Virus record (IMG/VR): IMGVR_UViG_3300031825_000370 | Coordinates: 1-46,868 of that record | DNA from: a virus | Length of the DNA stretch: 46,868 nt | Direction: 5' to 3' (one strand) | Shown here: piece by piece, positions 1-46,868 of the stretch | How the letters are laid out: every line of letters starts with the position of its first letter | How positions within the stretch are numbered: position 1 is the first letter of the stretch | Position numbers and translations under genes: made by a program | The notes under the pieces: generated by a model | The model's database searches: none | Told to the model about the DNA's origin: nothing | The model's input: only the letters and a program-made list of their open reading frames with translations

Positions 1-315
1 TCACCTCGGTCTTTCGAGCCGATCGAGGCGCTGGATTACCGCCTGGAAGCGCTCATCAAGGCGGATTGATCGATCCAATACCTCCGTCTGCCGCACCATC
101 TGCGCCTCCACCAGCACCAGCCGCTTGTCGAAGGCGGCATAGGTGAGGAACAGGCCGGCGATCATGCCAAGGCCGGTCAGGACGTGCCCGAGATTGATGG
201 TGCGGTCGAAGCGGAAGGTGTGGCTGCTCCCCTCGCTCAGCTCGGAGCGGATGATTTCGCGCAGCTCGTCCTCTTCCATTTGTACGGCCGCCGCCTGTAT
301 TTCCGTCGTCGGCAT
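1..315 (-). CDS. Small membrane coiled-coil protein of the lysis cassette
   Basis: 104 aa. The acidic N-terminus (residues 1-33) is followed by one hydrophobic segment around residues 42-60 and then a charged heptad-like helix to the C-terminus (VEAQMVRQTEVLDRS, ERFQAVIQRLDRLERP). The ATG at 315 sits 1 nt after the stop of the 3-TM holin gene, so the two are translated together. One membrane helix plus a coiled coil beside a holin and endolysin fits an accessory lysis protein (spanin-like or holin partner), but there is no signal sequence or lipobox to prove a spanin. Function is inferred from context only. It is the last gene of the leftward late module in this window. Confidence 0.7.
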   Translation of the reverse strand: MPTTEIQAAAVQMEEDELREIIRSELSEGSSHTFRFDRTINLGHVLTGLGMIAGLFLTYAAFDKRLVLVEAQMVRQTEVLDRSIRLDERFQAVIQRLDRLERPR

Positions 316-316
316 G

Positions 317-727
317 TCACCCGCCCCGCCTGCTGGTGATGATGGAGGCGACCTTCTCGATGGAGCGGCCGCCGACATAGGTGGTGACGATGGCGCCCGC
401 CCACTCTGCGGCAACGCCGCGAATCGGGTCCGTGGTTCCGAGTCCGAGCACGATGTCCCAGACGATGACCTTCCAAAGGAAGATCGCCACCGGCAACGCG
501 AGCAGTGGGCGGATCATCGCCGTGTACCACCGCCCCTGCTCCGCGATGATGATCGCCTTCGCCTGCTCCTGCGCTTGGACCTCGGCCCGGATAACCTCAA
601 TGGACTGCTGCGTCCGCAGCCGCTCGCGCTCCGTCTCATTGTCGGCGCGCTTCTCCAGGTGGCCCAGCACCTTGTCCAGCACGCCGCCGGAGAGGAACTT
701 GAGCAGGATTCCGAGCAGCCAAGACAT
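317..727 (-). CDS. Holin, 3-TM (GTA/phage type)
   Basis: 136 aa, start MSWLLGILLKFLSGG. An N-terminal amphipathic or hydrophobic stretch is followed by a long charged helix (residues 20-60, NETERERLRTQQSIEVIRAE) and a hydrophobic segment MIRPLLALPVAIFLWKVIVW. A third weaker segment follows (AAEWAGAIVTTYVGG). This order matches the 3-TM holin family found in gene transfer agents and alphaproteobacterial phages. Holins form inner-membrane lesions that release the endolysin. The start codon overlaps the endolysin stop (TGATG), so translation is coupled. The call is firm at family level; pore formation is inferred from the family. Confidence 0.85.
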   Translation of the reverse strand: MSWLLGILLKFLSGGVLDKVLGHLEKRADNETERERLRTQQSIEVIRAEVQAQEQAKAIIIAEQGRWYTAMIRPLLALPVAIFLWKVIVWDIVLGLGTTDPIRGVAAEWAGAIVTTYVGGRSIEKVASIITSRRGG

Positions 728-2010
728 CACGCCGGCCCCGCATCGCGGCCATCGCGCACATTGGCGACGGCGGCCTTCTCGGTGTTGCGGGCGTTCAAAT
801 AGAGTGCGGCGGCCACGCCCACGGCGGCGCCGACATAGACCCACATCGGCACGCTGCTGGCGAGAGACCCGACATAGCCCAGCGCCGTGTCGATCTGCTG
901 GACCACGCCGACCACGAACGCGCCGACGCCACCCAGCACCGCCGTGACGCGGGTCCGGAACGCGCTCTTTGCTACCGCGTCGCCGTGCTCGCGCAGGGTG
1001 GAAGCAGTGGTGGTCGACCGGCTCTCGCTAACCTGCGCGTTCGGCCCCACCACGAGGGCCGCAAGCGTGTCGGGGTCGACCCACGCCCGATCTTTCGAGG
1101 CGGTTACCGGCAATCCCACCGCCTCCTGGAATTTGCGCAGCGCTTCCGCCGTGTTCGGCCCCCAGAAGCCATCCACGCGGCCCACGCTGAAATACTTTTT
1201 GGCACGAAGCAGCTTCTGGATCTCGCGGATCTCATCCTCCGACAGCCCATCTGTCGGATCGATGGTGACGGGTTCGACGGGAGCATTCGGTTCCGGCGCG
1301 GGGGCGGGCGGCGCCGGGGCAGCGTCGGCGGGGACAGCGCCAGCCTCCCACCCGAGCCGCTTGATGGCCGCCTTCACGCGGCGCAGCGCCGCCATCTGCT
1401 CCTCATATCCGTTCGGAATCTGGCTTGTGCGGGCGGTCCCCACATTGATGATGCGGGCAATAGACAGCGTGTCGCCCTTGTCGGCATAGGCGTTCAACTT
1501 GCCGTCCTGCCACTCATAGAGGGAGGGCAGCAGGATATAGCGCGGATCGAGGAGCAGATCGGGATCGGCCACCAGATCGACGCCGGCCCGCTTCCCGTAC
1601 TTCCGGTAGGCGGCCTTTCCGGTCGTCTGAAGCGGCCCGCGCCCGCGATAGCGGAAACCATCCCCGGTCTCCGGCCCGCCGTTGCCCATGCGGCCGCCAT
1701 ACCAGCGGTTGAACAGCGCTTCGGGCTTTCCGGCATATGACACCATCTCGGCCTTCGAGCCGAACTGATTGTGCCCGTTGCCTCGGTCCCACTGATCGGA
1801 GAGGTTCTTTCGCGTATAGGCAGCGCTCTCCACCAGCACCGAGAAGCCACCGGTCTCCGATAGGCACCGCGCCAGGAACTGCGCCGCGCGCTCCGGCGTA
1901 TTGATCTCGAACTGCGCAAAGAGCGCATCGCCCACCTGATCGAACGCTTCGATGTAGGGTGCCTTCGCCTTCGGCGCGACGGCTCGGACGACATCAACGA
2001 TACGAGCCAT
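727..2010 (-). CDS. GH19 chitinase-like endolysin with peptidoglycan-binding domain and C-terminal membrane helices
   Basis: 427 aa. Residues 1-215 are a glycoside hydrolase family 19 lysozyme domain: catalytic-type Glu in SETGGF (about residue 52) and the family motif RYRGRGPLQTTG (about 120-131). After a Pro/Ala linker (220-250), residues 256-318 are a PG_binding_1 domain (IREIQKLLRAKKYF, VDGFWGPNTAEALRKFQ). Residues 353-372 and 387-406 are hydrophobic and look like two membrane helices. The enzyme would cleave the glycan strands of peptidoglycan. A strong AAAGGAGAGG ribosome site precedes the ATG at 2010. The added membrane region is unusual for a soluble GH19 lysin and may tether it or add holin-like behaviour (inference). 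Confidence 0.93.
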   Translation of the reverse strand: MARIVDVVRAVAPKAKAPYIEAFDQVGDALFAQFEINTPERAAQFLARCLSETGGFSVLVESAAYTRKNLSDQWDRGNGHNQFGSKAEMVSYAGKPEALFNRWYGGRMGNGGPETGDGFRYRGRGPLQTTGKAAYRKYGKRAGVDLVADPDLLLDPRYILLPSLYEWQDGKLNAYADKGDTLSIARIINVGTARTSQIPNGYEEQMAALRRVKAAIKRLGWEAGAVPADAAPAPPAPAPEPNAPVEPVTIDPTDGLSEDEIREIQKLLRAKKYFSVGRVDGFWGPNTAEALRKFQEAVGLPVTASKDRAWVDPDTLAALVVGPNAQVSESRSTTTASTLREHGDAVAKSAFRTRVTAVLGGVGAFVVGVVQQIDTALGYVGSLASSVPMWVYVGAAVGVAAALYLNARNTEKAAVANVRDGRDAGPA

Positions 2011-2056
2011 GGCGGCCTCTCCTTTGCCGCCAGAAGGCGCGATGGAGAGGACCGCC

Positions 2057-2065
2057 GCAACGCAC
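2057..2065 (-). repeat. GTGCGTTGC intergenic motif, copy 1
   Basis: The motif GTGCGTTGC on the minus strand starts 3 nt after the stop of the SGNH spike gene and ends 46 nt before the endolysin start. It continues as GGCGG. Role unknown; one of nine copies in the late module. Confidence 0.75.
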
Positions 2066-2067
2066 CG

Positions 2068-3372
2068 TCAGAGCGCGAGAATGCTGGCGCGCAGGCCGTC
2101 GAATATACGACTTGCGTAATATTCATTGCCGTAAGGGGATGACGGATGCACACCATCGGGTCCGGTGACGAAGTCCGAATTGCCGCTTCCTGTTTCCGAC
2201 CCCACCTTGCCCGTACCCGTACATAGTGGCGCAGGCCCAAACCGACCATTCGCGCCGGAGCTGTTGTTCCAGGCTCCACGTGTCAAATCAAGATTAACCC
2301 AAGGACCGGAAATGCCCTGCAAAGCAGCGTAAAGCAGATCCTGCTTGCTCTGCGAAGATCCGAAGTAGCTGGTGAGCGGCGTCCAGACGCCGATATTAGC
2401 GATGACCGCACCCGGAAGCGCGGCGCGAACTTGCGCAAAACAGGAGGCAGCAGCGGCCTGAAGGCCGACTGTACCGTCGTTCAGGCCTCCGCCGAAGAGA
2501 GCCAGGTCCGGGTTCGTCTGCCGGAGCACGTCGAGCCGGCCAGCCGCCTGGAATGTCACTGCTCCGGTGCCTCCGGTGATGTATCCTGATCCACCACCCG
2601 GCGAGATCGAAAGGCAGGGGATACTGTCTTTGGAGAGCAATGCCAAAATGGCATCTCCATAGGGACCCATCTGGAGCATGGGAGCGGTGCCTTGCCCATA
2701 GCTATCCGTCAGGGCGGCCACTCGAATTTCGCCGTCCAGGTCGATCGGCGCGACAGACCCGGTGGGCTCATGCGCGACACCACAGAAGCCGAAGGATCGA
2801 CCGTAGCAAACGATCTTCTGGCCACTGATACGAGCGGGGAAAGTAATGCCGAGACGAACGGTGGCATAGCCGGAAGACGAGGTAAGGACGTAGTTTGCAG
2901 CCGCCAGTTCACCGTCCACGAAAATGGTCCACGTCCCGCCTGCCCGATCAAGCAGCTCGAAGACAGTTCCCTCCGCCTTGAATGCCACCAGCACCTCGTT
3001 GATGCCGTTGGTGCCTGAGACGCGGGTGCCGTAATACGGTACACCACCAGTTGTGAATAGCGTGCTCCATCCGGGAAGATCGTGGACCGAGAAGGCGATG
3101 CCCGCATTTGCCGCGAAGCGCTTCTCGACAGCGCCCGCGATGATCGACGTACCAACGCCAGATGCGGCTGGCGCCGTCTGGCTCAATGTCGGCGGAGATG
3201 CCATCGCAACCGGCACTCGGCCAGATGCGGAGCGGAAGGCGGTCTTCAGGCGCGCCAAGGGCAACACCGGGTCGATCACCCGGCCGAGCGGCACACGCAC
3301 GTCGTCGCCGAACTTATCGTGGCCGGTCAGATAGGCCGCATCGCCCACGGGCAAGTTGATCACGTCGCGCAT
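2068..3372 (-). CDS. Tail spike/fibre protein with SGNH esterase domain
   Basis: 434 aa from MRDVINLPVG. The N-terminal ~70 residues look like a virion-attachment region and residues 75-200 like a beta-rich carbohydrate-binding module. From about 215 there is an SGNH/GDSL hydrolase: nucleophile Ser224 in ALTDSYGQG, the Asn/Gly block in FGGGLND (Asn298) and the Asp/His pair in DGVHPSS (Asp406, His409). These correspond to SGNH blocks I, III and V. Such domains de-O-acetylate capsule or lipopolysaccharide during adsorption. The gene lies between the tail fibre and the lysis genes, as expected for a receptor-binding protein. The ATG at 3372 was chosen because it follows GGAGGGTGCG and motif copy 2. 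Confidence 0.85.
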   Translation of the reverse strand: MRDVINLPVGDAAYLTGHDKFGDDVRVPLGRVIDPVLPLARLKTAFRSASGRVPVAMASPPTLSQTAPAASGVGTSIIAGAVEKRFAANAGIAFSVHDLPGWSTLFTTGGVPYYGTRVSGTNGINEVLVAFKAEGTVFELLDRAGGTWTIFVDGELAAANYVLTSSSGYATVRLGITFPARISGQKIVCYGRSFGFCGVAHEPTGSVAPIDLDGEIRVAALTDSYGQGTAPMLQMGPYGDAILALLSKDSIPCLSISPGGGSGYITGGTGAVTFQAAGRLDVLRQTNPDLALFGGGLNDGTVGLQAAAASCFAQVRAALPGAVIANIGVWTPLTSYFGSSQSKQDLLYAALQGISGPWVNLDLTRGAWNNSSGANGRFGPAPLCTGTGKVGSETGSGNSDFVTGPDGVHPSSPYGNEYYASRIFDGLRASILAL

Positions 3373-3416
3373 CGCACCCTCCGTCTGACGCGACGGTAGG
3401 GGCCGGGCGGAGGGGT

Positions 3417-3425
3417 GCAACGCAC
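3417..3425 (-). repeat. GTGCGTTGC intergenic motif, copy 2
   Basis: Lies 44 nt upstream of the spike gene start, in the gap that also holds the rightward RHH gene. This copy continues as ACCCC instead of GGCGG. Confidence 0.75.
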
Positions 3426-3503
3426 CGCGAGATCATCAGTTGCAGCTAGCGCGACGACGCCGCCTTACAGTAGGCTCGGCCTCATGCAATCTGGGGCCAT
3501 AAA

Positions 3504-3692
3504 ATGGTGTCATTCACAATCGACCTGGACGAAGCCACGGGCGCCGCTGTCGAACGCGTCGCTACGGAGCGAGGCGGGCATCCATCAGATGTGATCGCTG
3601 AGGCTGTGCGGTTCTGGCTGATCTGCCAAGGCCAGATCACTCCAGCGCCAGATACCGACGAATGGGGCAACAAGGAATCTCCCTATCCATAG
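3504..3692 (+). CDS. Small ribbon-helix-helix-like protein (candidate moron)
   Basis: 62 aa. The start MVSFTIDLDEATGAAVERVA followed by GGHPSDVIAEAVRFWL has the beta strand, helix, turn, helix pattern of ribbon-helix-helix DNA-binding proteins (CopG/Arc/antitoxin type). It is the only rightward gene within the leftward late module and sits between the two receptor-binding protein genes, ending 1 nt from the convergent fibre stop. That placement is typical of a moron with its own promoter. No clear -35/-10 pair or strong ribosome site was found, and no toxin partner is adjacent. Function is not known. Confidence 0.55.
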   Translation: MVSFTIDLDEATGAAVERVATERGGHPSDVIAEAVRFWLICQGQITPAPDTDEWGNKESPYP

Positions 3693-3693
3693 G

Positions 3694-5346
3694 TCAAACT
3701 GCTGCGACGCTCGGAGCCTGCCAGCCGGTCCCGTTCCACTCGACGTTCTTTCCAAGATCTGTGTCAAAAACCTCGAAGCCGCGGTCGGTGGTGGTATTCA
3801 GACTGAGGGCCGTGCGCTGCGCCGTCGTCATGGCGACACCCGTCCGCAGCGGGCGCCACCCCGTGTTGCTGCCGTTCCCGAACTTCAGATAGGCGGCTGT
3901 GCTCCCCGTAGGGTCCTGGCGTAGAAACAGGTCACCGCCATTGCCCATAATGGCCCCTTCGGGGAACCCCGCGCCAGCCTTGATCGTCCGATAGTTCTCG
4001 GCGACGCCGTCCGTGGTGCGCAACGTCAGTTCTCCGGTCTGGCCCACCTTGAACAGCGTCGTGGCGTCGCCCTTCTTGATGGCCACAGCACCATTCGCGT
4101 CGCCCTCCAAGGACACCGTATTGGCGTCGTCGTCCGCGAGGCGCCACGTCAGCTTGCCAAGGTCCGAAATCCTGAACTGCACCCAGTTGCCAACCGCAGC
4201 CACCAATGACCGCAGCACATCAACCCACCGGGCCGAGTCCTCGGTCTGGAATTGCAATCCGGCTTCCATCGAGCCGACCACGGCATTCTGCACGAGACCG
4301 ATGCGTGTACCGGTGCGGCTGTTCAGAACGCCGCATTGCGTGGTGATACGGTAAAGGACTGGGGTCCCGTCCCCGATGGGTCCGAACCACGTCGTCGCGC
4401 TTTCGAACTGGCAACAGAAGCCCGCTCCCTCGACCGTCCCCACGTCGATGCCGAAGCCGGACAAAGAGTTTTGCGGGCCTGTATTGGGGCCGCCCTGACG
4501 CCCATTGACCACGAAGCCGGCCATCTCGCCGGTCTGCGCCAACGTGCTATCCCGCCAGTTGATCTTCGAGATGTTGATTTCGAAGGCGTTGTCGCCGGTC
4601 CCGGACAGGTCCGTGCCTGAACCTTCGACATTGACGTTTAGAGCGCGCGCCACGCGGCGGATCGTGGGATGCGGACCGCCGAGCGTGAAATCCTCAACGA
4701 AGCTCGGATAGATGCCGGATTCGTTGTTGAAGAGGTATCGATCGGTGTAGCCATCGAATCGTCGTGGGACGAGATCGTGCGGCTTCGAGGGCGTGAACCA
4801 CCAACCGACGGAATTGTCGCCAGGGAACACAATAGTGCCGCCGCCCCGCGCCGCCAACATGACCTCTGCGGCGGACAAGATACCCGCGTTGAATGCCTCG
4901 TTGGAGCGCCCAAGCTTACCGCCAAGGTGTCCGAACGGAACGACGCCATTATTGATGAAAAGGTTGAACCAGGTGCCTGCCGCATCCTGAATCGCCATCG
5001 GGCCATCGCTGGTGCCCCGCATGTAGAGAGCACCGGATCCCTGATCTCCCGCCTCATAGAAACCATCCACGCGGAACACGCGGAAGGGGATGGTGAATGT
5101 GGGGATCTCGCCACGGGTGATGTCGAGGGCGAGATAGTCCCCGTCGGCCAGCGCGACAGCGATGTCTGCCAGCGCCGGGTCGGTCAGCAGGGAACCCCGC
5201 AGCGTTGCCCGCGTCTCGCGCCGCAGCACCTTCGTGCCGACGCCTGACGCCTGGAGCAGCAGCAGCTCGTCGTCATCGTCGGCTGCGGCTGCGGCGGGAT
5301 AGGTGTCAATGCGCTTGCCCACGGGCTCCTCCGTCTTCGCCGCCAT
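3694..5346 (-). CDS. Tail fibre protein
   Basis: 550 aa from MAAKTEEPVGKRIDTYP. Residues 16-35 are a low-complexity run (AAAAADDDDELLLLQ) resembling a short adaptor region of podoviral fibres. The middle (100-420) is Gly/Asn/Thr-rich and beta-structured. The C-terminus (about 500-550) carries the common fibre ending TTDRGFEVFDTDLGKNVEWNGTGWQ. The predicted role is host receptor binding at the tail tip. The frame stays open upstream into the polyvalent protein gene, but the ATG at 5346 (after GGTCCTCCTCGCCTG and 23 nt past a GTGCGTTGC copy) gives a sensible protein start. Receptor and fold cannot be read from the sequence. Confidence 0.8.
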   Translation of the reverse strand: MAAKTEEPVGKRIDTYPAAAAADDDDELLLLQASGVGTKVLRRETRATLRGSLLTDPALADIAVALADGDYLALDITRGEIPTFTIPFRVFRVDGFYEAGDQGSGALYMRGTSDGPMAIQDAAGTWFNLFINNGVVPFGHLGGKLGRSNEAFNAGILSAAEVMLAARGGGTIVFPGDNSVGWWFTPSKPHDLVPRRFDGYTDRYLFNNESGIYPSFVEDFTLGGPHPTIRRVARALNVNVEGSGTDLSGTGDNAFEINISKINWRDSTLAQTGEMAGFVVNGRQGGPNTGPQNSLSGFGIDVGTVEGAGFCCQFESATTWFGPIGDGTPVLYRITTQCGVLNSRTGTRIGLVQNAVVGSMEAGLQFQTEDSARWVDVLRSLVAAVGNWVQFRISDLGKLTWRLADDDANTVSLEGDANGAVAIKKGDATTLFKVGQTGELTLRTTDGVAENYRTIKAGAGFPEGAIMGNGGDLFLRQDPTGSTAAYLKFGNGSNTGWRPLRTGVAMTTAQRTALSLNTTTDRGFEVFDTDLGKNVEWNGTGWQAPSVAAV

Positions 5347-5369
5347 CAGGCGAGGAGGACCGAGGCGCC

Positions 5370-5378
5370 GCAACGCAC
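5370..5378 (-). repeat. GTGCGTTGC intergenic motif, copy 3
   Basis: Immediately after the stop of the polyvalent protein gene (the TGA and the motif abut) and 23 nt before the tail fibre start. Continues as GGCGCC. Confidence 0.75.
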
Positions 5379-8300
5379 TCACCGGCGCGGCTGCTGCTCC
5401 GGCACTCCGAACAGGCCGTTGACGCCGGCTTCCGCCGCATCGAACAGGCCGCGCAGATAGAAGAGATTCTGCATGGCCATCAGGGTGCGCACCTTGTGAG
5501 TGTCGCTCGCGGCCCACTCGCCCGACGCGGCCGAACCCGTCACCCGCGACAGGGCGTCGATCTTTCCCGCCGTCGGCCCGATCAGCTGGTCGAGCACTGA
5601 GCGCGAGGCGAAGCGCGACAGCGGCTTGTCGGCGCCGATGGCCCGGTACAGGTCCACCGATCCGCGCGTGGTCTTCGCCGCCAGGGCGTTGCCCTCCTCC
5701 AGCCACCCGAGGATCCCGGAGCGCGAGATGCCTTCCTTGACCCAATCCTGCGGGCGGTCGCTGGTCTCCCGGCCCGAGGCGATGGAATAGAGCTTGTAGC
5801 CCACCATGCCGAGCGCCACCGCCGTGATGGCGCCCTGGAGTGCCTCAGCGTCCCGGCGCTGAAGGTTGGCGATCAGGGTGCGCTCGGTGCTGGAGGCGAC
5901 GAAGGTCTTGAACTGGCCGATGACGGACAACAGCGGGTTCGACAGCCACAGCGGCTTTTCCTGCCCCGGCGTCACGATGGCGATATCGGCCTCGCGCGCT
6001 ACGGCCCCCTCGAACGCCGCCCGTGCCGACTGGTCCGCCCAATCCGCCGTATTCGGTAGGTGCACGCCGTCCACCACCTGCCCGCCGACCTCGAACTCGC
6101 CCCAGATCTTCGCCGCCATCTGCGCATCGATGCCCGAGGCGGCAAGGTTCGTCACCTGCCGCGGCTTGGCCTTGCCCTCCGACACCGCCTTCGCGGCGCG
6201 CAGGATCTCATTGCCCGAGACGATGGCGGCTGTGGTCTTGCCCCAATCGGTCCACGGCGCTTGCAGGTTCACCACCTGGAGCTTGTCGGCGCCCCACCGC
6301 AGCCCGCGCTCGACGCGCGTGTGAGGCCGGTAGAGGTCGGTGATCTCCGCCATGCCGTGCATCCGGCCCGCCAGCACCATCTCGGTGGCGATACCCATGG
6401 CCCGGTACTGCCCCGCCGCCTGCCGCCATGGCGAGCCCTCCGACCGGTCCGCCAGCGACTGGAAGAACGGCGTCCAGCCGTCTCGCATCACGGTCATGAA
6501 GCCATGCCGGAACACCGGACCGGCGATATCCGACACCGAGGACAGCACCGTGCCGCCCATGGAGGTCAGCACGTTGAACGATTTCACCGCGTTGCCGATG
6601 CGCCCGGCCGCCTGCATCACCGAGTCGCTGGAGATCCCATAGGTGCTGCGGATGCGGTCGCGCATGGCCGCGATGTCGCGGATGGCGCCCTTGCGCTGCG
6701 TCTCGATCTCCCGGCGCGCCTTGTCGTTCGGGGCCGCCAGCGCCGCCGCATTGGCGTCCTCATCGATGGCCTTGAACACATAGGTCATGTCCACGTCGCC
6801 ATAGCGTTCCGTCAGCAGCACGTCCGGCACGATAGTGCGCAGGTGCGTGGCCGCCACGTCCTCGGCGTCGCTCACCAGGAAGTCCTCGATCGTCTCGTCG
6901 GGGATCATGAAATCGCGCGCCGCCAGAGGCCCGCGCGGCGGCGGACCTTCACCCCCGGCACCGATCCGCGGCCCGCCCGAGGGGGCATCATAGGGCAGGC
7001 GCCCGTCCGGCGAGCCGAGGATGCGGTTGGTGATTTCCGACGCCTTGGCCGCCAGCTCCTGCTCGGACAGCCCCCGCTCGGACGCGAGGATCTTGCGCAC
7101 CGCCGAATCCACCGCCGCGTCGGCCCCGCCCAGGCGCGGCGCGCCCGGCGCGCGGCCGGCCTCCGCCTTCGCCCGCTGCCGCAGCGCCGACATGGCTTCG
7201 GCCGTGCTCTTGCCCTCCCAGGCGCCAAGCTCGTCCTCGATGCGCTTGCGGGCGAGGTTCACCCGCGCCTCGGCGTCGCGCTGGAACGTCTCCACCAGTC
7301 CTTGCAGGCGGTCGAGCCGGTCCATGCGGTCGTTCAGGATGCCGAGGCGCCCGCGGTTCGCGTTGACGCCGATATCGGCCTCGCCCGCCCGGATCGCGTC
7401 CTTGCCGGCGCGCGCCTCCAGCCGGCCCGCATCCGCCTGTGCGCGGCCGATCAGATCGCGCAGCTTCTGGATCGCCGCCCGCTCGCCGGCAAGCATCCCC
7501 TCCACCTGGTCGGCGCGGCCCGCCGCCGGCACCGTGGCGCCCGCCGCCTCCATCTCGCCGAGAATGCGATCAAGATCCGCGAGAGAGACAGCACCACCAC
7601 CGGCCGCCTGCTGCTCACCGCGCAGCATCTTCGCCACGTCGGCGATGGTCTGCGGCATGGCCGCGCCGGCCCGGTTCAGCGCCTCCTCCCACACCGTCGC
7701 CATCTGGCTCGCACGAGCCTTCGCCTCATCCACCCGCGTTTCGCGCCACCACCACGGATCTTCGCCGCGCACCGCGGCGTCGATCCAGTCGAGCACCTCG
7801 TTCGGCGTCGGCCGCTCGGTGAGCGTGCCGCCGGAGGCTTCCACCAGCCTCTCGCCCCAATCGTCCGCAGACCGGCCGCCGGAGGAGACGAGGCCCGGCT
7901 TCGTGCTGCGCGCCCCGCCGAGCGCTTGCATGACCTCGCCGCCATCATCCGCGATGCCGCCGCCGCGCACGATGTAATCGAGGAACGATGGCGCCTTGTA
8001 GGGCTTGCGCTGGCCCACCAGCATCTGCGCCGCGATCCGTGTCTCGCCGGTGAGGATGGCCCGCAACTCCCGCTGCTCGGCCGCCTGCACCTGCGCTTCG
8101 GTCACCGGCCGGTCCGCCCGGCGCAGGTCCTTCAGCTCGCCCTCCAGATTCAGGATGCGATCGCGCAGCACCGGATCGGCGATCTCCCCCTTCATGGCGC
8201 CGACGAATTCTTCGAGGTCGCTGATCTCCTGCGCCACCAGCGCTTGCCGCTCCTCCAGCACGCCGGCCCGGCGCTCGGTGCGGCCCACCTCCATCGCGCG

Positions 8301-11195
8301 CTCGGACAGCGCGGCGTCGAGCTTCTGCATGCGGGCGTCGAGCCGGCGGGCCTGCGCCTCCATCCGACGAATTGCCTTCTCGGCGGCCTGCTTGTCCTCC
8401 CACAGGCCGGCGAGGCGCTGCTGCGCCGCCGCCTTGCGCTCCTGGTCCGCGCCGAGCCAGCCGGTCACCCGCCGCACGAATTCATCGCGCCGCCCGGCGA
8501 TCTGCCCCTTGTCGTAGACGCGCTGGAAATAGGATTCCGCCGTCTCCACGCCAACGTCCTCGGGCAGGAGGCCGGCCTTGATGGCGCGCTCCTTCCACGG
8601 CGTGAACACCTTCGCGCGCAGGAATTGCGCGGCCTGCGCCACCTCCGGAACCTCGTGCTGGTCGCCGCGGCGCATGGCCCGGCCGATCTCCATGTTGAAG
8701 TCCTCTCGCGTCATCGCCCCCGGCGCCGCCCGGCCGGTCACATCCTCGAGGAAGGCGCGCGCGTTCGGCGCGGTCACCGACCGGTTGAAGCGCATCTGTG
8801 AGAACAGGCGGTCCAACTCGTCCGAGACGGCAACCCGGGCCTGCGCGACCTGCATGCGCGCCAGGCGGTCGAGCGCCGGCCCCTGCGTCGTGGCGATACC
8901 GGCGCGGTTCTCCACGAACTGGAGCGCCGTTTCGGCAAGATCCGCCGCCGCCCGGCGCACCGCCGGGAATGGTGACGATAGGGCGCGCAGGGTGGGCGAC
9001 ATCTTCATGACGCCGGGCACCCGGTCGAGCCCGAACCGCTCAAGGGTGAGGGCGCGCGTGTCGGCCACGGCCGCCCCGGCCGCGGCAGGTGCGCCGACCT
9101 CGCGCGGCGGCGGCTCCACCGCCAGCATGCGGTCCATCACACCGCGGATGTCGTCCGGGATCGGCTCGCCCAGGTCCGATACGGCGCGGTAGATGGCCGT
9201 CAGCCACTCCTTGAACTGCTCGAACACGCGGGCGAGGCCGGTGCTCGGCGCCTTGCCATCCCGCAGGTATTGCTCAAAGCCCTGTGCCCACTTCTCCTGC
9301 TCGGCCCGGCCGATCTTCGAGGCATCGTCTACACCGAGCCAGCGCAGGGCCACATCCAGGTCCGCCTTCACCGCAGGCGACACCTCGGCGTCGCGCACCA
9401 GCTCCGACAGCCATAGGTGCCCGCTCTCGTGCATGAAGGTGGAGGCGTCGCGGCCCTGGAACAGCTCAATGACGGCGCGGTTGTCGGCCAGCGTGATGGC
9501 GCCGCGAGGAGCGCCGTCCTTCGCCTGATAGAGCTTCTCTCCCGAATAGGCGGAGAACACCCGGTCCGGCCGCAGCACCACCACCTGATCGGCGCCGTCG
9601 TGCTCCATCAGCCCGCGCACGACGATGGTGTCGTAGCCGTGCTGCTGCCCATAGCGCACCGCCGCGCTCAGGGCGCCGCTGGAGCGCATCACGCGCCGCG
9701 AGCGCTCCACCATGGCGGAAATATCGGCATCCGTGGCGTCCGGAATCACATCGCGGGCCGCCCGCGCTGCCTCTGTCTGCATGTCCGCCTGCGCAATCTG
9801 GTCTGCCAGGCGCTGGCGGGAATGCGCGTCGAGCTGGGTCACCGGAATCCAGCTCCCTTCGGCGCCCCGCCCCTGCCGGTCGCTGTTCGCGGCGTGCAGC
9901 AGGTCGATGAACTCTGGATCGCTGCGGATCATCTCCGGCAGGTCGAGCACCTTGAACCGGCCGGGATCGACCTTCACCTTGAAGATGCGCGGGCCGGCGC
10001 CCTCGGCGGCGCCGGTGCCCGACGCATAGGTGGCCGCCATACCCGGCGACGGGGCGAGGAACAGGCCGCGCTCGTCCGGCGGCGTGTGGGGATTGGTGCC
10101 GTTCTCCGGGTCGAAGCGCTCGAAATCCGTCGTTGCCTCGGTGCCGTGGTAAAGGGTCCATTCCTTCGCACCGGTGTCCATGCGAACCGGGCCGCGCGAT
10201 TCCCCGCGCGCCGCAGCGGCCGGCGCCGGCGCCTTCACCTCGGTGCTGACCCCGGCCGCCTTCAGCCGGTCGAGCCAGGATTGCGGCAGGCTGTCCGGCC
10301 CCAGAACCTCCGGCGCCTCGGCCGACCGGATGTCGATGCCTTCCTTCTGGTAGAGGTCGAACGCTTCCGCCGGATCCAGCCCAAGGCGACGCGCCCGGGT
10401 GTCGTACCGGGCCGCGAGAATGTCCGCGCTCGCCGCCGCCTTGTCCTCCGGCACGCCGGCCGCCGTCAACTGACGCAGCACATCCTCGCGCACCAGGCCG
10501 GCCGCCGGATTCGGCACCGGCGCCGCGGGATCGGAGAACGGCGCCCGCGCCCCGTCTAGCGTCCGCTCCAGCGCCCGCCGCTCCGCCAACCCGACCAGCG
10601 CCGCCGCGCCACCGCCGAGCAGTCCGCCCAAGATGGCGCCCGAAGCGATATTGACCCCCGATTCCGCCAGCGTGCGCGTCTCCTGCGCCCCCTGAAGCGC
10701 GGCTTCCTGAAGCGCCACCGCCCCGGCCGCCGCCGTGCCGACGGACAAGGCCGACCGCAGCGCGGACAGTCCACGCGCGCCGCGCACCAGGGCTCCGCCG
10801 GGCAGGAATGTGGTCGGGCTGATGAGGCCGGCGCCGATTCCCATCACGGTCCCGGTCCAGCCGGCCGCATCGATGGTGCGGTCATCCTCGCGCTCGCGAT
10901 CGATGCGGGCACGGATCGCCTGCGTCTCCGCCTCGGACCGCGAATTCCAGAAGTTCCGGTCAAACTGCTGCTGGTAGAGCGTGCCCTTGAACGCCGGGTC
11001 CTGGAACACGTCATAGCCCGGCTCGGGCTCGAAGGTTGGCCGGGTCAGCCAGTCGGCGACGTTCCACACATCGTTGTCGGAGCGGAAGGCGGCGGCGGCC
11101 ACCTGCCCCAGGGACGGGTCCGGCCGCTCGGGAGCGGGCTGGAAGGGCTCGGCGGGAGCGAGGGCGAAGGTATCGGAGCTGGGGCGCGTGGGCAT
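5379..11195 (-). CDS. Giant polyvalent internal virion protein with ART-like and zincin-like domains
   Basis: 1,938 aa. Residues 110-205 hold several Gly/Ala-rich hydrophobic segments (GTVMGIGAGLISP, GAILGGLLGGGAAALVGL) that could cross membranes during ejection. Residues ~345-555 resemble an ADP-ribosyltransferase of phage polyvalent proteins: EWTLYHGTE, then GLFLAPSPGMAATYASG, ending DQVVVLRPDRVFSAYSGEKLY. Residues 586-596 (TFMHESGHLWL) carry an HExxH zinc-metallopeptidase motif with a following EQFKEWLTAIY helix. Long coiled coils occupy roughly 890-1110 and 1250-1360. By position and size it corresponds to the T7 gp16-class ejected proteins. It is expected in the virion and delivered into the cell with the DNA. 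The enzymatic activities are predicted from motifs only. Confidence 0.85.
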   Translation of the reverse strand: MPTRPSSDTFALAPAEPFQPAPERPDPSLGQVAAAAFRSDNDVWNVADWLTRPTFEPEPGYDVFQDPAFKGTLYQQQFDRNFWNSRSEAETQAIRARIDREREDDRTIDAAGWTGTVMGIGAGLISPTTFLPGGALVRGARGLSALRSALSVGTAAAGAVALQEAALQGAQETRTLAESGVNIASGAILGGLLGGGAAALVGLAERRALERTLDGARAPFSDPAAPVPNPAAGLVREDVLRQLTAAGVPEDKAAASADILAARYDTRARRLGLDPAEAFDLYQKEGIDIRSAEAPEVLGPDSLPQSWLDRLKAAGVSTEVKAPAPAAAARGESRGPVRMDTGAKEWTLYHGTEATTDFERFDPENGTNPHTPPDERGLFLAPSPGMAATYASGTGAAEGAGPRIFKVKVDPGRFKVLDLPEMIRSDPEFIDLLHAANSDRQGRGAEGSWIPVTQLDAHSRQRLADQIAQADMQTEAARAARDVIPDATDADISAMVERSRRVMRSSGALSAAVRYGQQHGYDTIVVRGLMEHDGADQVVVLRPDRVFSAYSGEKLYQAKDGAPRGAITLADNRAVIELFQGRDASTFMHESGHLWLSELVRDAEVSPAVKADLDVALRWLGVDDASKIGRAEQEKWAQGFEQYLRDGKAPSTGLARVFEQFKEWLTAIYRAVSDLGEPIPDDIRGVMDRMLAVEPPPREVGAPAAAGAAVADTRALTLERFGLDRVPGVMKMSPTLRALSSPFPAVRRAAADLAETALQFVENRAGIATTQGPALDRLARMQVAQARVAVSDELDRLFSQMRFNRSVTAPNARAFLEDVTGRAAPGAMTREDFNMEIGRAMRRGDQHEVPEVAQAAQFLRAKVFTPWKERAIKAGLLPEDVGVETAESYFQRVYDKGQIAGRRDEFVRRVTGWLGADQERKAAAQQRLAGLWEDKQAAEKAIRRMEAQARRLDARMQKLDAALSERAMEVGRTERRAGVLEERQALVAQEISDLEEFVGAMKGEIADPVLRDRILNLEGELKDLRRADRPVTEAQVQAAEQRELRAILTGETRIAAQMLVGQRKPYKAPSFLDYIVRGGGIADDGGEVMQALGGARSTKPGLVSSGGRSADDWGERLVEASGGTLTERPTPNEVLDWIDAAVRGEDPWWWRETRVDEAKARASQMATVWEEALNRAGAAMPQTIADVAKMLRGEQQAAGGGAVSLADLDRILGEMEAAGATVPAAGRADQVEGMLAGERAAIQKLRDLIGRAQADAGRLEARAGKDAIRAGEADIGVNANRGRLGILNDRMDRLDRLQGLVETFQRDAEARVNLARKRIEDELGAWEGKSTAEAMSALRQRAKAEAGRAPGAPRLGGADAAVDSAVRKILASERGLSEQELAAKASEITNRILGSPDGRLPYDAPSGGPRIGAGGEGPPPRGPLAARDFMIPDETIEDFLVSDAEDVAATHLRTIVPDVLLTERYGDVDMTYVFKAIDEDANAAALAAPNDKARREIETQRKGAIRDIAAMRDRIRSTYGISSDSVMQAAGRIGNAVKSFNVLTSMGGTVLSSVSDIAGPVFRHGFMTVMRDGWTPFFQSLADRSEGSPWRQAAGQYRAMGIATEMVLAGRMHGMAEITDLYRPHTRVERGLRWGADKLQVVNLQAPWTDWGKTTAAIVSGNEILRAAKAVSEGKAKPRQVTNLAASGIDAQMAAKIWGEFEVGGQVVDGVHLPNTADWADQSARAAFEGAVAREADIAIVTPGQEKPLWLSNPLLSVIGQFKTFVASSTERTLIANLQRRDAEALQGAITAVALGMVGYKLYSIASGRETSDRPQDWVKEGISRSGILGWLEEGNALAAKTTRGSVDLYRAIGADKPLSRFASRSVLDQLIGPTAGKIDALSRVTGSAASGEWAASDTHKVRTLMAMQNLFYLRGLFDAAEAGVNGLFGVPEQQPRR

Positions 11196-11225
11196 GCGGC
11201 GAGGGTGTCACCCCCCGCCACCGCC

Positions 11226-11234
11226 GCAACGCAC
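11226..11234 (-). repeat. GTGCGTTGC intergenic motif, copy 4
   Basis: Starts within 1 nt of the TGA of the SleB-domain virion protein and ends 30 nt before the polyvalent protein start. The downstream leader (ending ACACCCTCGCCGCATG) closely matches that of copy 5. Confidence 0.75.
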
Positions 11235-11235
11235 C

Positions 11236-14200
11236 TCAGCGCAAGGGTTCGCCGGTGATCACGTTGACCTTGTTCGGATCGCCGGACAGGTTGCGCGCCA
11301 TGCGGCTCCAGACATCGCCGCGGCGGCCGAGGGCTTCCCGTTCGGCCTGCACCTTGGACGGGTCGAAGAACACGCGGCTCGGCTTCCCATCCGCCTCGCG
11401 CAGCACATCCAGCGTGCCGTCCTTCTTCGCATAGACCATCCCGTAGGACGCCGCCCGGCCCGCCGCGATGTCCCCCGCCGTCTCGCGGTCCGACACGAGC
11501 GACCATTGCGCTGGCGCGCCGGCCGGGAACTTTGTGGCCACCAGCTCGCGCATCTGCTCGCCGATATAGGCCTTCGACCCGCCCACCGCCGGATATTCCG
11601 GCCGGACCTCCGGCGGATGCTTCATCAACCGCCCGCCGTTGGCCTCGCTGGCCCCCCACACCTGCTTGATGCGCTCCAGCGCCTGCTTTGCGGCCAGATC
11701 CTTGTCGCCGATGGACTTGTACCGCTCGGAAAAGACCGAGAGATAATCCTGATAGAAGGCGTCCCGGACATTCGGATGGATGCCGGGATCGCGGGCCTCC
11801 AGCTCTGCCGCAAAACCCCAGACCGCCGCCTGCCCGAAGAACCGCGTGGCCCGGCCGAGGGTCGTATTCCCGCCAGCACCGCCGATCTCGCCCAGCACCT
11901 CCTCCACCTTCGGCGCCACCTTGTGCACCTCCGCCGCGCGGACCTTGCGCACCGCTTCCATGGACGGGTCCTGCACCTTGCGCATGAACTCCACGGCCTC
12001 CTGCGAGGTCATGTAGGGCGCCGCAGCCTGCCAGTCCTGGAGCCGGTCGAGTGCCGCGGTGCCGAACGCCTTGGCGAAGCCGGCCGGATCCGCGGCCCAC
12101 ATCTTGTCGTAGGAGGCCAGCGCCGCGCTCATCTTCCCGTAATCGTTCGAGCGCACCATTCCGGCGAGGGCATCCTTCACGGGATCGAGCGACATGGTGG
12201 CGGCATAGGTGGCCGGATCGAGCGCCTCCATGGTGGTGAGCAGCGCCGGGTTCTGCCGCAGCGCCCCGGCGAAAGACGCCGCCTCGCTCGGCTGGAGCGC
12301 CGGCACAGCCTCGCGGCCGAGATTGCCCGCCACGATGCGGGCATCCTTCGCCCGCGCCGTCATCCCCGCAGCGACCTGATCTACCGGCGCGGCCCAGACA
12401 ATGGCCTTCGGCCCCTGCGTCCAGCCGGCATCGATGCCGCGCCCCATGGGGTCCTTCTGCTCACGCGCCGCCGTCTGCGCCTGCATCTCCTCATAGTCCT
12501 TGAGCATCTGCTGCGCGCCCGGCGCACCGGCGGCGGCCTCCTCGGCGAGGCTGGCATGCAAAGCGTTCTGCTGGTCCGGCGACAGGGAGTCGAGCGCGCC
12601 GCGGATCTGCGCCTTGTCGAACAGCTCTCGGCCCTGCTGGCGCTGCTGCGGCGTCAGGTACGGCGCCACGCTCTGCATCCAGGCGGCGTCGTCCGGCAGC
12701 AGGCCCCACCGGCCCACCGTCTCGCTGGCGCGGGCGTGGAACGCCGTCCATGCCTTGCGCGCGCCCTCCTGCTGGCCCTGGAGGAAGGCCGGCGGCGGAG
12801 ATGACGTGCGATCGGGAACGGGATCGACGGCGCCTGCACCCATGCGGCGCGCCCATTCCTGATCCGGACCCTCGATGCCGAACCGCTCGCCGCCGTGAGC
12901 CGCGACGCCTGGGCCGCCGTTGAAGCCGACCGTGCCGCTGGCGTTGCCCGTCGCGAACCTGCCGACGTTCGATCCGGCAAGCGCGTTGGTGATTGCCCCG
13001 TCATAGCGCGCCGCCACGCCCGCATCCGTCGAGAACTGCGCCGTGCGCTGGTGCGTGACCTGTGGGAAATAGTCCCCGGTCATGGTCTGCGCCAGCGTCT
13101 GCCCGCGCGCCGCCGCGCGGTTCATGATGGTCTCGATGAACGCCTGCTGCGCCGCTGGCCCCTGGCCCCCGACCTCCGCCTGGGTGAGCGCGGCAAGGCG
13201 CGCCTTCACCGCCGGGTCCTGAAGCTCCTCGCCGAAGCCCGCGCGGGCCGTCGCGAGGGCCGGTACCTTCGGGACATCGCCGAGCGAAGCACTGGGCCAC
13301 TGCCGCGTCGGCGTGGAGATCATGCCGCGCATGCCGCGGTTGAATTCCGCCGCCGCCCGCAGCCGCGCCGCGCCGCCGGGATCGCCGAGTCCCTCCAGCC
13401 GTTTCGCCATGCTCTCGGCGTCATCATCGAGACCGCCGACGCCCTGACGAAGCGCAGCAATCGTGGGCTCGGCGAGCGTGCGTACCTCACGGACATCCTC
13501 GCGCCGCCATGCCTCGCGCTTCGCGATCTGGCCGCCGGCCTGCGAGAGATATTGGTTGCGCTCCGCCTCGGTCAGGTTCAGGCCGGGATCGCGAAGCTGA
13601 GTCTCGATGGTGCGATAGGCTTCCTCGTAGCCCTTCTCCTGATAGACGCGATCTGCCAGCCCGAGAAATGTTTCGGCCTTGTGCCGGGCCTCGCCGCGCG
13701 ACATCTGATCATCGACGACGGCCGGGTTGTAGCCCCATTGCGGGTTGGCCTGAAGCTCGCCGTAGAGCGCCTTCTGGTCCGCCATGAGCGACAGGTATTC
13801 CGGCGTGCTGGTGCCGCCCTGCCGCGCCAGGGCCGACATCTTGTCGTCGTTCGCCTTGACGCGCGTCTCCAGCGCGACCTTCGCGTTGCCGAGATCGACC
13901 TGCTGCTTCTCCCGCGACATGCCGATGAAGTGCTGGGTTCGCCCCTTTTCGGCCATGGCGCGCACCGAGGCCTTCAGGATCGGGTCTTTCTCCCGCGCCA
14001 CCAGCTCGGTGCCGTAGGCCTTGGCCATGCCGTCGAAACGCACCGGGTCGTTCGGCGACTGCTGGCGCAGCTCCAGGAACTTGCGATCCATCTCGCCGTC
14101 GAGCTGCGCCAGGTAGGAGGAGCGGGCCGCGCGAGTGTAGACCTCGCCCAAACGGCCGAACGCCGGGCCGGACACCATCACGAGGTTGCCGTTCGCGTCG

Positions 14201-14385
14201 CGCCCCACCGATTCCGCGCCGGCCGCCATGGCCTGCTCCTCGGCGATGGGCGCCACTGCATCGGCCAGATTGCCCGCCGCCCGCGCGAACATGGCGTAGG
14301 GCGCGGCGATGTCGGCCGGGGAGATGCCGGAGCGCGGGCCTTCGGTCAGCGCCAGGCGGCGGGGATATTCGGGAAGATCGACCAT
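11236..14385 (-). CDS. Internal virion protein with SleB-like cell wall hydrolase domain
   Basis: 1,049 aa from MVDLPEYPRRLAL. Residues ~20-350 are Ala-rich and largely helical. Residues ~395-450 (RLAALTQAEVGGQG, QQAFIETIMNRAAARGQTL) resemble the SleB/hydrolase_2 fold, with a probable catalytic Glu at about 404; this domain cuts peptidoglycan. The remaining ~600 residues are Ala/Gln/Glu-rich and helical. Its size, and its location between the tail tube and the other giant protein, match a T7 gp15/gp16-type core protein that digests the cell wall as DNA enters. The hydrolase assignment rests on local motif resemblance. The start at 14385 was preferred because it follows the leader conserved with copy 4. 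Confidence 0.8.
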   Translation of the reverse strand: MVDLPEYPRRLALTEGPRSGISPADIAAPYAMFARAAGNLADAVAPIAEEQAMAAGAESVGRDANGNLVMVSGPAFGRLGEVYTRAARSSYLAQLDGEMDRKFLELRQQSPNDPVRFDGMAKAYGTELVAREKDPILKASVRAMAEKGRTQHFIGMSREKQQVDLGNAKVALETRVKANDDKMSALARQGGTSTPEYLSLMADQKALYGELQANPQWGYNPAVVDDQMSRGEARHKAETFLGLADRVYQEKGYEEAYRTIETQLRDPGLNLTEAERNQYLSQAGGQIAKREAWRREDVREVRTLAEPTIAALRQGVGGLDDDAESMAKRLEGLGDPGGAARLRAAAEFNRGMRGMISTPTRQWPSASLGDVPKVPALATARAGFGEELQDPAVKARLAALTQAEVGGQGPAAQQAFIETIMNRAAARGQTLAQTMTGDYFPQVTHQRTAQFSTDAGVAARYDGAITNALAGSNVGRFATGNASGTVGFNGGPGVAAHGGERFGIEGPDQEWARRMGAGAVDPVPDRTSSPPPAFLQGQQEGARKAWTAFHARASETVGRWGLLPDDAAWMQSVAPYLTPQQRQQGRELFDKAQIRGALDSLSPDQQNALHASLAEEAAAGAPGAQQMLKDYEEMQAQTAAREQKDPMGRGIDAGWTQGPKAIVWAAPVDQVAAGMTARAKDARIVAGNLGREAVPALQPSEAASFAGALRQNPALLTTMEALDPATYAATMSLDPVKDALAGMVRSNDYGKMSAALASYDKMWAADPAGFAKAFGTAALDRLQDWQAAAPYMTSQEAVEFMRKVQDPSMEAVRKVRAAEVHKVAPKVEEVLGEIGGAGGNTTLGRATRFFGQAAVWGFAAELEARDPGIHPNVRDAFYQDYLSVFSERYKSIGDKDLAAKQALERIKQVWGASEANGGRLMKHPPEVRPEYPAVGGSKAYIGEQMRELVATKFPAGAPAQWSLVSDRETAGDIAAGRAASYGMVYAKKDGTLDVLREADGKPSRVFFDPSKVQAEREALGRRGDVWSRMARNLSGDPNKVNVITGEPLR

Positions 14386-14415
14386 GCGGCGAGGCTGACA
14401 CCATCGGCCGGCCCC

Positions 14416-14424
14416 GCAACGCAC
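14416..14424 (-). repeat. GTGCGTTGC intergenic motif, copy 5
   Basis: Lies between the lipoprotein gene and the SleB-domain virion protein, 30 nt before the latter's ATG. The leader ends GTCAGCCTCGCCGCATG, nearly the same as at copy 4. Confidence 0.75.
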
Positions 14425-14437
14425 TTACGATGTGACG

Positions 14438-14812
14438 CTACTGCGAAATCCGTTGCGCCCTCGGCGCCGCAGGCTTAGCAGCCGCGCACATCGCGTCGTG
14501 CTCCGACTTTCGCTTCAGCAAAAAACCACGCTGGGCCATGCAAGATTCCGTGGTCGCCGAATTTACCTGCATCGCGGTGGCTACACCTGCTAACCCACCA
14601 GTATTTGCCGAAGCAGCCGCCGCATTCGCGCTTCCGAGGTTGACGCAAACGGCCTTTGCCTGCTCGAATTCTGGCAGCAATTCCGGGTGTTCAGATGCTC
14701 TTTTACAATCCACGCGCCCCCAGGTCATGGGGTCATCCGGATTTCCACCATCCGTGACGCACCCGCAAAGCCCGACCACCATTGCTATTGCGAGGATGGT
14801 TTTATTCGTCAT
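14438..14812 (-). CDS. Small lipoprotein inserted in the virion gene cluster
   Basis: 124 aa. MTNKTILAIAMVVGLCGC is a lipoprotein signal peptide with lipobox LCGC (acylated Cys about residue 18). The mature part holds further Cys residues (VDCKRA, AVCVNL, ESCMAQ, AMCAAA), an Ala/Asn-rich middle and a basic tail. It should be exported and membrane-anchored. Nothing in its sequence suggests a virion role. It lies between two virion protein genes, is less GC-rich than they are, and has a gap on its 5' side, so it may be a moron acting on the host envelope (superinfection exclusion or lysogenic conversion). An outer-membrane spanin is another option. Family not recognised. Confidence 0.7.
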   Translation of the reverse strand: MTNKTILAIAMVVGLCGCVTDGGNPDDPMTWGRVDCKRASEHPELLPEFEQAKAVCVNLGSANAAAASANTGGLAGVATAMQVNSATTESCMAQRGFLLKRKSEHDAMCAAAKPAAPRAQRISQ

Positions 14813-14909
14813 CCCGACCCCCATATTGCCCGTCGGAATAGAAGCACACCGGCAGGCAGATGGGGAGCCTATCGCGCGATCAGTACCAAGACGAACCTCC
14901 CGATGCGCC

Positions 14910-15335
14910 CTACCCCGCGTAGCCGATCTTCGCCATGCCGGTGACCGCATCGAGACCGCCGCCGTACAGCGCCATGTTCGCGGACGCGCGCCGAAACTGC
15001 GCCTCGTCCCGTTTCGCCGCCGCCTGCATGTCGAGCGAGCCGACGCGGATCTGGCGCTCGCGGTCGGCGACACGACGCTGCTCGTCCAGCACGGCGCCTG
15101 TGGTGGGACTGTTGAGCCCGACCCCCGCCGACGCGCGCCCCGCGCCGATATTGGACAGGGTGCGGTTCAGCTCCTCGCGCAGTTGCGTGTCGGTCTGCGC
15201 CGCCTGCGTCTTGGCCACCATGGCGTCGCGATCGGCCACGGCCGCGGCATAGCCCTGCGCCTGCGATTCTCCGTAGGCCTTAAAGCCGGTTGAGGCGCCG
15301 GTCAGGGCGGCGAGGGCGAGAGTCTCAGCGCCCAT
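14910..15335 (-). CDS. Internal virion protein, T7 gp14-like
   Basis: 141 aa. It opens with a Gly/Ala-rich hydrophobic segment (LALAALTGASTGFKAYGESQAQG), continues as an Ala/Arg/Gln-rich helix (DTQLREELNRTLSNIGAGRASAG) and ends in a small Gly/Ala tail. Podoviral small core proteins have this pattern. Position supports it: its ATG overlaps the tail tube B stop (TGATG) and the other internal proteins follow. In T7, gp14 forms part of the ejection conduit in the outer membrane; the same role here is inferred. Sequence similarity was judged by pattern only. Confidence 0.65.
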   Translation of the reverse strand: MGAETLALAALTGASTGFKAYGESQAQGYAAAVADRDAMVAKTQAAQTDTQLREELNRTLSNIGAGRASAGVGLNSPTTGAVLDEQRRVADRERQIRVGSLDMQAAAKRDEAQFRRASANMALYGGGLDAVTGMAKIGYAG

Positions 15336-17614
15336 CAGATGTTCACCTCCATGTCGATCTCCAGCACCGTCAACGAACCCGGCACATCCTTCACAAGCTC
15401 CGGCTGTGGATCGTGCGAGCGGCCGAGCGGACGGAAGGTGAAGGTCCCCGCCACCGCCACCGGCGTCAGGTCGGCCGAGGGCGCCAGAAGCTCGTCACCT
15501 TCGGGGGACAGCATCACGTCGCCGGATGGGTCGAGCAGCCACGCGGCCTGCTCCGGATCCAGCCGCACCTCGCCGCCCACCGCGAAGGTGGTCGCCGCTT
15601 CCAGGTGCAGCGTGAACTTCGAGATGCGCCGCAGCCGCGTGCGCTGGCGCTTCGACGGACCCTCGCCCTCGTTCGGCACGAACGGCACCAGCCGCCCGGT
15701 GAAGCGCCCGCCCACCACCGTGTCGGTCTCCACCAGCGTCTCGCCGTCGGCCGGCACTAGCTCGCCCTCGTCGTCCACCGCGCGCACGCCGAGATATTCG
15801 CCGCCATGGAACACGTCCACGTCGAGCCCGGCGAACAGGTAGAGCTTGCCGTAGGCCGGCATATTCGCGGCGCGATAGGCCTCCAGCGTCGCCGGATAGG
15901 CCCCCAGGTCCACCTCGCCGTCGAGCCGGGCCGCCGCGTCGAATGCGTCCACCGTCGTCAGGACGCCGAATTCGCAGACGCGCTCCACCGACACGATGGC
16001 GTCGGACTGAAAGCAGGACACCCAGGCCACGCCGTCGAGCCGCGGCACCCACGGAAACCAGCCCACCCATTCCTCGCCGGTGTTGTACTTGCCCACCATC
16101 AGCGAGCCATCGGCATTGACCACATAGAGATACCGTTCAATGTCCGCCCCGTCGCCCGTCGCCATCTCGATACAGCGTGGGGATTTCACGAGCGGCGCAT
16201 GGTATTCGGTGATGTCCCGCGCCATGTAGGGCCGCGCGGTCTGCCCGGTACCGACAATCGCCACCACGCGGGTCTTCTCGGCATTGATGAAAGCAAGCCC
16301 CTCCGTCGTCGCCGTCGGCCGCACGAAGGCCGCCCCATCCGACGACACGAAGCGAAAGTCGATCGACCCCGGCACCAGGGGATCAGCGGCCGAGATCGGG
16401 ATGTAATAGACGCCGGTGTCGCAGAACACGAACTGGTCCGCGCCGCCCGTCACCTCCAGCACCGCGGCATTGGCCTGCAGCGTCTCGAAGATCGCACCAT
16501 CGGCGTTTCCAGTAACATCGAAGTCGCGCGGATCGCCGATCGCCGACCACAGGATACCGTTCGGCACACCGGGGATGCGCGCGAAGATGAGCCGCCCCCG
16601 GTCGGCCGAGACCGACCAGGGCCAGCCCCGAAAGTCCGAAATGGCCTGCTCGGTCCACACGTCGCTGTTCAGCGGCTCCGTGAGCTTGGCGACGGGGGTC
16701 ACCTCGCGCTCCTTCGCATTTGGCCCCACTACTGTGTCGCCCAGCACGAGGGTATCACCCGAGCCGCTGCGCCCGCGGAACTTCGACACCGGCGGCACCA
16801 CCATGATCTTGATCCAGGTGTTCCCGGTGTCGATGCCCTTCTCACGGACATAGCCTTTTCCGCCCTGCGTGGTGTTCTCGACCACATCGCCGACCTGGAA
16901 ACCGTCCTTCGAATCGTCGGAGAGGTAGAGCTGATATCCCGGCGGAATGGCCTCCACGACAGTGGCGGTGACCACCGTGGCCGACGTAAAGGCCGTGATC
17001 AGCAGTTGCCGGTCGTAATAGCGAATGATGCAGCCGACCATGCCCGCGGCGAAGGCGGCCGACGTGGCTGTGACGGTGACCGAGCCGGAAAAATCCGAGG
17101 GCGTGATGGCGATCCCGCGCGGCGCATACCGCCACACCGGCGCGCGGACCTTGCCGCTGGCGTTCGTGCGGAAGGTGAAATCCGCAATCGACCAAACATC
17201 GGCCTTGTCGTCATAGGTGATCACCTTCGGCCGCGCCCCGCGCCAGCAGATGAACACCTCCAGGTCGAACCGGGCCCACCGCAGATCATCCAGCCCGTCG
17301 ACCGTCCACGGCATTGTTCCGGCGGTGAAGACCACGGCATTGTCGTCGTCGCGGATGGTCACCGCGCCGGCCGAGAAGCTGATGGTGAACTTCTTCTGCG
17401 TCGTCATGCGCAGCCATTCGGTGCGGCCCGCCTGCACGAAGAGCGGCCGCCGGCCCGGCCGCAGCGTTGCCCCGCCCTCGGCGCGCGCGCGGAAGTTCTC
17501 CGCCTTGCGCAGCCCGGCCCGCTGCATCTTGGTGTCGTCCCGGCGCCGCGCCAAGGAAGACATCTGCCCCCCGGAAAAGTCGCGCTGCGGGAACAGGTCC
17601 TTGGGGATGCTCAT
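15335..17614 (-). CDS. Tail tubular protein B (nozzle), T7 gp12-like
   Basis: 759 aa. The N-terminus carries FSGGQMSSLARRRDDT and LRKAENFRARAEGGATLRPG, typical of podoviral gp12/nozzle proteins. These begin with a phrase of the type 'F.GG..S..l..R.D...y..g...~eN~....G...RRPG'. The rest is beta-rich, as in the propeller and platform domains. The gene directly follows the gp11-like gene (4-nt overlap) and overlaps the gp14-like gene. Nozzle proteins form the hexameric end of the short tail. Length is close to T7 gp12 (794 aa). Confidence 0.88.
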   Translation of the reverse strand: MSIPKDLFPQRDFSGGQMSSLARRRDDTKMQRAGLRKAENFRARAEGGATLRPGRRPLFVQAGRTEWLRMTTQKKFTISFSAGAVTIRDDDNAVVFTAGTMPWTVDGLDDLRWARFDLEVFICWRGARPKVITYDDKADVWSIADFTFRTNASGKVRAPVWRYAPRGIAITPSDFSGSVTVTATSAAFAAGMVGCIIRYYDRQLLITAFTSATVVTATVVEAIPPGYQLYLSDDSKDGFQVGDVVENTTQGGKGYVREKGIDTGNTWIKIMVVPPVSKFRGRSGSGDTLVLGDTVVGPNAKEREVTPVAKLTEPLNSDVWTEQAISDFRGWPWSVSADRGRLIFARIPGVPNGILWSAIGDPRDFDVTGNADGAIFETLQANAAVLEVTGGADQFVFCDTGVYYIPISAADPLVPGSIDFRFVSSDGAAFVRPTATTEGLAFINAEKTRVVAIVGTGQTARPYMARDITEYHAPLVKSPRCIEMATGDGADIERYLYVVNADGSLMVGKYNTGEEWVGWFPWVPRLDGVAWVSCFQSDAIVSVERVCEFGVLTTVDAFDAAARLDGEVDLGAYPATLEAYRAANMPAYGKLYLFAGLDVDVFHGGEYLGVRAVDDEGELVPADGETLVETDTVVGGRFTGRLVPFVPNEGEGPSKRQRTRLRRISKFTLHLEAATTFAVGGEVRLDPEQAAWLLDPSGDVMLSPEGDELLAPSADLTPVAVAGTFTFRPLGRSHDPQPELVKDVPGSLTVLEIDMEVNI

Positions 17615-18192
17615 CGCGGCTGGCCCCCGTACCGGCGCCGGGCGGAGATGCGCGACTTCATGAGAGCGCGGCCCTTGCGCTCCTGCGAGACACGCGAAGC
17701 GATCTCATCCAGGAAGCCCTCGGCCTTGCGCTCGATCGCCGCGGCCTCCGCCGGGTCATCGTGCAGGCCGCGATAAATCCCGGCCATGACCTTCAGCTTC
17801 AGCACCTCGGCGAACCCCACCGCCCAGGCGGCCTCATCCGGCAGGCGCAGGATCTTGGCCGAAACCGTGTCCGGCGCATCGCAGCAGATCAGGTTGTCGA
17901 TGATGTCGTAGGAGCCGAGGCCGATGCCGGATGCATAGACATCGAGGAGCTGGAGCGCCGCGGGCGGGCGCACATAGGCGTAGGCGAAAGCCTTCGACGG
18001 GTTCGACGGTGCGGCGGTGAGCGGGACGACGGTGGAGGCGAAGCCCCAATCGCGGCGGCCGATCAGCAGCGGCAGCTCGGCGTCGTAGGCCTCGGACGCG
18101 ACCTCCCATGCGTCCGACCCGTCATTGGTGGTGACGGGCTCGTTGCCGGTGAGCCGGAGCGCGGAATTGATGATGGAGAGCTTGTCGGCCAT
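17611..18192 (-). CDS. Tail tubular protein A (adaptor), T7 gp11-like
   Basis: 193 aa. The start LSIINSALRLTGNEPV, then WEVASEAYDAELPLLIGRRDWGFA and YAYVRPPAALQLLDVY, is the characteristic pattern of podoviral tail tubular protein A ('iN.aL..lG...i....e.....l...y......lL....W.fA......Y.~P'). Its length matches T7 gp11 (196 aa). It forms the dodecameric adaptor between portal and nozzle. It is the first gene after a terminator and a GTGCGTTGC copy, so it may begin a new transcript. Confidence 0.9.
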   Translation of the reverse strand: MADKLSIINSALRLTGNEPVTTNDGSDAWEVASEAYDAELPLLIGRRDWGFASTVVPLTAAPSNPSKAFAYAYVRPPAALQLLDVYASGIGLGSYDIIDNLICCDAPDTVSAKILRLPDEAAWAVGFAEVLKLKVMAGIYRGLHDDPAEAAAIERKAEGFLDEIASRVSQERKGRALMKSRISARRRYGGQPR

Positions 18193-18223
18193 GGCGCGAC
18201 GGTGCGGGCTTCACGGAAGGGTC

Positions 18224-18232
18224 GCAACGCAC
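18224..18232 (-). repeat. GTGCGTTGC intergenic motif, copy 6
   Basis: Located 31 nt before the tail tube A start and 14 nt past the hairpin terminator at 18247-18274. A conserved element directly after a terminator would fit a transcription start signal, but no standard -35/-10 is visible. Confidence 0.75.
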
Positions 18233-18246
18233 CTGCGCTCAAATGG

Positions 18247-18274
18247 AAAAGCCGCCCCGGCGACGAGGCGGCTT
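18247..18274 (-). terminator. Rho-independent terminator after the tRNA-like gene
   Basis: Read leftward: arm AAGCCGCC, 10-nt loop, arm GGCGGCTT, then TT. The 8-bp stem starts 4 nt past the tRNA discriminator base. It would end the transcript covering the coat, cement, LEM-type and tRNA-like genes. Confidence 0.75.
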
Positions 18275-18277
18275 CGG

Positions 18278-18344
18278 TTGCAGGCCGGGGAGTTGAACCC
18301 CGCTCGATCCGGCTTATGAGGCCGGCCGGGTCACCGGACCTGCG
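18278..18344 (-). tRNA. Initiator-type tRNA-Met(CAU)-like gene with shortened D-arm
   Basis: The minus strand folds into a cloverleaf. Acceptor CGCAGGT pairs with GCCTGCA with a C1-A72 mismatch, the hallmark of bacterial initiator tRNA. The D-region is only 12 nt, CCGG-TGAC-CCGG. The anticodon arm is CCGGC-CTCATAA-GCCGG (anticodon CAU, the same loop as E. coli tRNA-fMet), followed by a 6-nt variable loop. The T-arm is CGGGG-TTCAACT-CCCCG with a consensus TTCRANY loop. The discriminator is A and the genomic 3' end reads CCG rather than CCA. The D-loop GG needed for the elbow is missing, so it may be degenerate or serve a non-canonical role. It starts 5 nt after the stop of the neighbouring gene and is followed at once by a terminator. 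Confidence 0.65.
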
Positions 18345-18348
18345 CTGC

Positions 18349-18765
18349 TCAGGGGGTCTCTTCGCCCTTGGCCGCGGCGATCTTCGCCTTCAGCTTGGCG
18401 ATGCCCCATCGGTTGTCCACGTCGATGCCGAGCGCCTCGGCTTCCGCGCGCAGGGCGTCCTTCTCGGCATCATCATCGGCGACAGGCGGCAGCGGTTCGG
18501 GCTCGGCGGGCGCCGCGGGTGCGGGTGCGGGTGCGGGATTGCCTTCGGCCGGCGGATTTCCGTCCGGATCGCGCGGCGGCTCCGGCGCGCTGGGCGGGGC
18601 CACGGGCGCCACCGTCAGGCTCACCGGCGGCTTCGGCGCCCAGGCACTCGGCAGCTTGTAGGCGTACCGGGTTGGGTCGGACTTCACGATTTCGACGGCA
18701 TCCACCGCGAAGGTCTCGCGCGGCTCGCCGCTGTCCAGATCGTAGATGGTGACGCGCTCGGGCAT
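18349..18765 (-). CDS. Pro/Ala-rich protein with C-terminal HeH/LEM-like motif
   Basis: 138 aa. The N-terminal 45 residues form a compact domain (MPERVTIYDLDSGEPRETF, VEIVKSDPTRYAYKLP). A long Pro/Ala/Glu linker covers about 55-95. The C-terminal ~35 residues (RAEAEALGIDVDNRWGIAKLKAKI) match the helix-extended-helix/LEM-like motif seen in phage head-region proteins and Rho N-termini. Such proteins often sit between the coat and the head-tail genes. Role unknown; a minor head or decoration function is possible. The tRNA-like gene begins 5 nt after its stop. Confidence 0.7.
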   Translation of the reverse strand: MPERVTIYDLDSGEPRETFAVDAVEIVKSDPTRYAYKLPSAWAPKPPVSLTVAPVAPPSAPEPPRDPDGNPPAEGNPAPAPAPAAPAEPEPLPPVADDDAEKDALRAEAEALGIDVDNRWGIAKLKAKIAAAKGEETP

Positions 18766-18800
18766 CGAGATCTTCCTTCGGTCGGGCCATGGCGTCGCGC

Positions 18801-19193
18801 TCAGTACTTGAGCGCGACGTGGGCCTGATAGGTGATGGACGGGGTGGTGCCGGCGACGATGGTGCGCAGCCGCATGTAGCGGTAGATCGTGCCCAGCTTC
18901 TCGTTGAGCACCGGCTGCTCGATCCGGCCCGTGCCCGTCACCGGGATCAGGATGGACACGATGTTGCCGCTGGCGAAGGTCGCCGAATTCGAAAGGCCGA
19001 CCTCGATGGAATAGGTCTCGTCGGTGGACACAAAGTCCGCCGCGGAGACATCCGCCACCAGCGTACCCTCGAACCGCGCGCCGCGCAGATCGAGCACCTT
19101 GTCGGCGCTCGCCACCTGCGCCGCAGCCGTCGCGGTGACGGCGTAGCTGTCCTTGAGCTGGGTGGCGACGTCAAAGGGATAACCGCGCTGCAT
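18801..19193 (-). CDS. Capsid cement/decoration protein, Bbp16-like
   Basis: 130 aa, beta-rich. Features shared with the Bbp16 family are a start around DSYAVTATAAAQVASADKVL, a middle VGLSNSATFASGN, and an ending RYMRLRTIVAGTTPS before a final beta strand. In BPP-1 and epsilon15 the equivalent protein staples the coat lattice. Size and position (directly after the coat gene) agree. A terminator hairpin lies between coat and this gene, so its expression relative to the coat may be set by read-through. Assignment is by family pattern and synteny. Confidence 0.75.
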   Translation of the reverse strand: MQRGYPFDVATQLKDSYAVTATAAAQVASADKVLDLRGARFEGTLVADVSAADFVSTDETYSIEVGLSNSATFASGNIVSILIPVTGTGRIEQPVLNEKLGTIYRYMRLRTIVAGTTPSITYQAHVALKY

Positions 19194-19239
19194 CTGCCCC
19201 TCCTCGGGCTGTTTCGACCCACGCCCCGCATCGGGGGCG

Positions 19240-19263
19240 AAAAGTGCGGGGCCGAAGCCCCGC
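19240..19263 (-). terminator. Terminator-like hairpin after the coat gene
   Basis: Read leftward: GCGGGGC-TTCG-GCCCCGC followed by ACTTTT. The perfect 7-bp GC stem with a stable TTCG tetraloop begins 4 nt after the coat stop. It could attenuate late transcription downstream of the most highly needed protein or protect the 3' end of the coat message. Confidence 0.75.
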
Positions 19264-19267
19264 AGGA

Positions 19268-20233
19268 TCAGGCGACGATCGCCGCGTCGGTGATGGAGGA
19301 CAGGCGCGTGAGCGTGTACTCGTTCTCGATCACGAAGCCGAGGTCCCAGGTGAACCAGGTGCGATAGAGCGGCGTGTCGCCGGTCAGCACCAGGCCAACG
19401 TCCTTCACGTCCATGGGCTTCAGCTCGATGCCCTTAAGGCCGCCGTCCTCCGGGTTCATGGAGAGGACATAGATGGACGAGCACGCCGCCGTGCCCCCAC
19501 CGTAGGCCGCCTCGGTGAAGGGCAGCAGTCGCTGGTTCTTGTCGATCGGATAGCCGAACAGGATCGGCAGGTCGGCGTAATAGTAGCCGCCCTGCCCCAC
19601 GCCGCCGAGGTCGTTCATACCCGTGCGCTGGACGAAGCCGGCGACGGTGGTCGAGCGCACCATGGCCGGCATGTAGCGCTTCATGCCGTAGGGCATGATG
19701 ATGTGCGTGGGGCTGCGCGTCTCCGCGATGGCCTGATCCAGCTTCGCCAGCGAGAGGGCGCCGCCGCCGGACCCGGTGTTGTTCGGGATCACGCGGTTGA
19801 ACCGGTCCGCCCGCTTCTGGAGCCCGTCGGGCTCCTTCGGATTGGTGGTATTATCACCCTTGAAGAGGGCGTCGGTCACCAGGCGGATGATGGCCTTAAC
19901 CTTCATCGCCTCCTTCTCGTTCCGGCGGGCCTCGCCGGCACGATCGACGATGGCGCGATCAACATCCAGGTAGGAGTCGATCACATAGGTGGCCTCCTGG
20001 AACGGCTCGATCGTGCCGTCGGAGCTTTCGGCCGGCGCGTTGATGCCGCGGAAGGCAGCGCTCGGCAGCACGGCCTCGCGATAGCCCTCATAAATGGCGG
20101 AGCCGAGCCCCTCGAAGCGCAGCACCTGGAAGACATCGCTCTCCTTCGAGAACATCTCGATGATCGGGCGACGCAGATCGCCCTTCTCCAGACCCTTCGC
20201 GTACTCGGGCAGCGTGATCAGTGCGCCAGCCAT
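19268..20233 (-). CDS. Major capsid protein (epsilon15/BPP-1-like)
   Basis: 321 aa, from MAGALITLPEYAKGLEKGDL. It contains PIIEMFSKESDVFQVLRFEG, a segment around residues 85-115 with basic residues (DRAGEARRNEKEAMKVKAII), the region LFKGDNTTNPKEPDGLQKR, and a late TWFTWDLGFVIENEY block. This organisation is that of short HK97-fold coats of temperate podoviruses such as epsilon15 (about 335 aa). It forms the icosahedral shell. The gene directly follows the scaffold and precedes the cement protein. ATG 20233 is preceded by a GAGTGAGAG ribosome site. Confidence 0.9.
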   Translation of the reverse strand: MAGALITLPEYAKGLEKGDLRRPIIEMFSKESDVFQVLRFEGLGSAIYEGYREAVLPSAAFRGINAPAESSDGTIEPFQEATYVIDSYLDVDRAIVDRAGEARRNEKEAMKVKAIIRLVTDALFKGDNTTNPKEPDGLQKRADRFNRVIPNNTGSGGGALSLAKLDQAIAETRSPTHIIMPYGMKRYMPAMVRSTTVAGFVQRTGMNDLGGVGQGGYYYADLPILFGYPIDKNQRLLPFTEAAYGGGTAACSSIYVLSMNPEDGGLKGIELKPMDVKDVGLVLTGDTPLYRTWFTWDLGFVIENEYTLTRLSSITDAAIVA

Positions 20234-20243
20234 CTCTCACTCC

Positions 20244-21008
20244 TCAGCGCTTCCCGGCCGCGGCGCGGCGGGCGTAATCCATCTTCTGGGTGGTGCTCAT
20301 CGCGGCGTATTCCTCGTCCGAGGGTTCCGCCGCCTTGCCGGGAACATCGCGCCCGCCGCCAGGCAGGCCTGCGCCGCCCTGACTGGAAATCTTGCTGGCC
20401 GCCCACTCCCACGCCTCGACCTGCCAGGCCGCGAAAAGGTTCGCCTGTGCCTGTTCGGCAATATGCTTCGGCGCAGTCGCGAGAAACGTCTTCACCGCAT
20501 CGATGCGCGCGTTCGCGTTCGCGCCGAGCTTCGGTTTTTCGGCTGCGATATCCGCCTGGAGCTTTGCATCCTCGGCGATCTTGTCCTGCGCGTAGAGGCC
20601 CAGGAGCCGCGAGAACTCCGCCTGCGGCAGGCCCATCTCGTGCGCCACCTTGCGGGCGTTCTGGAGGAGCGGCGACTGCTCGTCGAACTCGAACGTCGCC
20701 CCCTCCGGCACGGCGCCCTGCGGCAGCTCCAGCTTGTAGCCGTCCGGCTTCTCGGGGATCGCCCTCGCCCGCTCGGCCTGCGCCGCGGTGAGCGCCTTGT
20801 GCTCGTCCAGCACCGGCTTCAGGGCGTCCAGCTTGACGCCGCTCTCGCCCCAATAGCCCTCATCCAGCCAGTCAGGCCGGGCCGCCGGGCTCGGAATCGA
20901 CGGCACCGGCGATGCGCCGCCGCCGGACGCCGCGGGGGGCGTCGGTGCCGGCGGAGTGCCGGGCGCGGGCGAGGGGCTGGCCGGGGTCGGGGAAAGCGGG
21001 TCGGGCAT
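20244..21008 (-). CDS. Capsid scaffolding protein
   Basis: 254 aa. An N-terminal Pro/Ser/Ala-rich segment (1-45) is followed by WLDEGYWGESGVKLDALKPVL, typical of podoviral scaffolds. A charged helical region and a Lys/Arg-rich C-terminus (YAAMSTTQKMDYARRAAAGKR) follow. Scaffolds of this class direct coat assembly and leave the procapsid. The ATG at 21008 is inside the preceding small gene; a GTGCGTTGC copy lies 69 nt upstream. Order portal, small gene, scaffold, coat is normal. Confidence 0.88.
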   Translation of the reverse strand: MPDPLSPTPASPSPAPGTPPAPTPPAASGGGASPVPSIPSPAARPDWLDEGYWGESGVKLDALKPVLDEHKALTAAQAERARAIPEKPDGYKLELPQGAVPEGATFEFDEQSPLLQNARKVAHEMGLPQAEFSRLLGLYAQDKIAEDAKLQADIAAEKPKLGANANARIDAVKTFLATAPKHIAEQAQANLFAAWQVEAWEWAASKISSQGGAGLPGGGRDVPGKAAEPSDEEYAAMSTTQKMDYARRAAAGKR

Positions 21009-21210
21009 CGGGGTTCGGCGCCTCGTCGAGCAGCAGGATCAATCTGCGAGCGAGGGTTCGTCGGCCGAGGTCTTCGTGCAACGCACCGGGGGGGCACCCC
21101 GGCGGCGGCACCTGCATCAGGATCTCCATCAGCAGCGCGCGCGCCAGCTTTCCGTCCACCGTGCAGCCCAGGCGCCGCCACGCCTCTTCCATGTCCTGGA
21201 TGCTGATCAT
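20872..21210 (-). CDS. Small protein between portal and scaffold
   Basis: 112 aa. It starts 7 nt past the portal stop with MISIQDMEEAWRRLGCTVDG and continues ARALLMEILMQVPPPG, RRTLARRLILLLDEAPNP. The first ~65 residues look like a real helical protein. The last ~45, Arg/Pro-rich, overlap the scaffold gene in another frame and may be drift. No family recognised. Motif copy 7 lies inside it. Confidence 0.5.
   Translation of the reverse strand: MISIQDMEEAWRRLGCTVDGKLARALLMEILMQVPPPGCPPGALHEDLGRRTLARRLILLLDEAPNPDARPAFPDPGQPLARARHSAGTDAPRGVRRRRIAGAVDSEPGGPA
21078..21086 (-). repeat. GTGCGTTGC motif, copy 7 (inside a small gene)
   Basis: 69 nt before the scaffold start and within the overlapping small reading frame. 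It continues as ACGAA, like copy 2 in having A after GTTGC. Confidence 0.6.
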
Positions 21211-21217
21211 GCGCGCC

Positions 21218-22801
21218 TCACGCCGCCGCCGGCATGGGCGCGCCGCCCTGCGCGGCCGGCGCCTGCCCGCCCTGGAGCTGCGCGATCTGCGCCGCCGCGG
21301 CCTTGATGTCGTCCTCGCTGCGCCAGGCCACGATCTTGCCGGCGCCGAGCTTGTCGGAGAGATTCTTCATGGTCTGCGCGCCATCCACCCGCAGCTTGAA
21401 CTCCTCCGGGAAGGCCGCGCCGGCGGTGGCCGTGAACTGGTTGAAGGCCGCCACCTCCAGCGCATCCTGCTCGCGCTGCGCCGGATTGATCGGCGTGAGC
21501 GACACCGCCGCGCCGTTCACCTTCACCGCCTCGATCTTGCCGGCCGCCTGCAACAGGTACTGGAACCGCAGGAAGGTGCCGCCGCAGAACTCGCGCCAGA
21601 AGACGAGGCCCGGCGTGCCGATGCGGCGAAGCGCCCGCTTCACCTCCTCGGCCCACTGCGTGGCTGTGGGCGGGGTGTCGCCGCGCTGCTCCGGGAAGTC
21701 CTGATAGAACAGGCGCTTGATGCGCCGCTCCAGGTTCGCCTCCTCGAACAGGGCGGCATCCGGCTTCGGCTGCTCGTAGAGCGGCTTGATGGCGCCCTCG
21801 GTGCCGGGCCGCACGGGATAGAACATCCCGGCCTCCACGCCGCCCTCCAGGTTCGCCATCTGATCGTCGGGATAGCCCATGGGCGGGCGGATCATGCCGT
21901 CCAGAGAATCGATGAAGAGCGCGCGCTGCTCATCGAGCTGCCGCAGGTCTGGCAACGCCCGAAGAATCGGCCCCCAGCCGAAGGCCCATTCCGCGAACGC
22001 CCCGAACCGGCCGACCACCAGAGGGCACGACCCCTCGCCGCGCAGCACCGCCGAATGCACGACCTCCTTGTCGATCATGACGACGTGCTGCCACACCTCG
22101 TCGCCGCGCTCGGACCAATCGCGCCAGTAGCCCCAGCGCACCACGCACTTGTCGCGCTTCTTCTCGGCCACCTTCTTCGCGATCTTGCTCGGCAGGGTCA
22201 CATCCGGAAGCAGCGCCGGCAGCTTGCCGAAGCATGTGTGGCGGACCACGAAGCGATCGTCGATATCGCCGGTGGGGCCGACATTGATCTCCAGCTCGCG
22301 CAGCGGGACGGACTGGCAGAAGATCGGCTGGCCCGGCCGGCCCGTGTCGATCCACATGGCCAGCGTGCCCGTGGCCGCGTCCGGGTTCACGCCTTTGGCC
22401 AGCTCGGGATAGAAGTTTGACGCCGAGATGCCATCGAAGATCGCGGCGTCGCCCGCGGCGACGCTATCCTTGACCTCCTCCCAGACATCATCATCCACCA
22501 GGGCGCCCTTCGCGCGCGCCGCCCAGGGTTGCGTCTGCGGCATGAAGGTGTCGCAGATCAGCGAGCCGAAGTCCTCCGAGCACTCGAAGCCGAGGCTGGT
22601 CTGGAGCTCCGCCTGATCGTCGGGCTTGGTGGTGGCCGGCGCGTTGGAGCTGGAGATGTCACGGGCGCGGGGCGGGGCCGAGAAGAAATAGGCCTCCTCC
22701 AGGTCCGCCCGCCACATGCTCTTCTGCCGACGGCAGTCCTCCAGGCGCTCGCACGCCTCCTCACTCAGTTCCTTGTAGGGGCCGGAGGCTGGGGCCGCCA
22801 T
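21218..22801 (-). CDS. Portal protein (podoviral head-tail connector)
   Basis: 527 aa. The N-terminus reads ACERLEDCRRQKSMWRADLEEAYFFSAPPRARD, the helical opening typical of T7/P22-type portals. Further landmarks are LICDTFMPQTQPW, a conserved block QRALFIDSLDGMIRPPMGY, and the family sequence GTEGAIKPLYEQPKPDAALFEEANLERRI (read in two parts). A C-terminal Ala/Gln-rich tail closes it. Portal rings sit at one vertex, thread DNA during packaging and bind terminase and adaptor. Length matches T7 gp8 (536 aa). The ATG directly follows the TGA of the upstream small gene. Confidence 0.9.
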   Translation of the reverse strand: MAAPASGPYKELSEEACERLEDCRRQKSMWRADLEEAYFFSAPPRARDISSSNAPATTKPDDQAELQTSLGFECSEDFGSLICDTFMPQTQPWAARAKGALVDDDVWEEVKDSVAAGDAAIFDGISASNFYPELAKGVNPDAATGTLAMWIDTGRPGQPIFCQSVPLRELEINVGPTGDIDDRFVVRHTCFGKLPALLPDVTLPSKIAKKVAEKKRDKCVVRWGYWRDWSERGDEVWQHVVMIDKEVVHSAVLRGEGSCPLVVGRFGAFAEWAFGWGPILRALPDLRQLDEQRALFIDSLDGMIRPPMGYPDDQMANLEGGVEAGMFYPVRPGTEGAIKPLYEQPKPDAALFEEANLERRIKRLFYQDFPEQRGDTPPTATQWAEEVKRALRRIGTPGLVFWREFCGGTFLRFQYLLQAAGKIEAVKVNGAAVSLTPINPAQREQDALEVAAFNQFTATAGAAFPEEFKLRVDGAQTMKNLSDKLGAGKIVAWRSEDDIKAAAAQIAQLQGGQAPAAQGGAPMPAAA

Positions 22802-23399
22802 TCATCGGCTCCCCATCATCCGCGGCGCGGACAACGAGGCGCCCGAGAGGGCGGTACGTGCCCCGAACATCCGGAACACCCGGTCCGTCTCCCCGCCGAG
22901 CTGGTCCTGCACCGTCCGCACCCGGTCCGCCTCCGCGCGCTGGCGCGCTGCAATCAGCTCCGGATCTTCCTGCGGCTGCGGCGTTTTCATCGAAGATCAC
23001 TCGGCCTCCATGACGCAGGCAGTCTTTCAGCAGGGCGTCCGGCCGCAACGCACCCGACCGAAGCCCCACCAACTGCGCCACCGCCGGCACACACCAGCCG
23101 CCGAGAGCCCTGGCCCGCCCGCCATCCCCGGCCGCCAGCGACACCACCGTGCACCGGTCCTTCATCCACACCGCATCGAGGTATCCGCGCGCCACATCCT
23201 CCGGCAGGGCCAGCATCATGGTGGCGCGCAGGCGCGGGTCGAACACCACCCAGCAGCCCGCCGCCCGGCTCCAGCCCACCGCCGAGACGTGGCGGAATTC
23301 CCCAGCCGCCAGAAGGCGCACCCACCAGACCGGGCTCTCGCGGTGGAACACCACCAGCCAGTTCTCCACCAGCCCGTCGATCGCCCGCAGATCCGTCAT
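22761..23399 (-). CDS. Conserved phage protein between large terminase and portal; C-terminus overlaps two genes
   Basis: 212 aa if read to the first stop. Residues 1-130 look genuine: IDGLVENWLVVFHRESP, RLLAAGEFRHVSAVGW, GCWVVFDPRLRATMMLAL, GGWCVPAVAQLVG. Similar ~150-aa proteins occur next to terminase in many alphaproteobacterial phages. After about RHGGRVIFDENA the composition becomes Gly/Ala/Arg-rich, because this frame overlaps the whole 22802-22990 gene and the portal start. The tail is probably non-adaptive read-through or an ancestral stop has been lost. Its ATG overlaps the large terminase stop by 4 nt. Function unknown. Confidence 0.65.
   Translation of the reverse strand: MTDLRAIDGLVENWLVVFHRESPVWWVRLLAAGEFRHVSAVGWSRAAGCWVVFDPRLRATMMLALPEDVARGYLDAVWMKDRCTVVSLAAGDGGRARALGGWCVPAVAQLVGLRSGALRPDALLKDCLRHGGRVIFDENAAAAGRSGADCSAPARGGGPGADGAGPARRGDGPGVPDVRGTYRPLGRLVVRAADDGEPMNGGPSLRPLQGTE
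22802..22990 (-). CDS. Small phage head-region protein
   Basis: 62 aa, MKTPQPQEDPELIAARQRAE, then a helical Arg/Glu/Asp stretch and FRMFGARTALSGASL. Small proteins with this Pro-rich start, charged helix and Gly/Ala/Leu ending are common just before podoviral portals. The stop TGA is directly followed by the portal ATG, so the two are coupled. The product is unknown. It lies entirely inside the 3' part of the preceding open frame. Confidence 0.6.
   Translation of the reverse strand: MKTPQPQEDPELIAARQRAEADRVRTVQDQLGGETDRVFRMFGARTALSGASLSAPRMMGSR
23045..23053 (-). repeat. GTGCGTTGC motif, copy 8 (inside coding sequence)
   Basis: 54 nt before the 22990 start and in frame with the overlapping gene, where it helps encode SGALRP. 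It continues as GGCCGG. A coding coincidence is possible for this copy. Confidence 0.5.
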
Positions 23400-24943
23400 G
23401 CCGCCCCCCGTCGCAGCGATCGCCGCCCAGGCCGGCCCGACACCGGCTTCGCATCGCCACCGGTGGACCGGCCCACCATCGCCCGGCCCTCGCCCGCGCC
23501 GAGGATCAGGTATTGCAGCGCATCGGCGACGTGGCTGTAGCGGTTCTTCTCCGGGTCCTCGGCATAGCCGTTCGTCCCCTGGATGCGCCGGAAGTGGTAT
23601 TTCCCCTGCATCGCCACCTTCAGCGTGCGGCAGGCCGGCGACAGCAGGAACCGCGGCATGCCGTCATGCATCCCGCCCAGCACGAACTCGACTGCCTCCA
23701 GCCGCGTCTTCACGTTGTTCATCGGCACCGGCGCCGGCTGCACGTTGATGTCGAACGAGCGGAACACGTCATAGGCGGTCTGCTCGTGCGACTGCGGCTT
23801 GTCCCGCCCCTTCGGATCCCCGAACACCTCGAACCGCCAGCCCGTGCCCGGAAAGCGCAACTGCATCTCGCGCTTCACCATCGGCGCGAAGGTGGTCGAA
23901 CCCACGTCGAACGCCTGAAGCTCGAACAGCACCTGCCACCGGTTGTTGATGATCTGCCCGAAGATCGCCGCCGGGGTCCGCCCGAAGTCGAGCCCCACAT
24001 AGACCGGCCAGCCGGGGATCGGCTTTAGCTCCTGCTTCGCCACGTGCGTCTCAGGCCGGAAGCTCGGCCACACCGGCTTGCCGTCCACGAACACCGAGAT
24101 ACGGTTCATGACACGGCTGTCGATCCAGGCCCGCGTCTTGCCCTCGATCAGCTTCGCGTAATAGTTCGCCCCGCCCTTCAACCACATCAGGTTTTCGGCC
24201 GCGGGGTTCAGCTTGTAACCCACCACCGACTTCCCGTCGGCGCCCATCACCTCCAGCAGGCCCGCCGGCTGTTGCAGGTACCGCCAGCCCTTCGGCCAAC
24301 GCATCTGCTCGATCTCATCCGGCGTCCAGTGCTCCGGCGGCGGCACCTCGCCCGTCATCAGCGGGATGAAGTGGTCCTCGCCCGGCTCGTTCATGTCGGC
24401 GATCACGCCCGACCACGTCGCCCCGCCGTCTTTCACCGCCGGGAACCGGCCCGCGCGCGAGTGCGCTTCGTCGAACAGCTCCTTCGGGATGTACTGCAGC
24501 TCGTTGATCCAGATGCCCGTGTATTCCGTCGAGCGCAGCTTGCGCACGTCCTCCGGCTTGTCGAGCGCGAGGAAATCCACCTCAAGCTCCACATCCCCCA
24601 CCCGGATCAGATGCTTCATCGGAATCGAATAGAGAAACCGCCCGTAGACCTCCTCCGGGAACAGATCCAGCCACGTCCGCACCGTCGCCGTCTTCAGGTC
24701 CGGATAGGTGTTGCGCACCACCGCCCACCGCGTCCGCCGGATGCCGTCCCGCCCCGGCCGCTGCTCGTTCGCGTGCAGCCAGATCCGGATGCACGACGCC
24801 AGCGACTTCCCCGACCCGATCGGCCCCCGCACCACGCACACCACGGACCGGTCCGTGATGTACTCCGCCAGCGTCGGCCCGCCCGGCTCGTACATCAGCC
24901 GTCCCTCGCGATCCCGCTGCTGCTCCCGCCGATGCTCAGCCAT
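23396..24943 (-). CDS. terL: Terminase large subunit
   Basis: 515 aa from MAEHRREQ. Walker A is VVRGPIGSGKS (about residues 37-47). The Walker B-like strand is TGIWINELQYI. The RNase H-fold nuclease begins at VGLDFGRTPAAIFGQ and continues with FGDPKGRDKPQ and the late YSHVADALQYLI, which carries the final acidic residue. The ATPase pumps DNA into the procapsid and the nuclease cuts concatemers. A GTG two codons upstream (24949) is an alternative start; the ATG at 24943 overlaps the stop of the upstream small gene. Length fits the family. Confidence 0.95.
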   Translation of the reverse strand: MAEHRREQQRDREGRLMYEPGGPTLAEYITDRSVVCVVRGPIGSGKSLASCIRIWLHANEQRPGRDGIRRTRWAVVRNTYPDLKTATVRTWLDLFPEEVYGRFLYSIPMKHLIRVGDVELEVDFLALDKPEDVRKLRSTEYTGIWINELQYIPKELFDEAHSRAGRFPAVKDGGATWSGVIADMNEPGEDHFIPLMTGEVPPPEHWTPDEIEQMRWPKGWRYLQQPAGLLEVMGADGKSVVGYKLNPAAENLMWLKGGANYYAKLIEGKTRAWIDSRVMNRISVFVDGKPVWPSFRPETHVAKQELKPIPGWPVYVGLDFGRTPAAIFGQIINNRWQVLFELQAFDVGSTTFAPMVKREMQLRFPGTGWRFEVFGDPKGRDKPQSHEQTAYDVFRSFDINVQPAPVPMNNVKTRLEAVEFVLGGMHDGMPRFLLSPACRTLKVAMQGKYHFRRIQGTNGYAEDPEKNRYSHVADALQYLILGAGEGRAMVGRSTGGDAKPVSGRPGRRSLRRGAA

Positions 24944-25192
24944 CCGCACGCTCCAGAAGCCCCGCGGAATACCGGTGATGCAGCATCATCACCGCCGTAC
25001 CGAGCGGGTGCCGCGTCCCGGCGACACCACTCCAACCTGTGCCTTGCGCACCATCAATCGCGGTGGTCGCATAGCCAAGCCCGTCAGGTGCCCGCTGCGT
25101 GCGCGCTCAAGAAGACCTTCGAGGATTTCGACCAGATCAGCCGACGGCTCGCCAGGAATGCAGCCCCCACCAAATGCAACAACCTCAGCCAC
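24936..25192 (-). pseudogene. Small conserved phage gene interrupted by a 1-nt deletion
   Basis: The frame from GTG 25192 (GGGAGG 9 nt upstream) reads AEVVAFGGG, then SADLVEILEGLLERARSG and HLTGLA. There it would continue as unrelated sequence and stop at 24989. In the -1 frame the same DNA continues as YATTAIDGAQGTGWSG, then VAGTRHPLGTAVMMLHHRY and SAGLLERADG, and stops at 24936, overlapping the terL ATG. Joined, the product is ~85 aa and looks like a conserved small phage protein. The junction GGCTTGGCTATGCG (around 25070-25077) lacks one T relative to an uninterrupted GCTTATGCG reading. A true deletion, a sequencing indel or programmed frameshifting are all possible. Function unknown. Confidence 0.65.
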
Positions 25193-25223
25193 CGCCACAC
25201 CTCCCGGACATTTTCACCACCAG

Positions 25224-25258
25224 AAAAAATTCCAACACCCAGAACAGTTTATGGGTGT
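25224..25258 (-). terminator. Hairpin with T-run between small terminase and the downstream gene
   Basis: Read leftward: ACACCCA, 10-nt loop, TGGGTGT, TGGAA, TTTTTT. The 7-bp stem is followed by six T after a 5-nt gap. It sits in the ~220-nt untranslated stretch between the small terminase stop and the frameshifted gene. If active it would end transcription after the small terminase gene unless relieved. No other feature was seen in this gap. Confidence 0.6.
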
Positions 25259-25414
25259 GTTGCGTGTGCGGGGTACCAGCGCCCACACCGGCCGCCGGTT
25301 TTGCCCCCCACCCCCTCGCTCGCAGGCCGGCCGGCAGAACAGACCCCCGGTGGCCCTCGCCGATGTCCGCGCCGTCGACCAGGCCAGAGGCGGATGGATG
25401 CAAGGTCGGATGCC

Positions 25415-25936
25415 TCACTCGTCGGGCTCACCTGCAGGCGTTCCCCACCCATGGACCGGAACGGCCTCGTGTTCGATCAACGGCTTATGCTCGATCGACG
25501 CCAGATGACCCATCTGCGGGCCGGGCAGCGCGCCCTCGCGGATCACCACCACGATACCGGGCTTCACATCCGTCCGGCGCTCGGTGGTAGCATCCTGCGC
25601 CATCTCCTCCAGGATGCGCGCGGCCTGCACAGCCGCCCCTTTCGCGTCGCTCTGGTCTCGCAGTTCCGCCAGTCGGCTGATGTTGCGCGGGCGGTGCGAA
25701 GCCTTGAGCACCTGCATCTCTGCTTGCATTGCCGCAAGGAAGGACTGGCTTCTGATCGCCACGAATGCAGCGCTGCGGGACATCCCGATTTCACTAGCCG
25801 CGTCTGTTAAAGGTCTGGCATTCCACACCATCTCATGGAGAAGCCTGCGCCGCATTTCGGTGAGCTTTGCGAGGTGCGGAGCGATCTCCTCGGCCTCATC
25901 GAGGATGTCGGCTGGAGAGGGTGTGCCTTCGTCCAT
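25415..25936 (-). CDS. terS: Terminase small subunit (probable)
   Basis: 173 aa from MDEGTPSPADILDEAEE. Residues ~30-70 contain a helix-turn-helix (MVWNARPLTDAASEIGMSRSAAFVAI) expected of a DNA-recognition subunit. A long helical segment follows (FLAAMQAEMQVLKAS, SRLAELRDQSDAKGAAVQAA) that would drive ring formation. The C-terminus is loose and ends VPVHGWGTPAGEPDE. First gene of the packaging block, upstream of terL. ATG 25936 has GGCGGAG upstream; a longer frame exists but its extra 81 residues are basic and Pro-rich, unlike coding sequence. Confidence 0.8.
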   Translation of the reverse strand: MDEGTPSPADILDEAEEIAPHLAKLTEMRRRLLHEMVWNARPLTDAASEIGMSRSAAFVAIRSQSFLAAMQAEMQVLKASHRPRNISRLAELRDQSDAKGAAVQAARILEEMAQDATTERRTDVKPGIVVVIREGALPGPQMGHLASIEHKPLIEHEAVPVHGWGTPAGEPDE

Positions 25937-26077
25937 GGGCTCCGCCGTCGGGGATATGCCTCGCGGGGGTGGGACCCCGCTTCGCCGGTCCTCGCTCGGG
26001 CTGGTCGCCCTCACTGTGGAAAGAAGAGCGGGCGCGCGGGGCGACGCGGGGGAGATTGGGGGTGTGGCTTCTCGGTC

Positions 26078-26086
26078 GCAACGCAC
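26078..26086 (-). repeat. GTGCGTTGC intergenic motif, copy 9
   Basis: The most upstream copy, 141 nt before the small terminase start. It continues as GACCG, as copy 6 does (GACCC). It marks the head of the leftward late module. Confidence 0.7.
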
Positions 26087-26090
26087 CGCA

Positions 26091-26099
26091 TGTGGATAG
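26091..26099 (-). promoter_or_regulatory. Lone DnaA-box-like 9-mer
   Basis: CTATCCACA on the minus strand, 8 of 9 matches to the TTATCCACA consensus. One site alone is weak evidence. It is noted because the phage encodes a DnaA-domain-IV-like protein. Confidence 0.3.
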
Positions 26100-26187
26100 G
26101 GTCGGATATTGAGCGTTGGTGCGGGTTTGCGCAGGGTGGCTGCGATTCGGCGGTGCGGCACGGCGCACTTGACACGCACACCCCCGT

Positions 26188-26203
26188 ATTGACGATCGTC
26201 AAT
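26188..26203. promoter_or_regulatory. Perfect 16-bp palindrome, likely operator
   Basis: ATTGACGATCGTCAAT is its own reverse complement and ends 3 nt before the ATG of the HTH gene at 26207. A TTGACA hexamer lies 13 nt upstream, so the palindrome would cover the -10 and start region. A dimeric regulator bound here would block that gene. The adjacent HTH protein is an obvious candidate (autoregulation), which is inference. Confidence 0.65.
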
Positions 26204-26206
26204 AGA

Positions 26207-26425
26207 ATGGCCTCACCTCTTGACCCCGATTTGCGGCGCGCGGCGCTCTCGATGATCGCCTGTGGCGAGGCCTCCCCGGCCGAGGTGGCCGATGCGCTGG
26301 GCGTGAGCCGGCAGGTCGTGCATCGCTGGGTGACGGTGGCCGGGATAGAGTGGGCGCGCGTGCGGCGGTCGAAGGTGCTCAAGAGCCTGACGAAGCGCCG
26401 CGAACGGCGAAAGGCGCGGACATGA
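26207..26425 (+). CDS. Small helix-turn-helix DNA-binding protein
   Basis: 72 aa. PDLRRAALSMIACGEAS, then PAEVADALGVSRQVVHRWVT, is a homeodomain-like/resolvase-type helix-turn-helix. The recognition helix is about residues 32-42 and the tail is very basic (KSLTKRRERRKART). No ribosome site is visible between palindrome and ATG, so the message may be near leaderless. It overlaps the next gene by ATGA. The position between the late module and the replication block, pointing away from both, suggests a regulator of the late switch. A similar HTH occurs in transposases, but no catalytic domain is present. Confidence 0.7.
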   Translation: MASPLDPDLRRAALSMIACGEASPAEVADALGVSRQVVHRWVTVAGIEWARVRRSKVLKSLTKRRERRKART

Positions 26426-26655
26426 GCGAGCAGCCGTCACCTGCCATGGACCTCGCCAACATGCGGAAGAACGGCGTGCGGCACGTGGTTGCCTACTGCC
26501 TCGTCTGCAATCACTCGGCAGACGTGCTCGTGGACCACCTGCCTGAAGATATGCCGGTGCCAAGCCTGAAGCGGCGCATGCGGTGCTCTGCCTGCGGATC
26601 GCGCGATATCGATGTGAGGCCGGCTTGGCACCGAAAGGACGGACGCCGGGGCTGA
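26422..26655 (+). CDS. Zinc-ribbon protein
   Basis: 77 aa. Two CxxC knuckles, CLVC (about residue 27) and CSAC (about 56), are spaced ~25 residues apart. With the surrounding beta-forming sequence they make a small zinc ribbon. The C-terminus is short and basic (WHRKDGRRG). Coupled to the HTH gene by a 4-nt overlap and followed at once by a strong terminator, so the pair forms a two-gene unit. A DNA- or RNA-polymerase-binding role would fit, but the function is unknown. Confidence 0.65.
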   Translation: MSEQPSPAMDLANMRKNGVRHVVAYCLVCNHSADVLVDHLPEDMPVPSLKRRMRCSACGSRDIDVRPAWHRKDGRRG

Positions 26656-26659
26656 ACGC

Positions 26660-26691
26660 AAAAGGCCCTCGGTGTGAGCTGAGGGCCTTTT
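26660..26691. terminator. Bidirectional terminator between convergent units
   Basis: AAAAGGCCCTC, 10-nt loop, GAGGGCCTTTT. An 11-bp perfect stem has A-runs on one side and T-runs on the other, so it works in both directions. It separates the rightward HTH/zinc-ribbon pair from the leftward replication operon ending at 26721. Confidence 0.9.
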
Positions 26692-26720
26692 CAGAAAACC
26701 GCTTCGAAATATGCGCGCGA

Positions 26721-27158
26721 CTATGCCTCCCCCCGCACCATCGCCTTCAACCTCTTGTGCGGCTTGAACTTGAACCGCATCCCGGCCGGCGCGATGCCGC
26801 GCGAGAAGCGCATGCCCACCATTCGGCGCGGCGCGATGGGCCGGTTCACGCGGTCATGGAACCCGCCCAGACCCGTGGCAGAGCCGCCAAACCGCGTGTA
26901 GAGCACGCCCAGCCCCTCGAACTGCACCGTCTCGCCTTTGGCAAGCTCCCGCGCGATCACATCCAGCACCAGGCGCGGCATGCGATCGGCGAGAAGCCAC
27001 ACGTCACCGAGGTTCCGCCGGCCCTTCGCGCAACCCAAGGCCCGGCGCGTCATCGGTGCCCAGCGCCGACGGATCTCCGCCGCGATGGTCTTTGTCGGTG
27101 TCCGCAGCTTCTTCGCTCCGCTCGCCCGCGTCTTCCGTGCCTTCCAGTACTCGCGCAT
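26721..27158 (-). CDS. HU/IHF-like DNA-binding protein
   Basis: 145 aa. Residues 1-48 are a basic extension. From ~50 the pattern follows HU/IHF: helix-rich MPRLVLDVIARELAKGETVQ, then FEGLGVLYTRFG, which corresponds to the HU 'kGdkVql.gFGtF.vr' strand. An arm region rich in Arg/Pro follows, then the closing MRFKFKPHKRLKAMVRG, equivalent to 'v.FkagkaLk..v'. AGGAGG stands 6 nt before the ATG. Such proteins bend DNA and could support replication initiation, packaging or integration. The long N-terminus and Gly-rich insert are unusual. It is the last gene of the leftward replication operon. Confidence 0.75.
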   Translation of the reverse strand: MREYWKARKTRASGAKKLRTPTKTIAAEIRRRWAPMTRRALGCAKGRRNLGDVWLLADRMPRLVLDVIARELAKGETVQFEGLGVLYTRFGGSATGLGGFHDRVNRPIAPRRMVGMRFSRGIAPAGMRFKFKPHKRLKAMVRGEA

Positions 27159-27528
27159 GTGCCCTCCTGCGGCGGCCCGGTGACCGCACGAAATCCGCAT
27201 CGCTGTGGCGCTGCATGCCGCCATCAGTGAACGCCATCACAAGCTGGTCGGGATGCACCTCGGCCCGCCGAAACCGCGAGGCGCGCCCAGGCCGCCGCAC
27301 CACGGCGACCGCGAGGCCCAGCGCTTCCAGCAACAGGTCGAACGACACCGGGCCGAGCCGCCGGCCACTGTCCCGATCCCACACCTCAAGCTTTCCCGTG
27401 TAGCCGTCCTGGAGCCCCGCGCGATCGTCCACCTCCATCTGCGACAGCCCAAGGCCGATCCGCCGCTTGCGCAGGGCGTCCATGAACTGGCGATAGGTGA
27501 TGCACACGGCGAGGGGCTCCAGGTTCAT
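27004..27528 (-). CDS. XRE-family helix-turn-helix protein
   Basis: 174 aa if read to the stop. FMDALRKRRIGLGLSQMEVDDRAGLQDGYTGKLE is an XRE helix-turn-helix (about residues 15-50), followed by FDLLLEALGLAVAVVRRPG. Beyond about residue 115 the sequence is Arg/Glu/Asp-rich and overlaps the HU-like gene in another frame, so the C-terminus may not be constrained. Start ATGA overlaps the stop of the upstream gene. Probably a minor regulator within the replication operon; target unknown. Confidence 0.65.
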   Translation of the reverse strand: MNLEPLAVCITYRQFMDALRKRRIGLGLSQMEVDDRAGLQDGYTGKLEVWDRDSGRRLGPVSFDLLLEALGLAVAVVRRPGRASRFRRAEVHPDQLVMAFTDGGMQRHSDADFVRSPGRRRRAHARVLEGTEDAGERSEEAADTDKDHRGGDPSALGTDDAPGLGLREGPAEPR

Positions 27529-28151
27529 TCCGGCGGCGCCTCCGGCGGACGCGGTGCCATCAAGGCGACAAATCGCTCGATGTTGGCCGCGCGCTCGGCT
27601 TCGCTGAACTCGCGCACCGGCTCGGCGGCAAGCAGCCGCGTCAGCGCCGCGATCTGGCCGTCGGCGACGAGCTTGACGCCCTCAGCAATGCCGCGCAGCA
27701 CGGCGGGAGACGGCGCGAAATCGTAATTGTGCGCGCCGCAGTCCCCGCGATTCCAGCGCCGGATCGCCTCCACGACACACCATGCCGGGATATCGTCCAG
27801 CGCGCCCAGATAGGCCTCGCCCTTCGCCTCGGCCACACGCTCGTTCATGCTACCGGCAGAGAGGGCGAGCAGCATCTTGGTGACCGCCACCAAGACCGCC
27901 TTCGCCTCGGATTCGTCGGTCGCCGGCACCCGGCGCAAGGCGGCGCGCAACTCACGGCGCCGACCATCGAGGCAGGCCCGCTCATCCGCCGTCAGCCTCC
28001 TCGACGCCGGGATCGTCGGCATTCCGTGGCCGCCCTCCAAACATGCGAGCCGCGACGTTGCCCATTCCGGCAAGGATAGCGTCACCCCCGCGCGGCTGGG
28101 GTCGAATGGGGCGATGAGGCCCGGTGCTGCCCGTATCGTGATCTGGTTCAT
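27525..28151 (-). CDS. Conserved phage protein in the replication operon
   Basis: 208 aa from MNQITIRAAPGLIAPFDPSR. The N-terminal ~45 residues form a short separate segment. The remainder is helical (ACLDGRRRELRAALRRV, VAVTKMLLALSAGSMNE), with a motif-like block IPAWCVVEAIRRWNRGDCG and FAPSPAVLRGIA. The latter resembles a domain found near phage helicase-loader and replication genes, where a region selects for PxxA motifs, but I cannot name it. ATG 28151 has GGGAGGTGGGACG upstream. It overlaps its upstream neighbour by 170 nt and the XRE gene by 4 nt. Confidence 0.6.
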   Translation of the reverse strand: MNQITIRAAPGLIAPFDPSRAGVTLSLPEWATSRLACLEGGHGMPTIPASRRLTADERACLDGRRRELRAALRRVPATDESEAKAVLVAVTKMLLALSAGSMNERVAEAKGEAYLGALDDIPAWCVVEAIRRWNRGDCGAHNYDFAPSPAVLRGIAEGVKLVADGQIAALTRLLAAEPVREFSEAERAANIERFVALMAPRPPEAPPE

Positions 28152-28902
28152 CGTCCCACCTCCCTCCTCGAAGCCACGTCGCCGGATTGCACCAGGGCCG
28201 GTCAGGGGGCTTCGTCCGCTGGTAGCGATCAAGTCCCTCCATCAGCATCTCGAACGTCGTGCGCCCGCTCTTCGCCACGACCGTGAAGGCCTTCAAGGCG
28301 TCCTGCTTCCCGACCTTGTGCGGATATTTCGCCCACCAGCGCTTGAAGCTGTCCGGGGTGAAGCCGTTGCGTCGCATGGCCTGCGATGCGGGCGGTGCAG
28401 CCGGCTGACCGGCGAACAACTCGGGCTCGCGCTCAGGTGCGCCCTGAATGAACGCATCATCCGACCGTAGGGAGGATGATGAAGAACCTCTTGGTGATTG
28501 TGATTGTGGTTGTGGCACGCGCGTATCACCATCATGTGCACCTGCATTTGCACATGCATATGCACCTGCATTTGCATCTCCACTTGCACTGCTCTTGCTG
28601 TGCTTGGCATGTGCAGCTGCACGCCGCTTCTCAATCACATTTTCTGCATGTGAAAGCTCAGTGTCGATCCGCTTGTGTTTCCATCCATCGGCAAAGAACG
28701 CGGACACCACCGGCCGCGCGCGCTTCCACTCTGGCGGTGTCATACAGGCGATGCGCGCGAGCTGGCGGTCATCGTCCGGCAAGCCGCCCGTCTGCCAGTA
28801 GTGCATGATCAGGAGGAGATAGGCGCCATGCTCCGATGCGCCAAGGTGCGCCGTGTCGGCCCGGTAGTCGGCGATGTAGAGCGGCATCCAGAGCGGGCTC
28901 AT
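27982..28902 (-). CDS. DUF1376-type phage replication protein
   Basis: 306 aa from MSPLWMPLYIADYRADTAHL. Residues 1-85 are the DUF1376 domain (WMPLYIADYRADTAHLGASE, YLLLIMHYWQTGGLPDDD). This domain is common in phage and plasmid replication-initiation proteins. Residues ~95-175 are low complexity (Ala/Ser/Gln). Residues ~190-260 are a helical segment with RWWAKYPHKVGKQDALKAF, frequent in DnaT/O-like replication proteins. The DNA encoding the low-complexity linker carries direct repeats (28537-28576), as lambdoid origins do inside the O gene. The start overlaps the upstream stop by ATGA. It likely recruits the host helicase. Confidence 0.8.
   Translation of the reverse strand: MSPLWMPLYIADYRADTAHLGASEHGAYLLLIMHYWQTGGLPDDDRQLARIACMTPPEWKRARPVVSAFFADGWKHKRIDTELSHAENVIEKRRAAAHAKHSKSSASGDANAGAYACANAGAHDGDTRVPQPQSQSPRGSSSSSLRSDDAFIQGAPEREPELFAGQPAAPPASQAMRRNGFTPDSFKRWWAKYPHKVGKQDALKAFTVVAKSGRTTFEMLMEGLDRYQRTKPPDRPWCNPATWLRGGRWDDEPDHDTGSTGPHRPIRPQPRGGDAILAGMGNVAARMFGGRPRNADDPGVEEADGG
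28537..28576. repeat. Tandem iteron-like repeats in the replication gene (candidate origin)
   Basis: TGCACCTGCATTTGCA occurs twice exactly, at 28537-28552 and 28561-28576, with a 24-bp period. Further TGCA-rich partial copies flank it, and a GATTGT/GGTTGT hexamer run lies at about 28495-28517. In lambda the origin is a set of iterons within the O gene. The resemblance in location is real; origin activity is inferred. Confidence 0.5.
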
Positions 28903-29156
28903 TCCCCGGCCTCCCGGAAGTCGCGCGGCGAGCGCCGCTTCCTGTGCGAGCGGTTGATTACCGTCTTCACAACCAGCTCTTTCGGATCGAGCACATAGGT
29001 GAACTCGCCGATGATCGACGCTGTGCACCCCGCGTCCATGTCAGCGCGAACGAGCGAGCGGATGCACGTGCGAATCTCCTCGATATCGATCCCGTGCACG
29101 CGCTCCAGTTGACGGATCACGGCGTGGTCGGGAACGCTGATGTTAGGCCGCCGCAT
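28899..29156 (-). CDS. Small conserved phage protein
   Basis: 85 aa from MRRPNISVPDHAVIRQLERV. It continues HGIDIEEIRTCIRSLVRAD and EFTYVLDPKELVVKTVIN. Proteins with the start 'pdHAv.R..eRv.G.dve..R..I' are widespread as short unknowns in alphaproteobacterial prophages; the fold recalls small BrnT/RelE-like proteins but that is not established. Overlaps both neighbours (ATGA with the DUF1376 gene). Function unknown. Confidence 0.65.
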   Translation of the reverse strand: MRRPNISVPDHAVIRQLERVHGIDIEEIRTCIRSLVRADMDAGCTASIIGEFTYVLDPKELVVKTVINRSHRKRRSPRDFREAGE

Positions 29157-29733
29157 CTGCCGCCTCCCCGTCGATTCCCAAGGCATCCAGCACCGCCAGG
29201 CGCAGGGCATCGCGCATGCCGGCGTCCTCCCCTGCCGCCTCGGCAAGCTGCCACTCCCGCACCAGATCCAGCACGTCCAGCGCGTCCACGTGATCCTCGA
29301 CGATCGCCGCCAGCACCATCACCGGCGCGTTCTTCACGGCGCGCAGGGGATCCCGCGCGATGCGCCGCGCCTCTTCCGCCGTATCGATGCCCGAAATGTT
29401 TCCGGCCAGCTTCAGCCGGCCAATGCCGAACACTGAAGCCAGCATCCCCTCGGTCTTGAGCCGGAAATCCGCATCCTCGTCCCGAAAGCGCCGGGCCCGC
29501 TCTACAGCCCCGCGAAACCAGCCGTGCTTGCGCCCACCGAGCAGGCGCTGGCGATCGGAATCGCTCCCGTCGACGAGCTGGTCGACCACCCAGGCGCACG
29601 CGTCGCGGGCAAGCAGCACGTTGCCCGCGCCAATGCTGAAATTACGGATGGCGCGGGCTGGCACGCCGAACACCTCGCCTGCGGCGGCGAATAGCAGCGC
29701 CGGAGACACATCGACGGCTGGCAGATTATCCAT
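29143..29733 (-). CDS. DnaA domain IV-like DNA-binding protein
   Basis: 196 aa. Residues ~10-95 resemble the C-terminal DNA-binding domain of DnaA: FAAAGEVFGVPARAI, then LARDACAWVVDQL, then LLGGRKHGWFRGAVERARR. The last is equivalent to the DnaA signature 'iGgRdHsTVlha...i'. The AAA+ ATPase domain is absent. The rest is helical with no recognised domain. It may bind DnaA-box-like sites at the phage origin or compete with host DnaA. It sits just upstream of the DUF1376 gene, supporting a replication role. Family call rests on motif order. Confidence 0.7.
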   Translation of the reverse strand: MDNLPAVDVSPALLFAAAGEVFGVPARAIRNFSIGAGNVLLARDACAWVVDQLVDGSDSDRQRLLGGRKHGWFRGAVERARRFRDEDADFRLKTEGMLASVFGIGRLKLAGNISGIDTAEEARRIARDPLRAVKNAPVMVLAAIVEDHVDALDVLDLVREWQLAEAAGEDAGMRDALRLAVLDALGIDGEAADAAA

Positions 29734-30328
29734 GGGACCTCCGCAGCCAGTCGAAGCTCGTCACCGCGGCGGGCGGCGCGGTCAGGTCCCACACCAGCCA
29801 GCACCAGTCCCGCTGATCACCTCTGGCGCGTCCCCCCTCGATCAGAAATGTCCCAGGCGGGCACGACACGCGCGGCGTGACGATCCAGCCCCGATGAGGG
29901 CGATGCTCTGCATACAAACCGAGCGCACGGTCTTCACTCGCCAAGAAGTTCAGAGGCACGAATGCCGCGACCTTGGAGCTTGCCTGGGTGAGCGCATGCC
30001 GGATGAAAGCCTCGGTGCCCTTCGCCCGGAAGAACGGCGGGTTCATGATGATGTTCGCCCAGCCGACCACCTGCGATTGCAGGAAGTCGCGCTCGCCGAG
30101 GAACCAGTTCTCGCCAGGCGCCCGGCACACGATGTCCGAGCCCTTCGCCACCACACCGCAATCGATCAGGGTGCGCACGATGTTGCCCTGCCCGCAGCAC
30201 GGATCGAGCACGCGGCCGACGAAGCGTTCGACGGTGAGAAGCTGGCGCGTCACCAGCTCGGGCTCCACGTGCCAGTCATGGGGATCGCGCGCCCAGACGT
30301 GGCTTTTCTTCGCGGTGCCTGCCGTCAT
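29726..30328 (-). CDS. DNA methyltransferase (probable N6-adenine)
   Basis: 200 aa. Contains the SAM-binding motif DPCCGQGN (residues 42-49) and the catalytic motif NPPF (residues 96-99), the pair that defines N6-adenine methyltransferases. No target-recognition domain or restriction partner is present, so it is an orphan enzyme. Possible roles are self-protection against host restriction or timing of replication and packaging. Its 3' end overlaps the DnaA-like gene by 8 nt. Recognition sequence cannot be read from the sequence. Confidence 0.85.
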   Translation of the reverse strand: MTAGTAKKSHVWARDPHDWHVEPELVTRQLLTVERFVGRVLDPCCGQGNIVRTLIDCGVVAKGSDIVCRAPGENWFLGERDFLQSQVVGWANIIMNPPFFRAKGTEAFIRHALTQASSKVAAFVPLNFLASEDRALGLYAEHRPHRGWIVTPRVSCPPGTFLIEGGRARGDQRDWCWLVWDLTAPPAAVTSFDWLRRSHG

Positions 30329-30552
30329 GCCGCCGCCCCTTCCGCCTGCGCCTTCTGGCGCTCCAGGAGCCGCTCGTAGCGCAGCGCGATCGCCTGCTTG
30401 CGCAGAAGCCGGATCTTCATGTTGGCGATCACTTCAGGGGTCCGGCGCGCGCGCTCGTCCTTGGTGGTTTCCAGGTTGCGGATCCAGTCCGCATATTCCT
30501 TCGCGGCCAGGATCGCCTCGCCGGCCTCCTCTTCGATGGTCACCACGCTCAT
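30325..30552 (-). CDS. Small helical protein
   Basis: 75 aa, MSVVTIEEEAGEAILAAKEY, then long charged helices (IRLLRKQAIALRYERLLERQ). No recognised domain. It overlaps the methyltransferase start and the nuclease stop by 4 nt each. Possibly an accessory to one of them; function unknown. Confidence 0.6.
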   Translation of the reverse strand: MSVVTIEEEAGEAILAAKEYADWIRNLETTKDERARRTPEVIANMKIRLLRKQAIALRYERLLERQKAQAEGAAA

Positions 30553-30938
30553 TCGAACACCTCGGCATCCCAGCCGCCGCCGGCCTTCTTCGGCTTGGCG
30601 TAGACGGCAATGAAGCGGAACGGGTAAAGCTCGGCCGCGACCTTAATCTTCACCCGCGCATCGTCTTCCCATCGGCCCTTTACTTCGTGGACCTCCAGTA
30701 TTGCGGAGCGCGTCAACACGAAAAAATCGGCGGTGTAGAAGGTATTGTCGGCGAGGCGCAGCTTGATCGCCTCGAACTTGAACCAAAGGATCAGCCCGGC
30801 CGCCTTCTGCTGCTCCAGGTGAGCGGCATAGGCGGCCTCAAGCTTGTTCATCGTCCCAGGCTTCAACCGGCCCAGGGCGAGGACACCGGCGCCGGGCCCG
30901 CCCTTGCGGGTGCGCACCGCGGCGCCGAAGCGCTTCAC
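30549..30938 (-). CDS. PD-(D/E)XK nuclease, DUF1064/resolvase-like
   Basis: 129 aa. Residues ~30-105 carry the nuclease core: NKLEAAYAAHLEQQKAAGLI (Glu34), TADFFVL (Asp71) and EVHEVKGRWEDD with the ExK pair Glu85/Lys87. This is the order seen in DUF1064 and T7 endonuclease I relatives, which resolve Holliday junctions or branched DNA before packaging. The N-terminal ~28 residues are basic. Coupled to both neighbours. The exact substrate is not determinable. Confidence 0.8.
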   Translation of the reverse strand: MKRFGAAVRTRKGGPGAGVLALGRLKPGTMNKLEAAYAAHLEQQKAAGLILWFKFEAIKLRLADNTFYTADFFVLTRSAILEVHEVKGRWEDDARVKIKVAAELYPFRFIAVYAKPKKAGGGWDAEVFE

Positions 30939-31429
30939 GCGGCGTCGTCCTGCTCTTCGTCGTCGCCGTCTTCTTCCTCGGCGGGATCATCGGCGAAGTC
31001 GCTGTCATCCCAGATGGTCGGCTGGTCCTTCTCGGGCTCGGCCGGCGCGCGCTCGCCCAGGAACTCGGACACGTCGCGCGGCACCAGCACCACCGTGAGG
31101 CCCTTGCGCGCGGCCAAGCCGTCGAGATTGTCGAAGGTGAACGCCGCCGAGAACTTGCCCTCGATGGTGTCGCCGACGGTGAACTTGCCGAGCTGCACCA
31201 CGAAATGCGGCAGGCCCTTGGAGGCGGCGATGTCCACGGCCCGCCGCACCAGATCATCCGCCAGCCGCTCGGCCCGGATGATCGCGTCTTCCTGCTCCTG
31301 CTCGCTCATCTGCGGCCAGGGCTTCGGCAGCGCCTGAATGTGGCCCAGCAGCACGTCGCGCACGTCGCCCTTCAATGTGTCAGCGGCCAGTTCCGCCGGG
31401 TCCTTCACCTTTGCCTTCACCTTCGCCAT
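30935..31429 (-). CDS. Conserved phage protein with acidic C-terminal tail
   Basis: 164 aa. A Lys-rich start (AKVKAKVKD), helical middle (SEQEQEDAIIRAERLADDL) and beta-forming segment (FVVQLGKFTVGDTIEGKFS, LTVVLVPRDVSEFLG) are followed by a strongly acidic tail (last ~35 residues mostly Asp/Glu). Acidic tails are typical of phage single-strand-binding and DNA-mimic proteins, and the position between nuclease and replication genes would suit one, but no OB-fold signature is visible. Function unknown. Confidence 0.6.
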   Translation of the reverse strand: MAKVKAKVKDPAELAADTLKGDVRDVLLGHIQALPKPWPQMSEQEQEDAIIRAERLADDLVRRAVDIAASKGLPHFVVQLGKFTVGDTIEGKFSAAFTFDNLDGLAARKGLTVVLVPRDVSEFLGERAPAEPEKDQPTIWDDSDFADDPAEEEDGDDEEQDDAA

Positions 31430-31473
31430 ACCTTCCTCCTCGTAAAAGCCGCCAGGCCAACCCCGACAGGCGT

Positions 31474-31929
31474 TCAGAAATTCCCTGCGCGAGCGCGGCG
31501 GCCCACGTCAGCACGTCCACGACCAGCCGCCGCATCGGCGCTCTCCCGCATCAGGTCTTCGAGTTGCCGGCGGTGCTCCTCCTGCCGGTGCTGGAGCTCC
31601 ACGAGCCGCGCGTGCCGGCGAAGGTCCGCCCACCAGGCGGGATCGGCCTCGCCCATGACCTGTTCCAGCACGGCAAGGCCCGCGTCTGAGCGCAGCAGGC
31701 CCGCCAGCGCGTCGGCCGACATGCCGGTGGCCTCGGCAAGCCAGTTCTCGGCGGCGCGCGGCGTCACCGCGGCCCGGCTGGCGAGATGGAAGGCGGTGTT
31801 GCGCGGCCACAGCCGGCGGGCGAGGCCGACGATGCGCGCAAGCACGCCGTCATCAGCGGGAGCGGGCCGAAGATCCTTTCGGTGGGTACCGAAAGAGGTA
31901 TCCGAGAATGGGAGATAGGGTTGGTTCAT
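31474..31929 (-). CDS. HTH-like phage protein
   Basis: 151 aa from MNQPYLPFSD; an ATG at 31953 would add 8 residues. Residues ~40-75 (LWPRNTAFHLASRAAVTPRA, ENWLAEATGMSADAL) look like a helix-turn-helix typical of phage regulators with 'W..nta..la.ra.vs.R.ae.Wl'. WWADLRRHARLVELQHRQEE then forms a long helix. DNA binding is plausible; target unknown. Confidence 0.6.
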   Translation of the reverse strand: MNQPYLPFSDTSFGTHRKDLRPAPADDGVLARIVGLARRLWPRNTAFHLASRAAVTPRAAENWLAEATGMSADALAGLLRSDAGLAVLEQVMGEADPAWWADLRRHARLVELQHRQEEHRRQLEDLMRESADAAAGRGRADVGRRARAGNF

Positions 31930-31933
31930 CGGA

Positions 31934-32095
31934 TCACGCGGACCCTTCGCCATGCAGACGATCGACAGACAGGTCAGCCCGCCGCGCCTTCAGCGCCGCG
32001 ATCAGACCGCAATATCGGGAATGCGCCGCCCAGGCGTCGGCCTCCCGCTTCAGCGCGGCACGGCGCGCGACATCGATCTTCTGGATATGCTTCAT
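31934..32095 (-). CDS. Very small helical protein
   Basis: 53 aa, MKHIQKIDVARRAALKREAD, AHSRYCGLIAALKARRADL. ATG 32095 is preceded by a GGGTTCCCAG stretch with no strong ribosome site. First gene of the leftward replication operon after the immunity region. No homologous family recognised. Confidence 0.5.
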   Translation of the reverse strand: MKHIQKIDVARRAALKREADAWAAHSRYCGLIAALKARRADLSVDRLHGEGSA

Positions 32096-32123
32096 CTGGG
32101 AACCCTCACGGATGGAGTTGGGA

Positions 32124-32333
32124 ATGGATGCGGAAGACGTGGGCGTGGCCATTGCCGGCGCGCTGATCTGCTTCGCGGCGGCGCTCCAGAAGCGCGGCAT
32201 CGATGCGAACGAGTTGCTGACCGACGTGGCCACCGAGATCGCCGAGACGACGGAGCCGCAGCCGGAGACGCCGGCCCGGTCCGCGCTGCTGGTGACGGCC
32301 GCAGTGCTGATGGGGAGCGAGCCGGCGGGCTGA
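32124..32333 (+). CDS. Small rightward protein in the regulatory region
   Basis: 69 aa from MDAEDVGVAIAGALICFAAA. One hydrophobic helix (VGVAIAGALICFAAALQ), an acidic middle and an Ala-rich end. GGAG lies 6 nt before the ATG. It is alone on this strand between two leftward genes. The composition looks protein-like, but the gene is short and unsupported by family, so it may be spurious. Confidence 0.4.
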   Translation: MDAEDVGVAIAGALICFAAALQKRGIDANELLTDVATEIAETTEPQPETPARSALLVTAAVLMGSEPAG

Positions 32334-32335
32334 CA

Positions 32336-32614
32336 TCATGCCGGCTCCGACTGGCGGACGTTCCAGACCACCGCTGGCAGGTTGATGCTGAAGTCGGTGA
32401 ACGAGCGTTTCCCGCTCTCCACCTCTTCCCAGAGGGAGGCGATCGCCTCGGCGACGCGCCGCAGATCAACTGGATGATCCAAGTGAAAAATGAACACCGG
32501 ATGGCCATCGATGGCGACCACTGCGCTCGGCCGGCGGTCGAAATCGAGGCCGATGCTGACGCGGGGGCTCATTCTCCGCTCCCCTTCAGGCGACACCTCG
32601 GGCACGGCGCTCAT
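32336..32614 (-). CDS. Small conserved protein coupled to the Cro-like gene
   Basis: 92 aa. VSIGLDFDRRPSAVVAIDGH and VFIFHLDHPVDL suggest a small alpha/beta domain; the end is INLPAVVWNVRQ. ATGA overlap with the XRE gene's stop selects the start MSAVPEVSP. Function unknown; co-expressed with the repressor. Confidence 0.6.
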   Translation of the reverse strand: MSAVPEVSPEGERRMSPRVSIGLDFDRRPSAVVAIDGHPVFIFHLDHPVDLRRVAEAIASLWEEVESGKRSFTDFSINLPAVVWNVRQSEPA

Positions 32615-32850
32615 GCCGGCGCCCCCTCGGTGGAGGCCGGCGCGGGGACGGCGTCGGGGCTCTCGTAGGAAAGAAATTCGTCGGCGCTCGTCCCTGTTTC
32701 TTCGACAAGACGCTTCAGCAGCTTGAAGGAAGGACGCGCCCGCCCGGCCTCAATCCGGGAGAGCATGGAAATCGACGCCCCAACCCTTGCCGCGAGGTCT
32801 TCCAGGCGGAGGCCGTTACGATCACGAAATTCACGAAGCGGATGTGCCAT
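32611..32850 (-). CDS. Cro/CI-family repressor (XRE HTH), leftward
   Basis: 79 aa from MAHPLREFRD. Residues ~4-60 are a classic XRE helix-turn-helix: NGLRLEDLAARVGASISML, SRIEAGRARPSFKLLKRLVE. No C-terminal peptidase or dimerization domain. The perfect palindrome TTGCACGAAATGCAA ends 11 nt upstream of its ATG, so it is probably regulated by, and may bind, that operator. It diverges from the second repressor at 32945, giving a lambda-like switch. Which of the two is Cro and which CI cannot be decided from sequence alone. Confidence 0.8.
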   Translation of the reverse strand: MAHPLREFRDRNGLRLEDLAARVGASISMLSRIEAGRARPSFKLLKRLVEETGTSADEFLSYESPDAVPAPASTEGAPA

Positions 32851-32860
32851 ACCCCGGAAG

Positions 32861-32875
32861 TTGCACGAAATGCAA
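32861..32875. promoter_or_regulatory. Operator-like palindrome O1
   Basis: TTGCACGAAATGCAA: perfect 5-bp arms TTGCA/TGCAA with a 5-nt spacer, between the two divergent repressor genes. The same arms and spacing recur at 34225 and 34260. Confidence 0.75.
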
Positions 32876-32894
32876 CACATCGTCAATGCACAAG

Positions 32895-32909
32895 TTGCAC
32901 CATGTGCGA
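32895..32909. promoter_or_regulatory. Operator-like palindrome O2 (one mismatch)
   Basis: TTGCACCATGTGCGA: arms TTGCA/TGCGA, 5-nt spacer, one mismatch to the consensus. Its centre is 34 bp from O1, about three helical turns. Confidence 0.55.
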
Positions 32910-32938
32910 ACGACTACGCCCTTCGCATGTGCAAAAAG

Positions 32939-32953
32939 TTGCAGATGGCACAA
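32939..32953. promoter_or_regulatory. Degenerate operator-like site O3 at the repressor start
   Basis: TTGCAGATGGCACAA: arms TTGCA/CACAA, covering the ATG at 32945. Two mismatches in the right arm, so this is the weakest site. Occupancy here would block the repressor's own translation start region. Confidence 0.35.
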
Positions 32954-33280
32954 GTCGCGAAGATCCACTCGGCAAAAACACCGCAACGCATCCACTATAT
33001 CGTCGAGTGGGCGAAGAAGCGCGGCGTCAAGCAAGCCGACATAGTGCGCGCCATCGACGCGGATAAAGGCCTCGTCTCGCGCTGGTTTAAGGGGGCACTG
33101 CCAAGCGAGAAGCACCTTGTTCCATTGGCTGGATATCTTGGTGCCGACGAGCCCGCCGACCTGTTTCGCCACCCAGACGAAGACTGGCTGAAGAGGCTTT
33201 TCGCAGGCCGGTCCAAGGAAGAGCGCGAAACGATGCTGCGGACGCTGGAGGTCGCCTTCCCTAGGAAGCAGACCGCATGA
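32945..33280 (+). CDS. CI-like repressor (XRE HTH), rightward
   Basis: 111 aa from MAQVAKIHSAKT; an ATG at 32927 would add 6 residues. Residues ~15-70 form the HTH (VEWAKKRGVKQADIVRAIDA, DKGLVSRWFKGALPSEKHLV, LAGYLGADEPADLFRHP). A short helical C-terminus follows (WLKRLFAGRSKEERETMLRT) and no LexA-type peptidase, so induction would not be by RecA-driven self-cleavage. It is oriented away from the Cro-like gene across the operator cluster and overlaps the AT-rich gene downstream (ATGA). Likely lysogeny repressor; assignment relative to the leftward repressor is inferred. Confidence 0.75.
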   Translation: MAQVAKIHSAKTPQRIHYIVEWAKKRGVKQADIVRAIDADKGLVSRWFKGALPSEKHLVPLAGYLGADEPADLFRHPDEDWLKRLFAGRSKEERETMLRTLEVAFPRKQTA

Positions 33281-33741
33281 TATTTCAGCAAATACTTAAG
33301 AGTATATTTGGAGATACATCAGGCGGTGGAGTCTCCACCAACCGAAATAGGTTGAGAGATCCATATATCGAACTTTCTGTAAAATATCTAGAAATTTATA
33401 CAATGTCTGCGGCTGCTCAGCAGCGCATATTGTTAACTGATGTCGGTAAAGCTGCGAAGGAAGTGGCCAATAAACTTGTGCCTACATTTTCATTGCACGA
33501 CCTGTTGGAGTACGGGGACCCTAAAGATATTGGACAGGCTGCGTCTCTATCAGAGCTTATAGTTAAGACAATGCTAGAGATAAACACCGCAGACAGCAAA
33601 CGAGCCGCATGCTCATTCGCCTGCGTAGTTGTAGCCTGTCGGCATCGCTTGGGGGTTTACGGAAAAACGAGCACAGACATAGAAACAGCAAGAATCGTGG
33701 CGGAGCACGTCTTTATGGGAGAGGTGAGAGCTTCATTGTGA
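33277..33741 (+). CDS. AT-rich gene of unknown function in the immunity region
   Basis: 154 aa. MIFQQILKSIFGDTSGGGVS, RDPYIELSVKYLEIYTMSA, LIVKTMLEINTADSKRAAC. No domain recognised; the middle is helical. Its base composition is clearly more AT-rich than every neighbour (visible runs such as TATCTAGAAATTTATAC), so it was probably acquired separately. Start codon overlaps the repressor stop, so it would be expressed in the lysogen. Phage defence, superinfection immunity or repressor modulation are reasonable guesses, none supported by sequence. Confidence 0.65.
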   Translation: MIFQQILKSIFGDTSGGGVSTNRNRLRDPYIELSVKYLEIYTMSAAAQQRILLTDVGKAAKEVANKLVPTFSLHDLLEYGDPKDIGQAASLSELIVKTMLEINTADSKRAACSFACVVVACRHRLGVYGKTSTDIETARIVAEHVFMGEVRASL

Positions 33742-33780
33742 GCCATTACACCGCGTGGGCCCCTCGACCTCCGCCGGGAG

Positions 33781-34128
33781 CTATAGCCCACTGGCTGAGG
33801 GGCCGAATATGAGGTCCGCTTCGGTGCCATCATTGAGGCGAACCCGTCCGGTCCCGCTCTGGCTGGTGGCGCGCTCGATATAGACGATCCCCTTCCTCCC
33901 ATCCGAGCAGGCAACCACGCCCTGCGTCACCGCTGATCGCGGCGCGTTGTCGTATGAGCCGTTGCACCGAAGGGTACCATCGGAAGCCTCGAAGGTGCCG
34001 CTAAACAGGCCTGGCATGGCCGACCCTCGAAGGATTTGCCCATGCGGCGCCATGACGGCGACGGGCTGGGTTATTGCGCAGCCGCCCAACAGAAGCGCAG
34101 CGCCGGTTGCAAAAAGCCTCAATTTCAT
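33781..34128 (-). CDS. Lipoprotein, candidate lysogenic conversion/superinfection exclusion
   Basis: 115 aa. Signal peptide MKLRLFATGAALLLGGCAIT with lipobox LLGGC (Cys17). The mature part has two further Cys residues (TLRCNGSYD, VVACSDGRKG), probably a disulfide, and beta-rich sequence (IVYIERATSQSGTGRVRLND). This pattern occurs in small alphaproteobacterial lipoproteins of unknown function. It faces the rightward early operon across the operator region, so its promoter may share the 34.19-34.27 kb control sites. Convergent with the AT-rich gene. Expression in the lysogen is inferred. Confidence 0.75.
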   Translation of the reverse strand: MKLRLFATGAALLLGGCAITQPVAVMAPHGQILRGSAMPGLFSGTFEASDGTLRCNGSYDNAPRSAVTQGVVACSDGRKGIVYIERATSQSGTGRVRLNDGTEADLIFGPSASGL

Positions 34129-34192
34129 CGGATGCCCCCCTGTGGTTGCGAATGGTAGCCAGCGCGCTCCAGTTCGGCAAATGCAGCAAAGG

Positions 34193-34208
34193 TTGCGTTT
34201 CCGTGCAA
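34193..34208. promoter_or_regulatory. Operator-like site with 6-nt spacer
   Basis: TTGCGTTTCCGTGCAA: arms TTGCG/TGCAA with one mismatch and a spacer one base longer than the perfect sites. It lies ~32 bp from the site at 34225. Weak. Confidence 0.35.
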
Positions 34209-34224
34209 CACGGATTCCGCCTTG

Positions 34225-34239
34225 TTGCATTTGATGCAA
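34225..34239. promoter_or_regulatory. Operator-like palindrome OR1
   Basis: TTGCATTTGATGCAA, perfect arms. It covers the proposed -35 hexamer of the early promoter. Identical copy 35 bp downstream. Confidence 0.8.
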
Positions 34240-34260
34240 TTTTCCGCTTGACGGCATAGT
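34231..34260 (+). promoter_or_regulatory. Putative early rightward promoter
   Basis: TTGATG (34231-34236), 18-nt spacer, CATAGT (34255-34260); four of six matches to each sigma-70 hexamer. Both hexamers touch the two identical palindromes, a layout expected of a repressible promoter. It would start the operon at 34306. Confidence 0.5.
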
Positions 34261-34274
34261 TGCATTTGATGCAA
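34260..34274. promoter_or_regulatory. Operator-like palindrome OR2
   Basis: TTGCATTTGATGCAA, identical to the copy at 34225. It begins at the last base of the proposed -10 and covers the likely transcription start. Confidence 0.8.
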
Positions 34275-34305
34275 CGTCCTTCCATCACCTGGAGGGACGA
34301 CACCG

Positions 34306-34530
34306 ATGACCACCAGCACCGAGACATTCACCATCGAGCAGTTCAAGAACGGCTTCGGTGAAACCCGCTTCCGGTTCGTCGCCGACAGCGTGCTCCACCC
34401 CGGCCAGCCGAACCGCTCCCTGCACTGCTGGAAGACCGCCCGCGCCGCCCGAGAGGCCGCGATGCGTGAGTTCCCCCGCCGCCGCAAGATCACCGGCCAC
34501 GCCGCCGGCGCCACAGCCGAGGGCCGCTGA
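34306..34530 (+). CDS. Small basic protein, first gene of the early operon
   Basis: 74 aa. FTIEQFKNGFGETRFRFVAD and LHCWKTARAAREAAMREFPR, with a basic C-terminus. GGAGG stands 10 nt before the ATG. First coding region after the repressible promoter, so it should be made earliest. Family not recognised; a regulator of early transcription is possible from its position only. Confidence 0.65.
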   Translation: MTTSTETFTIEQFKNGFGETRFRFVADSVLHPGQPNRSLHCWKTARAAREAAMREFPRRRKITGHAAGATAEGR

Positions 34531-34531
34531 G

Positions 34532-34747
34532 ATGGGCGCCCTTCCCCCTCCCGCACGGCCCTATCCCGGCCAGGTCACCCACCACCTGCGCGGCGCCAGC
34601 CGTCAGGACGTGCAGCGGCAGGTCGAGGCGATCCTTGATGCGGTGGAGCGCACGGGAGGCGTGGCGAACTTCACGCAACCGATCGTGCTGGAGGATCGCA
34701 CCTGGGCCGCCAGCGGAACGGTGGTGCTGATCGGAGGTGCGTCGTGA
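34532..34747 (+). CDS. Small protein
   Basis: 71 aa from MGALPPPARPYPGQ, then RQDVQRQVEAILDAVERTGG and TQPIVLEDRTWAASGTVVLIGG. Starts 1 nt after the preceding stop. Unknown function. Confidence 0.55.
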   Translation: MGALPPPARPYPGQVTHHLRGASRQDVQRQVEAILDAVERTGGVANFTQPIVLEDRTWAASGTVVLIGGAS

Positions 34748-35001
34748 ACTATCCCGAGATCGAGGTGCAGCCACTGCACCTGAGAGCCGAAGCTTACATT
34801 ATCGGAAGCATCCCGGCGCTTCAGCTCAACGCGCAACGGCCGAACGGCAACCTTGAGCGCCCATTTGCCCTGAACCTCCTCGGCGATGGTTTCAACGCTG
34901 CGCGCCCCCTGAAATACGAGGAGCTGCGCGACATCCGCGACTGGTGTGAGCGCGCCATGGCGGCGGTCGATCGCTCCCTCGAAGAGGGTGAGGTGGCGTG
35001 A
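34744..35001 (+). CDS. Small protein, GTG start
   Basis: 85 aa, MNYPEIEVQPLHLRAEAYII to DIRDWCERAMAAVDRSLEEG. The GTG start overlaps the previous stop (GTGA). Unknown function; helical C-terminus. Confidence 0.6.
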   Translation: MNYPEIEVQPLHLRAEAYIIGSIPALQLNAQRPNGNLERPFALNLLGDGFNAARPLKYEELRDIRDWCERAMAAVDRSLEEGEVA

Positions 35002-35084
35002 TGATCTTCCTCCTCATCCTCGCCACGTGGCGCCTTGTGCGCGCCCTCTTCCGCTCGCCCGCCTGGGACTGGACGGGCGGCTGA
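35001..35084 (+). CDS. 27-aa membrane peptide
   Basis: MIFLLILATWRLVRALFRSP followed by AWDWTGG. The start overlaps the previous stop by one base (TGATG). A short hydrophobic N-terminus and Trp-rich end suggest a tiny membrane peptide. Small size limits confidence. Confidence 0.4.
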   Translation: MIFLLILATWRLVRALFRSPAWDWTGG

Positions 35085-35085
35085 T

Positions 35086-35253
35086 ATGCCCGCCGCCCTC
35101 ACGATCAGCGCGGAACAGATCGCGGCGTTCGTCGCCCAGCGCGAGGCGCTCGAGGCATTCCTGCGCAAGCCCATGGAGCATTGGACGGCGGCCGAGTGGG
35201 CCGAGTTCCACCGCTACGAGACCGACGCTCGAACCTGGACGAGGAACTGGTGA
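35086..35253 (+). CDS. Small helical protein
   Basis: 55 aa, MPAALTISAEQIAAFVAQRE, then FLRKPMEHWTAAEWAEFHRY. It starts 1 nt after the membrane peptide's stop and shares one base with the next start. Unknown. Confidence 0.5.
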   Translation: MPAALTISAEQIAAFVAQREALEAFLRKPMEHWTAAEWAEFHRYETDARTWTRNW

Positions 35254-35378
35254 TGGCGAACCCCTTCATCGTCGCGCTGATTGTGGCCCTGTTCGTTCTC
35301 GCGCTTTCGAGCGCGCTCGGGTTGCTCATCGGCTGCGCTGCGAACCACATCAAGGCCCGCGAGCGGAGGCGCCCGTGA
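35253..35378 (+). CDS. Single-TM small protein
   Basis: 41 aa. MANPFIVALIVALFVLALSS is one membrane helix, followed by ALGLLIGC and a basic tail KARERRRP. Overlaps both neighbours. Role unknown; small membrane proteins in early operons can act in exclusion or host takeover. Confidence 0.5.
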   Translation: MANPFIVALIVALFVLALSSALGLLIGCAANHIKARERRRP

Positions 35379-35521
35379 ACCCCGCCGATCATCTCGCGGA
35401 GATGCGGGCCGCCGCATCCGAGCGCCAGCGCCGCGAGGTGGAAGCGCTCGCCGCCACCGGGCGGCAGGCCATCGCCCGCAACTCCATCCTCATCGAACGC
35501 CTGAAGGCCGGACTGAAATGA
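35375..35521 (+). CDS. Small helical protein, GTG start
   Basis: 48 aa from GTG, MNPADHLAEMRAAASERQRR, REVEALAATGRQAIARNS, ending LIERLKAGLK. GTGA overlap with the previous stop and ATGA with the RecE-like gene. Unknown. Confidence 0.5.
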   Translation: MNPADHLAEMRAAASERQRREVEALAATGRQAIARNSILIERLKAGLK

Positions 35522-36522
35522 ACCTCATCGCCCCCGCGTCGCTGCCCATCACCGAGCCCGGCGCCTACGACCTGACCGCCGAGCAGTACCATGCCGACCC
35601 GTGCGTCGAGCCGAGCCTGTCGAACAGCATGGCGAAGATCCTGCTGGAGAGCAGCCCGCGGCACGCATGGCATGCTCACCCGCGGCTCAACCCGGCGCAC
35701 GAGGCGGACGAGAGCGCGCGGCTCGACATCGGAACGGTCGCGCACGCCCTGATGCTGGGCAAGGGGCGCGAGATGGTGGTGGTGGCGGCCGACGACTGGC
35801 GCACCAAGGCGGCCAAGGAGGCGCGCGACGCCGCCCGCGCCGAGGGCAAGACGCCGGTGCTTGAGAAGGACGCGCGCCGAGCCGCCGACATGGTGGGCGC
35901 CGGCTTTGCCCAGCTCGCGCACATCGAAGGCGCGCAGAACGCCTTCTTCCAGACCGCCGGAACGTCCGAGATGGTGCTGGCGTGGCAGGACGTGGCCGGA
36001 CCGTGGTGCCGCACAATGATCGACTGGACCGACTTCGATCCGGCCGGCCCGATCATCTACGACTACAAGACCACCGCCGCCAGCGCGAACCCGGCCGCCG
36101 TCGGGCGCACCATCGCGAACCTCGGCTATGACGTTCAGGCCGCCTTCATCGAGCGCGGCATGGTGCAGATCTTCCCGCACACCGCCGGGCGGCTGCGATT
36201 CCGCTTCGTATTCCAGGAGATCGAGGCACCCTACCTGCTCTCGGTGGTGGAGCTCGACGCCGCCGCCCAGGAGATCGGCCGCAAGAAGGTGGCCTACGCG
36301 ATCGACGTGTGGGGCCGCTGCCTCTCCACCGGCAACTGGCCCGGCTACCCGTCGAAGATCGCGACCGTCGAATACCCGTCCTTCGCGGAGAATGCGTGGC
36401 TCGCGCGCGAGCTGCGGGAGGATGACATGCGGGCCGGCGGCATGGACCCGCTGCTTATGCTGGCGCCGTGGCGGCCGGCCGAGGCGCCGAAGCCAGTGCA
36501 GTTCGAAAGGATCGCGCCGTGA
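35518..36522 (+). CDS. RecE-like exonuclease (PD-(D/E)XK)
   Basis: 334 aa. SLSNSMAKILLESSPRHAWH and LDIGTVAHALMLG (His76) start the RecE/YqaJ-type nuclease. EMVLAWQD (Glu151), RTMIDWTDF (Asp169), YDYKTT (Asp182/Lys184) and GYDVQAAF give the remaining catalytic and structural positions. The enzyme degrades one strand of double-stranded DNA to feed single-strand annealing or strand exchange. The RecA-fold ATPase gene follows with a 4-nt overlap, forming a recombination pair. Confidence 0.88.
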   Translation: MNLIAPASLPITEPGAYDLTAEQYHADPCVEPSLSNSMAKILLESSPRHAWHAHPRLNPAHEADESARLDIGTVAHALMLGKGREMVVVAADDWRTKAAKEARDAARAEGKTPVLEKDARRAADMVGAGFAQLAHIEGAQNAFFQTAGTSEMVLAWQDVAGPWCRTMIDWTDFDPAGPIIYDYKTTAASANPAAVGRTIANLGYDVQAAFIERGMVQIFPHTAGRLRFRFVFQEIEAPYLLSVVELDAAAQEIGRKKVAYAIDVWGRCLSTGNWPGYPSKIATVEYPSFAENAWLARELREDDMRAGGMDPLLMLAPWRPAEAPKPVQFERIAP

Positions 36523-37640
36523 GCTTCGAATTCCGCCCCGCCATCCGCGAGCGCGTCTCGCTCCTCATCTCGCTTGCCGGCGCGTCCGGTTCCGGCAAGA
36601 CGCTGTCCGCCCTGAAAATCGCCCGTGGCCTCGCCGATGGCGACGACAGCAAGATCGCGTTCATCGACACCGAGGCCGGCCGCGGCCTGCACTATGCCCC
36701 GGCGCCCGGCGAGCAGCCCGGACCGAACCGCTTCGCTTTCCAGTATGCCGACATGCGCCCGCCGTTCTCGCCCGACGCCTATCGGGAAGCGATCGCGGCC
36801 GCCGATGCCGCCGGCTTCGAGGTGATCCTGATCGACAGCGCCTCGCACCTCTGGGAGGGCGAGGGCGGTGTGCAGGACATGCACGCGGCGCTTCTCGACG
36901 CCGAGGTGGAGAAGGCGCGCAAGAACCATTCCGGCAATTGGACCTTCGACGAGGCGAAGACCCGCGAGCGGCTGTCCGTGGGGGCCTGGAAGCTGCCGAA
37001 GATGCAGCACAAGCGGTTCGTCTCGCGGATGCTCCAGACCCGCGCGCACCTGATCCTCTGCCTGCGGGCGGACGAGAAGATGCACATGGAGAAGGTGAAG
37101 GACGAGCGCGGCCGCGAGAAGACCGTCATCATCCAGGCCAAGGATCTGCCGCCGGCCCAGCGCTGGAGCCCGATCTGCGAGAAGCGCCTGCCCTACGAGA
37201 TGACCGTCTCGTTCGTGCTCGCGCCGGACCGCCCCGGCTTCCCCATCCCCATCAAGCTCCAGGACCAGCACCGGCACGCCGTGCCGCTCGACGTGCCGCT
37301 GTCCGAAGACACAGGCCGCCTCCTCGCCAAATGGGCGCGGGGCGGCGCTGCCCCCACTCGCCCGGCCGCAACCCGAGACCAGGCCGAAGCGAGCGTGCCC
37401 GCCGCCGATCACTCCCCCCAGGTGCCGGCGGCGGGCACGGATCAGCTCGAGCAGCTCATGGAAGAAGGCCGCATGGCGGCAGAGCGCGGCACCGGCCCGC
37501 TCGCCGCATGGTGGAAGCGTATCGGGAAGCCGGCACAGCACGCTCTTGTGGGTCGGCTCGACACCGAGCTGAAGCCCGCCGCGCAGGCCGCAGACGCGGC
37601 GTTCCAGGCCGACCAGCAGGAGGAGCGGGCCGATGGATGA
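36519..37640 (+). CDS. RecA-fold ATPase, Sak4-like recombinase
   Basis: 373 aa from GTG at 36519. Walker A is GASGSGKT (residues 21-28) and Walker B EVILIDSASHLW (about 101-112). Later sequence includes RAHLILCLRADEKMHMEK and a conserved-looking PICEKRLPYEMTVSF. Sak4-type phage ATPases are RecA-like annealing or recombination factors and commonly pair with an exonuclease. The C-terminal ~100 residues are Ala/Pro-rich with a helical end (EQLMEEGRMAAERGTGPLAA) and are longer than in typical Sak4. Alternative: a generic AAA_24 phage ATPase with unknown role. Confidence 0.82.
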   Translation: MSFEFRPAIRERVSLLISLAGASGSGKTLSALKIARGLADGDDSKIAFIDTEAGRGLHYAPAPGEQPGPNRFAFQYADMRPPFSPDAYREAIAAADAAGFEVILIDSASHLWEGEGGVQDMHAALLDAEVEKARKNHSGNWTFDEAKTRERLSVGAWKLPKMQHKRFVSRMLQTRAHLILCLRADEKMHMEKVKDERGREKTVIIQAKDLPPAQRWSPICEKRLPYEMTVSFVLAPDRPGFPIPIKLQDQHRHAVPLDVPLSEDTGRLLAKWARGGAAPTRPAATRDQAEASVPAADHSPQVPAAGTDQLEQLMEEGRMAAERGTGPLAAWWKRIGKPAQHALVGRLDTELKPAAQAADAAFQADQQEERADG

Positions 37641-37941
37641 CGCTCAGGCCCGCCAGGTGCTGTCGCTGATCGACGCGGCGAACAACCTCGTCGTCGCGGC
37701 AGTCGAACAGTGGCGCGAGAGCGCCGATGATGATCGCGTGGGCGAGATGGTGTGCACCTTCGCCGAGACGCTGACGGTGCGCCTGATCGCATTCGCGATG
37801 CTCCACCGCAGCAACCCGGTGCGGGATGGTGCGCTGATCGCGTCGCACATGGGCGCGAAGCTCGCCCCGGAGGTGCAGAAGCTCCTCTCCTCCTTCATCT
37901 CCGACATGGCCGCCGAAGGCGAACCCGTGGGGCTGCAATGA
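37633..37941 (+). CDS. Small helical protein
   Basis: 102 aa. ARQVLSLIDAANNLVVAAVE, MVCTFAETLTVRLIAFAMLH, VQKLLSSFISDMAAEGEP. All-helical prediction by eye; overlaps the ATPase stop by 8 nt. Unknown. Confidence 0.6.
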   Translation: MDDAQARQVLSLIDAANNLVVAAVEQWRESADDDRVGEMVCTFAETLTVRLIAFAMLHRSNPVRDGALIASHMGAKLAPEVQKLLSSFISDMAAEGEPVGLQ

Positions 37942-38129
37942 GCAGGTACCTCACCGCCTCCGACAAGCGCGCAGCGATCGAGCGCGAGATCAAGATGCGC
38001 AGACGCGTCTATCCGCGCTGGGTAGCCGACGGCCGCATGACCCAGGCCAAGGCCGATTCCGAGATCGCGATCATGGAAGCGATCGCCGAGGACTACCGCG
38101 CCCAGGAGCAGAAGGAACGGCTGCTGTGA
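37938..38129 (+). CDS. Small helical protein
   Basis: 63 aa, MSRYLTASDKRAAIEREIKM, RRRVYPRWVADGRMTQAKAD. The 'REi..Rr.vYp.wv..grm....A..e...m..i' pattern is common in small phage proteins of unknown function. ATGA overlap upstream. Confidence 0.6.
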   Translation: MSRYLTASDKRAAIEREIKMRRRVYPRWVADGRMTQAKADSEIAIMEAIAEDYRAQEQKERLL

Positions 38130-38578
38130 CCACCACCGCCTCACTCACCATCCACGACGACGAAGCAGGGCAGATGCCACCCTATCCGACCTTCAACTTC
38201 GAACAGCACACCCCTGACGGGAAGTTCCAGGCCACGAACTGGACCGGGCCTGAAGGAGGGATCGTCGTGTACTGGCGCGGCGTGGTCGTGTGGAAGAGCG
38301 CCGGCATGTGGCGCCCGATCTCGGAAGCCAAGAAGAACGGCACGATCATCTGGGCGAAGTTCCGAGACGACATCTTCCCGGCGCTGCGGCCGGAGCGTGA
38401 CGACCTGAAGCGATGGAACGGCGTTCAGGTGCCATTGCGCCACCCCGGCGTTGCCGACGATGGCTTCGACATCGGGTGGAGCGTCGCCGCGCCGGTGGGC
38501 AGTGGTGGCTTCCCTGACGAATGGATCGAGGGGTTCATGCCCCTTCCCGCTCCTCCCACCACGGAGCCGCAGCCATGA
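38126..38578 (+). CDS. DUF551-like accessory protein
   Basis: 150 aa from GTG 38126. WTGPEGGIVVYWRGVVVWKS, MWRPISEAKKNGTIIWAKFR, and the C-terminal EWIEGFMPLPAPP. The 'PISEAKKNGTxxW... W..MPLP.PP' phrase is that of DUF551 and related phage accessory domains. Role unknown; overlaps both neighbours. Confidence 0.6.
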   Translation: MTTTASLTIHDDEAGQMPPYPTFNFEQHTPDGKFQATNWTGPEGGIVVYWRGVVVWKSAGMWRPISEAKKNGTIIWAKFRDDIFPALRPERDDLKRWNGVQVPLRHPGVADDGFDIGWSVAAPVGSGGFPDEWIEGFMPLPAPPTTEPQP

Positions 38579-38826
38579 CTCCCGACCAGACCGCCATCCA
38601 CGACGACGCCGACCGTTGTCCGATCTGCGGCGAGGTGTTCATTCGCGGCGCCCTATGCGCCATGGACGTGACCGAGGGGATTTGCCACGCAGAATGCTTG
38701 GAAGATGCCCCTGTGGTCGACCCGGAGACCGGAGAGCCCAAGGACGGCCCGGCCGACACCTTCCTGTGGTCTCCATGGCCTGCGCCGCTTCGCTCCCCAC
38801 CCACCAGCGAGCAGACCGATGACTGA
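38575..38826 (+). CDS. Small zinc-finger-like protein
   Basis: 83 aa. CPICGEVFIRGALCAMDVTE, then GICHAECLED: two Cys knuckles plus Cys/His residues could bind one zinc. Pro-rich end. Unknown function. Confidence 0.6.
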   Translation: MTPDQTAIHDDADRCPICGEVFIRGALCAMDVTEGICHAECLEDAPVVDPETGEPKDGPADTFLWSPWPAPLRSPPTSEQTDD

Positions 38827-39175
38827 GATCAAGGCCCCTGAGGGCGGCAGGCCCGTGAGCGAGATGCAGCGGAAGATTGCTCAGGCGATCTATGACGCGC
38901 CGACGACTTTCGATGGCGACCAGATCGCGGTTCATCTTGGCCTGAGCATGCACATCGACGAAGCGGTCGATAGCGTTGAGAAAGCCAAGTCCATCGTCAT
39001 GCAGGTGTGCATGGACGCAGCCCTCGCGGCCATGAAGGCCATACACGAGCCGACGCCGGTCATGGAGGGTACCGGAGACTTTCACATCGATTTTTGTTCC
39101 GGCTTCACCGAATTGTGGATGTCCGTTCTCGACGCCGAAATCTCCATCGCCGAAGGGGGCAAGGACAATGGATGA
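38819..39175 (+). CDS. Accessory protein
   Basis: 118 aa from MTEIKAPEGGRPVSEM. Helical segments QRKIAQAIYDAPTTFDGD, SIVMQVCMDAALAAMKAI and GFTELWMSVLDAEISIAEGG. Overlaps neighbours by 8 nt on each side. No family recognised. Confidence 0.55.
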   Translation: MTEIKAPEGGRPVSEMQRKIAQAIYDAPTTFDGDQIAVHLGLSMHIDEAVDSVEKAKSIVMQVCMDAALAAMKAIHEPTPVMEGTGDFHIDFCSGFTELWMSVLDAEISIAEGGKDNG

Positions 39176-39728
39176 TATCGACCACAAGGCGCTGGCGCTC
39201 AGAGTGGCGGCAAAGGTTTGTCACAAAGACCAAATGGTCGTGTGGTCAGGCGAAGTCGCCGAAGCTCTGCAAGACTTTATAAGTGATGACCTCGATTATA
39301 GTGATATTGTGTCACTTCATTCTGCTATCGAGCGTGAACTTAGGGACATCGTAAAATGCGCACTTGAACACCCTGAAACAGAACGCGCCCTTGCGGCCTT
39401 CCTGCGGGAGGCGGTGAGCCCGTGGAACTTTGATATGGATGCCGCCCCGAAGGACGGGACCGACCTTGATCTATTCGACGGTATCGGCGTCGTTCAAGGT
39501 GCGTTCACTTGGCCTCAATCTCTAGAAGAATGGTGGGAAACCGTAGGCGAGGAAGATGAGGTGCCGGACACCGAAGGATATCAAGAATATCTCGAAGGAG
39601 AGATGTTCGGGTGGATCGGCTGCGAGACGCTCAGCACGGATGTGCTTTACCTGAGCCCGATCGCATGGCGCCATCGGCCTAGTCCTCCGGTCCTCCCCAC
39701 CCCTCCAGCAGCAGGAAGCGGGGAATGA
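39168..39728 (+). CDS. Accessory protein with DUF551-like C-terminus
   Basis: 186 aa. HKALALRVAAKVCHKDQMVV opens a helical half to ~95. The second half, MDAAPKDGTDLDLFDGIGVV to SPIAWRHRPSPPVLP, follows the 'D.AP.DGt.i.l......WR..P.PP' pattern of phage accessory domains. The DNA of the first half is locally AT-rich. Unknown function. Confidence 0.55.
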   Translation: MDDIDHKALALRVAAKVCHKDQMVVWSGEVAEALQDFISDDLDYSDIVSLHSAIERELRDIVKCALEHPETERALAAFLREAVSPWNFDMDAAPKDGTDLDLFDGIGVVQGAFTWPQSLEEWWETVGEEDEVPDTEGYQEYLEGEMFGWIGCETLSTDVLYLSPIAWRHRPSPPVLPTPPAAGSGE

Positions 39729-40477
39729 CGGACCGTCCGATCCTGTTTTCCGCGCCGATGATCCGCGCCCTTCTCGCCGGGACGAAGACGCAGACGCGCC
39801 GGGTCATCAAGCCCCAGCCGGTGGAATGGAAAGCTCAGGTGATCGACATCACCAAGCCGATCTACGACGAAGATGAGGGCAGCTGGGGTCAGTGGCTGAC
39901 CGAATGGTCCGTGCCGTCTTTCGATATGCCGATGGGACAGCCGGAGCGCGAAATCTGGTGCCCGTTGCGCGGTCTACGTTATGCGGTCGGAGATCGGTTG
40001 TGGGTGCGGGAGACTTGGGCGATTAGCACCATTTACGACGGAGTTGCGCCGCGAGACCTGAACCCTGAGCGCGTTCCAAACTGGTGCGGCATCCGATTTG
40101 CGGCAACGGACGAACGGCTTGGCATCAAGGACCGCCCATCCATCTTCATGCCGCGCTGGGCGTCGCGCCTGACGCTCTACGTCACCGATGTGCGGGTGCA
40201 GCGGTTGCAGGACATCAGCGAGGAGGATGCACGGGCGGAAGGCGCCTATGTCGCGAAGGCCTCCCGCCGCGTGGCGGACGATTACGCCACCATGGCCCTC
40301 GCCGGCGCCTGGTTCCACACCGCCCGCGCTTGGTACGCCGATCTTTGGGACAGCATCAACGGCCCCGGCTCATGGGCCGCGAACCCGTGGGTGGCCGCCT
40401 ACACCTTCGCCGTCCGCGCCGGGAACATCGACACGCTGCCGGCGACGCTCGAACCAGCAGGAGGCAGCGATGCGTGA
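39725..40477 (+). CDS. ASCH/PUA-like phage protein
   Basis: 250 aa. RPILFSAPMIRALLAGTKTQ followed by TRRVIKPQP, then YAVGDRLWVRETWA and MPRWASRLTLYVTDVRVQRL, ending DLWDSINGPGSW. This order is typical of the phage protein family with an ASCH-like fold, sometimes labelled morphogenetic protein. ASCH domains bind RNA or modified nucleotides. The biological role in phages is not established. ATGA overlap upstream. Confidence 0.75.
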   Translation: MTDRPILFSAPMIRALLAGTKTQTRRVIKPQPVEWKAQVIDITKPIYDEDEGSWGQWLTEWSVPSFDMPMGQPEREIWCPLRGLRYAVGDRLWVRETWAISTIYDGVAPRDLNPERVPNWCGIRFAATDERLGIKDRPSIFMPRWASRLTLYVTDVRVQRLQDISEEDARAEGAYVAKASRRVADDYATMALAGAWFHTARAWYADLWDSINGPGSWAANPWVAAYTFAVRAGNIDTLPATLEPAGGSDA

Positions 40478-40673
40478 GCAGAGAGCATTCGCGGCGGTCG
40501 GACCGGATGGGAAAATCGACGTGCGCACGGTCCGCTCCACTGAGGCGGTGTCCGCTGCCGTAGTGGTGAATTTGCCCGGAGGCTGGCTAACACGCCAAAG
40601 GGAAGGCTGGCGCATCCGCCCCGTCCTGATCCGCATCGAAGACGCAGAGGAGCCCAGCCATGACCGCCGCTGA
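40470..40673 (+). CDS. Small protein
   Basis: 67 aa, MREQRAFAAVGPDGKIDVRT, then VVVNLPGGWLTRQREGWRIR. Similar short proteins with 'w...~~W.irpV.i' endings accompany phage accessory clusters. Overlaps both neighbours. Unknown. Confidence 0.5.
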   Translation: MREQRAFAAVGPDGKIDVRTVRSTEAVSAAVVVNLPGGWLTRQREGWRIRPVLIRIEDAEEPSHDRR

Positions 40674-42615
40674 TCGAGACCGGGAAGCCTTCGAGGCGTG
40701 GATGCGCGAGGAACATCCTCACTGCAATCTCGCGGGACTTCCTGGTGGGGAATACGTCTGGATGGTTGCGCGGTTCCAGTGGAAAGCATGGCAGGCCGCC
40801 CGCGCGCAAGCCGGCGAGCACATTGAGCCCGTCATCGTTGCTCGCCAGGGCGGGCCGGAAGCGCCCGGCAATCTGCCCATGCTCGAGATGGCATCCCTAT
40901 CCGAGGATGGGCAGAGGTTCACCGGCAAGCTGGACATCGTGGACGGCCAGATCGTCTACGAAGGCGACATGCCGCTTGCGCAGTTTCGTGAGCTATTCGA
41001 CACGGCGTGGCGGCCTCACGTCGGCCTGACGCTCACATCTCCAGCGCAAGCCAGCGAGCCGGTGGCGCCGGGAGAATATCGGCTTCCGTGTGACGTTCAT
41101 CTGCCGCCCAACACGTACATCCGCAAGGGCTGCGCGCTGGAAACGTTACTTTTTTCCTTGAAACGACGCGAGGGCTTTCCGGACGACGCCACGACGTTCC
41201 CTAAGCCCGAAAGCGGAGAGAGCGTCCACACCCACCCCGCGCAGGAGCCGGTGGCGGTGCCGGCGTGGATGGCCGCAGACGAGGCGTGGCAGGATCTCTG
41301 CGAAAAGGACGACCGCACGTCGATCGACTACCCCGGATTTGCCCTCATCCGTCAAGATGAGTTGGCGGGGTACATGGCCGCCGCCCCCATCTCCCCACCC
41401 GCCGAGAGCGGGGAGGCCGAATCCGCAATCCAGGAGATCGAGCGTCTGGTGTACGGCGGACAGCACAATGGCGCCGCATCACTCGCCCGCGCGGTCAAGG
41501 TGATCCGCGCCGCCCTCGCCAGCACCCCAGCCCCGCAGCCGGACGCCGTCTGCCCGACATGCTCCGGCAACGGACGGATCGGCGGCATGGTCCGCTTCGG
41601 CGACGGCGAGGTGGATGGCATCGAGGAACCTTGCCCCATGTGTTATGGAAAGGGCTATCACCAAGAGTGGTTGGAGGACGGCGCAGGAGCGCCATTCACG
41701 GACTGCAATAGCTGCGGCGGCACCGGGAAAGTGGACGCAGCCCCGCAGCCGGGCGGGGCGGTGAGTGATGCGTGGAGAGAGGCGGGTGAAAAGCAATTGC
41801 AAGTGCATGAGGCACTGCGAGACAGCGCATACCGCGCCGGGGCGCGCGCAGGCTGGAACGCTCAGTTCGCTGCCGACCCTGATGCCGCCATTGAGCAGTT
41901 GACGCGCTATCCGAAGGGCTCCCTCGCGATCATTCACGAGAAGCATGCATACGAGATGGGTTCCTCCGACACCCCAGCTCAGCAGCCGGGGTGGGCTTGC
42001 CCTCATTGCAGCGGAACAGGCCATCGTCAGGACAAGAAGACAGGCAAGAGCTACCCGTGCCCGAGGTGCGAGCCGACGGAGCAGCCGGGCGGGGCGGCCT
42101 TCGGCATCATCGATCCGGACTACGCGCGGGTCTTCACGCAAGCGAGGGCCATCGCATGGCAGGAAGGCTATGCGATCATGATGCACGGATCGTTTACCCG
42201 CGATCTGGACTTGCTGGCGGTTCCGTGGACCGACGCCGCAAGCGAGCCAGAGCATTTGGTGCGCCGGATCGAGACGGCCACGAAGCTCAAGAACATCTCC
42301 CGCAAGCCCGGAAAGAAGCCGCACGGCCGCATCGCGTGGACCCTCACGTTCCCGACGTTTGGCGACCCGCGCTTTGTGGATCTTGGCATCATGCCGCGCG
42401 CCCTCGAACCCTCTCCCTCGCAGTCGGACGCGAGGGCGGAGGCGAAGGTGCGCGAGGCGCTGGAGTGGTACGCCGAGCAAGTCGCGGGGTGCCGCAAGCT
42501 CGGGAACATCGGCGACCCGGCACGCCATGAACTCGACCGCGATGGCGGCAAGCGTGCTCGTGAAGCCTTGGGCGCCCTCCCCTTCCCCACCCCGGCAGGG
42601 GATGGCCAGCTATGA
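40660..42615 (+). CDS. Mosaic protein: multiple zinc knuckles and a nucleotidyltransferase-like motif
   Basis: 651 aa built of short modules joined by Pro/Ala/Gln linkers. Residues 9-50 are a small helical 'FEAWM..W.AWQAA' module, 140-175 another (NTYIRKGCALETLLFSLKRR). There are five Cys pairs: CPTCSGNG (298), CPMCYGKG (325), CNSCGGTG (349), CPHCSGTG (447) and CPRC (467). The CxxCxGxG repeats resemble DnaJ-type zinc knuckles. HGSFTRDLDLLAVPW (about 509-523) has the Gly-Ser...Asp-x-Asp pattern of nucleotidyltransferases. Residues ~595-640 (EALEWYAEQVAGC, DGGKRAREALGAL) are another common phage ending. It looks like a fusion of accessory small genes. No combined function can be named. Confidence 0.65.
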   Translation: MTAADRDREAFEAWMREEHPHCNLAGLPGGEYVWMVARFQWKAWQAARAQAGEHIEPVIVARQGGPEAPGNLPMLEMASLSEDGQRFTGKLDIVDGQIVYEGDMPLAQFRELFDTAWRPHVGLTLTSPAQASEPVAPGEYRLPCDVHLPPNTYIRKGCALETLLFSLKRREGFPDDATTFPKPESGESVHTHPAQEPVAVPAWMAADEAWQDLCEKDDRTSIDYPGFALIRQDELAGYMAAAPISPPAESGEAESAIQEIERLVYGGQHNGAASLARAVKVIRAALASTPAPQPDAVCPTCSGNGRIGGMVRFGDGEVDGIEEPCPMCYGKGYHQEWLEDGAGAPFTDCNSCGGTGKVDAAPQPGGAVSDAWREAGEKQLQVHEALRDSAYRAGARAGWNAQFAADPDAAIEQLTRYPKGSLAIIHEKHAYEMGSSDTPAQQPGWACPHCSGTGHRQDKKTGKSYPCPRCEPTEQPGGAAFGIIDPDYARVFTQARAIAWQEGYAIMMHGSFTRDLDLLAVPWTDAASEPEHLVRRIETATKLKNISRKPGKKPHGRIAWTLTFPTFGDPRFVDLGIMPRALEPSPSQSDARAEAKVREALEWYAEQVAGCRKLGNIGDPARHELDRDGGKRAREALGALPFPTPAGDGQL

Positions 42616-42869
42616 GCAAGATGGACAGCCACAACGCGCTCACGAGCGCATTCGTCCGCAATGTCCTCGCCGAGGTGATCCGCACGGGCGGCGATGACGC
42701 CGCCGTGATGGTCGTTGCGGAGTCAACGCTGCTGGGGGCGGTGTTGGCCTGCGAGAAGATTTTCGGGGTGAGCCGCCGGGCGTCGGTCGAACGGCTCAAT
42801 AGCCTTGTTCAGGCTGTCGAGGAGCGGCTGGGCGGCTCTGATCTCGCCCCGCCGGCAGGGGAGGGCTGA
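42612..42869 (+). CDS. Small helical protein
   Basis: 85 aa. LTSAFVRNVLAEVIRTGGDD, VLACEKIFGVSRRASVERLN. Helical throughout; ATGA overlap with the mosaic protein. Unknown. Confidence 0.55.
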   Translation: MSKMDSHNALTSAFVRNVLAEVIRTGGDDAAVMVVAESTLLGAVLACEKIFGVSRRASVERLNSLVQAVEERLGGSDLAPPAGEG

Positions 42870-42871
42870 CG

Positions 42872-43273
42872 ATGGCCGTCTATGTTGACCCTGCGATCTG
42901 GCCTTTCGGGCGCATGATCATGTGCCACATGTGGGCAGACACGACAGACGAACTCCTGCAAATGGCGCTCAAGATCGGCGTTCAGCGCAAGTGGATACAG
43001 GGGCACCAAACCCTGTCGCTCCCGCGCTACCGCAATGCCTCGTGGGTTCACTTCGACATCTGCTCGACCAAGAGGAAGAGCGCAATCCACCACGGCGCTA
43101 TCGAGACCGACAAGTACGGCCCCATTGAATGGCAGGCGCGACTGGATATCGCTTCCGGAGACCCGGAGCTAGTCGAATACGGTGAGAAGAAGCTTGCCCA
43201 ACTGGCAGTGCGACGCGCCGGCCGCGCCGCCCTATCCCCCGACACGCAGGAGGCCGAGCATGGCCGAGACTGA
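42872..43273 (+). CDS. DUF4031 family protein
   Basis: 133 aa. MAVYVDPAIWPFGRMIMCHM, WADTTDELLQMALKIGVQRK, then WVHFDICSTKRKSAIHHGAI. This is the DUF4031 pattern ('M.vYVDd...pyGRM.mcHM.ADt.~EL..mA..IGv...w.......HyDi....R..Ai..GA'). These small proteins are common in phages and bacteria; their function is not known. Length is longer than the ~85-aa core, with an extra C-terminal segment. Confidence 0.82.
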   Translation: MAVYVDPAIWPFGRMIMCHMWADTTDELLQMALKIGVQRKWIQGHQTLSLPRYRNASWVHFDICSTKRKSAIHHGAIETDKYGPIEWQARLDIASGDPELVEYGEKKLAQLAVRRAGRAALSPDTQEAEHGRD

Positions 43274-43835
43274 CGACATCGTGGCGCGGCTGCAACGACG
43301 GGAGGAGTTGTTCTTGGGCGGCACAGCGCTGGCCAATCCGGACGGCCCTGACGGCGCAGCCGAGATCGAACGGCTGCGCGATCTGTTCCGCCTCGACGGC
43401 GAACAGCACGCGCAGCATATCAAAGGGCTCACGGAAGCGCACGAAGCCCGCATCACCAAGTACGCCACCGCCCTCGCCGAGCGAGACGCGCAGATCGAGC
43501 GGCTGACGGCAGGGAAGGAAGCCGCAGCAACGGAGATCGTCAGGTTGGTGAAAGAGCGCGACGAGGCGCACGCCAACCACCAGTGGGCTCAGGCTCGCTT
43601 GGACCACGCCGAAGCCCGCGCCGAGACCGCAGAGCGCGAGCGGGACGAGGCGAGGGCCGAGGTGGAGCGCAAGGATGCGGCGCTGAAGCTGGCCTACGAA
43701 ACGCTCGCCGAGGCGTTCGGTCGTATCCACGGTTTGCCCCGCACGTCGGACACCACCTTGGCGAACCGTATCGGACAGACGCGCGCAAAGATCGAGACCG
43801 CCCTCACCCAGCAGCCGAACGAGGTGAATCCATGA
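43260..43835 (+). CDS. Coiled-coil protein
   Basis: 191 aa from MAETDDIVARLQRREEL. Residues ~35-140 form a long coiled coil (ATALAERDAQIERLTAGKEA, AETAERERDEARAEVERKDA). No enzymatic motif. Overlaps the DUF4031 gene by 14 nt. Probably oligomeric; function unknown. Confidence 0.65.
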   Translation: MAETDDIVARLQRREELFLGGTALANPDGPDGAAEIERLRDLFRLDGEQHAQHIKGLTEAHEARITKYATALAERDAQIERLTAGKEAAATEIVRLVKERDEAHANHQWAQARLDHAEARAETAERERDEARAEVERKDAALKLAYETLAEAFGRIHGLPRTSDTTLANRIGQTRAKIETALTQQPNEVNP

Positions 43836-44005
43836 CGGGGAACCTGATTATTGACGGTATCGTCGGCGTCACTGTCGCCCTCGGCATGGCATGGATCATA
43901 TGGGATTGTGCCTACGCGATCATCCTCGAATGGAGGTGCCGCGCCGCGTTCACGCGAGAGCAGGCCGCCCTCACCGCCAAGGGAGGCGAGAATGCAGAAG
44001 GGTGA
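43832..44005 (+). CDS. Small membrane protein
   Basis: 57 aa. MTGNLIIDGIVGVTVALGMA continuing WIIWDCAYAIIL is a membrane helix, followed by a soluble RCRAAFTREQAALTAKGG. ATGA overlap upstream. Unknown. Confidence 0.55.
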   Translation: MTGNLIIDGIVGVTVALGMAWIIWDCAYAIILEWRCRAAFTREQAALTAKGGENAEG

Positions 44006-44270
44006 GCTTGCGGCCGAGATCCGCGAAGCCATTGCGGATGATAAGATGGTCAAAACGCAGCTTTACCGCGCCGGGCGCATTGCCGGGCTGAAGGAGGCGG
44101 CGAAGGTGCAGGAAGCACGCATCGAAGAAGTTCTCGCCGCAATGGATGAGAACGGCGACGACATCAACGACAGAAATAACCCTAGAAGCGTTGCCCTACT
44201 GACGTTGAACATCGCGCAACAGGACATCCGCGCCCGGATCGCGGCCCTTGAGACGGAGGAGGGGAAATGA
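43992..44270 (+). CDS. Helical accessory protein
   Basis: 92 aa from MQKGELAAEIREAIADDK. AGRIAGLKEAAKVQEARIEE and LNIAQQDIRARIAALETEEG are charged helices. Overlaps both neighbours. Unknown. Confidence 0.55.
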   Translation: MQKGELAAEIREAIADDKMVKTQLYRAGRIAGLKEAAKVQEARIEEVLAAMDENGDDINDRNNPRSVALLTLNIAQQDIRARIAALETEEGK

Positions 44271-44668
44271 TGGATGACGGGTCGTGCATCCGGTGCGGGT
44301 GCGTCCCGCGCAATGCGTCCGGCCTGTGCGCGACGTGTGTCGATGAAGACGCTGTTCGTGCCGGAGAAGTCGAGGACGATGCGTCACAAGCGCTCTGGCG
44401 GCAAGCCCTCGATCAGGAGCGGGTTCCCGCCGCCCCCGGTGAAGATGTCCTCGCCACCGCCCGCACCGAAGCCCGGAAAGCGGCTCTGGAGGAGGCGGCG
44501 AAGATGGCGCACGAGCGGGGCCGTCTCGCTCTAGCTGCGAGCGAGTCCATGCCGGGTGGCATCCTCAGAGAACGTGAAGCTGCCGCTGGAGCCGAGCTTA
44601 TCGGGTTTGCATCCGCCATCCGAGCCCTGATCGGCGCCGATCCCACCACAGATAGCCAGGAGGGGTGA
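44267..44668 (+). CDS. Zinc-knuckle accessory protein
   Basis: 133 aa. CIRCGCVPRNASGLCATC is a four-Cys knuckle (about residues 7-24). A helical region rich in Ala/Glu follows (ARTEARKAALEEAAKMAHER). The 'ALEEAA' helix is a frequent tail in phage accessory proteins. Unknown function. Confidence 0.6.
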   Translation: MMDDGSCIRCGCVPRNASGLCATCVDEDAVRAGEVEDDASQALWRQALDQERVPAAPGEDVLATARTEARKAALEEAAKMAHERGRLALAASESMPGGILREREAAAGAELIGFASAIRALIGADPTTDSQEG

Positions 44669-44977
44669 ATGGACACCCGCCAAGAAAGCGTCGATGCCTT
44701 CTATTGGCGCCACGGGCCGTGCTGTGCAGGATGCGACTGGTGGAAGCACATCACGTCGTCGGCTGGGGAATGCACTCGCGCTGCGCCAGCGCCCGGCCAC
44801 GAGCGGTTTTACATGCTCGGAATCCAATCAGCCTCGCTCAATCCAGGCGCTGGCCACATCATCACGCCGCGCGACCACCGCTGCGGCGAGTTCGTGGACA
44901 CGTTCGACTGGCCTTCGCTCGGCCCGTTCTACCTGAAGCGGATCGGAGCCCCAGCCCAGCGCGAGGAGGCGCCGTGA
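44669..44977 (+). CDS. Cysteine-rich accessory protein
   Basis: 102 aa. FYWRHGPCCAGCDWWKH, GECTRAAP and HRCGEFVD give a Cys cluster with 'GPCCAGCDWW', typical of small phage proteins that probably bind a metal. Starts immediately after the previous stop. Unknown. Confidence 0.6.
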   Translation: MDTRQESVDAFYWRHGPCCAGCDWWKHITSSAGECTRAAPAPGHERFYMLGIQSASLNPGAGHIITPRDHRCGEFVDTFDWPSLGPFYLKRIGAPAQREEAP

Positions 44978-45369
44978 TGCGGACCTTTGATATCGCTCCG
45001 GGCTCATTTTTCTTCGTGGACGATGATGGAAACATCATGTCGCAAGAAGAAGCGCAGGACCTTATTAAGAGGCAAAGCAGAGACGATGAGGAGGGAAACA
45101 TGCCGGCATCACCCACCAATGCCGTCGCCGCTGAGCGCATAGCCGACAAGCGCGGGTTCGAGCGCGGCTCCGACCGGTGGGGCCAGGTGCACGCCTGCGC
45201 GGCGGAGGAGTTGGCAGCAGCAGAGGCCCGTGGACGCGCCGCGGCGTTTGCCCAGGCCCGAGCGCTCTGCGATGGGCGGTTCATCCCGCCGCACGGCACG
45301 GCGCAATACCGCCAGGGCGCCGGCGAGGTTCAGGCCGCCATCGCGCGGGCAATCGAGCAGATGAGGTGA
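44977..45369 (+). CDS. Accessory protein
   Basis: 130 aa, MRTFDIAPGSFFFVDDDGNI, then ERGSDRWGQVHACAAEELAA and a helical end. ATG 44977 shares its A with the preceding stop; a GTG at 44974 is an alternative. Unknown. Confidence 0.55.
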   Translation: MRTFDIAPGSFFFVDDDGNIMSQEEAQDLIKRQSRDDEEGNMPASPTNAVAAERIADKRGFERGSDRWGQVHACAAEELAAAEARGRAAAFAQARALCDGRFIPPHGTAQYRQGAGEVQAAIARAIEQMR

Positions 45370-45372
45370 GCG

Positions 45373-45636
45373 ATGGCGCCCCGAGCTGAAATGCCCCTGT
45401 TCCCGGACGAGGTGGACATCGCGCGGGCGGTGCTCGGGCCGGGCCGGGTGAGCGACTGGAAGTGCCTTGCCCCATCCCTTGAGCGGCAGGGCCTGCCACA
45501 GGTCGATCCGGTGTTCGGCGGCCGCTACTGGCCGGCGGTGAAGGCATGGATGGACCGGCGCGCGGGGCTCACTACCATGACGGTGCCGGCTCGACCACGA
45601 GAAGGCGATACCAGGAAGAGGGAGACATGGGACTGA
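45373..45636 (+). CDS. Excisionase-like winged-helix protein
   Basis: 87 aa. MPLFPDEVDIARAVLGPGRV, APSLERQGLPQVDPVFGGRY, WPAVKAWMDRR. Short proteins with 'G.P..dp..gGRy...v..w.d.r' next to tyrosine integrases are AlpA/Xis-type DNA binders that steer excision. The overlap with the integrase start (10 nt) supports this. GAGGTGAGCG lies before the ATG. The recombination role is inferred. Confidence 0.75.
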   Translation: MAPRAEMPLFPDEVDIARAVLGPGRVSDWKCLAPSLERQGLPQVDPVFGGRYWPAVKAWMDRRAGLTTMTVPARPREGDTRKRETWD

Positions 45637-46868
45637 AACAAACCACCGACGCCCCAGGCCTGAAATGGCGAAGGGAGCACACGGCGGCGTATTGGGTTGC
45701 GCGCGCCGATTTGGTCAAAAAGGGGTTCAAGCCGTCCACGGTGAGGATTCACTTCGACCCCGCAGACCAGATGCACATGCAGCACATCGCGGCGCGGTGC
45801 CGCGATCTTCAGGGCCAGATGCTGGAGTGGTCAGGCGAGCAGCGGAAGGCACCGCGCAACGTCTATGACGGCACCCTGCGATCGCTGGTCCGCCTCTACC
45901 AGACGGACCCGGAGAGCCCCTATCACGAGCTGCGCCCCCGCTCGCGAGGCTTCTACGATTACGGCCTCACGCTCCTCGACAAGTATGTGGGCGGCTCCGA
46001 CATCTCCGAAGTCACCGGGCCGGACGTGCGGCGCTGGTACAAGAAGCTGAAGGAGCCGGCGCCCCTCACCACCGCCCAGAAGGAACGCGGCGTTACCGAG
46101 AACCCCGAGCGCGTTCGTCGGGCCTATGCCGCAATCCAGATGCTCCGGGTGGTCATCAACTATGGTCGCACCCTCAAGCTGAAGGAATGCCGCGACCTTG
46201 GCGACGCGCTGTCCGCCATGGAGTTCAAGGGCGTCCAGAGGCGCGAAACCCGGATCACGCACGCCCAGGTGTGCGCCTTCCGAAAAGCCGCGCACGAGGC
46301 CGGCCGGCCGTCCATGGCGCTCGGCATCACGCTCCAGTTCGACCTCGGCATGCGCCAGCGCGACGTGATCGGCGAATGGCTACCGGACACCTCTCCCGGC
46401 ACCGAGGGGATCGTGGATCACGGCCTACGGTGGAGCGACGGCCTCACCTTCAGCCATATTGCTGGCGCGGTCCTGCGGAAGCGGACCAGCAAGACGGGCA
46501 AGGTGGTGGAGCACGATCTGGCGCAGCTCCCGGACACGCTCGCCGAACTGGAGCGCATCCCGCCGCTCCGCCGTATCGGCCCCCTGGTGCTCAACGAGGA
46601 GACGGGCCTGCCCTACAAGCGGCGCGTCTATGCGAAGTGGTTTCGCATCATCGCCCGTGCAGCAGGCATCCCCGATGAGGTGTGGAGCATGGACGCGCGG
46701 GCCGGCGCGGTGACGGAAGCCCTCGATGCCGGCGCCCAGCCCATGGACGTGATGAACGCCGCCGGGCACACCCAGCTCTCGACGACGCAGGGCTATGACC
46801 GCACCACGCTTAAGAAGACCGCGCGCGTGGCGCAGCTCCGGGTAGCGAGCCGCAAGAACGAGGGGTGA
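45627..46868 (+). CDS. int: Tyrosine integrase
   Basis: 413 aa from MGLKQTTDAPGLKWRR. The N-terminal ~195 residues include arm- and core-binding helices (FYDYGLTLLDKYVGGSDISE). The catalytic domain carries Arg243 (FDLGMRQRDVIG), Lys289 (RKRTSKTGKVV), Asp356-Ala-Arg358 (SMDARAGAVTEA, with Asp where many family members have His), His381 (NAAGHTQLSTTQGYDR) and the nucleophile Tyr390. It catalyses site-specific recombination between attP and a host attB. It is the last gene of the rightward early operon; the sequence stops at its stop codon, so attP lies outside or is not recognisable. Confidence 0.95.
   Translation: MGLKQTTDAPGLKWRREHTAAYWVARADLVKKGFKPSTVRIHFDPADQMHMQHIAARCRDLQGQMLEWSGEQRKAPRNVYDGTLRSLVRLYQTDPESPYHELRPRSRGFYDYGLTLLDKYVGGSDISEVTGPDVRRWYKKLKEPAPLTTAQKERGVTENPERVRRAYAAIQMLRVVINYGRTLKLKECRDLGDALSAMEFKGVQRRETRITHAQVCAFRKAAHEAGRPSMALGITLQFDLGMRQRDVIGEWLPDTSPGTEGIVDHGLRWSDGLTFSHIAGAVLRKRTSKTGKVVEHDLAQLPDTLAELERIPPLRRIGPLVLNEETGLPYKRRVYAKWFRIIARAAGIPDEVWSMDARAGAVTEALDAGAQPMDVMNAAGHTQLSTTQGYDRTTLKKTARVAQLRVASRKNEG

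Follow-up and report, generated by a model that had tools for sequence, protein, structure and literature searches.

P2 Ogr, Mu C/Mor and T4 MotA/AsiA represent the activator-dependent phage late or middle promoters, and XRE-fold activators, among them lambda cI at PRM and the C proteins of restriction-modification systems, belong to a class in which contact with sigma region 4 is known. A different type of repeat, the Start-Associated Sequences of cluster K mycobacteriophages (SAS, GGGATAGGAGCCC), abuts the start codon on its 5′ side and has been connected with the initiation of translation (PMC3203893). In the Caulobacter GTA, GafY binds sigma-70 (RpoD) and has its site at -123 to -113, with IHF; GafZ has a palindromic site in the -35 to -10 interval, and one main promoter is combined with antitermination (PMC11150451).

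The DNA considered here, called the window, comprises the full length of a virus record of 46.9 kb, whose gene content reads as that of a temperate podovirus. Nine copies of a short box are found on one strand of its late region, and these are quite probably the upstream elements of late promoters served by the host sigma-70 polymerase with an XRE-fold activator, many of them with leaderless starts. In each promoter, a box of 12 bp would span about -42 to -31, replacing the -35 element or fused with it, and a sigma-70-type -10 element, NANNNT (A at -11, T at -7), would follow downstream. The phage XRE-fold protein, encoded on the same strand just before the late region, would read the box, occupy the -35 position and thereby help and recruit the host RNA polymerase with its main sigma factor, which would start 7 nt past the last -10 base. 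At promoters 18224, 14416 and 11226, the first transcribed base would be the A of ATG, giving a leaderless mRNA; among the remaining promoters, some would have a normal leader with a Shine-Dalgarno sequence and two would be embedded in coding genes.

This predicted organization shares with P2 Ogr, Mu C/Mor and T4 MotA/AsiA several same-family late or middle promoters, a phage DNA-binding activator (here a candidate), the host sigma-70 polymerase and a weak or missing -35 element, but differs from them in its single asymmetric 12-bp box at -42 to -31, its XRE-fold candidate factor, its per-phage variants, its many putative leaderless starts and its two putative promoters within genes. The fold of the candidate protein is that of lambda cI at PRM and of the restriction-modification C proteins, from which the system is set apart by the single asymmetric box, the late-gene regulon, the long basic C-terminal helix and the lack of a curated family above cut-off. 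Like SAS, the boxes are short asymmetric repeats in one orientation before phage gene starts, and extended SAS repeats also differ between subclusters (PMC3203893); unlike SAS, the box is found ~40 nt before the start (peak 39-42 nt before ATG) rather than directly 5′ of it, and is tied to a -10 element. The Caulobacter GTA offers a further likeness, its late cluster being phage-derived; control of the GafY/GafZ type was rejected on geometry, the box lying at -42 to -31 with a spacer devoid of conserved bases. The features of the window are as follows.

45546-46868, plus strand: integrase (the late genes are on the minus strand)
27004..27528, minus strand: candidate late activator, an uncharacterised XRE-fold helix-turn-helix protein of 174 aa, 921 nt before the first box
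727..26179, minus strand: late region, putatively under the control of the boxes (TerS?, TerL, portal, MCP, tail tubular, virion proteins, spike, endolysin)
26077..26088, minus strand: box 9, GTGCGTTGC at 26078-26086 plus flanks; putative first late promoter, 5′ of the putative small terminase gene
26053..26058, minus strand: predicted -10 of box 9, CAATCT, with the family spacing kept; predicted +1 = 26046
23396-24949, minus strand: TerL
23044..23055, minus strand: box 8, within the conserved gene lying between TerL and portal; codons G-A-L-R-P
21218-22801, minus strand: portal
21077..21088, minus strand: box 7, within a small conserved gene 3′ of portal; codons G-A-L-H-E-D; -10 AACCCT at 21053-21058
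19268-20233, minus strand: MCP
18223..18234, minus strand: box 6; -10 CACCGT at 18199-18204; predicted +1 on the A of the tail tubular protein A ATG (18192); leaderless class
17611-18192 and 15335-17614, minus strand: tail tubular proteins
14415..14426, minus strand: box 5; -10 CAGCCT at 14392-14397; ATG 14385 = predicted +1, internal virion protein; leaderless class
11225..11236, minus strand: box 4; -10 CACCCT at 11202-11207; ATG 11195 = predicted +1, 1938-aa virion protein; leaderless class
5369..5380, minus strand: box 3, 5′ of a tail-spike-like gene; weak -10 CCTGAT; Shine-Dalgarno within a leader hairpin
3416..3427, minus strand: box 2; -10 TACCGT at 3393-3398; Shine-Dalgarno within a leader hairpin; ATG near 3372
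2056..2067, minus strand: box 1, 5′ of the endolysin gene (ATG 2010); -10-like CCTTCT without A-11
Box 1 leader hairpin, minus strand: GGCGGTCCTCTCC/GGAGAGGCCGCC, containing the Shine-Dalgarno
727-2010, minus strand: endolysin

The nine copies of GTGCGTTGC had been placed by the original prediction at exactly the positions where they occur, all on the minus strand, and a shuffled control on both strands, suggested at that time, gives 0.74 copies expected on both strands against the nine observed (sd 0.89; maximum over 100 shuffles 4); the earlier rough estimate was less than one per strand. The enrichment is limited to the exact word, one-mismatch forms numbering 23 for 20.4 expected, and the right half of the window is indeed free of GTGCGTTGC. 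The five copies described as following a stop codon or terminator do so with a gap of ~0-20 nt, with TGA at 2068, 5379 and 11236, TAG at 14438 and a hairpin-T run preceding copy 18224; the sequences said to be shared by the leaders of copies 4 and 5, GCCTCGCCGC/CCCTCGCCGC-ATG, are present. Some descriptions need amendment. Location at late-gene borders does not apply to copies 7 (21078) and 8 (23045), which are within small conserved coding genes, and ~140 nt separate copy 9 (26078) from the first late gene, which it precedes; the extended form GGTGCGTTGCGGC, described as frequent, is exact in just 3 of the 9 copies. A start codon (GTG) within the box was also considered and was rejected, the frame being open in copy 5 only. 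Rfam and tRNA scans of the window gave no matches, nor did a nucleotide search against named phages.

Among annotated phages, the one nearest to the window is Microcystis phage Mwe-JY08 (L004, PP395640), with proteins 47-56% identical to those of the window (TerL 56%, portal 47%). Motif discovery in related phages had been proposed, and an unguided k-mer count on Mwe-JY08 returned GTGCGTTGA as the top late-strand 9-mer, with six copies versus 0.19 expected; the GTGCGTTG copies of this phage are upstream of late genes or within the gene 3′ of portal. The recorded host of Mwe-JY08 is Microcystis, yet both its proteins and its late-promoter box place it with this family of temperate podoviruses, and the host assignment may be worth checking. 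A scan of viral contigs for box-spacer-TCGCSNCATG yielded 42 loci, with strand counts in whole records of, for example, 8/0, 0/8, 8/0, 8/0 and 5/0; as these loci were picked by pattern, the unbiased test consists of 144 loci fetched solely by TerL or portal alignments. In these protein-selected relatives the late strand carries 253 copies of GTGCGTTG and the opposite strand 20, with at least one late-strand copy in 92 of the 144 loci. Equal numbers on the other strand, or loss of the motif in relatives, had been named as grounds for abandoning the idea; the strand counts are very unequal and the relatives retain the box or a variant of it. Divergent box pairs 75-125 nt apart are seen near the start of the late region (Mwe-JY08, 12500 minus/12623 plus; G053, 11900/11975; G049, 4718/4809; G050, 27619/27692), and for this reason some opposite-strand copies are probably real promoters of a leftward gene. 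As for search sensitivity, a single-protein terminase search of viral contigs found no matches; alignment queries gave matches, and one scan counted 473 terminase relatives. When bacterial genomes were scanned for the bipartite pattern, the matches listed were mostly scattered and single, and no late-strand GTGCGTTG was found in two contig fragments selected by the XRE gene (L409, L412).

Relatives without GTGCGTTG possess their own multi-copy late-strand variant, GTGCGGTG (late/other strand 10/0 in G043, 9/1 in G045 and 7/0 in G059), GTGCTTTG (7/0 and 6/0), GTGCAGTG (6/1) or GTGCGTCG (5/0), with the proviso that in some phages further words at up to two mismatches from GTGCGTTG are about equally frequent, so that the variant call leans also on position. 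In GTGCGTTG phages, agreement at the flanking positions -42, -41, -32 and -31 is far higher within than between phages (0 of 2000 permutations for each), and the same test detects no such within-phage agreement at positions -28, -27, -20, -15 and -3. By this measure, the element is ~12 bp long and evolves in concert within each phage.

The anatomy of the putative promoters was analysed with TTG set at -35 and a 17-bp spacer, at the 91 sites left after setting aside those in the two coding spots and those with ATG at +1. A-11 is present at 45 of the 91 sites (P = 3.5e-11) and T-7 at 50 (P = 1.4e-14), with a weaker signal for T at +4 (P = 3e-6), these values being too small since they assume independent sites and the phages are related; in sites with ATG at +1 (class I), A-11 occurs in 45/72 and T-7 in 40/72. 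A-11 and T-7 are the bases most strictly read by sigma-70. A sigma-70 -10 element is thus found at a fixed distance from the box, even where no start codon follows, although window copies 1 and 3 do not have A-11. The box spans the -35 region, about -42 to -31, with no conserved bases between it and the -10. There is no consensus -35 TTGACA: variants GTGCGGTG, GTGCAGTG and GTGCGTCG lack TTG, and the GTGCGTTG group shares TTG only. The earlier statement that the motif does not match sigma-70 promoters is consequently right only in part. Several one-strand copies precede late genes, as at activator-dependent phage late promoters, and with the -10 at fixed spacing the first candidate of the original prediction, a late-gene promoter requiring a phage factor, is the best-supported reading.

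Concerning this factor, comparison of the gene content of 30 phages leaves an XRE-fold protein (~170 aa) as the only non-structural family common to nearly all. Its gene is detected by HMM in 29 of the 30 (G040 weakly, E 4e-6; absent from the partial record G023), and also in G001, G007, G022 and G019, G001 being a phage that lacks any TerL-family homolog. Boxes are found 193 times downstream and 30 times upstream of the gene, some of the latter coming from records that start elsewhere in the genome, and the median distance from the gene to the first box is 1.4 kb, the window having 921 nt. The AlphaFold model of a relative's protein (pLDDT 85) has an XRE-type helix-turn-helix, residues 1-74 matching HipB (Z 10.6, rmsd 1.8), and the model matching C.Esp1396I (Z 9.1) and the lambda cI-sigma4 complex 1rio (Z 7.8); the C-terminus is a long helical part rich in basic residues. 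Searches of curated families gave sub-threshold or weak matches only, tblastn of one relative's protein found no match in named phages, and the family HMM found 4 weak partial matches in 385 genomes of one bacterial class, with at most single variant words nearby. In the window, a frame overlapping the C-terminus of the XRE gene and continuing after it (26721-27224, minus strand) encodes a protein that weakly resembles HU/IHF (E 0.0017, which does not reach the Pfam cut-off), and the XRE protein there looks unlike its relatives. On account of its position, universality and fold, the XRE-fold protein is likely to be the box reader and switch, acting as an activator. The box, its strand bias, conservation and concerted variants, the -10 elements, the leaderless spacing and the gene order can be read directly in the sequences; promoter activity, binding to the box and activation rather than repression are what we infer from them.

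Alternatively, the XRE protein could repress these promoters, or a host protein could control them; we regard this reading as rather unlikely. The box overlaps the -35 region, the classic position of an operator, many XRE phage proteins are repressors, and covariation does not single out the XRE gene, whose protein distances track box distances no better than those of structural proteins (partial r 0.16-0.22 versus 0.49 for portal). However, the core promoter is weak and has no normal -35 (GTGCGGTG and GTGCGTCG lack TTG), which argues for dependence on an activator; the box differs phage by phage, unlike the site of a host factor; and the XRE gene directly precedes the late region, as lambda Q does, rather than lying beside the immunity-type HTH gene at 32611-32886.

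At unselected sites outside the coding spots, ATG occurs at offsets 39-42 from the box start 20, 36, 12 and 10 times (78 in all), versus a background of ~2.3 per offset, and it coincides with the predicted +1 in 72 of 163 unselected sites. A Shine-Dalgarno-like sequence precedes 3 of these 72 leaderless-class starts versus 31 of 60 more distant, leadered starts, and the base before ATG is C in 59 of the 72. ATG at the predicted +1 and the missing Shine-Dalgarno fit leaderless mRNAs, which many of these promoters would give. In non-leaderless copies, hairpins between box and start, recognized by eye on unfolded sequence, hold the Shine-Dalgarno (window 2010-2055, 3372-3415 and 5317-5368; Mwe-JY08 23908-23956); a box-to-ATG RNA hairpin, considered as the feature common to all copies, is seen in some leaders only. 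The bases predicted to be transcribed first from the first late promoter (window 26010-26046), and from those of several relatives, look alike across distant phages (TCCCCCGCGTCGCCCCGCGCGCCCGCGTTCTTCT-like), perhaps as a pause or antitermination signal.

Inside genes, too, each phage tends to keep its own box. In the small gene 3′ of portal, 24 of 25 phages have their own box variant at a homologous codon pair, and 18 of 28 have theirs at homologous codons of the gene 5′ of portal. In the post-portal gene, all 17 GTGCGTTG phages encode Ala-Leu with TTG, a codon that accounts for 10.5% of Leu codons in structural genes; GTGCGGTG and GTGCAGTG phages encode Ala-Val, and the GTGCGTCG phage Ala-Ser. 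From these codons, the conserved entity is the nucleotide box rather than the protein, with the amino acid following it. Equal copy numbers inside genes had been named as counting against the motif; two copies are indeed there, yet they are conserved as boxes.

These observations bear on another proposal of the original prediction, in which the box would be a signal acting at the RNA level within late-mRNA leaders and serving translation initiation, processing or antitermination. The fixed distance to ATG in many copies and the Shine-Dalgarno held in some leader hairpins would suit it, but the distance of A-11/T-7 from the box is kept at sites where the start codon is distant, copies are kept within coding genes, change is concerted per phage, and in class I the predicted +1 is the ATG itself, so that the box would be untranscribed from its own promoter; such a signal is very improbable. 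Multi-copy one-strand late boxes are also typical of phage-encoded RNA polymerases and alternative sigma factors, but a -10 pattern that is that of sigma-70, and an XRE-fold protein as the only near-universal non-structural family in the gene-content comparison, make promoters of this kind just as improbable.

Whether the host-polymerase promoters proposed here represent a widespread, unrecognised class of late control is an evenly balanced question; in such a class, an uncharacterised XRE-fold activator would assume the recognition of the -35 region at 5-11 dispersed promoters, of which many would be leaderless and some would lie in genes, and box and reader would change together to give each lineage a private promoter code. 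The sequences themselves may be used to read how late genes are controlled in a large group of temperate podoviruses that has hardly been studied, and a testable regulator, the XRE-fold protein, can be named. The group would offer a natural experiment in which a regulator and its many dispersed sites shift specificity together, including a coding site where the promoter would dictate the amino acid. Translating structural genes from leaderless late mRNAs, if true, would be an unusual strategy.
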